The notes under the pieces were generated by a model, which was not told the origin of the DNA, searched no databases, and saw only the letters and a program-made list of their open reading frames with translations. Shown piece by piece: positions 1-64,000 of a stretch of 64,000 nt of DNA (position 1 is the first letter of the stretch; each line of letters opens with the position of its first letter). A program made the position numbers and the translations under genes. The DNA lies in contig NC_092326.1 of NCBI RefSeq assembly GCF_036785885.1, forward strand, positions 1,798,001 through 1,862,000. Reading direction: 5' to 3'. The stretch is from Coffea arabica. Lineage: Eukaryota; Streptophyta; Magnoliopsida; Gentianales; Rubiaceae.

Positions 1-3000
1 GATTTAAGTAGTGGATGACTGAGATAGATATTCATCAAGTAACAAATGCATAGCCGAGACTTGTGAGCGGCCCATCTGAAATTTACTGCATGGTGAACTC
101 TGTCCAAGGTAAAACGCTAATATTATATGTAATTTGATTTGTAGATACCAAATTTTTGTGCATTATTTTATTAGACTAGGGTTTTTATTTTTATCTTTTG
201 GGGATGAAACCAGAAAATCAAAAGAAAAGAGAAAAGAAAAGAAAATGGGCAAAAACATGGTTTTAGGGCATTTTGGGTTATTTTTGGAAAAAGTGAAAAG
301 TTTGAAAATTGAAGGAAAAGTTTTTTTAGTGTTAATAGAAATTATTGCTTTTTGATACATTTTAACTATTTTCAAGAAAAAAAGAAAATTTTAAAAAAAA
401 ATTATTAATTTAGGGGAAAGTTGGCTTTATTTTACGTTACAAACATTTTTTGATTGCATTTTATTTTGTTTTGTTTCTATTATTGTTATTATTAATATTT
501 TATCCAGAAAAAAAAAAGGTGTTCCACGTAAAATGGCCATCGGATGGCCAAGGGAGAAGCATTGAGCTGGGTTGGTTTGTGGCCATCCAGATGAGGGCTA
601 AAAGAGAGGCACGGTGATATAAAAGGATAAGGAGAGAATCTAGAAGAGGAAGGGGGGGTGACGGCTAGAAAGACTGGTTTTTTTTGGATAGAAAGAAAAA
701 GAAAAAACCGAGAACAGAAAGAGGAGCAGAGGGCGGCTAGGGTGAGAAAAAAGAAAAGGAAAAAGGTGGAAGAAAAAGGAGTGGGATGACGGCTGGAAAT
801 CGAGACAATCTCTGAGAGAGAGAAAAGGAAAACACCGAGGGAAAGGAGAGAAAACAAGCAAAAGAAGAAGGAGAATGCTGCAGAATTTTTCGTCAAATCT
901 GGCTGACGAATTAGTTTCTTCCTGGCTGGTTTCTGATCTTTTTAGACCGTATTTCTGAAAGGTTTCTCTTCCTACACCTTCTTGGGACGTCTGGGAGCAA
1001 CTTTCGTTCAGCAATTGTCGATTGAAAACATCCCCAACGCCGCTAAATTGAAGTTCCAAGTTGCTGGTTCTCCACTGCTGAAAGTTCTGCGACGGAAGTC
1101 CTCGACTGCGATTCTTGAATCAGTGTGACCTGATTTCCACGATCATTTTATTCCACCAGGGTTCTGAGGTAATCATAGTTTCTTCCCTGGTCTCTTTGGC
1201 AAAATTTTTCATCAGAATCCAAATCTGTGGAACGTGAACCTGGGGCCATCTTTGTTGCTGATTTGGCTTCATGATTTTTTTTATCATGTTTTGCCGTTTC
1301 TTCTTTAGATTTTTAGCCCAGATTTTTGCCCCATACCACTTCACCTGTTTAGACTAGAAATGTCCGGTCAAAATTTTCCCAGAAAAATGAAATCTTGGGC
1401 ATGACACTCTCATTTTCTTTTATTACGTTGAATCTGGCTGCCTTTGTTTGGTTGTGGGTTCCTTTTCTGGCATTTTGTTTGTTTTTAATTTATTCATGTT
1501 TGGTTGGCCGCTGCAAGTAGATAATAGGGACTCTTTGCTGCATTTCATTTTCATATCCAGTTGAACTTGTGAATTACCAAATTCGTTGGAATTTTCTTGG
1601 GTTGCTATGTTTCGGCCAAGTGAAACAAAATTGCAGGAGGCCATGTCCTTCGGTTTCTTTTGTGCATGATCTGGATAAGAAAATCTTTGGGAGATGCACA
1701 GTATATAGTTGGGTTTTGATGATAAGATGCGTGAAGTTTTGTTTTGGGTTCAAAAGATTGTTGTTTGTTGAGACTTTGTCACTTGCGTTTGATATGAAAG
1801 TTATGGCAACAAAAGTTGCAGAAACACTTCCAGTTTTGCATGCATTGTATCTGAATTTTTTGTGGGTAAAGATAGATAAGGCACTGTTGTTCATGCTCCA
1901 TTCTGTTAGAGCTGGAGAAAGCCTTGTTAGCCAGTCATTTTGATTACCATTAGGAAGAGCTGCACTGGTTCTTATGTTTGCTGTTTTTGCCTTCTCGCAA
2001 CAATCCACCAAATGGGTTTTTTTTGTCACTCAATTTGCTGGTTGATCTCATGTTGGAAAGAGGAATTGGATAAGGGAGGTTAGGTTGGCATGTTTGGGGG
2101 CTGAAATGCTTGAATCATATTTGAATACTTGCTAAAAAAAATGAATTTCAGGTTGCTAAACCATTTTCTTTTTTTTACATGAATGTCTTGTCCAGAATTT
2201 TTGCATCAGTTTTTCATGTTTCTTGTTTGGATGTTCAGTCATGTTTGACGGGAGTAATTTCAAAGTTGTTGTACATGCAAATTAGGCTGCAGAATCGTGC
2301 TGAAGGCTTCATAAGTTGCCGAAGCCTTCAGTCGCAGCAATCTTCTTCCTTCTTTTGCTGTTTAGTTTTCTTTCTACCTTTGATGATTAGCTCCATTTTC
2401 TTGTTTCAATCCTACAATGAAGTTACAAGTTTAGTTGGTGATTGATAGTAAAATCCTGGCATATGGTGAACATATTTGCATGTTGAAATCCAGCAACCAG
2501 AAATGAAGGAAGTCATTCGTATGCATGCATGAAATAAATTCTGAACTTTACACTTTGACCCCCCAAGTCTCCCTTCATTTCACTATAACCCAACCAATTG
2601 AATAATGTCCTCAATTTGGTCCTTGGCAGCCTTAATTTTACAACCTTATCGCTTGTTTGCTTCATGTAATTACCATGCTTTTGTTTAAATTGCACTTAAT
2701 GCATGAATTTAAGAGCTTTATGACCAAGTAAGCTTGTGTTTGCATATTTTCTTTAATTTTCTCAAATTAAATTGGTGCCTTGACTTTTCTTTGTTTTTGG
2801 AGGGTAAATGAGTAATTTTACCCCATTAGGGCTCCAACTCAAGGGAGGTATAACTTCTTTTATCCCTTTTTTGTCTCCCCTATATGATCCAACGTGCTAA
2901 GTGAGAATTGCATGTCTACTTTGCTTTCCTTGTCTTTCCTTAATTCCTTTCATTTATTCATTTGCTTTTGCTTTTATTAAGTTATTCTTTATGGGTATGT

Positions 3001-4461
3001 GTACACCTCTTGGCTTGTAATAGATAGGGCTTGGAGAGCATTTTTGTCCATTTTTCCCCTTCCCCTTTTGTTTTAGTTAGCAATGTAATAGGTTCATTAG
3101 CTTGATTGCTTGCTTGCTTTTGTTGCTATGTGTTAATTTGCTTTATTAGACTCTTGCATTTAGTCGAGCATGCTAAATATTATGTGCTACGTGTTTATAG
3201 GTGATTGGCATGTCTACTTGCTTTCTATAGTCATAGATGAATGTGATGGATGAATGCACGTCACCACACTAGTCCAACGCTAGTTGTGGCTCATTATCCC
3301 GTTTTCCACTAGTCCAACGCTAGTAGGAATTCATAGAAAGGGCTAGTCCAATGCTAGACCCAATAGGCCGTCCCCCCTTGCTAGTTCATACTTGCATGTT
3401 TCACTACATTTCATACATTTTTCTTAGTTTTCTAGCATTTGGCATGATCCTCCAATCCTTTCCCCTTCATTTTAGGTTTTTGCATCCTCATGCTAGTTAT
3501 AGGGTACATTTGCCTGAAAGTCCCCTTTACGTAAGGGAAACGAGCGAGTGTGGCTACAAATAGCCTTAGCACGCTAGTTCTTCCTTCTAATCAAAGGGAA
3601 AATTAAAGTCGTAAAGTTAGGAGTCATTCCCATACCCGACTTGATGCATTCCTCTAGGTTCATACACTCTCATTTTTATCATATCACTTCCTCACCTTTT
3701 TTATCCACATTTTCTCATTACTTATATTTTTCTCAATCCACATGCCATGTTTGCATATTTTTCTTCTTTTATCATTTATTTTCTACCTCACAAATTGCAC
3801 CCAATTGCACTTATATGTATCTACTATCATATTTTCATCCATCTGCACACAAACACCTTTATTTTCTCAATTGGCACACTTGCACTTTTCTTACATTTGC
3901 ACACTTACACTCATACTTGAGTCCTCATTTGCATTAACCATGACCTCCATGAGGGCTTTCCTTACTGGCCACCACAACTCATGTGGTTGGGACCAAAAAA
4001 CCTCATAAGAGACATTTTAGATTTAGGATTGCATTTTTTTTTCATATTCATTAGTCACATCCAACATGCAATGCATATTTTGGGTAAAAGAATTAGGAAA
4101 AGTAGGGCTAAGTCACGCAACTAGCTTTGGCTAGGGCAAGGGAGTGCCTTAGGCATTGCCTTTGCCTTATCCCTTATCAAATGTGACCCCCGATCCCTTT
4201 TTTTGGTTACGTAGACCTAAAAGTTCTTTAAAAAGGGTTTGTTTACTTTTCTTTCCAAAAATCACTTTTTGGGTGACTTGATACACCCTAACTCTATACC
4301 AAGTGGCGACTCCTTTTCTATCTAAAACCCTTTTTTTTGAACTTTGTTTGGCCAAACCGTCGCATTTCACAATCCCACGGCCTTTTATTTTTCACTTTCA
4401 CACACGTTCACATACATATCCTACACACTACTTTCGCACAATCAAAAAGTGGAGCGCGACA
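1..4461 (+). repeat. Probable long LTR fragment (Gypsy-like)
   Basis: No convincing gene is seen here. The stretch reads like a long LTR. A TATA-like motif (GATATAAAAGG, about 616-626) is followed by purine-rich, transcript-like sequence. Near 4300-4325 is a phrase resembling 'aagtggcgactcc', which I associate with the ends of some plant Gypsy LTRs. A CA end follows GTGGAGCGCGA at 4461. No left boundary, second LTR copy or target duplication could be found, so extent and class are inference. The first ~130 bases could belong to something else. Confidence 0.35.
3269..3357. repeat. Three short copies of CTAGTCCAACGCTAG
   Basis: The 15-base word occurs at 3269-3283 and 3309-3323, and with one change (AATG for AACG) at 3343-3357. 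Each copy has CTAG at both ends. It lies inside the putative LTR and has no known role. Confidence 0.7.
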
Positions 4462-4857
4462 TGATTGTAATAAATGTGTTATTTAGTGAAGCATGATTTA
4501 AAAATTATAAGAAGTATATCATTTTCCTTTTAAAGAGAATGGTTAACTTTAACTTGTACAATAAAAATCCCGTATAGAATTTCAAAATATAAATGAGGAT
4601 GTGTACAAATAAAATAACATAAGCGTAAAAATAATTTAACAATGTGACCAACTTAAATAACTACACAAACGGTATAGATGACAATGTATAGATTTTGAGA
4701 ATTCTGTCAAACCTTACGCTATGTAAAAGTGTATGAGGCATACATGTAGTTGTTATGTTACAAGTTGATATAAAGGGTGTACACATTGTTATAAAGTGTG
4801 TACATATGATTGTAAAGTATGTAAATACTGATATTATACACAAATTGGTTATAATAT

Positions 4858-7365
4858 TTGTTTGAAATGTATAGTGCATCAATGGATCTATGTAAGGAAA
4901 TACAGGTACAGAATGCAGCTGGTCACTTTGTGACTCCAACTGGTTTGAAGAAACGAAGTGGCAGAAAAACTAAGAAAGTATTGCGTAGTTGGGTGGACAG
5001 GTTTCATAGGCAAAAGAAGAACTCTAGATTGTCTGAGGCAAGCACTCCTGAGATGGTTAGTACCGAATCTTATTTTTGGACTTACATAACTATATCATTT
5101 CAATTGACTCTACTATTATAAGCCGACTGAGTTATTGTATATTCTTCTCTTGTTAGTCATCAGAATCCTATCAACCTATCCAAAGCCAAGCATCAAGCAA
5201 ATGTTTGTCATCGAATAATTCTGTGCCAGTAAGTAGTTATTTTTATACTTTACATAATGTGCATTATAGTTCACTGTTAGTTATTTAAGTGTTACAAATT
5301 AATGTTTAACTTGTACACATTTGGTTTGTTTGGACAACAAAAATTTGGAATAAAAATTTCAGATTTTGTTTTGCTTGCATCATACACACAATTCCCAATC
5401 ACCTTTTTATCTCACATACATCACATCACAAAAAGTGCTACTGTAACTGGATCAAATAAATCATCCAAATAAATTCTTATCCAAACAAACTCATTGGTTA
5501 TTAAGGTGTACATATTAGTGATAGGATGTTCATCACATGTTATTTATTTTTGACACAGTAATATCATATTTTGTACATATTAGTTGGTACACATTACGGC
5601 AATCTCTTAATTTAATAACATTTATATGTTGTTGTTTTATGTGTACAAACTGATATATATGTTGTACGCATTGATTGATACCATGTACCACTGGTTATTT
5701 TGTTTTGAAATATCGTTATTGCATTTGGACACATGATTACACATTTGGATAAAATTTTTTACAGATTATTAATTTATTTGCTCACATTTATTTTTTCAAT
5801 CGTACAAGTTACAATTATTTATCACCCGTTGTTTAGTTTTGACATCGTGTTATTTTTCTGGTACACGGTGTATATTAGTTGGTACACAGTACGGAGATCT
5901 CTTCATTTAATAACATTTACATGTTGTTGTTTTATGTGTACAAACTGATATATATGTTGTACGCATTGATTGATACAATCTACCACTAGTTATTTTGTTT
6001 TGAAATATGAATAATTCCATTTGGACACATGATTACACATTTGGATAAAATTTTTTACACATTATTAATTTATTTGCTCACATTTATTTTTTCAATCGTA
6101 CAAGTTACAATTATTTATCACCCGTTGTTTAGTTTTGACATCGTGTTATTATTCTGGTACACGGTGTATATTAGTTGGTACACAGTACGGAGATCTCTTC
6201 ATTTAATAACATTTACATGTTGTTGTTTTATGTGTACAAACTGATATATATGTTGTACGCATTGATTGATATCATGTACCACTGGTTACTTTGTTTTGAA
6301 ATATGAATAATTTCATTTGGACACATGATTACACATTTGGATAAAATTTTTTACACATTATTAATTTATTTGCTCACATTTATTTTTTCAATCATACAAA
6401 TTACAATTATTTATCACCCGTTGTTTAGTTTTAACATCGTGTTATTATTCTGGTACATGGTGTATTTTATCTTGTACACTACAAACCATATCATTTGAAA
6501 CCTATTGCATAGTTACTTCAATCTAATGCATTGGCTATGTGTTATATTCATAGTAGTCCATAAGTTTGTAGTATAACTTTACAATGTATTCATTTATGGT
6601 CACGTATGTACTGAATTTTGATTTTTGTTTAGATTACTTTCGGTTGATTTTTGTTTACATATTGTTAATTCAGTTGAACACGTTGTTATATATTATGTAC
6701 ACATTTGCATCATAATTTTCGTACGACCTAACATCTTAAATTTTGGACACAATGTGTATTTAATTTTTACAAATTAGTTAGTTTGCTGTTATACACAATG
6801 TTAGCATGACTTTGCAACTAATGTAATGTGCAACTCGTGATAACAGTCATTCAGTGAATCAAATTTTGTATCATCCCCAGTTATTCACTCAGATATACAA
6901 TATTGTAGGATGGTAAGTCAGATATTGCACTTGTGTGGATAACCAAGATTTTGGACAAATTTACAGTATCTTATTCAGTACAATACTTAATGGTAGCCCG
7001 GTGAAACTGGAATCACTTCTCAAATACTGAGTGCTCATAATATCCGTATTCAAGATCGTAACAATCTCCCACTTTTGCTTCCCAACGATCCTGTGAGCAA
7101 GACAAAGTACACAAGTTTCACCGAATTCTTAATGGTCAGTAATTCTTTAAAAAACTCATTATTTACAGTTATTATTTAGAACTATTCTAACCTTGTTACA
7201 AGACTATTGTAGGGCATGCTCTTATGAACACTGAACTTTTGATTTAAATAATTTATTGCTTGTTTCAATGATTGCCAGACCTCCATTGTGGCCTCTGTGG
7301 AAAGGTTAAAGAGCAGGACTCTCATGCAATTAAGCGATGAAGAAGTGCAACTACCTACGATATAA
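4858..7365 (+). CDS. Unrecognised four-exon gene, about 164 residues
   Basis: Four exons join without a frame break: 4858-5055, 5157-5228, 6997-7134 and 7279-7365 (TAA at 7363-7365). Every junction is phase 0, with GT donors (GTTAGT, GTAAGT, GTCAGT) and AG acceptors. This consistent pattern, rather than similarity, is the main support. The product is short and polar. A basic stretch (about residues 31-56) contains KKRSGRKTKK and RFHRQKK, followed by a Ser/Gln-rich linker and an acidic end (SDEEVQLPTI). The basic patch could bind nucleic acid, which is inference. An AG at 4875-4876 could be an acceptor, so earlier exons may have existed and been lost beside the putative LTR that ends at 4461. 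The gene converges on the Ulp1-like remnant 430 bp downstream. It could be a host gene 3' end or a transposon accessory gene. I do not recognise the family. Confidence 0.45.
5570..6465. repeat. Tandem array, 296-bp period, about three copies
   Basis: The same AT-rich segment recurs with an exact 296-bp step; for example ACACATGATTACACATTTGG falls near 5729, 6025 and 6321. The first copy begins part-way through, near 5572, and the third diverges near 6460. Copies differ by only a few bases. The array occupies intron 2 of the unrecognised gene and is rich in GTACAC/TGTACA words. Short open frames in it are repeat-derived and are not genes. Confidence 0.9.
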
Positions 7366-7797
7366 ATGGGTAGAAGCTAATTGCCTTCCATGAATATGTA
7401 TGCTAAGCTGATGTATCTTGTGACCCTTTTGGAACTGGATTGGAACAATGTAATACTAAAATGATTGTTTTACTTTTATATTAGATAGTAGTTTGAGAAT
7501 TGCAATCAATGCAGAATAGTTTTACACCTTTTACTTCTATTCAATTGATTAAAAGAAGTTATATATTCATCGTGGTGTCCCATCCTGTCTGCCGCAAACA
7601 AAAAGTGAAGCATGTCCCAACAGTAATGAACTTTGCTTCCAACACAAAATTCTATATGTCCCACTAGCAGTAAAAACTTCATAACTAATGAACTTTGCAT
7701 CCAACAGTAATCCCAAAAGGAGATAATTCTATACAACACAAGTACAAAATTCTACGCAACACAACTTATAAATTACTAAATATTTGTCAATCATTTA
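7366..7797. other. Spacer between two convergent gene ends
   Basis: This is the 3' flank shared by the + strand gene ending at 7365 and the - strand protease remnant ending at 7798. A short phrase about 'aatgaactttgc' and 'cccaacagtaa' recurs near 7624-7640 and 7685-7715. I see no gene, clear polyadenylation signal or transposon end here. Confidence 0.5.
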
Positions 7798-9154
7798 TTA
7801 CAACTGGTTTTTTCGTTGGGGAGGGATATTTAACAACTCAAGGATGGATTCGATCCATTCGTTATGCTCGGTTGCAACCAACATAGACACATATTGCACT
7901 CGATACTTCCACATGTTATCCTATCCAAGTATTGAAATAATCAGCACCACATGTTATACATTAGTCATCATAAAAATAATTGCTACCAAAAAATTTCTAT
8001 AAATCAAAATAATATATATACCTCCGTAATACGTATGCCTAATCTTCCATTCCAGTGCTCTAGAAATTTCATTATGAACACACCACAATCATAGCTAAAA
8101 CACGAGGTATACATTGTCATGGCAACCAGATTGTAGGACATATAAGTTTTACCTTACCATCCTAATAATATCTTCACCACATATAATAAAATAAGGTTAA
8201 AGTGTTATGTCCATGCCTACCATATTCAATTAGGTATAGATAATTCCAAAGGGCTATCTGGAAATTTTGGAAAGAAACATGTATAAGTTATCCATATCGA
8301 ACATTAAAGTCACCTACTTTACAAGTGATATTAAACTTTCTGTTACTACACAAATCAGATGCAAGTCAAAATATAATAAACAGTGCTCTAAACGGTTACT
8401 AGTGTACAACTCAAGGCCCATATTATAACCACATGGGATGTTCCACCCATTCCTTCCATCTAGTAATCCTTTATCTAACAAATAGAACCAGGAGATATAT
8501 TTGCTGAAACTGTGTCATAGCCATGCAGTGATCATTGAAAACAAAAAAGCACCGCCTTTATGCTACTATAATTTCTTTTAATGAAGATTTTACTTCAGAA
8601 ATCTAAGTCCTAAGTGGCTTTATTAGATCACAACTTAGCATCAACAATTCAATACTCCACTCAGAAGCCAACATTCACCTTCAACAAGATCAGTGTAAAT
8701 GTCATTAATGTGATGGACCAACAGGCTACTCAGTCTTGCTACAATGATATAAGGCATATATATCTATGTAGAATTTGAGTATTCTCAAACTCTTAGATAT
8801 TAGACCCACATAAACCTTATTCTGTACATAACGAAGAATATAGTTTCAGGAAATATAAGGACATATGCTAAGATATGGTGGCCAAGATTATCATGTTTAA
8901 AATGTTTTAATGATTTGAAACAAATTTTCCCACAACTGATAAAAGAAGAGCAAAACTTCTCCTAATTGAAAACACTTTCACTAGTTGCTTTGCACAAAAA
9001 AATAAGTAATCATCCATCTAGATAAAGTCCACAACATCAGCCTTTCTCAGCAAGCTCATGTCTGACAAATTTAACCACAAAAACTTACCCTTTTCTGCGA
9101 GCTTTCAACCCAATACTTATTTGGCTTTGAAAATGTTAGCACAGCATCACCATC
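7798..9154 (-). pseudogene. Ulp1-type (C48) cysteine protease remnant
   Basis: Read on the - strand, the exon at 8094-8022 encodes YDCGVFIMKFLEHWNG, which fits the region around the active-site cysteine of Ulp1/SENP-type (peptidase C48) proteases (DCGvF.mkf.e.w). It ends in phase 0 at a GT donor. The last exon at 7920-7798 (AG acceptor, stop 7800-7798) adds 40 residues beginning DNMWKYRVQYV, which suits the family's C-terminus. A 66-bp open segment at 9154-9089 (AG before, GTAAGT after; KPNKYWVESSQK) may be an upstream exon. The segments between do not join in frame and contain stops, and no catalytic His/Asp region was found, so I call it decayed. Such proteases remove SUMO-like modifiers in cells and are also carried by some plant Mutator-like transposons. 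Which origin applies here is unknown. A solo LTR at 9319-13497 lies across the upstream side. Confidence 0.5.
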
Positions 9155-9318
9155 CTGAAAATGATAGCAATGCAACTTAAGTTCTCATTTTCATTGTCTT
9201 TCCGCATCTTCAGTTATAATTTTGGGCTCAAGCCACGACGGTTTTAGATAGAGTTTAAGTTGATTTAATCTACTACTCGAAAAATTTAAAATTTAATGAA
9301 CAAGACAACAATGGCAAA

Positions 9319-12300
9319 TGTGGCGGCCCCACTTCTCCCTAAGGCGAACCAAAGGGTTGGCGGGTCGCCTGCCTAGCTCTCGCTAGGACTCACGCACTCT
9401 AGTAACTAATTTCACCAAATATAAATCGAGAATAAACCTTACTTCTCGAGCAAGTCACGTACTTAAATAATTCATACAATTCAACTTATACAGCCCAAAA
9501 CACAATTCCAGGTACCAACGAAAACGTCGAGCTTAGTATACTTAAATTCAACTTAATTTACAATTTAAAGTTCCTAATCCAGGGCACAGAAGCACCACAG
9601 GATTCACATTCTCCCAAAAACACAAAAATCATCCAAAAGATACTAACGTTTCCAAAAGTACAATTGCAAAAGTGGGCATTCAAAATATAACATTTCTGTT
9701 CAAGTTCTCCAAGACTTCATGCATTTCAGAACCTGTCAAGGAAAACAATTTGGAAGGGATGAGCCAATAGCTCAGTGGTGTCTCGAAACATGCAATTCAC
9801 ATAGAGCAATTTAACAAGTACAAATGGACAAGTAAGCAATTAACAATTTAGGAAAACGAAGTAACATGACAAGAAAAGGATACGGGGCTCTCAGGAGCCA
9901 AAGTCCTCGCGCTTGATCAGGAAATTTATAGTAGTTGACACTCCGTCAACTTTCACTACCTAATCTCCATGTAGACATTTTCCCTAATCTACACGTCTCC
10001 TAGCAACGACTTCCCCCTTATTTTCGGGCCCGTCTCCAACACAAATTTTGCAAGCACTTTTACCAAGACGGCAGAGAGGTACCTCCCACTCTAATAGAGC
10101 GTGGTACGTGCATCCGTTTGGTTTATTTAGTCGACGAGACCACGCTCCAATCGACATTGCAACACTTGTACTTGTGGTATTTCACGCAATCACATAGCAT
10201 ATAGCATTTCATGATATCTCTAGCAAGTACTTTTAACAAGTAGTTCAACTAGCGGTTAAACACGATTCATGCAAGAGACACTCACCTCAAGTGAAGTGTC
10301 TAGAATTCCAAACTTTGATCGAGATTGTGCTCTTCACCAACTCCTAAAATCATACAAATAATTCACATAAATTTCCACTTTTGAGTTGGCGAATTTAACT
10401 CGAGTCAACTAGCATTCAATTTCACTCAAAAATCCCAAGCCAGTATTAATCGTTTTCTCAAAGTGAAATCCACAAATCGAGTGAAATTAAATTTTGAGGT
10501 TTCTTTAAAACCCAAAAACTTGCTAAATTCGTCAAATATTCCAACATCCAAATTCTAGAATCATATAAACCATTTAACACCAATTTGGTGTCACAAGTTG
10601 AGAAAAATCATATTTAAACCATTTAGAGGAATTTTCCCCTCAAATTTTTCCCAAACATATCTTGGGAAATTCCTTTAAGAGGCAATCATATAAACCAAGT
10701 AAAACTAGTCGTTAGAATTTCTATAAAATAGAAACTCCTTAAGTTTGCCAAATTCCACGACCAACTTAGTCCAATGATTTTCATGAAGGCAAAAACTTGA
10801 GTTTTTAGGAAAATTTCCAGATTTGACAAATTCCTCAAAATAGGGCATTTGGTCTAATAAAATTCAAGGTTATCAACTCAAAGTGGATCTAGTAACAACG
10901 GTTAATGCTAGAAAGCATTTTCGGGACAACTTTGGTCCACATTTACCCACAATGAAATCCAAACATCAAACCATTTCTAATTTCAAACAAAAATTCTGTT
11001 TTGGTATCTTCTTGAAGAATAAGATTTTGGTCCACTTTTTGGATGTAAACTCTACTAGATTTTGTCCCCAAATGGAGCTATACACACCCCTTAACTAAAC
11101 ACAAGTCAAATCGGGTTCATGTTAACGTGAAAATTATTCAACATGTCTCATGCAAAGCTGGGAAAATTTTCAAGTGCATTCGGTACAAGCAGTCCATTTC
11201 CTCTTCAATTTGTCCACAACCTTTCAACTACCCAAAAGCTACATTTTCACCCAAACAATACTACCCATATAGGTTAACATGTATACAGCCCAAGTAGTTC
11301 AAAAATTTGTCAAAATTGACCCCCAAAATTCGACTAAAATCTGGAAAATTTCCAGAATATTTTGGACAGCATATACCTTCCTTTTCCTTCAATTCCTCAA
11401 CATCATTTCAACTACGAAAGTGGTGCATTTTCCCTCAAATGACCATAGACATTCAGCTTAACATTTACACAATCCATGAAGCTCAATTTCTTGTCAAGAA
11501 TCAGATCAAAAACTCGAACACAAACTGGGAAAATTTGGACAGTCTGGTTCAACAGCAGAGCAGTTTTCGTATTTTGGTCACATCTCATTCAATTCAACTT
11601 AGATTTGAGCATGGTTGGTAGCGTTGGAAACTACACTCATAGGGATACAATTTTTCAGAAGAAATCATTTTAAAATTCTACTCATAACTAGCTCGAAATC
11701 TGGCAGCAAAACGCAGCTCATATCCTGGCTTCCAGTGAACCAGTGGAGCAGGACAGGTGACTTTAAAAGACTGCCACGGTTCACTCAGGTGGAACCAGGA
11801 CTTGAATTTTACACCGTTGGAAAGCTGGAAGAGTCTAGTTTCTAATGGCGCTAACGGCACTCAATTTTGATGTCGGAGGGCAGAGTTATGATCGAAACAA
11901 AATGGCTGCCTGGGCCATACGGGAAAAATTTCCAGAATTTTCGGGTAGCTCAAAGGGCATTTTTCTCTTTGATTTTTCAATGAAATTTTCCATTGTTCCA
12001 AAGCTGCATTTTCACCAAAACTACTCTACCCATATAGGTGAACATATACATGATTTAAATAGCCCAATAACTTCACAAAATCCAGCTCAAGAATTCGGGT
12101 AACAATGGAAGAAAGTCAAGCCTGTTTGTGCGGCTATAGCAGAGCAGAATTTTCTCAAGAAAGTCAAGCCTGTTTGTGCGGCTATAGCAGAGCAGAATTT
12201 TCTCCTCTTTTTGCTCAACCATTTTCAACTTATAAGTCCATAACAATCACAACTAACTAGTCTAACCTCCCAACAAGCAATCCAGTTCATTACCTAAGTA

Positions 12301-13497
12301 AAAATTGCAAAACAACAACCGGTAACCAAGCTGGAATTTTGCCTTCCCATTTCGGCCAGCTCTCCATTTTCATTCTTAAAATTTCCCAAACATTTACCCA
12401 CCACAAAACACACATATAAACACATAAAACACCTCTAGCTTCATCATTCATTAGCTTAGAGGTTCAGCAACCCAACAAGTTTCACCAACGCAAGTTAACA
12501 TTTCAAGAACCACAAGCTGCAAAATCTGAAATTTTTGGCTAAGGTGCTAAGCTGGAGTTTGTTACCTTCAAGTGGGTTGTTTACTAGCTAAATGTATTGT
12601 CTAGTTTCTCAAGTTGCTCCTAGAACCACAGAGGATCAGCCGGCTCCCTTGCTCTCTGTTTCCCTCTCGGTCTGGCCAGTCACCGCAGCAGCACAGCAGC
12701 GACTGAAGATGAAGAGGGCTGGGGTTCTGGGGTTTTTCGTGAGCTTGAGATGGTTCTGTGGTTGGTGGAAGGAAGAAATAGGAAGCTGGTTTTTCTCCTT
12801 CACCCTGGTCCGAACAACCCAGTAGTAGTAGCAGCGGCAGGAGCAGCGAGAGTAGCAGCAGCAACAACGATCCTCTCCTTCCTCTTGCTCGATCTGGACA
12901 GCAGCAAGAAGTGGAGGTGGAAGCTGAAAATGGAAGCTTGAAGACTGGGTGAGTGGCTGAAGATGAGAGGCTGTTGGAGCTTGGAAGGCAGCGGTTTCTG
13001 CTTCTTCTTGCAGCAGAGGAGCAGAAGTTTAGTGGGGTAAGAAAAGGGTGGTAGCTGGTGACAAGATGGGAGGAAAATTGGGGTAGTCTAGGGAGTAGTC
13101 TAATTGACTTTTGGGCATGCTAATAATGGTGGGAAAATTTTGAATTGAATCGCGTTTACGCGCGAGAATTTTATCTACCGGTAGAAATTTCCCATTTAAC
13201 ACATTCTCAGCTTAGTTGTACATTTTTATAACCTCTACATATCCCATATTTCAACTTAGGGCTACATTGCGCGTCAGTGCGCAAAAATTTACCCTAACGC
13301 TTAGTCGAATGCGAACCGTCAAATAAATTTTTAAAAATTTATGTAAATTAAAATATAACATTTTTATAAGTGAAAACATCATTAATAATATAAATACATA
13401 TTATTAAATATAAATACATATTATTTAATAATTTCAACATTTAAATAATATTTTGATTTTAATTTTCAAAAATTAATGAAATTTTGAGATCCTCACA
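9319..13497 (-). mobile_element. Solo LTR A, 4.2 kb, long-LTR retrotransposon family
   Basis: On the - strand the element runs from TGTGAGGATC (13497) to GGGGCCGCCACA (9319). It is flanked by identical 5-bp duplications, GCAAA at 9314-9318 and 13498-13502. TG...CA ends plus a 5-bp duplication are the marks of an LTR. No second LTR, primer site or coding domain is present, so it is best explained as a solo LTR left by LTR-LTR recombination. The copy at 53994-59101 is related: both share the terminal phrase about 'ggttcgcc...gagaagtggggcc' and an internal segment (11750-11890 here, about 56395-56520 there). A 4-5 kb LTR is unusually long and points to Tat/Ogre-like Gypsy elements, which is inference. 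Open frames inside are short and chance-like. Confidence 0.85.
12109..12204. repeat. Perfect 48-bp tandem duplication in solo LTR A
   Basis: Positions 12109-12156 and 12157-12204 are identical. Each starts AAGAAAGTCAAGCC and ends AGCAGAATTTTCTC. This looks like a recent local duplication inside the LTR. Confidence 0.95.
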
Positions 13498-13502
13498 GCA
13501 AA

Positions 13503-14943
13503 GGCAAAAGAAATTTTTCGAGCTTCTGGAAACCTTAAATTCAGCTTGCCCATCAATAGGCAAAAAAACCAAATATTTTAGCATATCATGATTGCCAAAA
13601 GAAAAAAAACTTACAATTAGCTTGAACAGAATATAATGCAAAACTGAACAAAACAGGATCAGATTTTTTTTTGACAATTTCTCACCTTTTCCTTTCGTTC
13701 TTCTAATATTGCGGGTTCTTTGGACTGATTACTAGATTTTCAATAATTTCGCAATTACATAAATTAATTAAAATCAAAATTAAACCACAGCAACTTAGGC
13801 AGCAAAAAATTGACATTAAAATTGAAAAGTTCAATCAACATAATTGAGAGGGGCAAAGAAAAACCCTAGTGAAAACGGAGACATTACAGGAGAAATTACT
13901 AGTTTGTTACAAGATAAAAATAAAAAATCAGGAAGAAGACATTACGAACTTGTAATTTCTAGTTAACAACGAAATTATTACTGATTACGAACTAGTAACA
14001 ATGAAATTACTAGTTCGTAATCTAGTAACAATGAATTACGGACTAGTAACAACGAAATTACTAGTTCGTAATCTAGTAACAATGACAATACAGAGAATTT
14101 TGACCCCAATGAATTAAAAAAAATGTCAAAAAAATGAAGAGTATCAATGTTGTTTGTACATTACAAGGGCAACATAGGAGCAGAGAGTGTAAAAGATTCC
14201 ATCTTACCTTGGATTATGCAGTTTCTCCTCCTCCAAAAAACACCGTAGGTCTTGTTTAGGACGAATTCAGGCAGTTGTTTTGGAAATTAGCAGACAACGG
14301 GGAGTGATTTTGTGGAGTGAAATGGAAGTTCTTTTGTGGAGTGATCTTTTGCATTAGCAGACAACGGGAAAAGGGTTTGGGAAATGGGGAAAGTGAAATG
14401 GGGATTTTTGATAAAAAGGAACTTTTCATTAATTATTTGGGCGGGATAAATTTGACGCCGTTTGACGATGATGCTCCATCCGTTTCTACAATTTTTATTT
14501 TTTTATTTGCCACTCAATAAAATGACGCCGTCTTCTTCAGCTCATAAAACTTTGTGACGTGGTTTTGTTTTGGCCGTTGATGATGGCTCACCACATCTTG
14601 GCCATGAAAAGTTTATGAGCGGTTGTCTGACAACCGCTCCAGCCCCTCGTCCCCCACGTACGCAGGTTAGGCGGTGTTCACGTCTTTCATATGATATAAA
14701 TTTCTAGTACTTATCTTCAGCGAAGGACTGATTCAGGAAAAGACAAGACAGTACCTTAACACGTGTTGTTGTGAAAGGACAAGACAGTTTTGAATGAATG
14801 ATAATTGATAGTGTTTTTAATTAGTTTTGAATAAATAACAGTGATGTAAAATTTGAATATGAAATTCAACTTTTGCATATGTATCATGGATCTAATGCTG
14901 CACGTGTGTTATAAATTCAACGATAATAGTTTATACACTATTC
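13503..14943. other. Region upstream of the protease remnant; no firm gene
   Basis: On the - strand a possible splice donor (AAG|GTAAGATGG, near 14207-14216) and a short open stretch at 13550-13503 hint at 5' exons of the Ulp1-like gene. Neither gives a convincing reading frame. The interval also holds the hairpin repeats listed separately. From 14320 to 14700 it is unique-looking, with two short shared phrases ('gcagacaacggg'). No gene is supported. Confidence 0.35.
13941..14085. repeat. 51-bp tandem repeat, each unit a hairpin
   Basis: Units at 13984-14034 and 14035-14085 are nearly identical and are preceded by a degenerate copy at 13941-13983. In the first unit ATTACGAACTAGTAA (13984-13998) and TTACTAGTTCGTAAT (14007-14021) form a perfect 15-bp inverted repeat around 8 bases. 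The second unit has one mismatch in its stem. Confidence 0.9.
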
Positions 14944-14970
14944 ATATATATATATATATATATATATATA
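14944..14970. repeat. (AT)n microsatellite
   Basis: Uninterrupted AT dinucleotides. No associated gene. Confidence 0.95.
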
Positions 14971-15721
14971 AATGGAATCATATGTTATCATTTCTGTTAC
15001 CTCATTTTCACCAAAGTTGTCATTTCCATGATTAAGGCAATTCGATTAGCAGTTTGTTGTTGGAAGAATATTATGAAGTTGGGTAATTGTGATGTAGTTT
15101 GTACAGATCGTGGGTTTTTTAGGGGTCAAATTTTGTTGTATGCAAATACATTTATTTTTTTTTGGCTTTGGCAATGGAAAGGGTTCCTTCCATGCAATAA
15201 TGAGGCATGGCTTTTTTGCAAGATCTTTCTCTCTTATAATTTTAAAAAATTGCGTATTTTGTATATAAAATTGCTTTTTAGGCCACAACTCATTAGAAAC
15301 TCCTATATGTCCAAACTCTTTTTCTCATTAATTTTTCTAGATATTCAAGTTTTAAGCAAATAGTATCAAATTTACTCACCAAAAATAAAATGAGGCAATT
15401 AGTAGGATTCGCGTTTTGATACCTTTAAATATATCAAATGTGAGAGTCCACATGGTTTTTGTAGATCTTAAGACTCCAATTTGTGAAATAATTTGCATAT
15501 ACTAATTACGAAACTGTATGCGTGTTCAATTTCCTAGTATAGATCAAACCTGTATATATCCCATTTTAATTCATTTGTAACTTTGTCTTTTTTTTTCTTT
15601 TGTAATGTACACCGTAACTCTGTATGTGTAAGACTTCACTTTAAATATGTAAAATTTAAAGTCCGTACTTACACAACTCAAATTGTTCCAGAATTTCAAA
15701 AATCAAATCAAGCAGCCCCTT
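14971..15721. other. AT-rich intergenic stretch, nothing recognised
   Basis: A 111-codon open frame at 15028-15363 has no recognisable domain, an odd Cys/Phe/Trp-rich composition and no splice context, so I do not call it a gene. I see no transposon ends. Confidence 0.5.
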
Positions 15722-15850
15722 GTTTTTTTTTTTTTTGTCTTTTTTTTTTTTTTTTTTTTTGTAAGCGGGAGGACTCGAACCCGAGACCTCTTGCTTACAC
15801 TCCCTCCCCCCGTACCACCCAACCCAACCCTCCTCTATATAACCCCTCAT
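15722..15850 (-). mobile_element. SINE-like retroposon (tRNA-derived), - strand
   Basis: On the - strand a GC-rich head leads to GGGTTCGAGTCC (15785-15774), a good match to the Pol III B box of tRNA-like promoters, and ends in a long A-tract (T-run 15724-15762 on +). This is the layout of a short tRNA-derived SINE. No target duplication was resolved. It resembles the copy at 16490-16600. Confidence 0.6.
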
Positions 15851-15863
15851 GTATCCTCTATAT

Positions 15864-16426
15864 AACTCCTCATGTTTTAGATTAAAGTATCACCGTTAGT
15901 TTTTCCTTTAAAACTAATGGTCAGTAGTAAAAAGTTAAAGTCAAACTAATAAATTATCAAATTTATCCTTTCTCTAATTTTTTTTCTTTTTTCCTTCTCT
16001 CTCTCTCTCTCTCTCTCTGGAAGAGAAGAGATGATTTTGAAAACCAATACTTTGGCTTACAAAATCTTAATTTTCTCCAAATACAAAAGAGGTGGAAGGA
16101 AAAAAATAAATAAATAAAGATACAGATGGAAGGAAATATATAAAACAAATAAATAACAAACAAAAAATACCCAATCTTTTTTTACTACAAATATCATTAT
16201 AGGTTTTTAACCAAATCTTTAAATGGTATTTTGTAGTTCTTATTTATCTACTTTTATTTCAATTTTTTGTTTTTTATGTTTGGAGGAAAAAAAGAAGTGA
16301 TGAAAGGGTAAATTTATCAATTTGTTAGCGGATTTTGACTTTTTACTATTGATCATTAGTTTTAATAGAACAAATGGTGACATATTAAGAGGTATACATA
16401 GATTTTTAAATCATAAGGGGTCATGT
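15864..16426. mobile_element. Inverted-repeat element (MITE-like)
   Basis: About 110 bp at 15864-15972 is matched in inverse orientation at 16302-16426 with scattered mismatches. Paired phrases include 'aaaactaatggtcagtagtaa' and its complement near 16346-16366. The core is AT-rich with a (CT)n run at 15995-16018. No coding capacity is seen. The outer right sequence (to about 16475) has no left partner, which the neighbouring SINE-like copy may have replaced. The class is uncertain. Confidence 0.55.
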
Positions 16427-16489
16427 CATAAAGTACCAAACCACATAGGGAGAATGGTAATTTATCCTAAAAAATTGCCAAGAGTTCCT

Positions 16490-16600
16490 TCTTTTTTTTT
16501 TTTTTTTTTTTTTTTTCTTTTTTGCTTTTTAGTGTAAGTGAGAGGGGTATTCGAATCCTGAGATCTCTTATTTACACTTTCTCCCCCAATCCAGGTAACC
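16490..16600 (-). mobile_element. Second SINE-like retroposon, - strand
   Basis: It has the same design as 15722-15850: an A-tract on the - strand (T-run 16492-16516) and a B-box-like GGATTCGAATACC near 16557-16545, followed by similar 'gtgtaaataagagatct' sequence. It is more diverged from a tRNA-like promoter than its neighbour. Confidence 0.5.
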
Positions 16601-16657
16601 CATCCTTTCCTTCAATTGCTAAGTGTTTGTGTCTTCTTTTATTCACAAAATTTTAAA

Positions 16658-18057
16658 GGGAAAAATGACCAAATTTGTCCTTAAACTTTTTATTAATTTC
16701 GATTTATTCCCTCATTTTTGTTTTCGGATTTGATCCCTAAACTTATGTTATGGTTCCAATTAAGGATTTTTATGGTGGCGCTATTAGGAAAAATAGATCA
16801 AACTCCTCATTGATCAATTAAATAGGAATATTTTAGGAATTTTAGATATCTCTTCCCTCTATTATCAATCCCCACCACCTGCCACCCATCTCCTCCTTCT
16901 TCACTCACCCCACCTCTCTTTCCCCTCCCTCTATCATGTCAGTAATCATGTTGTTATTTTTCCCCCGCCTGCCATTCCCAGTGTTTGCCTAGTCTTAGCG
17001 AACAATTTGCCTGGTTCATATTCAATCCATTGCAGCGTGACTTCTTCGCGCTTGATTCATCACTGAACAATTAAAAGTTTTGAAATCCCATTTACCGACC
17101 TTCTCTTTGGGGGATTGTGGGAAGTGGGAACCATTTGCCATCAAGTTAGCTTAAGTCGTTGGTTAAGCAGAAAATTCCATCTGGAAGGAATCCAATCGCA
17201 ATAACTAGTTCTTCTCATCTCAGAATGATCAAACAGGGAAACAAATGATGATTAAGGAAAAGAATGGATAAATGTAATCCAACCATGTGTCCATTGAGAT
17301 CATAGGATTTGAAGGAGAGATCTACTGGACGAGTTAATTGGAGACATAGAACTCAAATAAGAGTTCCCCTTTTTTTTTGACTTTGGCAAACGAAGAAATT
17401 GCCACAAAACACTTGCATACAGTTTTGGGATAGAGTGTGCTTTGCCCGAACAAACTACAAGCTAAGTCCCACGCACCTCCCCCGCACCCCCCCAAAAAAA
17501 AATTACTTCTTAGAAAATATTACCAACCAAAAGAAAAAACGCGGGAAAAAAGAGAGTAAAAGTAAAGCAGCAGCAGCTGCTGCACGTACCAGCCGAAAAA
17601 TAGCCTGAAAAATCAGCTAAGCATCAGATCCAGGCGAATGATACTGGCGACTTTCATATCAGAAGATTTTTTTGAAATTAATTGCCTGGTCCACTTTTTA
17701 GCAATCGGATCCAGCCAAGAAGCTGACTTGCTTCTCTTTGTTTTGATGGTTTTTTTTTTTTTTGTCTTTTTCCCTCGCTGAGACCAGGCAAACACTAGGA
17801 ATGGTATTTTTCCCTCGCCTGCCACCCGTCTCCTCCTTCTCTCACCCCACCTCTCTTTCTCTATCTAAAGTTTCTAAAATACTCTTGTTTAATTGGTTAA
17901 TGAGGAGTTTGATTAATTTTTCCTGGTGGCGCTGCCGCCGTAAAAATCCGTAATTGGAACTATAATATAAGTTTATGGATCAAATTGGCCAAAAACAAAA
18001 ATTAAGGATTAAATTGATATTAATAAAAAGTTCAGGGATGAATTTGACCATTTTTCC
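16658..18057. mobile_element. Mutator-like non-autonomous element, 1.4 kb
   Basis: The element has long terminal inverted repeats. GGGAAAAATGACC at 16658 pairs with the complement of ...CATTTTTCC ending at 18057, and pairing continues, with gaps, for over 200 bp on each side; inner parts such as 'agtgtttgcctagtc' near 16980 also have inverse partners near 17790. It is flanked by the same 9-bp word, AATTTTAAA, at 16649-16657 and 18058-18066. A 9-bp duplication with long inverted repeats is characteristic of Mutator-like elements. No transposase is present. The middle (17000-17760) is non-coding, with a CAG/CTG-rich patch at 17564-17583. It ends about 320 bp before the DOX1 start codon and so forms part of that gene's upstream region. 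Confidence 0.85.
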
Positions 18058-18279
18058 AATTTTAAATTTCCCATGTTGTCGTTGATCTTCTCCTTTCAAG
18101 CTTACTTATGTGGGAAGATATTATAATTGTAGGCGGTAGGTGTGGCTTGTTGCTTGTGAAGACTAATGCCAAATGTGCATGTCATATGTCAACAAAAGCC
18201 ACCAATGCATCATGTACACCTAAATTTTGCTAATTATTATTGTCCCACATGTATCACACAAATTGTTACACTCTAGCGC

Positions 18280-18287
18280 TTTATAAG
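18280..18287 (+). promoter_or_regulatory. Possible TATA element of DOX1
   Basis: TTTATAAG lies about 95 bp before the DOX1 ATG, upstream of the (AT)n tract. DOX3 does not share it: the two 5' flanks match only from about 'ttgcaacttggag' onward. It is a weak call from position and wording alone. Confidence 0.3.
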
Positions 18288-18302
18288 CTTGCAACTTGGA
18301 GC

Positions 18303-18305
<3 letters not shown>

Positions 18306-18345
<40 letters not shown>
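18306..18345. repeat. (AT)n microsatellite in the DOX1 5' flank
   Basis: About 20 AT units, 34 bp before the DOX1 start codon. DOX3 has a shorter (AT)n tract in the same place (63706-63733), so it is inherited from their common ancestor. Confidence 0.95.
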
Positions 18346-18347
<2 letters not shown>

Positions 18348-18378
18348 ATATTGGTAGAGATTTACACAAACCACAAAT

Positions 18379-21076
18379 ATGGAATCTAGTATGATAAAGT
18401 TGGGAGGCTCTCTAAAGGTACCCTATGTTCAGGAGTTGGCTAAGGAGAAATTTGCATCAGTTCCACCCCGATACATACGACCTGACCCAACCAAACTTCA
18501 TGGGGTCTCCACAGAGGAAATCCCAGTAATTGACATGCAAAGGTTGCTTTCTGATGAATCAGTGAATCCAGAGCTTGAAAAGTTGCATTTTGCCTGCAAA
18601 GAATGGGGCTTCTTCCAGGTTTGTCAGTTTGTATTTGTTTGGCCTAATAAGGGAGTCTGATTGTAATAGTATTTGCTCAAAGTCTACTAGTGATTTCAAT
18701 TTGGTTTTTACCACAACTTTTAACTTACTTTCAAGGGAATAAATTAATTCTGAAATATTTATTATGCTAATAACTATGACTTTTCAGGACTTGTAGGTAA
18801 ATGATACATCTTGCCACAAATATTTTTTTTCATATTGAAATGTTTTTTTTTCTTGTAATTATCCAGAAATTTTATGCCAAAAGCAAGCATGCCTACTCTA
18901 ATATATGAACTCATTTGGTTTTCTCTAGTAGTAGTCCATAATGCATGACTAGAATGTAATAGGGGTGATCTTCTTTGAATTGTTATACGAGGACAATCAT
19001 CTAATTTAAATGGATATACATGCCCGCTGTTAAAATGGAGGAGTGTTATAATAGTCGGCACCAAATAATTAGTGACTGTACAATTTGTCGTCAGCTGATT
19101 AATCATGGAGTGAGCTCTTCCTTAGTGGACAAACTGAAACTAGAGATGCAAAAGTTTTTCAATTTGAGGATTGAAGAGAAGATGAGATTCGCCCAAGAAC
19201 CGGGCGATGTAGAAGGATATGGACAGGCCTTTGTTGTATCTGAGGAACAAAAACTTGACTGGGGTGACATGTTTTACATGGTCGCTCTGCCAACTCACTT
19301 GAGAAAACCTCATTTACTTCCCAAGCTTCCTCTTCCATTCAGGTACAAGAAAATTTGCACACACATTCATATCATTGTATTTAGGGTGAGTTTGATTAAA
19401 CTGAAGTTTGAAAATTGAAATATGAAATTTGAAACCTAAAGTTATTGAATTGTCAAGTATTAAATTAAATACATTTGAGTGTGTTATATTCGGTAATAAG
19501 TGAATAGTTTATCACTTATTTTTTAGAGCAAGTTTTTCCTCGAAAATTCAATAGTATTTAATTAATTCAGATGTTCAATTTTTGATTATTAAACGCGTTT
19601 AAATATATAAAGATCTGAATACATTAACTTTTAAGTGCTAAATTGCGTTGTCAAACACACGAGAACTATAGTAATATCACAAACAGTATGACTTTTGAAA
19701 GTCATAAATGTCTAAAATTCTCTACACTTGTCTAAAATTTTAAAATTTTGTGAGTGAAAACACTTAAAAGCCAGGGATAAGATGATCATAGACTAGTCAT
19801 AGGTTAAGAAAATAAGTGGTTAGTAGCAGTTTGTAACTTTGCAAATCATAGTACCTGTAATCTTTCTATTTTCCTTTACATAAATTGTCTACATATTGAT
19901 ATATAAAGAAACTGAAAGTCTTGAATTGAAATTGTATAGAGATATAATGATGGTGTTTATGATTCATAAACTGGACTTACAATAAGAGACATTATTTAAG
20001 TGTGGCGGCTTGATTCTTTCTTGTATTTTAATTGATGGAAAAATGAACATTTTGGTTCTTTATTATAGCAGTTGTGGTTGATTTGGTTCTTTATGTTTTA
20101 CCGCTTCCTAATTTAATCCTTATTTCGTTTGCTCCTTTATTTCTACAGTGGAAAATTAGGAGAGGGGAAATCGATAGATTGGAGATTGGGACTTGTTGGA
20201 TTCTTTTTTTTCATTTTTATTTTTGTTAAAAAAGATGATAACCACTCAATTATTCTTTATTCTAGGTCACAATTTGTTTATAAATGTATTCCATTGATGA
20301 TTAAGATGCTTTATTCAGAAAAAAAAAATTGATAATGCTGGTAGGTAGCCCGCCAGAACAAACATATAATTGGTTTACAGAAAAAAGCTTTTACATATAA
20401 TTGAAACCGAAGAGAAAATAATAAAGCCAAATGTTGTTACATGAAAAATTGTAGCAGAGGATATCCGGGTGCATGCAATATATATATATATATATTATGC
20501 AGATGCATTTATTTGGAAGTCGTATTGTCTTAGGGGCCGATGTACGACATGAAACATGGAATGTTATCCCTTCAATAAATTCCACGTGTAATGATCAAGA
20601 CAACTTATCACCCACCAAGTGTCCTAAGGATTGAATATTTTGATCATTATCTCTCTTAAAGTCTCCACATGATAGGCCTTTTCTTCTTCTTATTTTTTTT
20701 TTCCCTTGGACTCATTCTTAATGGTTTTCCAACATTTCTCTTTTTTTTAATCATATGGTTATTGGCCACCCAATGACTTAGAGTCTTGGTGGGGTGGGAG
20801 GTTAAAGATTCAAATCTTACCTTCCATCACTTTGCTACTATATGTAGTTTTTCAAATCTATATGAGTGCGTAAATTTGATTCAATGGTGATTCAATTTCC
20901 GTCGATTTTCCAATAGATTCAGTTTAGCCTCTCCCTAGAATAGATTAGAGTAGGAATAGTCTGATCCGATGGTGATTCAATACCCGTCGATTTCCCAATA
21001 GATTCAGTTGAGTCTTCCCCTAGAATAGGTTAGACTAGGAATAGAGTAGATCATGAAGATTGACAAAAAATAAATT

Positions 21077-21124
<48 letters not shown>

Positions 21125-23642
21125 TGGAAAACATATCCTCTCTTGCTTTTCTTAAAGGTACAATTTCAAAAACCTCCCCTCAGGTTTCTAATAATTTCAT
21201 TGAGCTCCCTCGAGGTTATAAAAATAACATTTACCTCCTTTGCCCACATAAAATGACAATATTAGTTTTAACATTTTAATAAACTCTCTTGTTAGATATA
21301 CTTTTACAAAGAATGGCATTAATAATTATTTTTCTTTTCTTTTGCTATTCTTATTCCTCCTTTTATATTTTTGCCAATAAAACCATAAAATATAAACATT
21401 GACACCATAAATATTGTACTAGTGACATTTTTATGACATTGAATGTGATCTAATTTTTACATGCTGTTTTTTTTGTGGTACCAAAAGCAACATTAACTCA
21501 AAAAAAAGCCCAAAATTGCTACCACGCTGTGATAGTTCCACCAATCCAAATTTCTACAAACTTTAAAAGAATTATGATGGCATTTTCTTTTTCAAATTAA
21601 AAAATACATACCCTGGTAAATCACCATTAAAAGTAGTTTATCATAGTGATAGAACTAGTGTCATCTTTGCTTATCAAATAATAAATATGGCATTAAAAAC
21701 TTCACACTCTTTTTGTATATGTGTTAAACATGTTACGATTGTTCTGAAAAGTAATTCAAACGTTTTAAGTTGAGGGCATTTTAGGATATTCATTAAAAAT
21801 TTTGACCAAGTCTAAGGTTTGGTTACCAAAAGTGTCAAATTAGGGGAGGTAGGTGTAATTTTTATATCTTAAGGGAGTTCGGTGAAATTGTTAAAAATCT
21901 TAGAGGAGGTTTTTGAAATTATACCTTTCTAAAATTAATAAGCCATGTCACCGTGAGATGATGATAAAACATCCATCCTTGCATGCATCAAAAATTAGTT
22001 AACATCTAAAGCATTGTGCATTGTTATTATATATTGGATATTCTTTACTTTTTATTTACATTTTTTTAACATCGTAGAGAAACTCTAGATCAGTACTCAA
22101 GGGAATTGAAAATCCTTGCCATCAAGGTCCTTGAGCAAATGACAAAAGCATTAGGAATGAAGCTTGAAGATATGACAATGCTTTTTCAAGAAGGGATGCA
22201 ATCAATGAGGATGAACTATTGTCCTCCATGTCCCCAACCTGAGCTAGTGATGGGCCTTTGCCCCCACTCTGATGCCGTTGGGCTTACCATATTACTTCAA
22301 GTCAATGAAGTGGAAGGCCTCCAAATCAAAAAGGCTGGTGCTTGGGTTCCTGTTGTACCATTTCCTAATGCATTCATTGTCAATGTCGGAGACATTTTAG
22401 AGGTAATCATGCTCAAAACCCTTTCTCCAAAGATGCAATGTGAATATGAACAATCTCTTCAAATTGCTTTTCTGTTTATATAATTACAACATCTATCTAG
22501 TTTTTGGCCTCCCTTATGAGATATTTTAAAATTGGTTTTTACAATTATGAACATATATGGAAACTAGAATGTCTTTCCCATATTTTAATAGGATTCAAGA
22601 GATAATCTTTCCGATTATGATTAGTATGCCTACACTAGGTTGATGTAAGACTAATTATCAACTTGCACCGCCTAGAAAATGAGGCCAGGTCAAAGTGTAG
22701 TTTTCATCCCAAAATTTAACTTTTGACAAATTTGTGCCTAAACTTCTAACTTTGGCTACTTTGTCGGAGTTAAACGAATGTTGTCTATTGATAGGAAATT
22801 AAGTACTTTAATGAAATACGTATCTTTGTAAAGTAAAAAAAAAAGCATAAAATATATGGATGAAAAGGTCTTTATATTGAAAAAGTAGTTTTATTCATAT
22901 TAGTAACCAACTTAATTGATTAATTACTTCATTATTCGAGTAATATTTCCCAAGAATGTAAAACTTGGGCATAATAATGTCAAAAATTAGTATTGTACAT
23001 GCCCTTACACCCCCACCCTCCAAATCATTGCTTACCTGTGATGTACGAGTGGTGAAATTCAAACTACTTTCCTTTCATCGCTTTGAAAAAGTACTTGCTC
23101 TTTTTTCCAACAAATTTGTTTTGATTTGCAGAAAGAAATTTACTTTTAGTCTTGATTTCAATGCTAATTACACGAGTTACCTACAAATCATGTCCTGGAT
23201 TTATCAGGGTATAGCTTCTGAATTCTGTCTCCAATTTTTTGGGGCATAATAGTAGTTATAGGTGGACTCACAAGATTACCCTGTTAACCGTATTCTATTA
23301 TTGAGCCTAATTAAACTTTTATAAGAATGTATGCTACACAGTACACAGTTGGCAATAATGTGACGTTTTTGAACTGAGATGCAGATTGTGACAAATGGGA
23401 TTTACAAGAGCGTTGAGCATCGGGCAACTGTGAATTTGCACAACGAAAGGCTTTCCGTTGCAACGTTTCTTGTCCCAAAACTGGGCGGTCATATGGGTCC
23501 AGCGCCAAGTCTTATCACCCCTGAAAATCCAGCAATTTTCAGAAGAATTAGTATGATTGACTATTTAAAAGCGTTATTTTCCCGTGAACTAGATGGGAAA
23601 TCATTCGTTGACGCAATGAGGACCCAAATCGAAGACTTTTAG
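18379..23642 (+). CDS. 2-oxoglutarate/Fe(II) dioxygenase, SRG1-like (DOX1)
   Basis: Exons are 18379-18618, 19095-19342, 22078-22402 and 23385-23642, all with GT/AG introns, giving 356 residues, the usual length of SRG1-like and codeine-O-demethylase-like enzymes. Residues 1-160 form the DIOX_N region ([30 protein letters not shown]). Residues about 205-305 form the catalytic double-stranded beta-helix. Iron ligands H226, D228 ([11 protein letters not shown]) and H283 (SVEHR) are present, as is the 2-oxoglutarate RxS pair R293/S295 (ERLSVATF). The usual NYYPPC motif reads NYCPPC (209-214), with Cys in place of the second Tyr. Such cytosolic enzymes oxidise small specialised metabolites, often alkaloids, flavonoids or hormones, using 2-oxoglutarate, O2 and Fe(II). 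The substrate cannot be told from sequence. The start is the first in-frame ATG and matches the DOX3 start. Intron 2 (2.7 kb) holds a SINE-like copy, a (CT)n tract and a MITE. DOX2 and DOX3 are paralogues downstream. Confidence 0.95.
20755..21053 (+). mobile_element. SINE-like retroposon with 85-bp tail duplication
   Basis: This lies in DOX1 intron 2. A tRNA-like head (TAGAGTCTTGG, then B-box-like AGATTCAAATCT near 20805-20820) resembles the SINE in DOX2 intron 1 (50114-50270). Downstream, 20884-20968 is repeated at 20969-21053 with several substitutions (both start ATGGTGATTCAAT). No A-tail or target duplication was resolved. Confidence 0.5.
21083..21120. repeat. (TC)n microsatellite
   Basis: Nineteen TC units in DOX1 intron 2. 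Confidence 0.95.
21157..21925. mobile_element. Inverted-repeat MITE in DOX1 intron 2
   Basis: The left end GGTACAATTTCAAAAACCTC (21157) pairs with the complement of the right end (...GAAATTATACC at 21925). Similarity extends about 90 bp inward on both arms. The flanks are TTTCTTAAA (21148-21156) and TTTCTAAAA (21926-21934), 8 of 9 identical, which suggests a 9-bp target duplication and a Mutator-like origin. The 770-bp body has no coding capacity. It is entirely intronic and should be spliced out. Confidence 0.75.
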
Positions 23643-24490
23643 GCTTTTAGCCCCTTTATGATTTTCTCTTTGAAACTTATGTACGCTGTTGATATGATGT
23701 CCCATCTCCCCTCCCCCTCCTTCCCCAACTTTCATTCACCAAATTGTATAATGGTTTAAGGATTAATATTATATGCCTTGATACTGTATATGTTATTAGA
23801 TTCTGATGCATGACAATTAATATTAATTTAAATTTCAAATTTGCACAAATAGTATGTATTCAAGCCTAATACTTTATACATTATTAATGTATAAAAAATT
23901 AATCTATTTTTTAAATATAAAAGAGAATGATGAGTTATTATATGTGCTATCATCGACGACGTATTAGAAGTCATTCTTTATGCTAGATCTTGATAAGGGG
24001 AATAAAAAAAAAACCAAAAAAAAATACTCTTTGCTATTTTACCTTTTTCCTACTATACTTATTTTAGCCACAATTATAAATCTTTGAATATATTGCTATT
24101 CCGTAAATTTTTTGTCGTTTATTTCATATTCTATTCACCGACACAGCTTCGCTCCTTCGAATCTGACCCCATCTACATTGTGTGAATTTAGCCGGATGAA
24201 ACCGAATGGGAATGTTTCAAAAGGCCAAGTGTTAGGCTTATGGCCCCAATGCTAAGCGGACCTCTCACTATTCCTTTTTTGGTCCCCTTAAAGCATCAAC
24301 CATAAGAAACCTCCTTAGTCCATAGAAGAATTACATAGTCAATGCCATGTCCACTTCCATCAATTTAGTTGCCACCTTAGTTTTGCCGCAACATGAATTT
24401 GAAAACTATACTCTTTTGCAACAGTTTGTCCAATTAGTTTCATTAATTCCAACAATTATCAAATAAATATCAATCTTACGTGGCAACATA
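23643..24490. other. DOX1 3' flank
   Basis: AT-rich DNA between the DOX1 stop and the CACTA left end. It presumably contains the DOX1 3' untranslated region, but no canonical AATAAA stands at a decisive place. Nothing else is recognised. The last three bases (ATA, 24488-24490) are the CACTA target duplication. Confidence 0.5.
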
Positions 24491-24848
24491 CACTACAATA
24501 AAAAAGACTTTCTTGGCATACCTATAGAGATGTTTGCTTACATATGTCCTTATAACACTTCTATCATGACACTTAGTATCAACCCAACAATGTATATTCC
24601 AACTATTTTTTATTTTATTTTATTTAAAAATAGAAGTGTATCCCTTCAGAACTCCTATTATGACAGTTGAGTCTATGTGAGATATCTCAAAGGATCCAAA
24701 TAATAATAATAATAATAAAAAAAAAAAAGCGACGTCGTTCCTTTTTTGGCGCAATTTTCAGGCGCCTAAAACTTTTTCCATTCTTGAAATTATGGAACAT
24801 CTATCTCCACTATCTCATCGATCAGAACTCCTCCTTCTTCTCACCAAA

Positions 24849-24850
<2 letters not shown>

Positions 24851-24888
<38 letters not shown>
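24851..24888. repeat. (CT)n microsatellite in the CACTA left region
   Basis: Nineteen CT units in what looks like a transcribed leader (24770-25025). That leader is followed by a plausible intron start (AAG|GTATGT near 25023). Confidence 0.9.
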
Positions 24889-24890
<2 letters not shown>

Positions 24891-25337
24891 AGAGCCTTGC
24901 AGCTCTCTGTCATCAAAAACCCTATCCAACTTTTTACATCTCTCAATCGAGCCTTTCTTTTGAGTTTTTTTTTCGGTTGAATTGCATTGCAGCTGCCATC
25001 GCTCTCTTTGTTCGTTCATTGAAGGTATGTAATTGCTTATTAAACTATGTAATTGTTTATTCATTGAAGGTTTGTTCACTGAATACTCCTACCAATCTTG
25101 ATTTTTTTCTTTTTTTTGTGTGATTATATAAGATATTTTAGCTATCTTTGAAGCCATTTATGAATTGTATCAACAATGGTTCCCTTTTTTGGACTTTTAA
25201 TTGCTCTATTATGTTGAATTAAGATGATTAAACTTCAAAATTGGCCCTAAATTAAGAATAGGTATAGTTAATCTATTTAACCCTTCGATAGTTGAGTTCC
25301 ACTTATTTATTTTTAGGTATGCAGTACCTATCAATTA

Positions 25338-25640
25338 TTGGACTCTATTTTGAAACAAAAACCAACACAGAGGTTGGCTCCCCAACCATTTCAAATAGGA
25401 GGGCCACTGATGCCTGTAATGCATAGTCCAGTGAAGGGTGGTTGTTTGTTGAGGGTAAACATGCCGAGTGTTGGCGAAGATGGTCTGAAGGTCCATCTTG
25501 AGAACAATATTGTATTCTTTGAAGGGTAAAGGAGAAGTAGAACACGAATCTATAGATGTCTTGACTTACAAGTGAATTTAAACTGTCTCGTAGTTAAATC
25601 ACCAAATGATGCATTTAGAAAAAATAGTACCCTGAGTATA
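25338..25640 (+). pseudogene. Small heat-shock-protein-like fragment in CACTA
   Basis: The open segment 25338-25529 contains LLRVNMPSVGEDGLKVHLEN, resembling the alpha-crystallin core of plant HSP20 proteins, especially the organellar type (LRVDMPG...GLKV). The frame ends at a TAA just after VFFEG. In the next frame the sequence continues as GKGEVEHE, which also fits the family, so a frameshift is likely. Only about 70-90 residues of a normal 150-230 are present. The N-terminal targeting region and C-terminal IxI tail are absent. Upstream 24780-25030 looks like an untranslated leader. Lying inside the CACTA ends, it is best read as a host gene piece captured by the transposon. The family call comes from motif wording alone. 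Confidence 0.5.
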
Positions 25641-26192
25641 GTTTAGGATGGTACAAATTTTATAGTTTTTCGACAAGCGTATAGAAAGTAACATCCATTT
25701 CACTAGGCACTAGCAAGAGCCAACTTGAGAAAATTTTTGCTGACTTTCTGTGGGGGGAATTATTCGTGGGTCGTCGGTATCATTGGGTAGCATGGGATAA
25801 GTTGTGTTGTCCCACAGAGGTTGAAAGCCTGGGGTTTCGCTCACTCTCTTCGTTAACGAAGGCTTTTGCGTGTAAGTTTTGGTACAGGTTCCGGAGGAAG
25901 GGAACACTCTGGGCAAACTTCCTTCATGCACGTTACTGTGGTGCCTTGCATCTGAACCAGGTGACACTGGGGCCTTCTGCCTCGCATTCGTGGAAAATAC
26001 TGCTGGCGGCCCGTGGTAGGGTTGAGGAACACTTGGTGTGGGAGCTTTCCAATGGCAGCTGCTCTTTCTTGTGGGATAACTGGGCTGCATGGGGACCTCT
26101 GGCATGGAAGTTCCCTGAGCTTGCTACTATGGCAGTGGTATGGGAGTTCTGGGTAAGGGGGTGATGGGATTCACTTAGTATCGAGCAGTTGG

Positions 26193-26891
26193 TGTTGGGA
26201 AAATCGGGTAATTTCCCACTCAATTGATTCAACTAGTGATTAAACCGATTCAATAATTCCCAAGAAAGATCATTAAAACAATCTCCTTAGACAGAATTAC
26301 CATTCCAAGTAAATTCTCAGGAAAGGCTGGAGGGGTCACAAGCGGTCTCACTTAAAATCCAATCTCCTAGACAGAACTTACGCGCACGGTGTATTATCAC
26401 AACTAGACCCATGTATACATAAATAATACGTACACATGAATAAGAAAAATACACCCAAATGAACCGTATAAAACACTACAAATAAACCCGACAAATATAG
26501 ACAAATATATTGAATACTATACTACAATAGAAAAGAAACTACTAAATAAGTGCGGAATAAATAAAAGAGATAAGGAAAGAACGCACCCGAAAAATTGATG
26601 ACGGAGTTTGGCCAATTTTGCCTACTCTCCAAGCACCACTCAAGCAGCCTGCTCTTATAATTTAGGAGAAGAAATAATTACAAAAGAATTACAAAATCCT
26701 TTTTAGGTAATTCTTTTATTTTTTGGTACACTTGAATTGAGGAGAAGGTGTGCTTATTTATAGCTAACAATCACCTCCCTTCAAAGCCAAACCACCGATG
26801 TGGGATAAGAAAATTTTGCCAAACAAATCAACAATTGTGACTTGAAAAAGTCTACAATTTAGGCTTTGAATTCAAGGTTTTGAATTCAACA
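26193..26891 (-). repeat. Copia 3' LTR
   Basis: 699 bp. It pairs with 31091-31775. Near 26870-26891 the phrase 'ttgaattcaa' is duplicated ('ggctttgaattcaaggttttgaattc' type), which explains the extra 14 bp over the other LTR. A TATA motif lies at 26753-26762 on the - strand. Confidence 0.93.
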
Positions 26892-27001
26892 AATCTCCAC
26901 CTTGGCATAATTTCTAGTCCCACCCAAAAATACAAATCTCCTCTCCTAAAAGATCAAATGGTCCTTGCGGTGCTTCCAAATTTGAGCCCTCAGGCACCAA
27001 C

Positions 27002-30000
27002 TCAAATATACAGGATATTGACCAAATCTAAATAATGTTCAAATTTGAACCTTGTAACCACCTTGGTCAGCATATCTGTAGGATTCTCCGTAGTCCGTAT
27101 CTTCTGGAGAAAAATCTCATCTTCTTCAAGAATTTCCCGCACAAAGTGATAGCGAACATCAATGTGCTTCGTTCTTGCGTGTAAGACCTGGTTCTTTGCT
27201 AAGTGAATAGCACTCTGACTGTCACAAAACACGTCAATGTGTTTTTGACCAACTCCCAAGTCTTCAAGTAATCCTTGAAGCCAAATTGTCTCCTTCAAAG
27301 CTTCTGTAATTGCCATATACTCTGCCTCCGTTGTTGACAAAGCCACCGTTGACTGCAAAGTAGACTTCCAACTAACTGGTGCCTTGGCGAATGTGAACAA
27401 GTAGCCAGTTGTAGAACGTCGCTTATCCAACTCACCTGCATAGTCAGAATCACAATATCCAACTACACATTGACCAAGTGATTTATCCTGCTCAAATACT
27501 AATCCAACATCTACGGTATTTTGGATATACCGTAAAATCCATTTCACAGCTTGCCAATGACCCTTGCCAGGATCATGCATAAACTTGCTTACCACACCAA
27601 CTGCCTGTGAAATGTCAGGTCTCGCACACACCATTGCATATATCAATCTACCAACTGCATTAGCATACGGGACTTTCGCCATGTATGCTCGCTCTTCATC
27701 CGTCTTTGGAGATAATAGGCTATTAAGTTTTAAATGAGGAGCAAGCGGAGTACTTACAGGTTTTGAATTTTTATTTATGCCAAAACGTTGTAGTACTTTC
27801 TTCAAATACTGCTTCTGTGTCAGACAAAACTTGCCTCTCGTTCTATCCCTACTTATCTCCATGCCGAGAATCTTCTTGGCTTCTCCCAAATCCTTCATCT
27901 CGAACTCTTTGCTCAACTGAACCTTTAATTTGTCAATTTCAACTTGGCTCTTTGATGCTATCATCATATCATCAATGTACAAGAATAAGTAGATGTAGGA
28001 CTCATCTCGTAACTTGTGCAAATACACACAGTGATCGTATTTGCTTCTTGTGTACTTCTGGCCCATCATGAATTGGTCAATCGTTTGTACCATTGTCTCG
28101 GTGATTGTTTCAATCCGTACAACGATTTGCTCAGCTTACAAACCAATTCTCTTTACCAGCAACTTTAAATCCATCTAGTTGAAACGTATAGATTTCCTCT
28201 TTCAAATCACCGTGAAGGAACGCTGTCTTCACATCAAGTTGAACTAGCTCCAAATTCAACTGCGCTACCAAGGCCAACAAAATTCTAATAGAGGAATGTT
28301 TAACAACTGGAAAAAATACCTCATTATAATCAACTTCCTCCTTTTGAGTAGCCTTTAGCCACTAATCTTGCCTTGTAACGAATATCATTCTTGTTTGGAA
28401 ATCTTTCTTTCTTTGCAAATATCTATTTGCATCCAATTGTCTTCTTGTCCTTCGGTAGTTGTGTTAACTTCCACGTCTTGTTCTTTTGAAGAGATTGCAT
28501 CTCTTCTTCTATAGCATCTTTCCATCTATCATTTTCTATACTTCGAACTGCTTCAGAAAATATGGATGGAACATCATTAACAACTGGAAGTGCATAGGCC
28601 ACCATGTCAACAAAATGAGCAGGTTTATGAATTTCTCGTTTTGCCCTATTGACGGCAATTGACTCTTGCTGCTGTTGAGGTTCTTGGGTTGAAGCCTCTT
28701 CCTCATCTGACTCCTCTTCTGCCATGGGAGAGTCACTGATGGTGCTGTTTGCTGGACTTACCATTATTTGCTCAAATTTCACCTGTTTCGGCGTACACTC
28801 TACCTGTTGCGGAGTACGACTGGTTCCATCTTGTGTTACCTTATTCAACATGGCAAATTCGTCAAAGGTAACATCCCTGCTGATAATGATTTTCTTTGTT
28901 TCTAGACACCACAACCGGTATCTCTTAACTCCAACATTAAGGCCTATACAGAGAGCCTTCTTTGCACGTGGATCCAATTTTGATTCATTTACATGATAAG
29001 ATGCACTGGAACCAAAAATACGCAAAGAATCATAATCTGTTGCAAGTTTTTCAGACCATACCTCTAATTGAGTTTTGCCACCGATTGTAGATGATGGCAA
29101 GTGATTGACGAGATGTTGAACGTATGTCACAGCCTCAGCCCAAAACTTTCTGCCTAACCCAACATTGGACAGCATGCAACGTACTTTCTCCACTAGTGTC
29201 TTGTTCATACGCTCTGACACCCCATTCTGCTACGGTGTTTTTCTAATTGTGAAGTGTCAAACTATGCCACATTCTTGGCATATTTCTTGGAAGGGATCAC
29301 TCTTGTATTTACCACCATTGTCTGTTTGGATGATCTTGATCTTTCTTCCTGTCTGATTTTCAACCTGAGCTTTCCATTTAAGGAAAATCCCTATCACCTC
29401 ATCCTTACTCTTCATAATAAACACCCAAACTCTTCTGAAAAAATCATCAATAAAAGTGACAAAATAATACCTGCCACCAAGGGATGGAGTCTTGGCAGGT
29501 CCCCATACATTTGAGTGCACATAATCTAAAATACCCTTGGTATTATGGATATCAGTGCCAAATTTCACTCTTCTTTGTTTTCCCAGAACACAATGCTCAT
29601 AAAATTCTAATTTGCAAACTTTCGTACCTTTCAATAATCCTTGTTTGGCAAGATTTTGCAAAGATTTTTCACCAGCATGTCTCAATCGCATGTGCCACAG
29701 CTTTGTTGCCTCCACATCCTTCTTGCTACTGGAAGATGTTATTACTGCTGCTGTCCCAACAACTATACTATCTTGGTAGTAATACAGATTATTCTTCCTC
29801 ACACCTTTCAACATCACAAGTGCTCTCGAAATTACTTTAAGAATTCCGTTTCGCATCTTTATTTCCAGGCCTTTTGACTCTAAAAGTCCCAAAGAGATGA
29901 GATTCCTCTTCAAATTCGGTACGTACTGAGCATCTTTCAGGATTTTGGTGGATCCATCATGATTACGCAACTTGATTGAACCTATCCCACATGTTTTACA

Positions 30001-31020
30001 TGGATTGTCATTTCTCATGTACACAACTCTACCATCAAATTCTTCAAATTCAAAGAACTACTCCCGCATGGGAGACATATGGTAGGTACAAGTTGAATCC
30101 AAAATCCACTCATCTGGATGAGATGTTAAAGGTGATACCGCCAAAGAGAAATCTGATTCCGCATCACTTTTGCACTCTGTAACATTTACGTCTTGCGGAG
30201 TTTTCCCTTTCTTCTTCAACTTTGGACAGTTTTTCTTCTAGTGCCTTTTCTCACGACAAAAAGCACACTCATCTTTGGCAACTCTGCTTTTCGATTTGGA
30301 CCTTCCTCTTCTTCCTTTTGATTGGCTTTGTTGACGACCTCTTGCCATTAACGCTTCACCTGCTGTAGCTATTTTATTCTTCATTTTATTCTACTTTCTC
30401 AATTCATGACTATACAAAGCAAAACATACAGCATCTAAAGACACATTTTCCTTCCCATGAAATAATGTAGTTTCCAAATGTTCAAATTCATCAGGAAAGG
30501 ATGACAACAATATTAAAGCCAAATCTTCATCTTCAAAATTTATATCTAAATTTAACAGGTCTACTACTAACTGATTAAACATAGTGATATGTTCATTCAT
30601 AGTAGTACCTGGTTGGTAATCGAATCGGAACAATCTTTTCTTCATTAGGAGTTTATTCTGACCACTCTTCTTCAGAAATTTCTTCTCCAACGCCCTCCAC
30701 AATTTCCATGCAGAAATCTTGTTCTTGAAAGCACACTTTTGCTCTCTGGACAAACACGATCGAATAGTTCCGCATGCCAACCGATTTATGGTAATCTACT
30801 CCTTCTTTTCTATATCATCTGGTTTCTTTTTTTCAATGACAATGTCAGGACCCTGTTGAAAAAGGGAATCCATGACCTCTCCTTGCCACATGCCGAAATG
30901 GCCAGTACCGTCAAATGTCTCCACCGCCACCTTCAAACTTGACATTGGAATCCTCGACCATGTGGACGAGGAAGCTGATGCCCCAGATATAATTCTTGAC
31001 GTGGAATTGTCTGATGTCAT
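27002..31020 (-). pseudogene. Copia gag-pol polyprotein, inactivated
   Basis: The frame begins at 31020. Gag covers about 31020-30390. A CCHC-type zinc knuckle starts near 30275 (CAFCREKRH). The protease region follows near 30100, GAG-pre-integrase and integrase at 30000-28900, reverse transcriptase about 28440-27700 (YIDDM at the catalytic site near 27965), and RNase H to 27002. From 31020 to 28423 it stays in one frame but has seven stops: 30796, 30391, 30238, 30058, 29257, 29230 and 28423 (lowest base of each). By family pattern four replace Trp, two Gln and one Arg, each a single C-to-T or G-to-A change. Between 28350 and 28085 about three small indels break reverse transcriptase before the last open part (28093-27002). 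The product would copy and insert the element. This copy cannot. Confidence 0.92.
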
Positions 31021-31076
31021 TACAGACTCAAATAATAGTATTCAATATAACAAACAGGCCAAAGGACGAACTTTCG

Positions 31077-31088
31077 ACTCTGATACCA
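31077..31088 (-). other. Copia primer binding site (Met-tRNA type)
   Basis: TGGTATCAGAGT on the - strand, two bases from the 5' LTR end at 31091. It is complementary to the 3' end of initiator methionine tRNA, the usual primer of plant Copia elements. Confidence 0.92.
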
Positions 31089-31090
31089 CT

Positions 31091-31775
31091 TGTTGGGGAA
31101 ATCGGGTAATTTCCCACTTAATTGATTCAACTAGTGATTAAATCGATTCAGTAATTCTCAGGAAAGATCGTTAAAATAATCTCCTTAAACAGAATTGCCA
31201 TTCCAAGTAAATTCCCAGGAAAGACTGGAGGGGTCACAAGCGGTCCCACTTAAAATCCAGTCTCCTAGACAGAACTTACGTGCACGGTGTATTATCACAA
31301 CTAAACCCGTGTATATATAAATAATACGTACACATGAATAAGAAAAATACACTCAAATGAACCGTATAAAACACTACAAATAAACCTGACAAATATAGAC
31401 AAATATATTGAATACTATACTACAATAGAAAAGAAACTACTAAATAAGTGCGGAATAAATAAAAGAGATAAGGAAAGAACGCACCCGAAAAATTGATAAC
31501 GGAGTTCAGCCAATTTTGCCTACTCTCCAAACACCACTCAAGCAGCCTGCTCTTATAATTTGGGAGAAGAAATAATTACAAAAGAATTACAAAATCCTTT
31601 TTGGGTAATTCTTTTGTTTTTTGGTACACTTGAATCGAGGAGAATGAGTGCTTATTTATAGCTAACAATCACCTCCCTTCAAAGTCAAACCACCGATGTG
31701 GGATAAGAAACTTTTGCCAAACAAATCAACAATTGTGACTTGAAAAATTCTACAATTTAGGCTTTGAATTCAACA
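31091..31775 (-). repeat. Copia 5' LTR
   Basis: 685 bp, TG...CA ends. It contains the element's promoter (TATA at 31651-31660) and lies next to the primer site. Confidence 0.93.
31651..31660 (-). promoter_or_regulatory. TATA box of the Copia 5' LTR
   Basis: TATAAATAAG on the - strand, about 120 bp into the LTR. The same word is at 26753-26762 in the 3' LTR. Transcription would run leftward into gag. Confidence 0.7.
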
Positions 31776-33053
31776 GTTGGGTTGCCAGGAAATTTTGGAG
31801 GCTACTAGAGACATATTGTTGGTGATGGGGGAGGATCCGGATTCTCCTTTTTGGGACCTATCGGCTTCAAGTGAATTTGAGCTCAGTTCGATTATTCCAG
31901 TGATTGATGGCCTCCCTCACAAATCCTGGCTGTATGACTCTCTTTGGAGACCGGGGCTGCCACTAAAAATTTCATTCTTTTTGTGGAGGATGTTGGGTCA
32001 TAAGCTTCCAGTAGATACGCGTCTTCGCTGGTTTAGGGTTGCAGGCCCGTCTAAGTGCGTCTGCTGTTCATCGTCGGATGAGGAATCACTTCACCACCTG
32101 TTTGGGAGTAGTGAGATAGCAAACTCGGTTGGGGCTTCTTTGAGAAGCCGCTTGGCATTTTCCGACCACATTCATCTGTGCGGGGTAGGTTTTTTGCATG
32201 GGGAGCTTTAAGGGTACCTAATCTAGCATTAAGGTGGTTATTATAGGTTGCTCTGTCAGTGATTTTCTGGTTTATATGGCAGGCCCATAATAAAGCCCGG
32301 TTTGACAGCGTGGCGCTGGATTGGCGGCATCTTACTTTTCAGATAACCGTGGAGTTGGTGTTGATGTTGAGGGCCAAAGCGAATGTTTGTCTTCTGCTGG
32401 GAACCCCGTGGCATGGAGTGGTAGATTGGTTGCACGCAATCCCTGGGAAGTCGACGGTCTTGCCAGTTGTCTAGGCCCCCCCAGGGGAGGGGCTTACTAA
32501 ACTAAACACGGACGGTTCTGCAAAGGGAGGCACGCATCTAAGTGGTGGGGATGGTGTCCTTCGGGATTCCTCTGGAGCTGTTCTACTAGCATTCGCGGAG
32601 TTTTATGGAGGAGCGTCCGCGCTTCAGGCTGTGGCAAGGGCGTTGTGTACTGGTTTGGAGCTCTGTGTATGGAAGGGGTGTCGAGGATCATGGTGGAGGT
32701 GGATTCCAGGGTGCTGTGGACAATTCTAATATCTAAGGTGGCGGGCCCGTCAACTATTCACGCGGTGATACGGAAGATTTGATCCCTCGTCCTTGCTGTC
32801 CATTCTATTAATCATTGTTTTCGAGAAGGAAATATGGTGGCCGACTCGTTGGCCTCTTTGGCGACACCTGTAACTCCACGGCTGGTTTTCCGCTCTTTTA
32901 ATGGCTTGCCTGCTCGCCCCAGGGGCCTGGTGAGGTTAGATAGATTAGGCATGTGCAATTTTCGAATCCGAGGTGGCCAAATCTTGGCACCCTCCCCACG
33001 TGTATCCTGGTTCTTCTATTTGCAATAAAGAAGCGTTTTGTTTAAAAAAAAGT

Positions 33054-33800
33054 AATCTACTAGTCAATAGTCAGCTATGCACACCTTTATTATTTTGATC
33101 ATAAATTGGTGTAGGAATGTCCAAATTGGATGCCATTTGTTGCACATGAAAGCTGATTCATGTATAAGAATCACGATTTGATTCATTTTCTATTTATTCC
33201 AGTAAATATGTAAATTGGGCAGAAAATTAAACTCTGCATATTTGATAACCATAGATGTGCTAAATTACATGCGAATTTAAGATGGCTTGCAGTTAAAATC
33301 ACCAAGTGATGCATTTTAGCAAAAGCAGTACCCTGAACTAATTTAGGATTATGCAAATTTTATTGTATTTTGATGAATGTATGGTTTGTAACATCCATTT
33401 CGCTAGGCACTTGCTAGAGATAAACTAATCTGCTACCTAACAATCAGCTATGCTCCCTTTTATAATTCTAGTCATAAATTAGTGTAGAAATGTCCAAAAT
33501 GGATGCCATTTATTGCATATGAAACTATATTCAATGATCTTTCATATGAATAAAAATCATGCTTTGATTATTTTTCTATTAGTACCAATAAATTTGCAAA
33601 TTGGACTAAAGATTAACCTCCGCATATCTGCGAACAGATATGTTGAATTACATGCTATTTTTTTGGTGGTTTGTAAGCAAAAATAGAGAATGATATATTA
33701 TCGAGAAAGGTAATACCTTGAGTATAGTTTAGGATGGAAGAAATTTTGTAACTTTTCGACAAATGTAAAGTGAGTTACATCAGTTTCACAAGGCACTAAC
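33054..33800. repeat. 372-bp tandem repeat of the CACTA body
   Basis: Copies at 33054-33425 and 33426-33800 align throughout. Landmarks are 'cagctatgc', 'gatgccattt', 'gattaatt/ttaaactctgcatat' and 'cactaggcac'. The tail of an earlier copy is at about 25570-25714, so LINE A inserted into the array. Divergence is moderate. No gene is visible. Relation to the heat-shock-like fragment next to the first copy is possible but not shown. Confidence 0.8.
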
Positions 33801-34009
33801 ATTGTTAGAAACCATGAATGAGCAGTCTTCATTTTGTCTTTACTCTCATTCATTATTTAATGTTTAATTTCATGTGTATTATGCTTGATTTGATTAAGTG
33901 TTTTAACATAACTTCTATGGGGATTTTTAAATCTTCTAAGTACTAATATGTAATTCTCATTGTCATGCTATTTGAAGTTTGTTGGAGCACATTTGTGTAT
34001 AGTACAAGT

Positions 34010-37000
34010 ATGGATAAGAGTTGGATGGATTTCTCAAGAAAAAGTGAAAAGTACAAGGCAGGACTTAAAATGTTTCTAGAATTTGCATTTTCTAAATCAA
34101 GCTGTGATGGAATGACTTTGTGTCCTTGCAAAAATTGTGGAATGGGTGTTTGTGTGACTAAAATGCAAGAACACAAAATGCAAGAAGTGAATGAAGTGAC
34201 TAAAATTTTGGAGTACCACATGGAACAAATGAAGTGAATGGAGAAGGGGAAATTCCTATTTTAGAGGCTGAAAAATTTTACAAATTGATTAATGATTCTC
34301 AACAGGAATTGTACAATGGTTGTCAAACTTTCACAAAGTTGGCTTTTATTATTCGTTTTCTTCACCTAAAATGTCTTGGTAAGCTGAGTAACAAGATTTT
34401 TAATATGCTTCTTGATCTGTTGAGAGGCATTTCCTGAGGCCATGACTAATTTGTCTTCTTCTTACTATGAGGCTAAGAAATTGATGAACAAATTGGAATT
34501 GGGTTATGAAAAGATCGATACTTGCCCTAATGATTGTACTCTTTATTGGGGTACTATTGAAAAAGAATTTCATGTGAAACATGTAAAGAGCTTAGGTGGG
34601 TTGCCTCAGAAAATGATCCAACTGGTGAAAAAAGAAAAATTCCTCATAAGCATTTTCCCATAAAAGTTAGGTTGCAAAGACTCTTTATTTCTTCTAAATT
34701 TGCATCTCATGAATAAAATCGTACAAAAGATGGTTATATGAGACATCTAGTTGATTCTTCAGTTTGGCAAACTTTTGATCATCTACATCAAAAATTTGCC
34801 AAGGATTGTCAAAATATTAGACTGGGATTAGCATCTAACTGGTTTAATCCATTCAAAAATATGAATACTTCACATAGTACTTGACTTGTGATTTTAATAC
34901 CATATAACTTATCTCCATGGATATGTATGAAGCAACCATACTTCATGATATCTTTGTTAATAGTTGGACTATTCTCTTCTAGAAATAATATTGGTGTTTA
35001 TCTATAGCCTCTAATTAAAGAATTGATAGAATTGTGGGATACTAGCATTCAAACTTATGATGCATCAAAAAAAATAAAATTTTCAATTGCATGCAACCTT
35101 GTTGTGGACTATTAGTGATTTTTCAAGATATGCAATGCTATCTGGGTAGAGCACTAAAGGCAAATATGCTTGTCCTCTTTGTCACAAATTCACCCATTCA
35201 CGATGATTGATTCGTAGTTTCAAATATTGTTACATGGGGCATCACAGATTCTTAGATAGTAAGCATGAGTTTAGAAAGCAAGCTCAATTCTTTGATGGCA
35301 TCGAAGAATATGGAATGTGACCACCTTTGCAAACTGGGGATATGATTTTGAGTGAGTTGGGAGATTTGCAAATTAAATTTGGCAAATTCGTAAAAGGTAA
35401 TCCTAAGCTACCTTTTAATTGGAAGAAAAGGATTATTTTCTTTGACTTACCATACTGGAAAGATAATATCTTTCGACATAATCTTGACTTCTTGCATATT
35501 AAGAAGAATGTTTGTGAAAAAATTTGGGATACTAGCATTCAAACTTATGATGCATCAAAAAAAATAAAATTTTCAATTGCATGCAACCTTGTTGTGGACT
35601 ATTAGTGATTTTTCAAGATATGCAATGCTATCTGGGTAGAGCACTAAAGGCAAATATGCTTGTCCTCTTTGTCACAAATTCACCCATTCACGATGATTGA
35701 TTCGTAGTTTCAAATATTGTTACATGGGGCATCACAGATTCTTAGATAGTAAGCATGAGTTTAGAAAGCAAGCTCAATTCTTTGATGGCATCGAAGAATA
35801 TGGAATGCGACCACCTTTGCAAACTGGGGATATGATTTTGAGTGAGTTGGGAGATTTGCAAATTAAATTTGGCAAATTCGTAAAAGGTAATCCTAAGCTA
35901 CCTTTTAATTGGAAGAAAAGGATTATTTTCTTTGACTTACCATACTGGAAAGATAATATCTTTCGACATAATCTTGACTTCTTGCATATTAAGAAGAATG
36001 TTTGTGAAAAAATTTGGGGAACATTGTTGGATATTGAGGATAAGGCTAAGGACCATTATAATTCATGCTGTGTTTTGAAAGAAATGGGGATAAGGAAAGA
36101 TTTGCATCCCATTGACATAGAAGCTGGAAAGGTTTACTTGCCTCCATCTTCCTTTATAATGGATAAAAATCAGAAAACTATATTTTGTAAGGTTCTTAAA
36201 AAGGTAAATGTGCCAGATGGTTATGCAGCTAACATTTCAAGATGTCTGCAAGTAAAATCACCTAAAATTTCAGGACTTAAAAGTCATGACAATCATATCC
36301 TAATCCAACAACTATTGCCCATAGATTCGAGAAAGATTTTACCAAAACCTGTGCGCTTTTCCTTTGATTTGGTTGAGTAAATACTTCAGGCAGCTTTATT
36401 CTAAAATGATCTGCTTACAAGATGTGGTATGTTTGGAAAAGGATATTGTAGTTATACTCTGTCAATTGGAGAAATATTTTTCACCGAAATTCTTTGACAT
36501 CATGGTGCATTTGACTATTTATTTATCGATTAAAGTGAAGTTAGGTAGACCATTGCATTATCGTTGGATATACCCCATTGAAAGGTAATATTTGAAATTT
36601 TCATTATGCTTTAAATTTTTTTGTTGCTTTTCGATTTCTTTGATATTGGAAACTATTCATTAAACCTGAAACTATGATAATTTAGGTATTTGAGAACATT
36701 GAATTCTTATGTTCAAAATAAAAATAGGCTTGAAGGTTTTGTTGCTCAAGGCTACTTAGCAGAAGAATGTTTGAATTTTTGCTCCTTATATCTAATAGAC
36801 TATATTGAGACGAAATTCAATTGTCCAAGGAGAAATAAAGAAGTGAACCAGAAAAATGAAGTTGGATTAGATATATTCTCAGAACCAAGCCATTCTTTGG
36901 GTAAAGGCAAGCCAACAGTTTTTGATGCTTAAACGTTGAATAAAGCACATCAGTATGTCTTGTTCAGTTGTGATTTTGTCACACCTTACATTGACTAAGT

Positions 37001-37804
37001 TTAACTAGGGCTTGATGCATAAATTTTTTTCGATAGTAGATGTAATGTTGTAATGTTATATTATACACTTCCAGGCAGCACTGCAAATTGGTCAAAGAAG
37101 GTCATCCTCAAGCTGTGCAACATCTATTGGAGCGTTTACATAGTGAAAATTTTGCTTCTTGGTTTGTTGGACATGTAAGTAATAGTTTGGTGAATTTATT
37201 AACTAATGCATTTGAATTCTTAGTATTCCAATATCTTTTTATCTTTTCTTTTATAGATTGAAAAGTTAGAACTTTCTCAGAGCTAGCCTTAAGAGATCTA
37301 AGGTTCCTTGCTAAGGGTCCAGATGTTGTTGGAATTTGATATGACAAGTATATTGTTAATGATTTTTGGCTTCATACCAAAGAAGTTGAAAAGAAAAGAA
37401 AAACTCAAAATAGTGGTATTGCTGTCAAGTTAATAATATCCAGTTTTGCAAGTATAAGGGACCAAAATCCTATTTTGAGTGAACTAGTTTACTATGGTGT
37501 CTTGAAAAATATAATTGAGTTAATTTATTGAGGTTGTTGGGCGGTATTATTTGAATGTGATTGGATATCGAATAGAAATAGATTGAAATAGGATGTTGAT
37601 GGGTTAATACTGGTTAATTTTACAAATGTAAGGCCTTATAATGAACCTTTTATACTTGCTTTACAAGCATCACAAGTATTTTATGTGGAAGACCCAACTG
37701 ATAAGAATTGGCAAGTTGTTATTTCTACCACTACAAGAGTTGGATACAACATGGAGACTCTTATAGGTGTTAAGACACATTTGCAAAGTGATGTTGGCAA
37801 TCCA
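34010..37804 (+). pseudogene. CACTA TNP2-type transposase, inactivated
   Basis: Domain pieces appear in the normal order. The transposase-associated domain starts MDKSWMDFSRKSEKY at 34010 with a C.CKNC motif near 34122. TNP2 follows from 34460 (YYEAKKLMNKLELGYEKIDTCPNDC, 34463 on) through the open stretch 35697-36380 (LPYWKDNIFRHNLDFLHIKKNVCEKIW). The DUF4218 region is at 36240-36900 (NISRC, GLKSHD, QQLLP, then RPLHYRW and AEECLNFCSLYL in later exons), and a DUF4216-like tail is near 37310-37780 (YDKYIVNDFWL, LVYYGVL). The enzyme normally cuts and joins transposon ends in the nucleus. The frame has several stops (for example in 34430-35110 and 37257-37560), frameshifts, a 490-bp duplication and a SINE at its end, so no full product can be made. 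Confidence 0.88.
35036..36015. repeat. 490-bp tandem duplication in the transposase
   Basis: 35036-35525 and 35526-36015 are almost identical; both begin GGGATACTAGCATTC. The one difference I saw is at the codon near 35320/35810: TGA in the first copy and CGA in the second. The near-identity makes this a late event compared with the rest of the gene's decay. The intact downstream open frame (35697-36380) starts in the second copy. Confidence 0.93.
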
Positions 37805-37807
37805 GTT

Positions 37808-37994
37808 TTTTTTTTTTCCTAATGGAGTGGGTGTCCAGGTCAATCCTTACGGGGCCTGACTAATCCCACTCCGGCCCGGAAGGAGAGGCCCCATCCCCCC
37901 GAACATGTTAACCACGGGACTCGAATCCTTGCGGGAGACTGGACAACGGCCTTAAGGAAGCAACCGTGACCAAATGAGCTGCCCTGTGAGGGGC
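37808..37994 (-). mobile_element. tRNA-derived SINE (Au-like) with 15-bp duplications
   Basis: On the - strand an A-box-like AGCTCATTTGGTCACGG (37980-37964) and a B box GGATTCGAGTCCC (37928-37916) lead into GC-rich body sequence and an A-tract (T-run at 37806-37817 on +). The flanks GTTGGCAATCCAGTT (37793-37807) and GTTGGCAATCTAGTT (37995-38009) differ at one base and are the target duplication. It has no protein and relies on LINE reverse transcriptase. It is inserted in the CACTA transposase tail. Confidence 0.9.
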
Positions 37995-38173
37995 GTTGGC
38001 AATCTAGTTATTGACAATGAAAATAAGGAAATTGGTTAGGTTCGTGATGATGCACCTAGGATTGAAGTTGATTTGACTCGATATTACCTAGTTTAGTATC
38101 ATAGTTGAGAGAAAGTAGTTTCAGATTTTTATTGTTTCTTTTTTGGCCTCTGTAAAGAATAATCTTATCTTAT

Positions 38174-39421
38174 ATGGGAATGACCGAACCCCAATACCCG
38201 CCATGGCTTAGGGTAGGGAACGATAAGCAGCGTTCCTCCGGTCAGCAACAGTTTGGCAAAACCAGAACTCCCGCTGGGGGAGAGTTCCAATCCCACACCA
38301 CCGCTGATGGAGCCTTGAAAGGCAAGGAGTCTTCTTTGGTTATGACTCCAGCAGACCGCATGTCAAAAAATGGTACTGGGGACGCTCCTCATGATCTCTC
38401 CATGCTATTGGATTCAAATCAAATCTTACTGGATGATGATCGGGCTCAATCTATCCCAACAAACGGGCATTCTCGGGCCCCAGGTAGACCAAGAGTAATA
38501 GGGAGAGAGTCCGAAGCTTTCGGTGAGGGTGTGCCCCCTCCTAGTACTGCGAGGTGCTCCACCCCGCTCCAACAGATTGCTAATTCCTTATCTGCCCCCT
38601 CAAACATGCTACCCGAGGTGCCCATACTATCCAAAGCTACAACCTCCCCGAACAAAATGGAAGCAACACCTCCAAACCTTGTATCACTCACGAACCCTCA
38701 TCCTTCAACCTCTCAACCAGCCCAATCGATTACAACCTCGACTATCTCTCTCTTAGCCAATACAATGTCTTCCCCTAGAACCACTAACCAATATACTCCA
38801 TCCCCAACCCAGGTTGTTTTGACCCATCACACTCAGCCTTCCAACCCCGACCCCAGAAAACAAGATGTCACATCCCTTTCCGCTAGGCAAAATCACCACA
38901 AAACCTCTGTGCCAATTCTTCAAGTTTCAACCGTCACCCTTCTGGATAGCCCGACACGTGATATCCTACAGGGGGACAACAAAACCCCCCGAACACCTGA
39001 CCAGTTCCACCTCAACCCTGACCCTATTACGTCCAAACCCGTTCTACCAAACATACCTTCCGAAATAAATCTCTCGACCAATAATCCGGTCTCACCTGAT
39101 CTTTTCCTAGTTGATGCCACTCTATTACAGCAGAGGACGACCACTGACCTCCAGGGCATTCGCTCTATTGCTAGCTCAGTAAGACAGAAGCAAAGCAAAG
39201 CCATCCGTAAACCTTTGAAGTCGAGCCCCTCACAGGCATCACGCTACGGTTCTCTACTCAGCCATATAGCTCAGCGCAGCGACAAACACGCCAGGCCAGC
39301 TGATATGGATATAGAGGATACAATAGACTCTAAGAGACGCAAGCTAGGAGTCTCAGCTACTTTTACTCCTGCAAACAATGAAACAGCGGAGACTGGTGCC
39401 CAGTCCCGCCGAGAGCCATGA
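38174..39421 (+). pseudogene. LINE B ORF1 protein, C-terminal part
   Basis: 415 codons are open. The start (QYPPWLRVGND) matches the stretch that follows the DUF4283 and zinc-knuckle regions in plant L1 ORF1 proteins, so about the first half is gone. The rest is Ser/Thr/Pro-rich and low in order, ending with a basic patch (SKRRKLGV). ORF1 proteins bind LINE RNA. The ATG at 38174 is probably not the original start. The stop overlaps the ORF2 start in ATGA at 39418-39421, which suggests termination-reinitiation. Confidence 0.75.
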
Positions 39422-42400
39422 ATCTCCTAAGTTGGAACTGTCGGGGGTTAAATAATTCCCGTACAGTTCGAGAACTCCGGCATATTGTCCGGAGAGAAAA
39501 AATTGATATTGTTTTCCTGGTAGAAACTAAGTGTTCTAGTAGGGCCGTTGACAAACTGAAAGTGCAATTTGGATGGTTTGGAATGGGAGTAGATGCCAAG
39601 GGTCTCTTTGGTGGTCTAGCTCTCTTATGGAGAAAGGACATCGACATATCTTTGAATCGGTTCTCTAGTAGCTTCATTGATGTCACCGTACGAACCGATG
39701 GTTCCCCTTGGCGCCTTACCGGTTTTTATGGGCATCCTGAAGCTGCTAAAAGGAAGTTGTCATGGGACCTGTTACGCACTCTCAGTGGTCAATCTACACT
39801 CCCATGGGTGTGTATGGGTGACTTTAATGAGGTGCTAAATCAATGTGAATTTCACAGCAGAACTGGCCTGAGGCAGAACTGGCAAATCATGAATTTTCGA
39901 AAGGTACTGTCAGACTGCCATCTTTATGACTTAGGTTGTAAAGGGTTTCAGTTCACTTGGTGTCATGGTCAACATACACCGAACACGATCCGGGCCAGAT
40001 TGAATCGTGCATGCGCTACTCAGGAGGCGGTTGATCTGTTTCCAGGAGTTGAGGTATCCCATGTTCATGCCTTATACTCAGATCACACCCCCATTGTCGT
40101 GAATCTGTCAAAATCAGCTCGTCTCTCCCAGCACCCAAAACCATCTGCACGAAGGAGGAAGTGCTTTATGTTTGAGGCTATGTGGATAAAAGCTACTGAC
40201 TGTGCTGATATCATCAAGCAAACATGGGATAGTGTTTCAGCTACTAATGCGGGTGATAATCTGCTGTCTAAAATGGATGCATGTCGTATCGGCCTTTTGA
40301 CCTGGAGTAAGCAGAAGTATGGGAATTGTTGCAGAAGAGCTGATGAACTAAGGGCCAAGATTGCTCAGTTGCAATAGGGTGTTCTCACTAACGCTATTAA
40401 AGCAGAGATTGGTTCTCTAACCAGTCTATTAGAAGACATCCTTGATCGTGAAAATTTGATGTGGAAGCAAAGAAGTAAGGTTCATTGGTTTCATGAAGGG
40501 GATCGTAATACGGCTTTCTTTCACTCCCAGGCAACCAAGCGCATGAAACACAATCACATTGACGGGCTCTACAATAAACTGGGGCTCTGGTGCCAATCGC
40601 ATGAGGACCTGGAGGCTATCATTCTTGATTATTTTGGCACAATCTTTTCTACTTCTTGACCTTCTCCGGAGGCGACTGATGCTGTTCTTGAAAGGGTGAG
40701 ACAAAGGGTGACTAAGCAAATGAATGACTCACTTCTGCGAACCTACCATCCTATTGAGGTGACACAGGCTCTGGCGCAGATGCACCCACTCAAATCCCCA
40801 GGCCCTGATGGTATGTCCCCAATTTTTTATCAAAAGTTCTGGCATATTATAGGACAAGATATTATTCGTTGGGTCCTCTCCTTTCTTAATAACGGTCTTT
40901 TTGATGAGCGTATTAACTACACCTACATAGTCCTCATTCCCAAATGCCCTGACGCATCCGATATTTCTCATTTCCGTCCCATTAGTCTGTGTAACGTAGT
41001 TTACAGATTAGCTTCTAAGGTTATTGCTGCTAGATTTAGTAATGTTCTAGGGAGAATCCTCTCTCCCTATCAATCAGTTTTCCTACCAGGGCGTTTTATT
41101 ACTGACAACATTCTCATTGCCTTTGAGATCAATCATTCCCTAAAGCTAAAGACTGATGGCAAGGAAGGATCCATGTCTATCAAACTGGACATGAGCAAAG
41201 CTTTTGACAAGGTTGAATGGTCTTTTCTCTGGGAAATGCTGTTAGCCCTAGGCTTTCATCTTGATTTTGTTAATCTTCTCTATCGATGTATTTCCACAGT
41301 TTCATACTCTTTCCTCCTCAATGGCCAGCAGTTTGGTCATCTAAAGCCCCAACGTGGCATTCGGCAAGGGGACCCTCTCTCTCCTTACCTATTTCTCATT
41401 TGTGCAGAGGCTTTTTCTTGTTTGTTACAGGAGGCAGAACGCTGTGGTAACATTTCTGGGGTCCAAGCAGGAGCTGATGGACCAAGGATTTCTCACTTTT
41501 TGTTTGCAGATGACATCTTGTTGTTCGGCAAAGCAACGCTCCGTGAGGCTCAGCATATCAAGTCCATCTTGCAACTTTACAAATATGCATCTGGACAGGA
41601 AATAAACTTGGACAAATCTGCTATAGTTTTTAGCAGAAATACTAGCTCCGAGGTGAGGCAGAGCATTACTAACTTTCTTGGCATCAGAGAGACTGCAGCA
41701 CATGACAAATATCTGGGTCTCCCAACAGTCATTGGTTGCTCCAAAAGGGCAGTTTTCTCATCAATCAAAGATAGAATATGGCGAAAGATCCATGGCTGGA
41801 ATGAGCAGCGGTTGTCAAGGGCAGGAAAGGAAGTACTGATCAAGGCTGTAGTCCAGGCTATCCCAACGTACTCTATGTCTTGTTTCAAATTCCCAGACTC
41901 CCTACTTGGAGAGATTCAGTCAATGATAAGTGACTTTTGGTAGGGTGATGGAAAAACAGGAAGACCTATTCATTGGGTTAGCTGGGACAAGCTTTGCACC
42001 AGTAAAACAGACGGAGGAATGGGGTTCAGGCAGCTTAAGTCTTTTAATCTCGCGTTGCTAGCAAAGCAGGCTTGGCGCATTGCAACACAAACCTCCACAC
42101 TTCTACATCACGTCTATAAAGCTAAATACTTCCCCAACTCTGATTTCTTTCAGGCAACTGAAGGTTCACGCCCCTCCTGGACCTGGAGAGGAATCTGTGG
42201 AGTGCGTAAATATATAGTTGCTGGTAGCCGATGGCGGGTCGGGGATGGAACCAACATCAAAATCTGGCATGACCGGTGGCTACCTCGTCCTTCTACTTTT
42301 AAAGTGATATCTCACTCAACTTTATTGCCTGATGACTCTACTGTAGCTTGCTTAATTGACGGTGCTACAAGAGCTTGGGATTTGGATCTTTTGCACGACC

Positions 42401-43566
42401 TTTTCTGGCCAGACGAAGTTGACTTGATTAAGAGTATTCCAATAGGAGACTCTCATAACCCAGATAAACTTATCTGGCATTACACAACAAATGGTTTCTT
42501 CACTGTCAAATCGGCCTACCACCTGATCAAACAACAATCCCAGGACTGGCAGAATGTAGCTTCGTGCAGCAATAGTATGGGGACGAATACATGGGGGAGA
42601 TTATGGAAGTTGAGTCTGCCAACCAAAATTAAAATTTTTCTATGGAGATGTTGCACGGACACTTTGCCAACCAAAGTCAAGCTTCACACACGAGGAGTAT
42701 TGCTGGAGACATCCTGTGTTATTTGTAGCGCCCCATCTGATGACATGAATCACACCTTCCTTTCTTGTCCAGTGGCTATTCAATCGTGGGCACTCAGCCA
42801 TTTATCTACAAAAGTTCGATTGAATAAGGCCCAGCAAGTCACAATTTGGCTTCCGAATCTCCTACATCATCTACCACGAGAAGACATGGAACTGGTGGCT
42901 ATCATACTGTGGAATCTCTGGAATAATCGTAATGGAGCTACCTTTGCTGGTTCCTATAGAGACCCCCTTAGCCTGGCTTCACTTTCAATGAATTTTTTGC
43001 ATCAATATCGTGATGCTATTTCAAACCCAACACACGGGTCAATAACCTCTACCCACTACCAAGCCACTCGAACGCATTAGACTAAGCCTCGGATGGGTTT
43101 TGTCAAAGCAAACTTTGACGGGGCCATCTTTCCGTCAGAAGGTTTCTCTGGTATTGGGGTGGTAGTGCGTGATGACGCAGGCAATTTCATAGCGGGGTTG
43201 ACGAAGAAGATCCCCGGTGTTTTGGCCCCTGACGTGATTGAAGCGTATGCTGCAAAATTTGGAACGAAACTGCTGGTTGAGCTGGGCTATAGTCACGTGG
43301 CTCTTGAAGGTGACAACCTCAAGGTTATCAAAATGCTCCAGCTTTGTGACTCTGATGATTCGGCATGTGGCGTATTGGTCGAAGATGTCCTGCAGCTCCT
43401 GAGAAGTTTCGCCAAGTGGGAAACCACATGGATACCGCGTTCTTTGAACAGCGCAGCTCATAGCTTTGCTAGGAATGCTTGTACTGCCTTGGATGACTAT
43501 ATGTGGAATCTTTCACCCCCGTCTTTTGTATTATCTGCACTACAGGCGGACCTCATTCCATCTTAA
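39418..43566 (+). pseudogene. LINE B ORF2: endonuclease, reverse transcriptase, RNase H
   Basis: A single reading frame with no frameshift runs for 1,382 codons but holds four stops: TAG 40375, TGA 40657, TAG 41941 and TAG 43078. The endonuclease domain is first (LSWNCRGLNN, ETKC, GDFNEV, SDHTPI; 39418-40110). Reverse transcriptase follows (SPGPDGM 40795, FRPISLCN 40972, GIRQGDP 41356, FADD 41506). The zinc-binding region (LPTKIKIFLWR, 42619) is next, and a plant RNase H domain (NFDGA 43111, EGDNL 43306, AAHSFAR 43456) ends the frame. The protein nicks target DNA and copies LINE RNA there. By context the stops replace Gln, Arg, Trp and Trp, each one C-to-T or G-to-A change. With four stops this copy is inactive. 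Confidence 0.93.
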
Positions 43567-43793
43567 TAAAAACTTTTACACTCCTCTATCAAAAAAAAAA
43601 AAGCTTTCTATTTAGTATTTATCATTTTGTTCTTTACTTTTTGGTTTTGTAATTTGCTAGAACATGAAGTTATGAATATTGCTATTGTCATTGTCTTTTT
43701 CGTATGACTTGCTGTTATGATTTGCTTGATATTGATGGCTAATTATGCAAGACTGTTATGATTTGCTTGATATTGATGGTTAATTATGCAGGA

Positions 43794-46115
43794 ATGGCTC
43801 GTAAAGCTCGAAAACATTATCAAGCTTCAAATGGATTGAGAGATGAACTAATTCAACAACCTCCATCAAGACATGAAATGGTGTAGTAGTCTTTACTTGA
43901 TACAAGGCATGAAGCATTGCAACAATCTCAAATTCAACAGCATCAAGTTGAAAGTTCACATGAACAGGTTCAACAATCTCCAATTCAGCATTGTTCGACT
44001 GGAATAAGGAATGAACCAACTTAGAAATTTCAGAATATACCAATACAAGATGGTACAGATCCAAATTACAATGAATTCAACTTCATCCAGCAAAGTGACA
44101 TCGCAGGTATTAGCTAACTATTTTATCTAAAAATTTTCATCTCATAAATTAGTCCTATTTTTACAAATAATGTTGGGGAAGATAAAATTATATGTACAAA
44201 ACAAGGCACTAGCCTGAATTGCATTTTTAAGTTGACTATAAGCATATTTATTTTTATATTGTACTACAAGGTAATACACATGATTCAAGTGCTGCACCAA
44301 AACAAACTCAAGACCCTACCCTACATATATGAAAGAAATTTGGGGTGGTCTAAGGACCTTCCATGGATTAAGATTGAATTTAATGACAAAGGGTTGCCAA
44401 TAAGTAAGAAAACTAAGTTTTCTGAATTTTTGGGTAGTCTTGCTAGAAATGGTATGTATTATCCAGTAGATGTTGAAAGTTGGCCCAAGGTGGCAAGAAA
44501 ACCTAAAATGGACATGTTAGATGTGATAAAGGTAATGAGCAGTTTTTGTAAAATATATTTTTGTCAAAATTCTATTGTATTGTGCATATTTTTTTTATTT
44601 TGAGTATGTTTCAGGAAAGGTTTAATTTACTTCATGGACTGGAAGCTTGGACCTTAAGGTCTATTGGCAAAAAATGGAGAAGCTAGAAGTCAGACTTTAA
44701 GGCAATATATTTTGATCCTAATTTGCCAATTTATGAAGTGAAGTTTCATAAAGATGTAAGGGTTCGGGACGAGCAATGGATAAACGTATGGACTTATTGG
44801 AAAAGTGAATGTGCAAAGGTGCAATCAACTGCAACATTCTTAATAAAGTTGAATTTATTCAATTGCAATATCTTGGTTATGATTTTCAATTTCAAAAAGT
44901 AAGTGAGAGGAACAAGAAAGCTAGAGAGGAGAAGAAGATGAACCACACAACGGGAAAGAAATCATTTGCTCAGATTCGAAATAAATGATGATATCCTTAA
45001 TGTTTTAATAGCTAAATATTTTTTGTTCAATAGCTAAATCTGTAATTGAAAAATAAATTTGCTTATAGGCCAAAGAGTTGGGATGTCCTCCTACTAGAGT
45101 AGAAATTTTGATAGATTCTATACCCATGCTGATGGAACTCCATCAAATAACATAGTTGCTGAGAATTTGGTAAGAATCCATGAAAAGTAACACAAATGTT
45201 TGAATTGCGTTATTGTTCTCATTATAATTGTAGTAACAAGTGTTTTGCTTTCTTCTGTAGCACAAATGAATTGAAAAATCAACTTCCACCAGATTCACAA
45301 GATCTAGTTGGTCGAATTGATATATTTGCCCAAGTAGTTGGGCAAGACAAAACATGGTCATGTTCACTTGTTTGGTGAAGGTGTCAATTCGACGGATTTA
45401 TGGGGAGACATCCCTAGTGGCAGCATGTGCCACCGTATAGCTGTTGAGCAACAGTCAACATTATCAAGAATGGAGGAAAGACTTTAGTGACAAGATAAGG
45501 AAATTGGCAATTTCAAGAGGTTGGTTTTAGTGTAATAAGGAGGTCGCAGTACACCAGATAGCCCTAGATATCCTTCGTCATCGTTTAACAATATTTCAAA
45601 CTATACTCCAGTGCGACCTCTTTGAGTAAGTGTCTAAAACTGCTAAATTTTTAGGTGGTGAATCTAAAATTAGGCTAACAAAGAGGAAAATATGAAAATA
45701 AATGAAAATTATAGAAAGTTAATTTCAGTAGCTGAATTATTGAAAAAAATGGATGCCTTGTTTTCAGTCTTACAATATTTCTTTAGAATTTTTCTTTGTT
45801 TACTCTTCAGTTTTTCAAGTGGACATGGTCAAAATTTCAGCATGACTTTGATTCTTCTATTTACTGGCTCTTTTAATAGGTAGAAAATATGGTTTCGCTC
45901 AAAAGTTTGTTTGATCAAACAAAAATTGTGGTAAAGGGATATTTAAGTAGTATGAATCCGTTGGATGAAGCCGGGAGATAAGTTGTTGGATCAAATTGGT
46001 ATGAGATACATGTATAAGTTGCTGTGAATCCAAATGAGCAATTGATTAGATCCCACGATTTGCGACAAACAATTCAAGATGTACTTGGAGCACCAATTGC
46101 TTGGCCTGGTAATTT
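43794..46115 (+). pseudogene. CACTA second gene (Ptta/En/Spm transposase_24-like)
   Basis: A likely first exon begins MARKARKHYQASNG after an AG at 43788-43790, with a Gln-rich stretch containing two adjacent stops (43884-43889). An exon at about 44270-44532 matches the plant Ptta/En/Spm domain (IKIEFNDKGLPI, FSEFLGSLARN). The next, 44614-44820, has RDEQWINVWTYWKSE, and after it come NKKAREEKK and HTTGKKSFAQIR (about 44905-44985). Near 45285-45355 lies DLVGRIDIFAQVVGQDK, and 45905-46115 carries the usual C-terminal block ending APIAWPGNLV. In active CACTAs this protein works with TNP2 and binds subterminal repeats. Stops and frame changes show it is dead. A 41-bp repeat (43710-43791) precedes the ATG. 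Confidence 0.8.
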
Positions 46116-47310
46116 GGTACTATATCTAAATATTATACTCATAGGTTTTTTTGGTATTTTATTGCTATATGTCACTTCATTGTAATGAGTTATCTAACCT
46201 TTATGTTAAGATCAAGTTAAGTGAGATTTTTGTATGCAATTTGTTGTGGTACATGTGATTCTTTTGGGCTGATTATTAATGAATAATAGTATATATTAAT
46301 TTGTGGATTGTTAGGAGGGATGAATTTCCTATATTTGTACTAATTTGGTATTTCATTCTTGAGGATTGCAAGTTTCACGGTTTCATTTCGACAAAGTGTT
46401 GCTTATTTGGTTCTGCTGGTTGTAATATCCTCAAGCTGTGCAACATCTGTTGCTACATTTCAACCTATTGCTAAAGCTAGACTATTTTTTGTTGGGTCTA
46501 TTTCTTATACCAATTATCTTTGTGCACAGGTGATAGCAACTGAAGATTGATAGTGATGTCTATCACCCTCTTGGCGATGAATAAAGCCTCCAATTTGGTT
46601 GGAAGCTTTGAAGCTTGCACAAGTTCTTTCAACTTTTGCAACCTGAAAAATCTTTTGTTTTAATTTTATGCTTGTGGCAGCATTGTTTGCTATTGTTATA
46701 GAATTTCGAACAACTTTTCTGATTAATTTGCTATGCTAGTATTGATTAATGACTTTTATTCTAAGAAATGGTATTGGAGCAATTGGATTTGCTTTTAAAA
46801 AATTAGATCATTTTATAGTTTCATAATTTTTTATTCATATATAGCTGATTGCAGATTGTATAACAGGGAGTACTAGTAGGTTGTTTCATCCTTTGAAAAA
46901 AAAAATAATCTCTTAACAGGTTAAAGTGTTAGCATAGTTGAATGTGCAAAGACCAAAACTATGTCTATTGAGACGTTAGGGTGTTATCTAAAGCCTCCTT
47001 TTTTATGGCATATCTAAATGTCTTTAAAAGTTATATGACAAGGCATCTTAAAGTGCCTTCACAGAAAATTAAACTTCTAACGTTTTGGAGTTACCCTGAC
47101 ATTAGGGATTGGCAAGAAAAGCGCCTTTTTTTTTTTGGCAATTATATTGCCTCATTAAATGAGTTTTCGTAACACTTTTAAATGCCATAGAACTATCCCC
47201 ACATCAGAAGGGACGACACCTACCTAAGTTGTGAGGAAAGGTAAAGTGTCAACTTATATTATCTACACTGACACTTTCAAATGTCCTTGAAGACCTTTTT
47301 TGTTGTAGTG
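46116..47310 (+). repeat. CACTA right subterminal region
   Basis: No gene. Short words such as 'gacgttaggg'/'gacattaggg', 'cttttaaatgcc' and 'atgtctttaaaagt'/'atgtccttgaag' recur in both orientations, as expected for subterminal binding repeats. The terminal inverted repeat closes it at 47310. Confidence 0.6.
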
Positions 47311-47458
47311 ATAGAAAATTCAAAAGGAAAACTATGTGTTGAAGTGGTATTAAAGTTAGATTTTGGGTTTTTCTATCCATTCAAAAATCAAAAGGAAAAC
47401 TATGTGATGATTTTGATATTTTTAGTTTACTAAACTTTTTTATTTGTGTATTGCATGT

Positions 47459-47465
<7 letters not shown>

Positions 47466-47508
<43 letters not shown>
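47466..47508. repeat. (AT)n microsatellite
   Basis: About 21 AT units, 155 bp outside the CACTA right end. A shorter (AT)9 lies at 47939-47956. Confidence 0.95.
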
Positions 47509-47511
<3 letters not shown>

Positions 47512-47973
47512 GCAGCTATTACTTTGGTTCTGCTAATAAATACGGAGAAATATTTTTAAAAGATTAAAGTAGATTTTAGACTTAATTTCATGTTGAATAT
47601 TAGTTAAAAGTTCAAAAGATTGATTTATATAGTTATTTGTTGATATTATATATGAAAAATTATGGCAAAATAGAAGTTTATTTTGAACCATCCACTGGGC
47701 ACCCTGATTGGGTAGTGGGTTGGGGGCAGGGATAGAAGAAGTTGGGATAGCTTAGGGTAGGGGGAAATTTTTAGAGCACAGAAGGGGAGACGGGAGAGGG
47801 TTCTCTAATTCCAAATCCATCTCGTTGTCATTTCTATCCACCAACTCTTTAAAACCTAGAAATTTTAGTTTTCCCTCATGTAAGGTTTGAAGTAAATGTT
47901 AACTTCTATTTCCAAAAAAAAATTCTATAAAATTAAATTATATATATATATATATACTATTTTTCGATCAAAG

Positions 47974-48190
47974 TATTCCCTCCGTTCCACTTTGATAGCT
48001 CTATTTTCCTTTTTCGTCTGTCCCAAATTATAGTCCACTTTTCAATTGAATAATGTAGTTATCTTTCAATTTCTCTAAAATACCCTTATTCAATGTAGAT
48101 TGTTATTAGTATAAACTACTTCATTTAATATAGATTGTTAACTTGCCCCATTTAATACATTTAGATTTTTCAAAACATATTGATATATGA
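47974..48190 (+). mobile_element. Stowaway-like MITE fragment, one end only
   Basis: TATTCCCTCCGTTCC at 47974 resembles the terminal repeat of Stowaway/mariner MITEs (CTCCCTCCGTCCC). The following 200 bp is MITE-like, but no inverse partner is found downstream, so the right end is missing. The complete relative is at 51760-52183. Confidence 0.55.
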
Positions 48191-48840
48191 AAAGCCAGCT
48201 TTGTTAAAAGCCAAAATTTGAAATAATGTAAAATGAGGATTGATCCTTTCTTGATCATCAATTCAAGTACCCATAAACAGGCCAAAAATCTTCATTTAAC
48301 GACTATTTACTCATTTTCTAGCCAAATTCTTACAGTCAATACCAGCTATTAAATATGAGTAAAATCCATTCAATAATATAATATTTGGCAAATATCGAGG
48401 AGAAATATTCACAAATTTAACAGCATTTATGCAACCTATCATTGAACACAATATTATGAACTTAAAGGAAGAATTATTATCAACTAAAACTATTTGTTTT
48501 CAAAGTTTCATCTATATTCAATCTTTTATTTTTAATTTTTAATTTTTTCTCTTTTTCCTGGAAATGTTTGTAGTAATTACAATGGCATAGAATATTAGGT
48601 TATTTTCCAAATTTACTGATACATACACACACATGGAATATTACATGAGTATAGGTAGGGTCTAATTTGGATTTGAATTTGGATCTAAATCTTAGAAAAT
48701 CAGACTTTATCCAAATCCATGACTCTTTTACAGTATTTGGGTTTGGTTAGGGTTTGAGTTTAATAAATTAAACCTAAACCCTACTCATATATACTGGGTT
48801 TGGATTGGATTTAGGTAAAATTCGATCCATTGACATACTT
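48191..48840. other. AT-rich intergenic DNA upstream of DOX2
   Basis: No gene. Near 48660-48840 is a simple stretch of 'ggatttg'-type words with partial inverse counterparts, possibly an old degraded repeat. Confidence 0.4.
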
Positions 48841-49640
48841 AGTTTGGTATCATAGGCTATCCTTAAAACAGTGCAATTAGGTGAAATTAATTGGAATAGC
48901 GCATTTTTAATTAGGTAAGACATCATTGTCAGCTTATAATCTAGTTCTGTATCGAACTTCTTTTATAATCCAAATCAAGAACGTTACATTTCGATTAATA
49001 ATAAACAATGTTGATTAATAAGACATACGGTGGCATGAATAATTGGAGAGTGGACCTATTTTTTTAATTATCTAAGACATCATTGTCAGCCTATAATCTA
49101 GTTCCGCATAGAACTTCTTCCTGGTTTCATCACTCAAAGCTGGAAATGGCATCACTCAAACCTGGTTTCCTGGTTTCATCAAATTCCTACTTGACTTCCA
49201 TGTAGCAAGGCCAGGATAATTTCAATAAATATTTGAGGAAAATCTATAATTTGGATAACATCATGAAGTGCAGGTGATGAACCATTTTCGAAGACAGCTA
49301 CAGACCCTTAATCGTAAGTCAATTTTAAAATTTCGAAGCGATAAAACTTGTGCTTTTTTTTGAATTGGATCAAGGTGGAGGTAATTATCAATGGGTCTAC
49401 AAATCAACGTAATTTGTAGGCCCAAGAGATTTGACAAGGTTTAATTTGTACTATATGGTACCATAGGTTACCTTTGAAAAACTGCATTTACGTGAAATTA
49501 ATTATAATAGCAGCTCTTTAGGTGAGACATCATTGTTAAGCCTAGAATTAGTTCCGTATAGAACTTATATTTTATATTATCCAAACCTAGCACCTTGCAT
49601 TTCGACTAATAATAAACAATGTTGGATTAATGAAACATCT
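48841..49640 (+). repeat. Repeated DOX2 upstream segment
   Basis: 48841-49027 and 49453-49640 align over about 185 bp. Landmarks are 'ataggctatcctt/ataggttaccttt', 'gtgaaattaatt', 'gacatcattgt' and 'ataataaacaatgtt'. A third, partial copy of the middle lies at 49062-49122. The last copy ends about 90 bp before the DOX2 ATG, so the promoter-proximal DNA was duplicated. Confidence 0.85.
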
Positions 49641-49727
49641 TGTGCGAAAAAATATATATATTCTGAACTAGGGATTCAGTGGATAGATACAATAATTAGA
49701 ACTTTGAAGTTGAAAAGAACCACAATC

Positions 49728-50680
49728 ATGGATCCCAAGACAAGAAAGCTTGGGGGGTCTCTGAAAGTTCCTTTTGTCCAAGAGTTGGCTAAGGAAAATC
49801 CCTCTTCTGTTCCAACTCGTTACATACACCCCGACAAAGACCAATATCCAACCATCTCTAACGGTGGTTCTTTCCACCAAATACCAGTTATGGATATGCA
49901 AAGCTTGTTTAGTTCTGCTGAGGAGGCAAGTGATTTGGAGCTTCAGAAGCTGCATTCTGCTTGCAAGGAGTGCGGTTTTTTCCAGGTATATATACAAGGA
50001 TTGAATGTATGACAAACATATATATTTGTGTGACAAGCTATTGTATATTTGAAATAGTTTGATTATACAACTTTTTTACAAAACTAAATTATCAAGTGTT
50101 GTTATTTCGATGTTTGAACCGTCGATTTGGTGTAAGGTTTGAACCCTAACCAATATCCTAGAAAGGAACTTTAAATTCTCCTTGGTGGCCACTAGACCAA
50201 GACTCTATGGTTACCTATTTCAAGGTTTGAGACCATCCCACATTTTTTTTTGTTCCAAAAAAAAAAAAGAAACCATCTTGAAATGAAATCAAAGTCCTAT
50301 GAAAAATGAATCCGTTGAATGACTTAATCATCTTTTACCTGAATTTTACGAGTGCAAATCAGTTGAAAGGATACATTTGTTTATGTGCTGTTCCATCCAG
50401 ACGCTATTACTTATGAGAATAACTGTCAGTAGCTCATTAATCATGGAGTTAGCTCTTCATTGGTGGAGAAATTGAAATCAGAAGTTCAAGATTTTTTCAA
50501 TCTGCCGATGGCTGAAAAGAACAAATATGGTCAAGAACCAGGAGATGTAGAAGGATATGGGCAGGCCTTTGTCAAATCAGAGGAGCAAAAGCTTGACTGG
50601 GCTGACATGTTATACATGATAACTCAACCAGAAGATTTGAAAAGACCTCATTTGTTCCCTAAGCTGCCTCTTTCTCTAAG
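49728..50680 (+). pseudogene. Truncated 2-oxoglutarate dioxygenase (DOX2), exons 1-2
   Basis: Exons 49728-49985 and 50433-50680 match DOX1 exons 1 and 2 in phase and length (exon 2 is 248 bp in both) and keep GT/AG sites. They encode 168 residues of the N-terminal DIOX_N region ([46 protein letters not shown]). The HxD...H iron site and RxS motif should lie in exons 3-4, which I cannot find anywhere up to DOX3. The frames are open, so truncation is the only visible defect. Transcription could still give a catalytically empty protein. The start follows DOX1 alignment; an in-frame upstream ATG at 49533 is less likely. Intron 1 holds a SINE. The loss may be tied to the transposons that start at 51760. 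Confidence 0.85.
50114..50270 (-). mobile_element. SINE-like retroposon in DOX2 intron 1
   Basis: On the - strand TAGAGTCTTGGTCTAGTGG is A-box-like and GGGTTCAAACCTTA (near 50152-50139) is B-box-like, as in tRNA-derived SINEs. A T-run at 50244-50252 and an A-run at 50258-50269 mark an uncertain edge. It is related to the copy in DOX1 intron 2 (20755-20830). Confidence 0.5.
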
Positions 50681-51759
50681 GTATATTTGACCAACCATGT
50701 ACAACACACACAAAACGGGGAATTTAAATCAAGTGTTCTATCTTTAGTCTTGTAATTCTTTAACCATGCAGTTTTAGGATAAAAACTGTTTTTGACATGA
50801 ACTAACATACGTAGTATGCTAAAATTTTAGCCAAACTGTACTACTAGTTACTGAACTTTCTTGAATGAAAAACAAAAAGTGGATGGCCGAAAAGAGACAT
50901 TCATGAAAATTTAATGGCCACTGATGCACTTTGCCAGATGGTTTTGATTGAAGCAATTCAATGATACCATTTAATTTAACGTTTTCACGTCTATCTAAAT
51001 TTGAACGCTAATGCATCAGATAGGTGAGATTTTTTAGTAGGTAAAGTTGATTTTTCTATAAAATTATCTACTGAGAAAGATAGAATAGAAGAATATGTTG
51101 ATGTGATAATTTTTAAAGTTAACATTTCAGATTTATGTTTAGGGAAGTATAAAGATCCAGAAATGGCTGAATACATGATGACGAAAGGTCAAGCAAAAAA
51201 ATAAGCTGAAATGCCAATGAGAAATTAATTACCCTGCCGCCCTCCATCCACTATCTTCCAAACCAAATAAAAAGAGAGAAATATATTTAGAACAACAATA
51301 TGAATAATTCAAAACATTAAATTATTGTACATATGCTAGTAAGTCCACTAAGGCTTAAGAAGCTTGCTTTTTCACTTTTTGTGAGATTGAGAAAAATAAT
51401 GACCTGCCAAGAATTTCCGTTTGTGTTTTGATCAAAGATGATTTTTTTTAATAAAATATCAAATTTTCATTAAAGTTTACACTAATGGTAGAAATTATAT
51501 CATCAAATATATACATATATCAAATAACATATCTGAAGAAAGGATACTACAGATATGAAGAACAATAAAAATTACATTATAAAGCTCCAAATTTAAAAAA
51601 TAAGATAAAATAATTGTAGCTCCATGGATATCTATGCCTGCTTGTAACCGTCAAATCTGCTTATTAACGGCTTCAATTCCATATATTATAGTGAGATCTA
51701 CCGAATAGATCTAAGAAATTCCAGATCTAATAATCAAAATCTGAAAAACTCAAATGTAA
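50681..51759. other. DNA after DOX2 exon 2; no exons 3-4
   Basis: Starts as DOX2 intron 2 (GTATATTTG donor). I searched it for the conserved HSDAVGL, VNVGD and VEHR segments and found none. It is otherwise AT-rich with no recognised feature. Confidence 0.55.
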
Positions 51760-52183
51760 TACTCCCTCCGTCCCAAAATAAGGGACGTTTTTGGGGATTC
51801 TAACTTATTATGCACAGTTCAATCAATTTGAATGTGAGACATTTTTTTCCAATCGTGCCCCTTTGACCGATATCAAATCTTAATTGCTGTCTATGGTGAT
51901 GTGAAAAGAATCTGTGGGTCCATGTAAAATGTAAGCTCTTTTTCATGCTGTTGCCAAGCACGCGCCTATTTATGGCCATCAAAATTTTTGGTGCTGTCCA
52001 CGCACCTTTTTTTTGGATGTCTATTTATTGCTTTTGTGGGTTCCATCATACTTGTTTTTTATTTTATCAATGTCTCTTTTGAGGCTACAAATGGAATGTT
52101 AGAGAAAAAAATTGTAGTGTGACTCAAATTTTGGGACATGAAAAAAGGTGAACTATGACAATAACAATGGGACGGAGGGAGTA
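51760..52183. mobile_element. Stowaway-type MITE, 424 bp
   Basis: TACTCCCTCCGTCCCA at the left is the exact complement of TGGGACGGAGGGAGTA at the right. The TA dinucleotide target duplication is included at both ends. These are the hallmarks of Stowaway/mariner MITEs. The inside is non-coding. Confidence 0.95.
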
Positions 52184-52302
52184 AAAGAAAAATGAAAAAA
52201 TTATCAAAAACTCTCACTAGGAATCCTTAAGAGAGAATAAAACTCCACTAAAAAATTTAGGAGAAAAGAAAACTCTCACTAGACAACTCTAAGGAGAGAA
52301 AA

Positions 52303-53427
52303 TGACAGGTGTCGAGTCGTGCAATAATAATTACCTACTCAAGAAAAATACAAATTTTGTATATAGCGGTGAGTATGGTCGAATCCACAAGGATTGGGGA
52401 TAATTCGTTTCTTCCAGAGTTCGAAATGTGGGGGATTTTTGGAGAATATAAAATAATTAATTAACTAATTAATGAAACAACTAATAGAAATAAACAAGAA
52501 TTAATCAATAACCAATAAGACTCTAGCCAAAGGTGCAACTTTTCAGACACGATTCATTCAACTGATCATCAATGCAAAAATAATTCAATTACTCATTAAT
52601 AGATTGATTATAGTTATCATACACACGATAAACAACTAACATTTCCTTACTTTTTCGATAGCCAAGGTACGACCGTTAACTATTTTTCTAACAAAAAAAT
52701 AATCCTAGGTACGACTGTAGGATTTAATTTCTAGATTGCATTAAGAATTAGAAAAGCCCAACCCTAACTAACAAACACACTATGAGGGTTTATTTAAATT
52801 AGATCATGCATTTCTCTAACAAATAAGTAAAATAATTCGATCTCACAGATATTTGGAACCAAGTCTTCAAGTTGACCTTCAACTAGATGAGGAACTTAAC
52901 CACGCCTAATAGAGAAATTTTCACGCGAATTAGTATAATTCATGAATATCAAACTTTGTTCTTAAAACAATCTAATATGTTTCATGCAAGAAGAGTAAAG
53001 GCACGAAGAAGGAATTATCTCCTGTCTTGCGGCCTTGAGACGAAGACGAATAGTAGAAGAATCTCCCTAATCTAAACAATGACTAGTCCCTCATCTCATT
53101 GGTTTTTCTACCGAATAAGGAAAACAAAGAGATAAGGCAACTACTGAAGTTTCCTTCTTTCTTGTTTCCTAATGCTAGTAAACTACTAGCCACGAAAGGA
53201 AAGGCAATAGTTTAGCACATCTTGGAGCGGGATTTGCAAGGATTCTCAAGGCTTCCCACGTACACGGCATTTTCTCAAGAAAGTCACCATTTTTAGTACT
53301 TTTCTGCTCCACTTCCTGTAATTGGGTTCAAATACCAAACATAAGTATATTTCAACAATTAAAACAATATTTGGCAAGGACAAAGAAGAAAATTAACCAT
53401 AAAATTAATAACAAATTATGCCCTATC
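52303..53427 (-). repeat. Gypsy 3' LTR
   Basis: TGATAGGGC (53427) to ACACCTGTCA (52303) on the - strand. Compared with the 5' LTR it lacks about 180 bp internally (at about 52818), but has about 210 bp at its start (53218-53427) that the 5' copy has lost. Confidence 0.8.
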
Positions 53428-53993
53428 AATTCCTCCCACACCTAAACCATGTTTGTCCTCAAATATGAGAACAACAAATCAAACAATCAAATTCAATCAA
53501 TGGTTATTGATCAAATCTTCTATTGCCAAGATACAATTAAAACATATGTCAAGCATTAGTGATTAAGTTTCAAGAAATTTCTCTCCGGTTATCTTTCAAA
53601 ATCAAAGACTTTTCCAATTTTTGACTAATTAATCAAAGAAATATAAAATATTCAACTAACATTCGTAAGCAAATGGTTAGACTATTAAGCAAAATCTCAA
53701 CATTAAAATTCATGAATCAGCGGGCTAACAATTTATTCAAACACTTCCACTTTTTTCGCTATTAACACATTTTTTTTCTAAAATATCCCTACACTTGATT
53801 GAATTTTTTTTTTAGGGGAAATGCTTAGTCTTTAGCCATTTAAGCGTTTTGATGCGGACTCCAACATTAGCCAAATGAAGGAACTCAGTTACTCAGCCAT
53901 CATCGCTTAAAAACCATATACTCATAGCTATCGTCGCTTTTTAACACGAAAATCGACACTTATGGTGAAGACCTCCGGTTACTAGGCAACGAT

Positions 53994-56900
53994 TGTGAGA
54001 ACCCTGAAAATATATATACAAATAACATTGCATATTTCATTTGCATTTCTAATTCTCTAATAAATTTTAGCATTACTTTCACTTGTTTGTAAATAAGTGC
54101 GTAAAAAACAATTTTCATGTGAAAAATAATATAATTTCTCTAAGTTACGAAATTCCTTTTGTTTTGCTAAACTAAATTAATACCTTTAGAGTTAGAATAA
54201 TTTTAGCACCCCAACATAAAATATTAAAGTACTTAGTTTCCATTATGTTAAATTAATACTACCTGAGTAGATTAATTATATAAAATTTCTTGAATTCCAA
54301 TAATTAATCCTGATTAGTGAATAACGTTAAATTTATATATTAAGGTCAAACTTGATTTTAATAGTTTAAATAATTAGGTAATAATGTTAGAAATTACTAG
54401 GAACCTTAATATTCAAGTTTAATCGATAATTATTCGATAAAAATGGTTTAAGTATATTAGGGTATAATTAGGCGTTTAAATCACACTTGGGAATAATTTT
54501 TAGAATTAAGTTGAGGTTAGGGAGCAAAGTGAGAAGACTAAAATGCCCTTACAATTCCATGCAAACCAAACCAATCCTCTGACCGCAAATTCAATTACCG
54601 CAACTATCACCAATTCTATACGCAATCGATTCTAATACACGAAACCTCTGCTCCTAAAACCGCGGCACCTTATACCATTACCTCCATTTCACATCTTAAA
54701 CCACGGCACCACAATACTTCTTAATATCACTCAATCCTTTCTCATATCACTTACCGCAAACCATATACCTCTCTTTCCATTTCATATCTCAAACCGCCAT
54801 TCCATTTCTCTGAACCAATTCACCTCAGACCGCAACACCATTTCATTTCCTCTCAACCTCGTAACCATCGACGAAGAGTGAGAGAGGAACCGAGAAACTA
54901 CAACATTCTGCTCCTATCCGTAAGCTTGAGGGAAGAAAAGGAGAAGTCGTGCGTGAGTTCATTCTTCAACCTCCATTTCAATCAGCTGCAATCCACCTCC
55001 AACAGCAACCTTTCAGCTATCACCGTCACGAGTAAAAACCAGAACCAATTTCCAGGCCGCGAGCTAGTCGAAAAAATTTTTGACAGATCGTTTGTCGCGT
55101 GCGCTGAGTGTTTCACCGAGGTAATTCCTGAACTGGAATGAGTTGTTAAAGGGTAGATTAAGTCAGTAATTGCCATGCATGTGAAGCTTAGGCGACAGGA
55201 TGATGATTTTGGAAAAGAAAATCTGTTATGCGAAAGAATAATTTCTGCCGAGAACTTGTCTTGAAAAATGCAGTTTTATTTGGTTTAATTTTGTTGCTAT
55301 AAACTTATAGCTATGTTTAACTAAGTGGAAATGAGATGATTAAGTCATGCATGTCTCGGTTGTGTGTTCGGATGATGAACTTAGAAGCTTGAGAAAATCT
55401 GTTTTGGGGAAATTGGAATTGCCGAGAGCTGGAGAGTGGAAATGCAGTTCAATCTAATTAAATGTGATAATCTGAGTTGATAGTTGCGATTAACTAGCTA
55501 ATAACAGGATAATTAGGTTCTGCAAGAGGTTAACTAGCTCGGCTAACCAAGAAAATGAAATGAAAACAGAAATTTGCTTCATGCATGTTCGTCCAAGCCA
55601 AGCAGGAATAATTTCTGGGAAATTTTGATATCAATGGTTGCTATTCGAACCTTATTTGGTACTAGAAACATTGATTGGCTAGCTAAGTGTCTGCATAATG
55701 CGTTTGAGTACTTAAATCAATATTTTAGCCGAGGAAATATTGGTTTTATGAACACTGAAGTGCTGGAAAAATTTTGACGTCCAAGAAGGTTGAGCTGGAA
55801 TTTTCAATTGGTTTCTGGAATTTTTTCTTGGAATATAATGGTCTAGAAATGCATGGAAAATATGTGTTTTATGCGGTGTAAGTTGTTCAGCTACGAAGCA
55901 TTTAATTTATTGGCAAAGATTGGCCAAAAATGTTGACCTATAGCTGCTGGAAACTCTATTTAGTCAATGACAGATTTATTGAGGTGGAATTATTCGCCAA
56001 AATTACAGGTTATTTGTTTTATTTCATGTTGGAAAATTTTAATGGTGGGCTCTATGAACTCCCACCCTTGGATTGATGGCTGATAAAATGATTGATGATG
56101 GATATAATGCTAGTTTAGTGTCTAAATAAATAGATTAATGATACCTAGCTACTCTAGACTTCAAGGGATGCATAGTTCAAAAATGTTCAGTTTTGCCCTG
56201 TTTTAATCACACCCCTTTTTGTAGAATTTTGAGGGTTTCATGATTCGTATATTATGTTTATATGTTGAATATGTGGTGTACAAAGTTTCATTGAAAAATA
56301 TTGAGATTTGGTTGGTCAAATAAAATGATTTCACAAAGCTAGTAAATCTGGAACTGTTTCCGTAATACTCTGACCAGCTTTCGTATTTCGGCTATAATTC
56401 TGTGCTCCGATGTCAAAATTAAGTGCCGTCAGCGGCATTTGAAACTAGACATTCCAACCTTTCCGACGGTATAAAATGTACATTCTGGTTCCATGTGTGT
56501 GAGCCGAACCAACCATTTTAAGTCGGCTGTCCTGTTTCTCTGTTTTACAAGAACAAAATGATGAGGCTGCAACTTGTGGCTCGAATTCGAGCTAGTTGTG
56601 TGCCGAATTTCAAAGTGATTTCTTCTGTGAAATTATAGCTCTATGAATGTGTTTTCCAACGCCATAAACCATGCCAAATTCCTAGTTAATTTGAGTGATC
56701 TATGATCAAAATAGGAAACCTGCTCTGTCCTTAAAAACCCTGATTTTTAGACAGATTTGATGCAAGGCTCGGTATAGACTTGCAAATTAAAACTCTTGGT
56801 GTTAATCACCACAAATGTTGTTCTGGGATGACCCTTAAACCTTTTCTATGCAAATGAACCATGTTTAGAGGATTTTCCTTGGTCCAAAGTTTAAAAAAGG

Positions 56901-59101
56901 AAATTTTCATATACAAGGCAGCTTTGCCTTAAAAATTTTGGAAACTTGAGTGATTTTGTTAAGTGACTTTCCGTGCATATTTTCCTATGAAATTTGGTAG
57001 AGGGACAACCCTTATATAGTAGTATTATACTGCTAATTTTGGTGTTATTCTGAGACCATTTCATGGGTCAAATAAATTACCAAAATTCATGACTCGAGCT
57101 TGAAAAAAACCCACGTTTCACAGGGGAATCTTGGTAACTTTGAGTTGCCATATCTTAATATTCAAAACTCCGTTTCTCGTTCCGTTTGTTTTACTGTACA
57201 CTTGGATTACGACTCTAAAAGAGTACCAAATTTCAAAAGCTAGTTCCAAACAAGTGAATTTTGCCGAACTTCCAAAGTTGGCCAAAAACCAACTTAAATC
57301 TGTTTTGGTAATTCAAGTTACCAACTTTGAGTCGAAAATTTGAGTGCCTTTCACTTACACTCGTGGAAAAGTGTCTTCTAGGAACGTTTAGTACTCTGGA
57401 AGTAGTTTCTAATGGTACCAAGTTTTTCAATTTTGGACCTACTGAGTGCAAGACCTGATTTTTCTAAGTTTGACGTGCAAAGCTGAAATTTGCCGATTTC
57501 TTAGAAAATGAAATTTTGAAAACCCGTTATTCCTTCTTGATGATAATTGGTCATTTTAAACTTGATTCCATGAAGGAAATTATTTTTTCCTTGTGTTAAT
57601 AAAACCTCACTTTTGAACCTTTATTTTTAGTGGCTAAGGTTCTTGATTTGAGGTAGTGACAAGTCTAGATGAGTGTAACTCCTTCCTTGATTAATGCGTG
57701 ATTATGAGCGAAAAATACTTGTCAATTGCTTCAGGTGCTCAAGCTAGTCTTGAAGAGAATCCCGGAGAGGACAACTAACGATTCTCTCGCTCAATTACTC
57801 TTGAATTGTGAGTGTCAAGTGCATGACTTGTCGTGTTTACTTGATTTACCTGCTTATATACGTGAATATCACTTGATGGGACGAGTGTGTACTTTATCGC
57901 ACTCGCTCTCCTTTACTTGAACTTTACTTGTATTAACTTGGTTTTCGAAGTCGATTTGAGTGAACCTCGTCGGCTAAAATATACCCGTTTTCGTGTACAT
58001 GTCGTGTTGTCGTGCGTGTTGTGTTTGCCGTGCGTGACGTGTTGTCGGGTGGAGTGAAACTCCTCGACTTATGGGGACGCCCAAATTCTCTTAGCCAATC
58101 TTACAACTCGAGCCGGCATGGGCTTGGTCGAGAAGCTTGATAAGCCAAGGGAACAACAAAACATAACTTGATCTTTTGAGATCTTGTTCGGCATACTCGT
58201 GGAGTATCGCCCTTTTCGTGCGTGTTCAAAAATCGAAACTTGATCTCTTGAGGTCTCGTTCGGCATACTCAACGAGTATCGCCCTTTTCGTGCGTGTTTG
58301 GTTACGGATCCGAGAGGGTGGAACGTTGGCCGGAGGAAGTAATAAGTGAAGTTTCTACGGATATAATACCCACCCGGATGACGGAGGGTCATTGTGAGGG
58401 GGTATTGGATCGAGCCGTGGCGAAGCAAGTGGAAAATAGCTCCTGAGAGCTCCTATATCCTTGAATTGTTTCTGTTTACTTGCCTCGCTTGAATTGTAAA
58501 TTACTTGAACCTTATTGTTCTACTTGAACAACGTGCGTGCATGTGTGTTTTCTTGGCCTCACGAGCGATTGGCTCACCGTGTATATTTGTTTTCCTTGAC
58601 AGGTTCTGGAAATTGAGAGCTTTACAATTTACTTAGATTTTCTTATGGATGTAAATGAAATCTATGACTTCGCTTGGTGGTTTGTAATGTCTAATGTTAC
58701 TTATGCCATGTATCGGATTGGAAATATGTTAAGCTAGGTGTACTTAAGACTTTAGATTGCCACTTGAAGCTGGAAAGGTGCAATCCCTGATTCATACATT
58801 CGGTTTGTATGTACGTATTGGTGTTGTATGAACTTGTATGTTTGGGATGGTGTGACTTTAGACTTGGTTTGTAATCGAGAAGGTATTTTGAGAATCGACG
58901 ATTGGTTATCTTTTAGTACTGCTATCTCTGAAGTTAATGTGGTTTAGTAATCGATCTATTTAGGAAGAAATGAGGGTGTAATAGTCTAGATTATACTTCG
59001 GAGGGTTGTGGCTAGATTTCTTGCGTGAGTCCTGGCGAGAGCTGGGCAGGCGTTCCACGGATACCCCTTGGTTCGCCTTGGGGAGAAGTGGGGCCGTCAC
59101 A
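53994..59101 (+). mobile_element. Solo LTR B, 5.1 kb, same family as solo LTR A
   Basis: Runs from TGTGAGAACCCTG to GGGGCCGTCACA, flanked by ACGAT at 53989-53993 and 59102-59106. It is inserted in the Gypsy interior. The end block and several inner segments match solo LTR A in the opposite orientation. There is no inner primer site, coding domain or second LTR. A piece with CT/AC-rich sequence at 54540-54900 followed by an open frame (54878-55141) may be the transcribed leader, not a gene. Its length of over 5 kb is exceptional for an LTR. Confidence 0.88.
58165..58308. repeat. 72-bp tandem repeat inside solo LTR B
   Basis: Two imperfect copies, 58165-58236 and 58237-58308. Both contain 'ttcggcatactc' and 'gtatcgcccttttcgtgcgtg'-type wording. 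Confidence 0.9.
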
Positions 59102-59106
59102 ACGAT

Positions 59107-59700
59107 ACTAGCGGAGTATAGCAAAAAATGATTCAAATAAGCATCAAAAATAAAATTAAAGATCACACAAGCCCACTTCATTTCTTAAATATGGAGAACT
59201 AAGATTAATAGTTGAACCAATTTGAATAAAAATGCTAGACAAATATTTACAATACTTAGAAAAGTTAACCAAAAAGTGCAAAAGTCACAAAATCTCAAAT
59301 ATTCACCAAAGAGATATCCTTTAACTTAACAATGTCATACTTAACACCTTAGTGTATAAAATCTTAGCAATAGAAAAATTTGAAAAATCTAACCATCGTT
59401 TATCAGGAACACTCACAAGTATGCATAAAGATAGGCAAAAATTGAATAAAATTCGACAAAATCAAACAAAAAATTTCAACAAAAATGCTTACACTTGTAC
59501 TTTTCCAATATATTATCAATATACTACTCCCCCCATACATAGATCTTACATTGTCCCTAATGTAAGAGATAAATAATAGAATACGAAACAAAAGGGACAA
59601 TGAAACTTCCCTGATGACTGTAGGGGCCGTGGACAGCTACTGGTAAGGGAAAAATGATTGTGGAGCTTGACGTAAGTTGATGGTTGGCAGCGGTGGAATT
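59107..59700 (-). other. Gypsy interior, non-coding part
   Basis: Sequence continuing the interrupted Gypsy interior from 53988. It is AT-rich with short chance open frames on both strands. A purine-rich tract (59704-59792) follows. No domain is recognised. Confidence 0.5.
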
Positions 59701-59804
59701 CAAATGGAGAAGGATGGAAGAAAGAAAAAGAAAAGAGAAAGAAAACGGAAAAAGAAACGGAAAAGGAAGAGAAAAGAAAGGAATTTTTTTTTTAGAGCCA
59801 CTGT

Positions 59805-60120
59805 GTTAGGCGTGGGCAAGCCAAGATAGGGAAAAGTAATCTGACCTGGGAGGCGCTTTTCGCAATTTAATGCGTGCCCTCCTTGCGTTGGCATACCATG
59901 ATTGGGAAAAGTAATCTGATCCTAGTGTGACTTTTTTGCAAATTAACGCTTGCCCTCCTTGCATGGGCACGCCAAGATTCCTTGACTTGCTTGCATTGCG
60001 AACAATTGAGGTTTTATCAACATGGGGCACGCCATGTTTTGCAAAAGTCTCCTAACCATGGGGTTGAGGCTTGCAAGATTAACGCGTGCCCTCCTTGCTT
60101 GGGCACGCCAAGATTACCTG
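59805..60120. repeat. Tandem repeats of about 80 bp in the Gypsy interior
   Basis: Wording like 'gcgtgccctccttgc.tgggcacgccaagat' and 'gggaaaagtaatctgacc' returns about four times with clear divergence. It lies between the purine-rich tract and the gag remnant. Confidence 0.8.
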
Positions 60121-60822
60121 TCCTGGTCATAGTGGAGGAAAATATCAAGATCGACTAGTATCCAAGTGAGAAACGACCAATTTAAAGCAATGAACAACGA
60201 AAAAAATAAACAAACCAATATTTGAGTTGCCTCCCAAAAAGCGCCTTTCTTTAACGTCTTTGACTAGACATTGTCATGTTTGTTCAGGGAGGATAAAATC
60301 TTGTGACTCGTTTCAGTGCTTCATTCTCTACATAATCCTGATAGCTCTCGTAAATAGAGTAATCATTTAAAACATGAGCTACGGTCTTCCATGAACTAGT
60401 AGATAGCACCAAAAAATCAACAATAATCTGAATTCTCCATTCACTCCTCCATCATGCGCATTTATTGGTCCAAGATATTTTGGCATCGCCACTCTTAATT
60501 TATTCCTGTCATGAAATTCAAAATTTTCTAATATAATAAAGTCAATCTCACTAACAGAAATTGAAAAATAAGAGTCAGGAGAATATTGATTAAGGAATGG
60601 AGAAAATATCACCGCATTTGGAGATTGTTCACAGGATTCATTTACTTGAACGAGTTGATATTGGGGTTTCATTTCTTGCACTTCAACTTCCTTTTCAACT
60701 GCATCTTTAGATCCGTTTTCTTAAAACTGTTGCAGTTCTATGTCATTTGTCCGGATAATTGCACTCTCATCTTCTTCAAGGTCGATGTTAGGCTATGAGA
60801 GCAATTCTGACATCGATGATGG

Positions 60823-61176
60823 CTATTGCTGTTGATATTGATATTGAAAATTGATTGGGACTGGTGCATAATTAAAGTTGGAGTTGTCCCACCATCTTTG
60901 ATCATACCCATTTGAATAAGGGTCATGCCACGTTCGAGATTGGGATGAAAAACCTCCAAACTTATTGAGATAGGCATTCAGGTAATCTTGATATTCAGAG
61001 CACATATTGGTTGAATGATCTGTAGCATAACAAATCTCATAAGTTGCAGCAGCCATTTTGTCTATAAGAAAGTTTAGTGAATCTGAAAATTGATCATCAG
61101 AAAAAACACAAGCTTCATTTCCTTTCGTAGGAATAAAATCCAGTCTATCACCAAAATACAAAATGTTAGCAGCCAT
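60823..61176 (-). pseudogene. Gypsy gag remnant, about 117 residues
   Basis: The open frame on the - strand starts 81 bp inside the primer site. Its middle (CYATDHSTNMCSEYQD) resembles the Cys/His region of Athila-type gag proteins, and the following GGFSSQSRTWHDPYSNGYDQ resembles the Gly/Asn/Tyr-rich segment that comes after it. The N-terminal half of gag and everything beyond are absent or unreadable, so this is a leftover of a capsid-type protein. Confidence 0.6.
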
Positions 61177-61257
61177 AAACTAGTAAAAAAAATAAGAGAA
61201 AAAATAGAAATAAAAATAAAATGAACTCAAAAATAAACAAATTAATCAGGCACTAGC

Positions 61258-61274
61258 CCCCGGCAACGGTGCCA
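61258..61274 (-). other. Gypsy primer binding site (Asp-tRNA type)
   Basis: TGGCACCGTTGCCGGGG on the - strand, five bases from the 5' LTR end. It resembles the Asp-tRNA complementary site of Athila-type elements, with A in place of G at the fifth base. Confidence 0.75.
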
Positions 61275-61279
61275 AAAAT

Positions 61280-62372
61280 TGACAGGTGTCGAACCTGTGC
61301 AATAATAATTATCTACTCAAGATAAATACAAATTTTGTATACAGCGGTGAGTAGAGTCGAATCCACAGGGATTAGGGATAATTCGTTTTTTCCGGAGTCC
61401 GAAGTATGGGGGATTTTTGGAGAATATAAAATAACTAATTAACTAACTAATGAAACAACTAATAGAAATAAACAAGAATTAATCAATAGCCAATACGACC
61501 CTAGCTAAAGGTGCAACTTTTCAGACACGGTTCATTCAACTGATCATCGATGCAAAGATAATTCAATTACTCATTAATAAATTGGTTATAGTTGTCATAC
61601 ATGCAATAAACAACCAGTCTTTCCTTACATTTTCGATAGTCAAGGTACGACCGTTAATTATTTCTCTAACCAAAAAATAACTCTAGGTACGACTGTAAGA
61701 TTTAATTTCTAGATTGCATTAAAAATGAAAAAAGCCTAACCCTAACTAACAAACACGCTACTAGGGTTTGTTTAAATTAGATCATGTGTTTCCCTAACAT
61801 AGAACCAATCACGCTAGTCGCCACTGGTATTAATCAATTGAACAATTACGGATTCAATCAATCAATCTGACAGTAAATTATTAGGTTAATTTGAATATCG
61901 GGTCATTGACATTCAAATAACAAAACAATCATAAGAAGTTAAGCTAGAAAACGTACAAATACCAATGAATAAAAGAAATAAGTAAAATAATTTGATCTCA
62001 CAGATATTTGGAACCGAGTCTTCAAGTTGACCTTCGACTAGATGAGGAACTTGGCCACGCCTCATAGAGAAATTTCCACGCGAATTAGTATAATTCATGA
62101 ATATCAAACTTTGTTCTTAAAACAATCTAATATGTTTCACGCAAGAAGAGCAAAGGCACGAAGAAGGAATTATCTCCTGTGTTGTGGCCTCGGGACGAAG
62201 ACGAATAATAGAAGAATCTCCCTAATCTAAACAATGACTAGTCCCTCATCTCGTTGGTTTTTCCACCGAATAAGGAAAACAAAGAGATAAGACAACTACT
62301 GAAGTTTCCTTCTTCCTTGTTTCCTAATGCTAGTAAACTGCTAGTCACGAAAGGAAAGACATTGGTTTAGCA
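61280..62372 (-). repeat. Gypsy 5' LTR, outer end missing
   Basis: Aligns with 52303-53217 along its whole length, apart from about 180 bp (about 61797-61978) that the other copy has lost. Homology stops at TTTAGCA, 62372, so the first ~210 bp of the LTR are gone. Confidence 0.8.
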
Positions 62373-63275
62373 ATTCTGATAAAGCTTTTCTAATATTGTT
62401 TGATTTTTAATTGTAGTAATACTCTTTCATATTACAGCAATTATTTGAAAATTAAGTTTTTGGCATTTTGTAGTCTGATTCATGTCTCACAAGCTAGGAC
62501 ATATTTGTTAAAGGACACATCTAGGATCAGCTCATACTATGGTATTTCTAACTAAAACAAAATGTCAATATACAATCACTATATTTAGAGACGCTTTTGT
62601 AGGAAGGATCTACCCTTGAACCTGCTGTCATCATATTTAATTGAATAAAAAAATCCATATATTTCTGCAACTATGCAATTTGCAATTCCCCAGTTGCCAC
62701 CAATGGCTCAAAATAGTTCATAGCCAATTGCTTTGGTATGAAACCAATTCTTGATAGAGGGAAATATCTCGAGAGAGCCCACCAAAGAGTTCAATATGGA
62801 AGTTAGGAACCCAACTTTGACTCAAAAGCTTAAGTCATTAGGTTTTGGGTCCTTACTTACATATTAACCACTCGTTCTTCATCTTTCGGGCCAATGTGAG
62901 ATGTAATCTTTTTACTCATGAACCTAACACCTCTGATGTATACGATTCATTTAAGAAGCAAAACAGCTCCATGGATAATAATGTTAAATTGAAAATTCTA
63001 TCCTAAAACCAATCCATTTATAGTTGCAGTGTAAAATTCCAAACGACATATTAATTGTATATATGTAGTTTGGGAAAATTCTCAAATTGGATGAAGATTC
63101 TCTACTATTGATAGAGTAATTGCAATTGATGGTTTAAATAGTTTTAGTACGAACGTTCGCTAGATGAGATTGATTTTGAGACACAATTTTTAATAAGTGG
63201 TAAAACTTGCTGTATTATTAGGTACGATATTATTATTTGTATTTTCAATGTCTTAATGGTTAAATATTTGTGTTA
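62373..63275. other. Distal upstream region of DOX3
   Basis: AT-rich and apparently non-repetitive within this window. No gene, promoter motif or transposon end can be supported. Confidence 0.45.
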
Positions 63276-63677
63276 GTAGTACAATTGACACTGATATTTT
63301 GTGACAGGCTGTTCACTGATGTGCTCTCTTTAGGCTGATGGTTGTCTACTTTAATAATGAACAATCGCAACCTCATCTGCGTAGCAAAGTATGTGGACCC
63401 TATTTTGTAAGTCGTCAATTTTTGGACATGGACTAATCCAATTTTGATACAAATTGATAAAGGAATACATCACTCCAGAGACGTTCCGTGAAGACTTTTA
63501 GGTTACATTTTGTAGTGCAATTGACACTGATATTTTGTGACATGCTGGGCACTGATGTGCTCTCTTGAGGCTGATGTTGTCTACTTTAATAAAGTCATCA
63601 ATTTTTGGAGATGGACTAATCCAATTTTGATACAAATTGATAAAGGAATACATCACTCCAGAGACGTTCCATGAATT
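63276..63677 (+). repeat. Tandem duplication in the DOX3 promoter region
   Basis: 63276-63495 is repeated at 63512-63677 (both start GTAGT.CAATTGACACTGAT and end CCAGAGACGTTCC.TGAA). The second copy lacks about 54 bp present in the first (about 63356-63410). It ends 80 bp before the DOX3 ATG. Confidence 0.9.
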
Positions 63678-63702
63678 GATATCAATTGCAACTTGGAGCT
63701 AC

Positions 63703-63705
<3 letters not shown>

Positions 63706-63733
<28 letters not shown>
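63706..63733. repeat. (AT)n microsatellite in the DOX3 5' flank
   Basis: About 14 AT units, corresponding to the longer tract before DOX1 (18306-18345). Confidence 0.95.
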
Positions 63734-63734
<1 letters not shown>

Positions 63735-63759
63735 GTATAGATTTACACAAACCACAAAC

Positions 63760-63999
63760 ATGGAATCTGGTATGATAAATTTTGGAAGCTCTCTAAAAGT
63801 ACCCTATGTTCAGGAGTTGGCTAAGGAGAAATTTGCATCAGTTCCACCCCGATACATACGACCTGATCCAACCAAACTTCATGGGGTCTCCACAGAGGAA
63901 ATCCCAGTAATTGACATGCAAAGGCTGCTTTCTGATGAATCAGTGAATCCTGAGCTTGAAAAGTTGCATTTTGCCTGCAAAGAATGGGGCTTCTTCCAG
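63760..63999 (+). CDS. 2-oxoglutarate dioxygenase, SRG1-like (DOX3), exon 1
   Basis: Exon 1 codes for 80 residues and ends CAG|G at the window edge, where the GT donor begins. It differs from DOX1 exon 1 at four residues only (4, 7, 8 and 10), all in the N-terminal extension. [17 protein letters not shown] and KEWGFFQ are the same. The start codon lies in the same leader (ATTTACACAAACCACAAA.ATGG) as in DOX1. The remaining three exons should follow beyond the window, so completeness cannot be judged. Upstream of about 63685 the flank is unrelated to that of DOX1, so its regulation may differ. Confidence 0.9.
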   Translation, partial: MESGMINFGSSLKVPYVQELAKEKFASVPPRYIRPDPTKLHGVSTEEIPVIDMQRLLSDESVNPELEKLHFACKEWGFFQ

Positions 64000-64000
64000 G

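Follow-up and report, generated by a model that had tools for sequence, protein, structure and literature searches.

A nest of retroelements within a probable single CACTA transposon of Coffea arabica

Organization of the interval

The window (the whole stretch of DNA analysed, 64,000 nucleotides of Coffea arabica contig NC_092326.1) holds between positions 24491 and 47310 what is very probably one old and broken CACTA transposon, later interrupted by a LINE (LINE A) holding a Copia element, by a SINE-like element and by a further LINE (LINE B). The anatomy of the interval, and which element interrupts which, are observed directly. With the limits adopted here, the CACTA's own parts account for 9,827 of the 22,820 bases, in agreement with the 57% of inserted DNA given in a first-pass annotation of the sequence. 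The LINE A, Copia, SINE and LINE B named in that annotation are all present, the SINE-like element and LINE B being separate insertions into CACTA. The proposed order of CACTA, then LINE A, then Copia is upheld, because it follows from which element interrupts which. The claim of four levels fails, as the deepest nest found comprises three elements, Copia within LINE A within CACTA.

CACTA termini and subterminal regions

24488..24490: ATA, left target-site duplication of CACTA (left flank AACATA)
24491..24506, + strand: 16-bp terminal inverted repeat at the left end of CACTA, matching the right end at 15 of 16 bases
24555..24639: left subterminal region, three AAGTGT in both orientations
46924..47276: right subterminal region, four AAGTGT
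47295..47310, - strand: 16-bp terminal inverted repeat at the right end of CACTA
47311..47313: ATA, right target-site duplication of CACTA

The terminal inverted repeats begin with CACTA, and both the 15/16 match of the ends and the ATA outside each of them are as first annotated. The description of the ends as identical-looking is accurate over the 16 bases and breaks down beyond them (20/30 and 24/40 match). With the 64-kb window modelled as a first-order Markov chain, 0.003 matches to the right end with at most one mismatch are expected by chance per strand of 64 kb, and the chance probability of a 3-bp duplication at the ends is 0.021. A scan of both window strands, allowing up to four mismatches, returned the two CACTA ends as the only sites with fewer than two mismatches, together with two 2-mismatch sites, one in each Copia LTR. 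Self-comparison of the window (E 1e-4, low-complexity filter on) gave no matches within 23643-24490 or 47311-48844. The idea that the tandem oxygenase genes might supply a paralogous empty site was rejected because this comparison found no match in the CACTA flanks.

The hexamer AAGTGT, picked post hoc, is a candidate subterminal motif. It occurs three times in the first 250 bp of CACTA (0.18 expected), and the terminal 400 bp contain three copies on the left and four on the right, where 0.28 are expected per end. As a control, some 6-mer at three or more copies in each member was common to 191 of 3000 random pairs of 250-bp stretches, rising to 332/3000 at 300 bp and 887/3000 at 400 bp. The six most frequent control 6-mers listed for each length are AT-rich words.

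CACTA genes

33947..38097 (limits approximate), + strand: tnp2-type transposase gene with Transpos_assoc, Transposase_21, DUF4218 and DUF4216
35030..36018, + strand: tandem duplication within tnp2, 490-bp unit
43794..46182 (outer limits by eye), + strand: tnpA-like gene, with matches at 44887-44982 and 45898-46083

The two genes lie in one orientation, as previously proposed, the tnpA-like gene being recognized below the Pfam cut-offs (Transposase_24, E 1.4e-4, 22.5 bits against a cut-off of 28.7; Transposase_23, E 0.0053, 17 bits against 21). The tnp2 gene, with a Transposase_21 match of E 1.5e-45, is broken: it uses three frames and is split by the SINE-like element, from whose joined flanks its 3' end was set. 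Because of these frame changes, CACTA is probably inactive. No second tnp2 or tnpA relative was found in the window at E 1e-3. The AAGTGT copies near both ends and the lack of such a relative in the window favour a single CACTA element as the source of both ends.

The copies of the 490-bp duplication differ at 3 of 490 ungapped bases; given equal rates, their divergence would make the duplication younger than Copia. An 87-residue DUF4218 query against genome contigs identified one relative (L001) among 37 candidate stretches, and the 11-base CACTA-end pattern had no match in 18,478 bases of L001. A single scan of viral contigs with the exact CACTA-end pattern returned one stretch (L002), which showed no protein-level match to the CACTA element at E 1e-3.

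LINE A and Copia

25718..33047 (about), + strand: LINE A, 5'-truncated, degraded, split by Copia, with a short poly(A) at its end
26188..26192 and 31776..31780: GTTGG, left and right copies of the Copia target-site duplication
26193..26891, - strand: Copia 3' LTR, 699 bp, adjoining a polypurine-tract-like sequence
26892..31090, - strand: Copia internal region with gag, integrase, reverse transcriptase and RNase H pieces, containing stops and frame changes
31091..31775, - strand: Copia 5' LTR, 685 bp, adjoining primer-binding-site-like TGGTATCAGAG

LINE A retains zf-RVT (1.2e-15) and RVT_3 RNase H (6.9e-7) domains and lacks the reverse transcriptase core, consistent with 5' truncation of a plant L1-type LINE; its left part is 25-28% identical to LINE B ORF2. 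Its limits were set where a tandem repeat with a unit of ~375 bp is interrupted, as the unit stops at LINE A and picks up again past the LINE A poly(A). A LINE alignment runs 87 bases to the left of the chosen limit, a stretch worth only 0.4 bits. No convincing target-site duplication of LINE A was found, the longest common string being 7 bp and off the junction.

Copia occupies 26193-31775 on the minus strand (5,583 bp) within LINE A. Its LTRs have matching TG...CA ends, are flanked by a 5-bp duplication and align with 652 of 685 positions identical plus a 14-bp indel. The primer-binding-site-like and polypurine-tract-like sequences are recognized by their motifs. Pfam matches comprise Retrotran_gag_2 (1.2e-22), gag_pre-integrs (9.7e-15), rve (4.2e-9), SH3_retrovirus (1.1e-19) and RVT_2 (2.6e-19), with RVT_3 (0.0061) under the cut-off. 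On the minus strand the order is gag, gag_pre-integrs/rve, SH3 and RVT_2, and integrase ahead of reverse transcriptase is the Copia type.

The SINE-like element and LINE B

37793..37807: SINE target-site duplication, left copy, GTTGGCAATCCAGTT, the final bases running into poly-T
37808..37994 (about), - strand: SINE-like element with B-box-like GGATTCGAGTCC and poly(A)
37995..38009: SINE target-site duplication, right copy, matching the left copy at 14 of 15 bases
38130..43603 (left limit uncertain, ~38100-38165), + strand: LINE B, with poly(A) to 43603

A B box, a poly(A) and a target-site duplication are all present in the SINE-like element, as in a tRNA-derived SINE; the B-box-like sequence is recognized by its consensus. 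Neither a tRNA scan nor Rfam models at the gathering threshold gave a match anywhere in the window. Removal of the element and joining of its flanks restores the tnp2 reading frame, with one stop within.

The endonuclease, reverse transcriptase, zf-RVT, RNase H and poly(A) of LINE B identify it as a plant L1-type LINE with RNase H (Exo_endo_phos 8.9e-18, RVT_1 1.9e-31, zf-RVT 4.4e-18, RVT_3 4.3e-20). Its ORF2 lies in a single frame with four internal stops. A search for its target-site duplication gave nothing convincing, the best common string being 8 bp and away from the poly(A) and junction. By eye, a 9/11 partial match for such a duplication is seen near 38134.

The CACTA 5' region

25317..25571, + strand: candidate captured small heat-shock (HSP20) gene fragment, one frame change read over
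25552..25719, + strand: partial tandem-repeat unit left of LINE A, 77.6% identical to 33251-33419
33049..33797, + strand: two more tandem units of ~375 bp, 69.9% identical over 379 aligned bases

Read over the frame change, the HSP20-like fragment gave three PDB matches (E <=10), all of them chloroplast small heat-shock chains (E 0.0096-0.035), and an HSP20 match of E 0.042 and 14.4 bits, under the cut-off of 20.8. Read without the frame change, its PDB matches were HSP21 at E 1.2 and, at E 1.6, a ribosomal protein, and Pfam gave no match. These similarities hint weakly at a small heat-shock gene fragment that may have reached the CACTA 5' region by capture. The fuller proposal, that CACTA already contained the ~375-bp tandem repeat and a piece taken from a nuclear small heat-shock gene when the retroelements broke it, is tentative and somewhat doubtful. 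If the repeat did predate the retroelements, it would place the LINE A insertion within a few bases even without a target-site duplication.

Alternative explanations

The terminal match is short, and the sequence from the left end to the first tnp2 domain may be partly foreign (the HSP20-like fragment and tandem repeats). Both points would suit an interval in which the ends come from two CACTA elements of one family, brought together by deletion or recombination. Such a composite is nevertheless improbable: ATA lies on both outer sides (chance about 0.02), AAGTGT occurs near both ends, a single tnp2 and a single tnpA-like gene share one orientation, and the window has no further site within one mismatch of the ends. 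Less probable still is a fortuitous match between ends flanking genes of a CACTA that has lost its real ends; an end sequence so short and A-rich would lend itself to this, but the expectation is only 0.003 partners per 64-kb strand, with a probability of 0.021 for the duplication. As to depth, a fourth level produced by an extra insert within Copia was rejected and is most improbable of all, because the Copia coding pieces are consecutive and 5,583 bp with LTRs of 685-699 bp leave little space, so that a large insert has no room.

Proposed history

In the preferred reading of one CACTA with later interruptions, an En/Spm-type element with ~9.8 kb of its own sequence would have inserted at ATA in the downstream flank of a 2-oxoglutarate-dependent oxygenase gene, ~850 bp away from it, and would then have lost function. 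LINE A, 5'-truncated, presumably copied into the CACTA 5' region, and Copia would have inserted into LINE A after its arrival. Separately, the SINE-like element would have entered tnp2 close to its end and LINE B, again separately, just behind it. The 490-bp stretch of tnp2 would have been duplicated in tandem after the Copia insertion, if a single divergence rate applies. The presumed routes of arrival are transposase, target-primed reverse transcription and integrase.

Comparison with known CACTA elements

Tgmt* is a 20.5-kb soybean CACTA that is expressed and putatively autonomous, with the subterminal motif TTGGCAG (PMC2613891). It resembles the coffee element in its ATA duplication and in CACTA inverted repeats that are short and imperfect (13 bp in Tgmt*), and probably also in its repeated subterminal motifs and in having a TNP1- or Transposase_24-type region behind the tnp2 domain; the coffee element differs in its broken genes, ~9.8 kb of own sequence, candidate motif AAGTGT and 57% content of other elements (PMC2613891). 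The Chenopodium 'Jozin' CACTA elements have captured gene fragments in the 5' part, upstream of the transposase-associated domain, comparable to the candidate fragment here, and some of them, like the coffee element, contain tandem repeats (PMC8978399). The 'Jozin' array is long, with 32.5 monomers of 171 bp near the 3' end, whereas the coffee repeat, with a ~375-bp unit, comprises two units plus a partial one in the 5' region, and capture is weakly supported here (PMC8978399). Grapevine Cactavine elements are also long CACTA (10-25 kb), mostly deemed defective and some with transduplicated gene parts; a nest like the present one is absent from the cited excerpt of the Cactavine description (PMC2528002).

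Significance

The locus is well supported as a clear, ordinary case of nested mobile DNA, and it bears on no open question.

Nested transposons are common in plants. Here the insertions are ordered cleanly by interruption, and two measures of divergence lie inside, the Copia LTRs and the 490-bp duplication. For annotation, the locus offers a CACTA with ~9.8 kb of its own sequence that is recoverable despite inserts that more than double its length.

Termini of the CACTA element

The 16 bases beginning at 24491 and the reverse complement of those ending at 47310 are identical at 15 positions, and ATA flanks the interval outside at both its left and right ends. Among sites with up to four mismatches to these ends on both strands of the window, fewer than two mismatches were found only at the two CACTA ends, and two mismatches at two sites, one in each LTR of the inserted Copia element. 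Under a first-order Markov model of the window, 0.003 partners with at most one mismatch are expected per strand, and the chance of a 3-bp duplication is 0.021. The similarity of the ends drops past 16 bases (20/30, then 24/40).

The hexamer AAGTGT is present in three copies within the first 400 bases and in four within the last 400, against 0.28 expected per end. It was picked post hoc, after inspection of the sequence, and in a control of 3000 random pairs a 6-mer with at least three copies in each member was found in 191 (250-bp), 332 (300-bp) and 887 (400-bp) cases, the six top shared words of each list being AT-rich (e.g. AAAATT). The motif thus lends support to one element but does not settle the matter. 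An imperfect direct repeat (47300-47342 and 47368-47410, 79%) crosses the right end and recurs 68 bp outside; the common part is mostly flank.

Features of the CACTA interval and its surroundings
18289-23642, 49467 onward and 63686-64000, one orientation: two 2-oxoglutarate-dependent oxygenase genes and, at the window edge, the first exon of a third
24491-47310: CACTA transposon, very probably a single element
about 25718-33047: LINE A, 5'-truncated and degraded (zf-RVT 1.2e-15, RNase H 6.9e-7)
26193-31775, minus strand: Copia, with a GTTGG duplication and LTRs of 699 and 685 bp
33.9-38.1 kb, plus strand: tnp2 gene region (Transpos_assoc, Transposase_21, DUF4218, DUF4216)
35030-36018: 490-bp tandem duplication in the tnp2 domain
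about 37808-37994, minus strand: SINE-like element with a B-box-like sequence and poly(A)
from about 38100-38165 (left limit somewhere in this range), about 100 bp after the SINE-like element, with poly(A) to 43603: LINE B (endonuclease 8.9e-18, reverse transcriptase 1.9e-31, zf-RVT, RNase H)
about 43.8-46.2 kb: tnpA-like gene (Transposase_24 E 1.4e-4, Transposase_23 E 0.0053, both below curated cut-offs)

Coding regions of the CACTA element

The tnp2 domains, of which Transposase_21 gave the best match (E = 1.5e-45), are distributed across three frames, and the two units of the duplication differ at 3 of 490 ungapped bases. No further tnp2 or tnpA relative was found in the window at E 1e-3. 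A 26-bp stretch of tnp2 (37104-37129) is repeated with 25 matches at 46427-46452, near the 3' end of the tnpA-like region, and is possibly filler DNA from repair. Directly ahead of the presumed tnpA start, a 41-bp unit is present in two tandem copies (43712-43793).

At 25317-25571, a short frame is similar to the opening part of the alpha-crystallin domain found in small heat-shock proteins. When one frame change was bridged, PDB yielded three matches up to E 10, all of them small heat-shock chains from chloroplasts (E 0.0096, 0.012 and 0.035; in the first, the best individual stretch is weak when taken alone, i-Evalue 14), and Pfam gave HSP20 at E 0.042, below the cut-off. Without the frame change, PDB gave HSP21 (E 1.2) and a ribosomal protein (E 1.6), and Pfam gave no match. 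The similarity is suggestive of a small heat-shock gene fragment, which is not thereby established. For Chenopodium CACTA elements, gene fragments captured upstream of the transposase-associated domain and internal tandem repeats are both reported (PMC8978399).

Inserted elements

The borders of LINE A were placed where an internal tandem repeat of CACTA (unit about 375 bp) breaks off and resumes: it stops at the LINE A start and continues past the LINE A poly(A). Repeat segments 25552-25719 and 33251-33419 are 77.6% identical, and 33049-33411 and 33422-33797 are 69.9% identical. The left part of LINE A has no Pfam match and is 25% identical to ORF2 of LINE B. That alignment starts at 25631, 87 bases left of the repeat-based border; it scores 56.2 bits with these bases and 55.8 bits without them, and the extension thus contributes next to no signal. 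No target-site duplication was found at the LINE A junction.

Copia lies within LINE A. Both LTRs read TGTTGG...TCAACA on the plus strand, and the element bears a primer-binding-site-like sequence (TGGTATCAGAG) and a polypurine-tract-like sequence. Its coding pieces are broken up by stops and two frame changes; thus, it is not intact.

The SINE-like element, which had no match in tRNA or Rfam scans, is flanked by GTTGGCAATCCAGTT and GTTGGCAATCTAGTT, alike at 14 of 15 positions with 10 bases exact; the final bases of the left copy blend into poly-T. Joining the flanks continues the tnp2 frame, with one stop within. ORF2 of LINE B is a single frame with four internal stops. ORF1 of LINE B has no Pfam match and, judged by a motif, seems to start mid-ORF; LINE B is therefore probably 5'-truncated, like LINE A.

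Flanking sequence

By its content (CACTA, L1-type LINEs with RNase H, 2-oxoglutarate oxygenase genes), the window resembles plant DNA. Of the three first exons, those of oxygenase genes one and three share 91.5% identity across 331 aligned bases, and that of the middle gene is about 67% identical to either. LTR-like direct repeats at 52299-53217 and 61276-62372 (89.7% and 94.0% identical) lie about 9 kb apart; read-through frames of 53200-57800 contained no Pfam domain at E 0.001. A unit of about 290 bp forms about three tandem copies, 88-92% identical, at 5529-6479.

Related elements

An 87-residue DUF4218 piece, searched against bacterial and archaeal genome contigs, returned one relative (46% identity), on a contig catalogued as Candidatus Burkholderia humilis (L001), a leaf-nodule symbiont. 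This contig holds much of a plant-type tnp2 gene at 8006-10204 (28-50% identity by segment), and no CACTA-type end was found in it by the pattern used; it is probably host-plant DNA in that assembly. A contig from a viral collection (L002) carries two CACTA-like end sequences, at 1841 and 7454, and may, as a guess, be plant rather than viral DNA. Soybean Tgmt* has short ends, an ATA duplication, subterminal motifs in several copies and two regions of transposase type (PMC2613891), an outline that the present element resembles, with AAGTGT as its candidate motif and the tnpA-like gene as its putative second region.

Order and age of the insertions

The CACTA element's own parts total 9,827 of 22,820 bases, within the limits drawn here, in agreement with the 57% of inserted DNA given by the first-pass annotation. 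Its order of CACTA, LINE A and Copia likewise stands because of which element interrupts which. The four levels of inserts that it described are reduced to a nest three deep, as the Copia coding pieces are consecutive and leave no space for a large insert between them. Alignment of the Copia LTR pair, which it had proposed for dating, showed a 14-bp indel and, over 685 aligned bases, 33 differences, of which 29 are transitions and 4 transversions. At assumed rates of 1.3e-8 and 6.5e-9 substitutions per site per year, which may not be those of the host, the K2P divergence of 0.050 corresponds to 1.9 and 3.9 My, respectively. If divergence rates were equal, the tnp2 duplication (0.6% different) would be younger than Copia (4.8%). 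Nested transposons are common in plants, and the evidence supports well the reading of this locus as an ordinary nested transposon locus.
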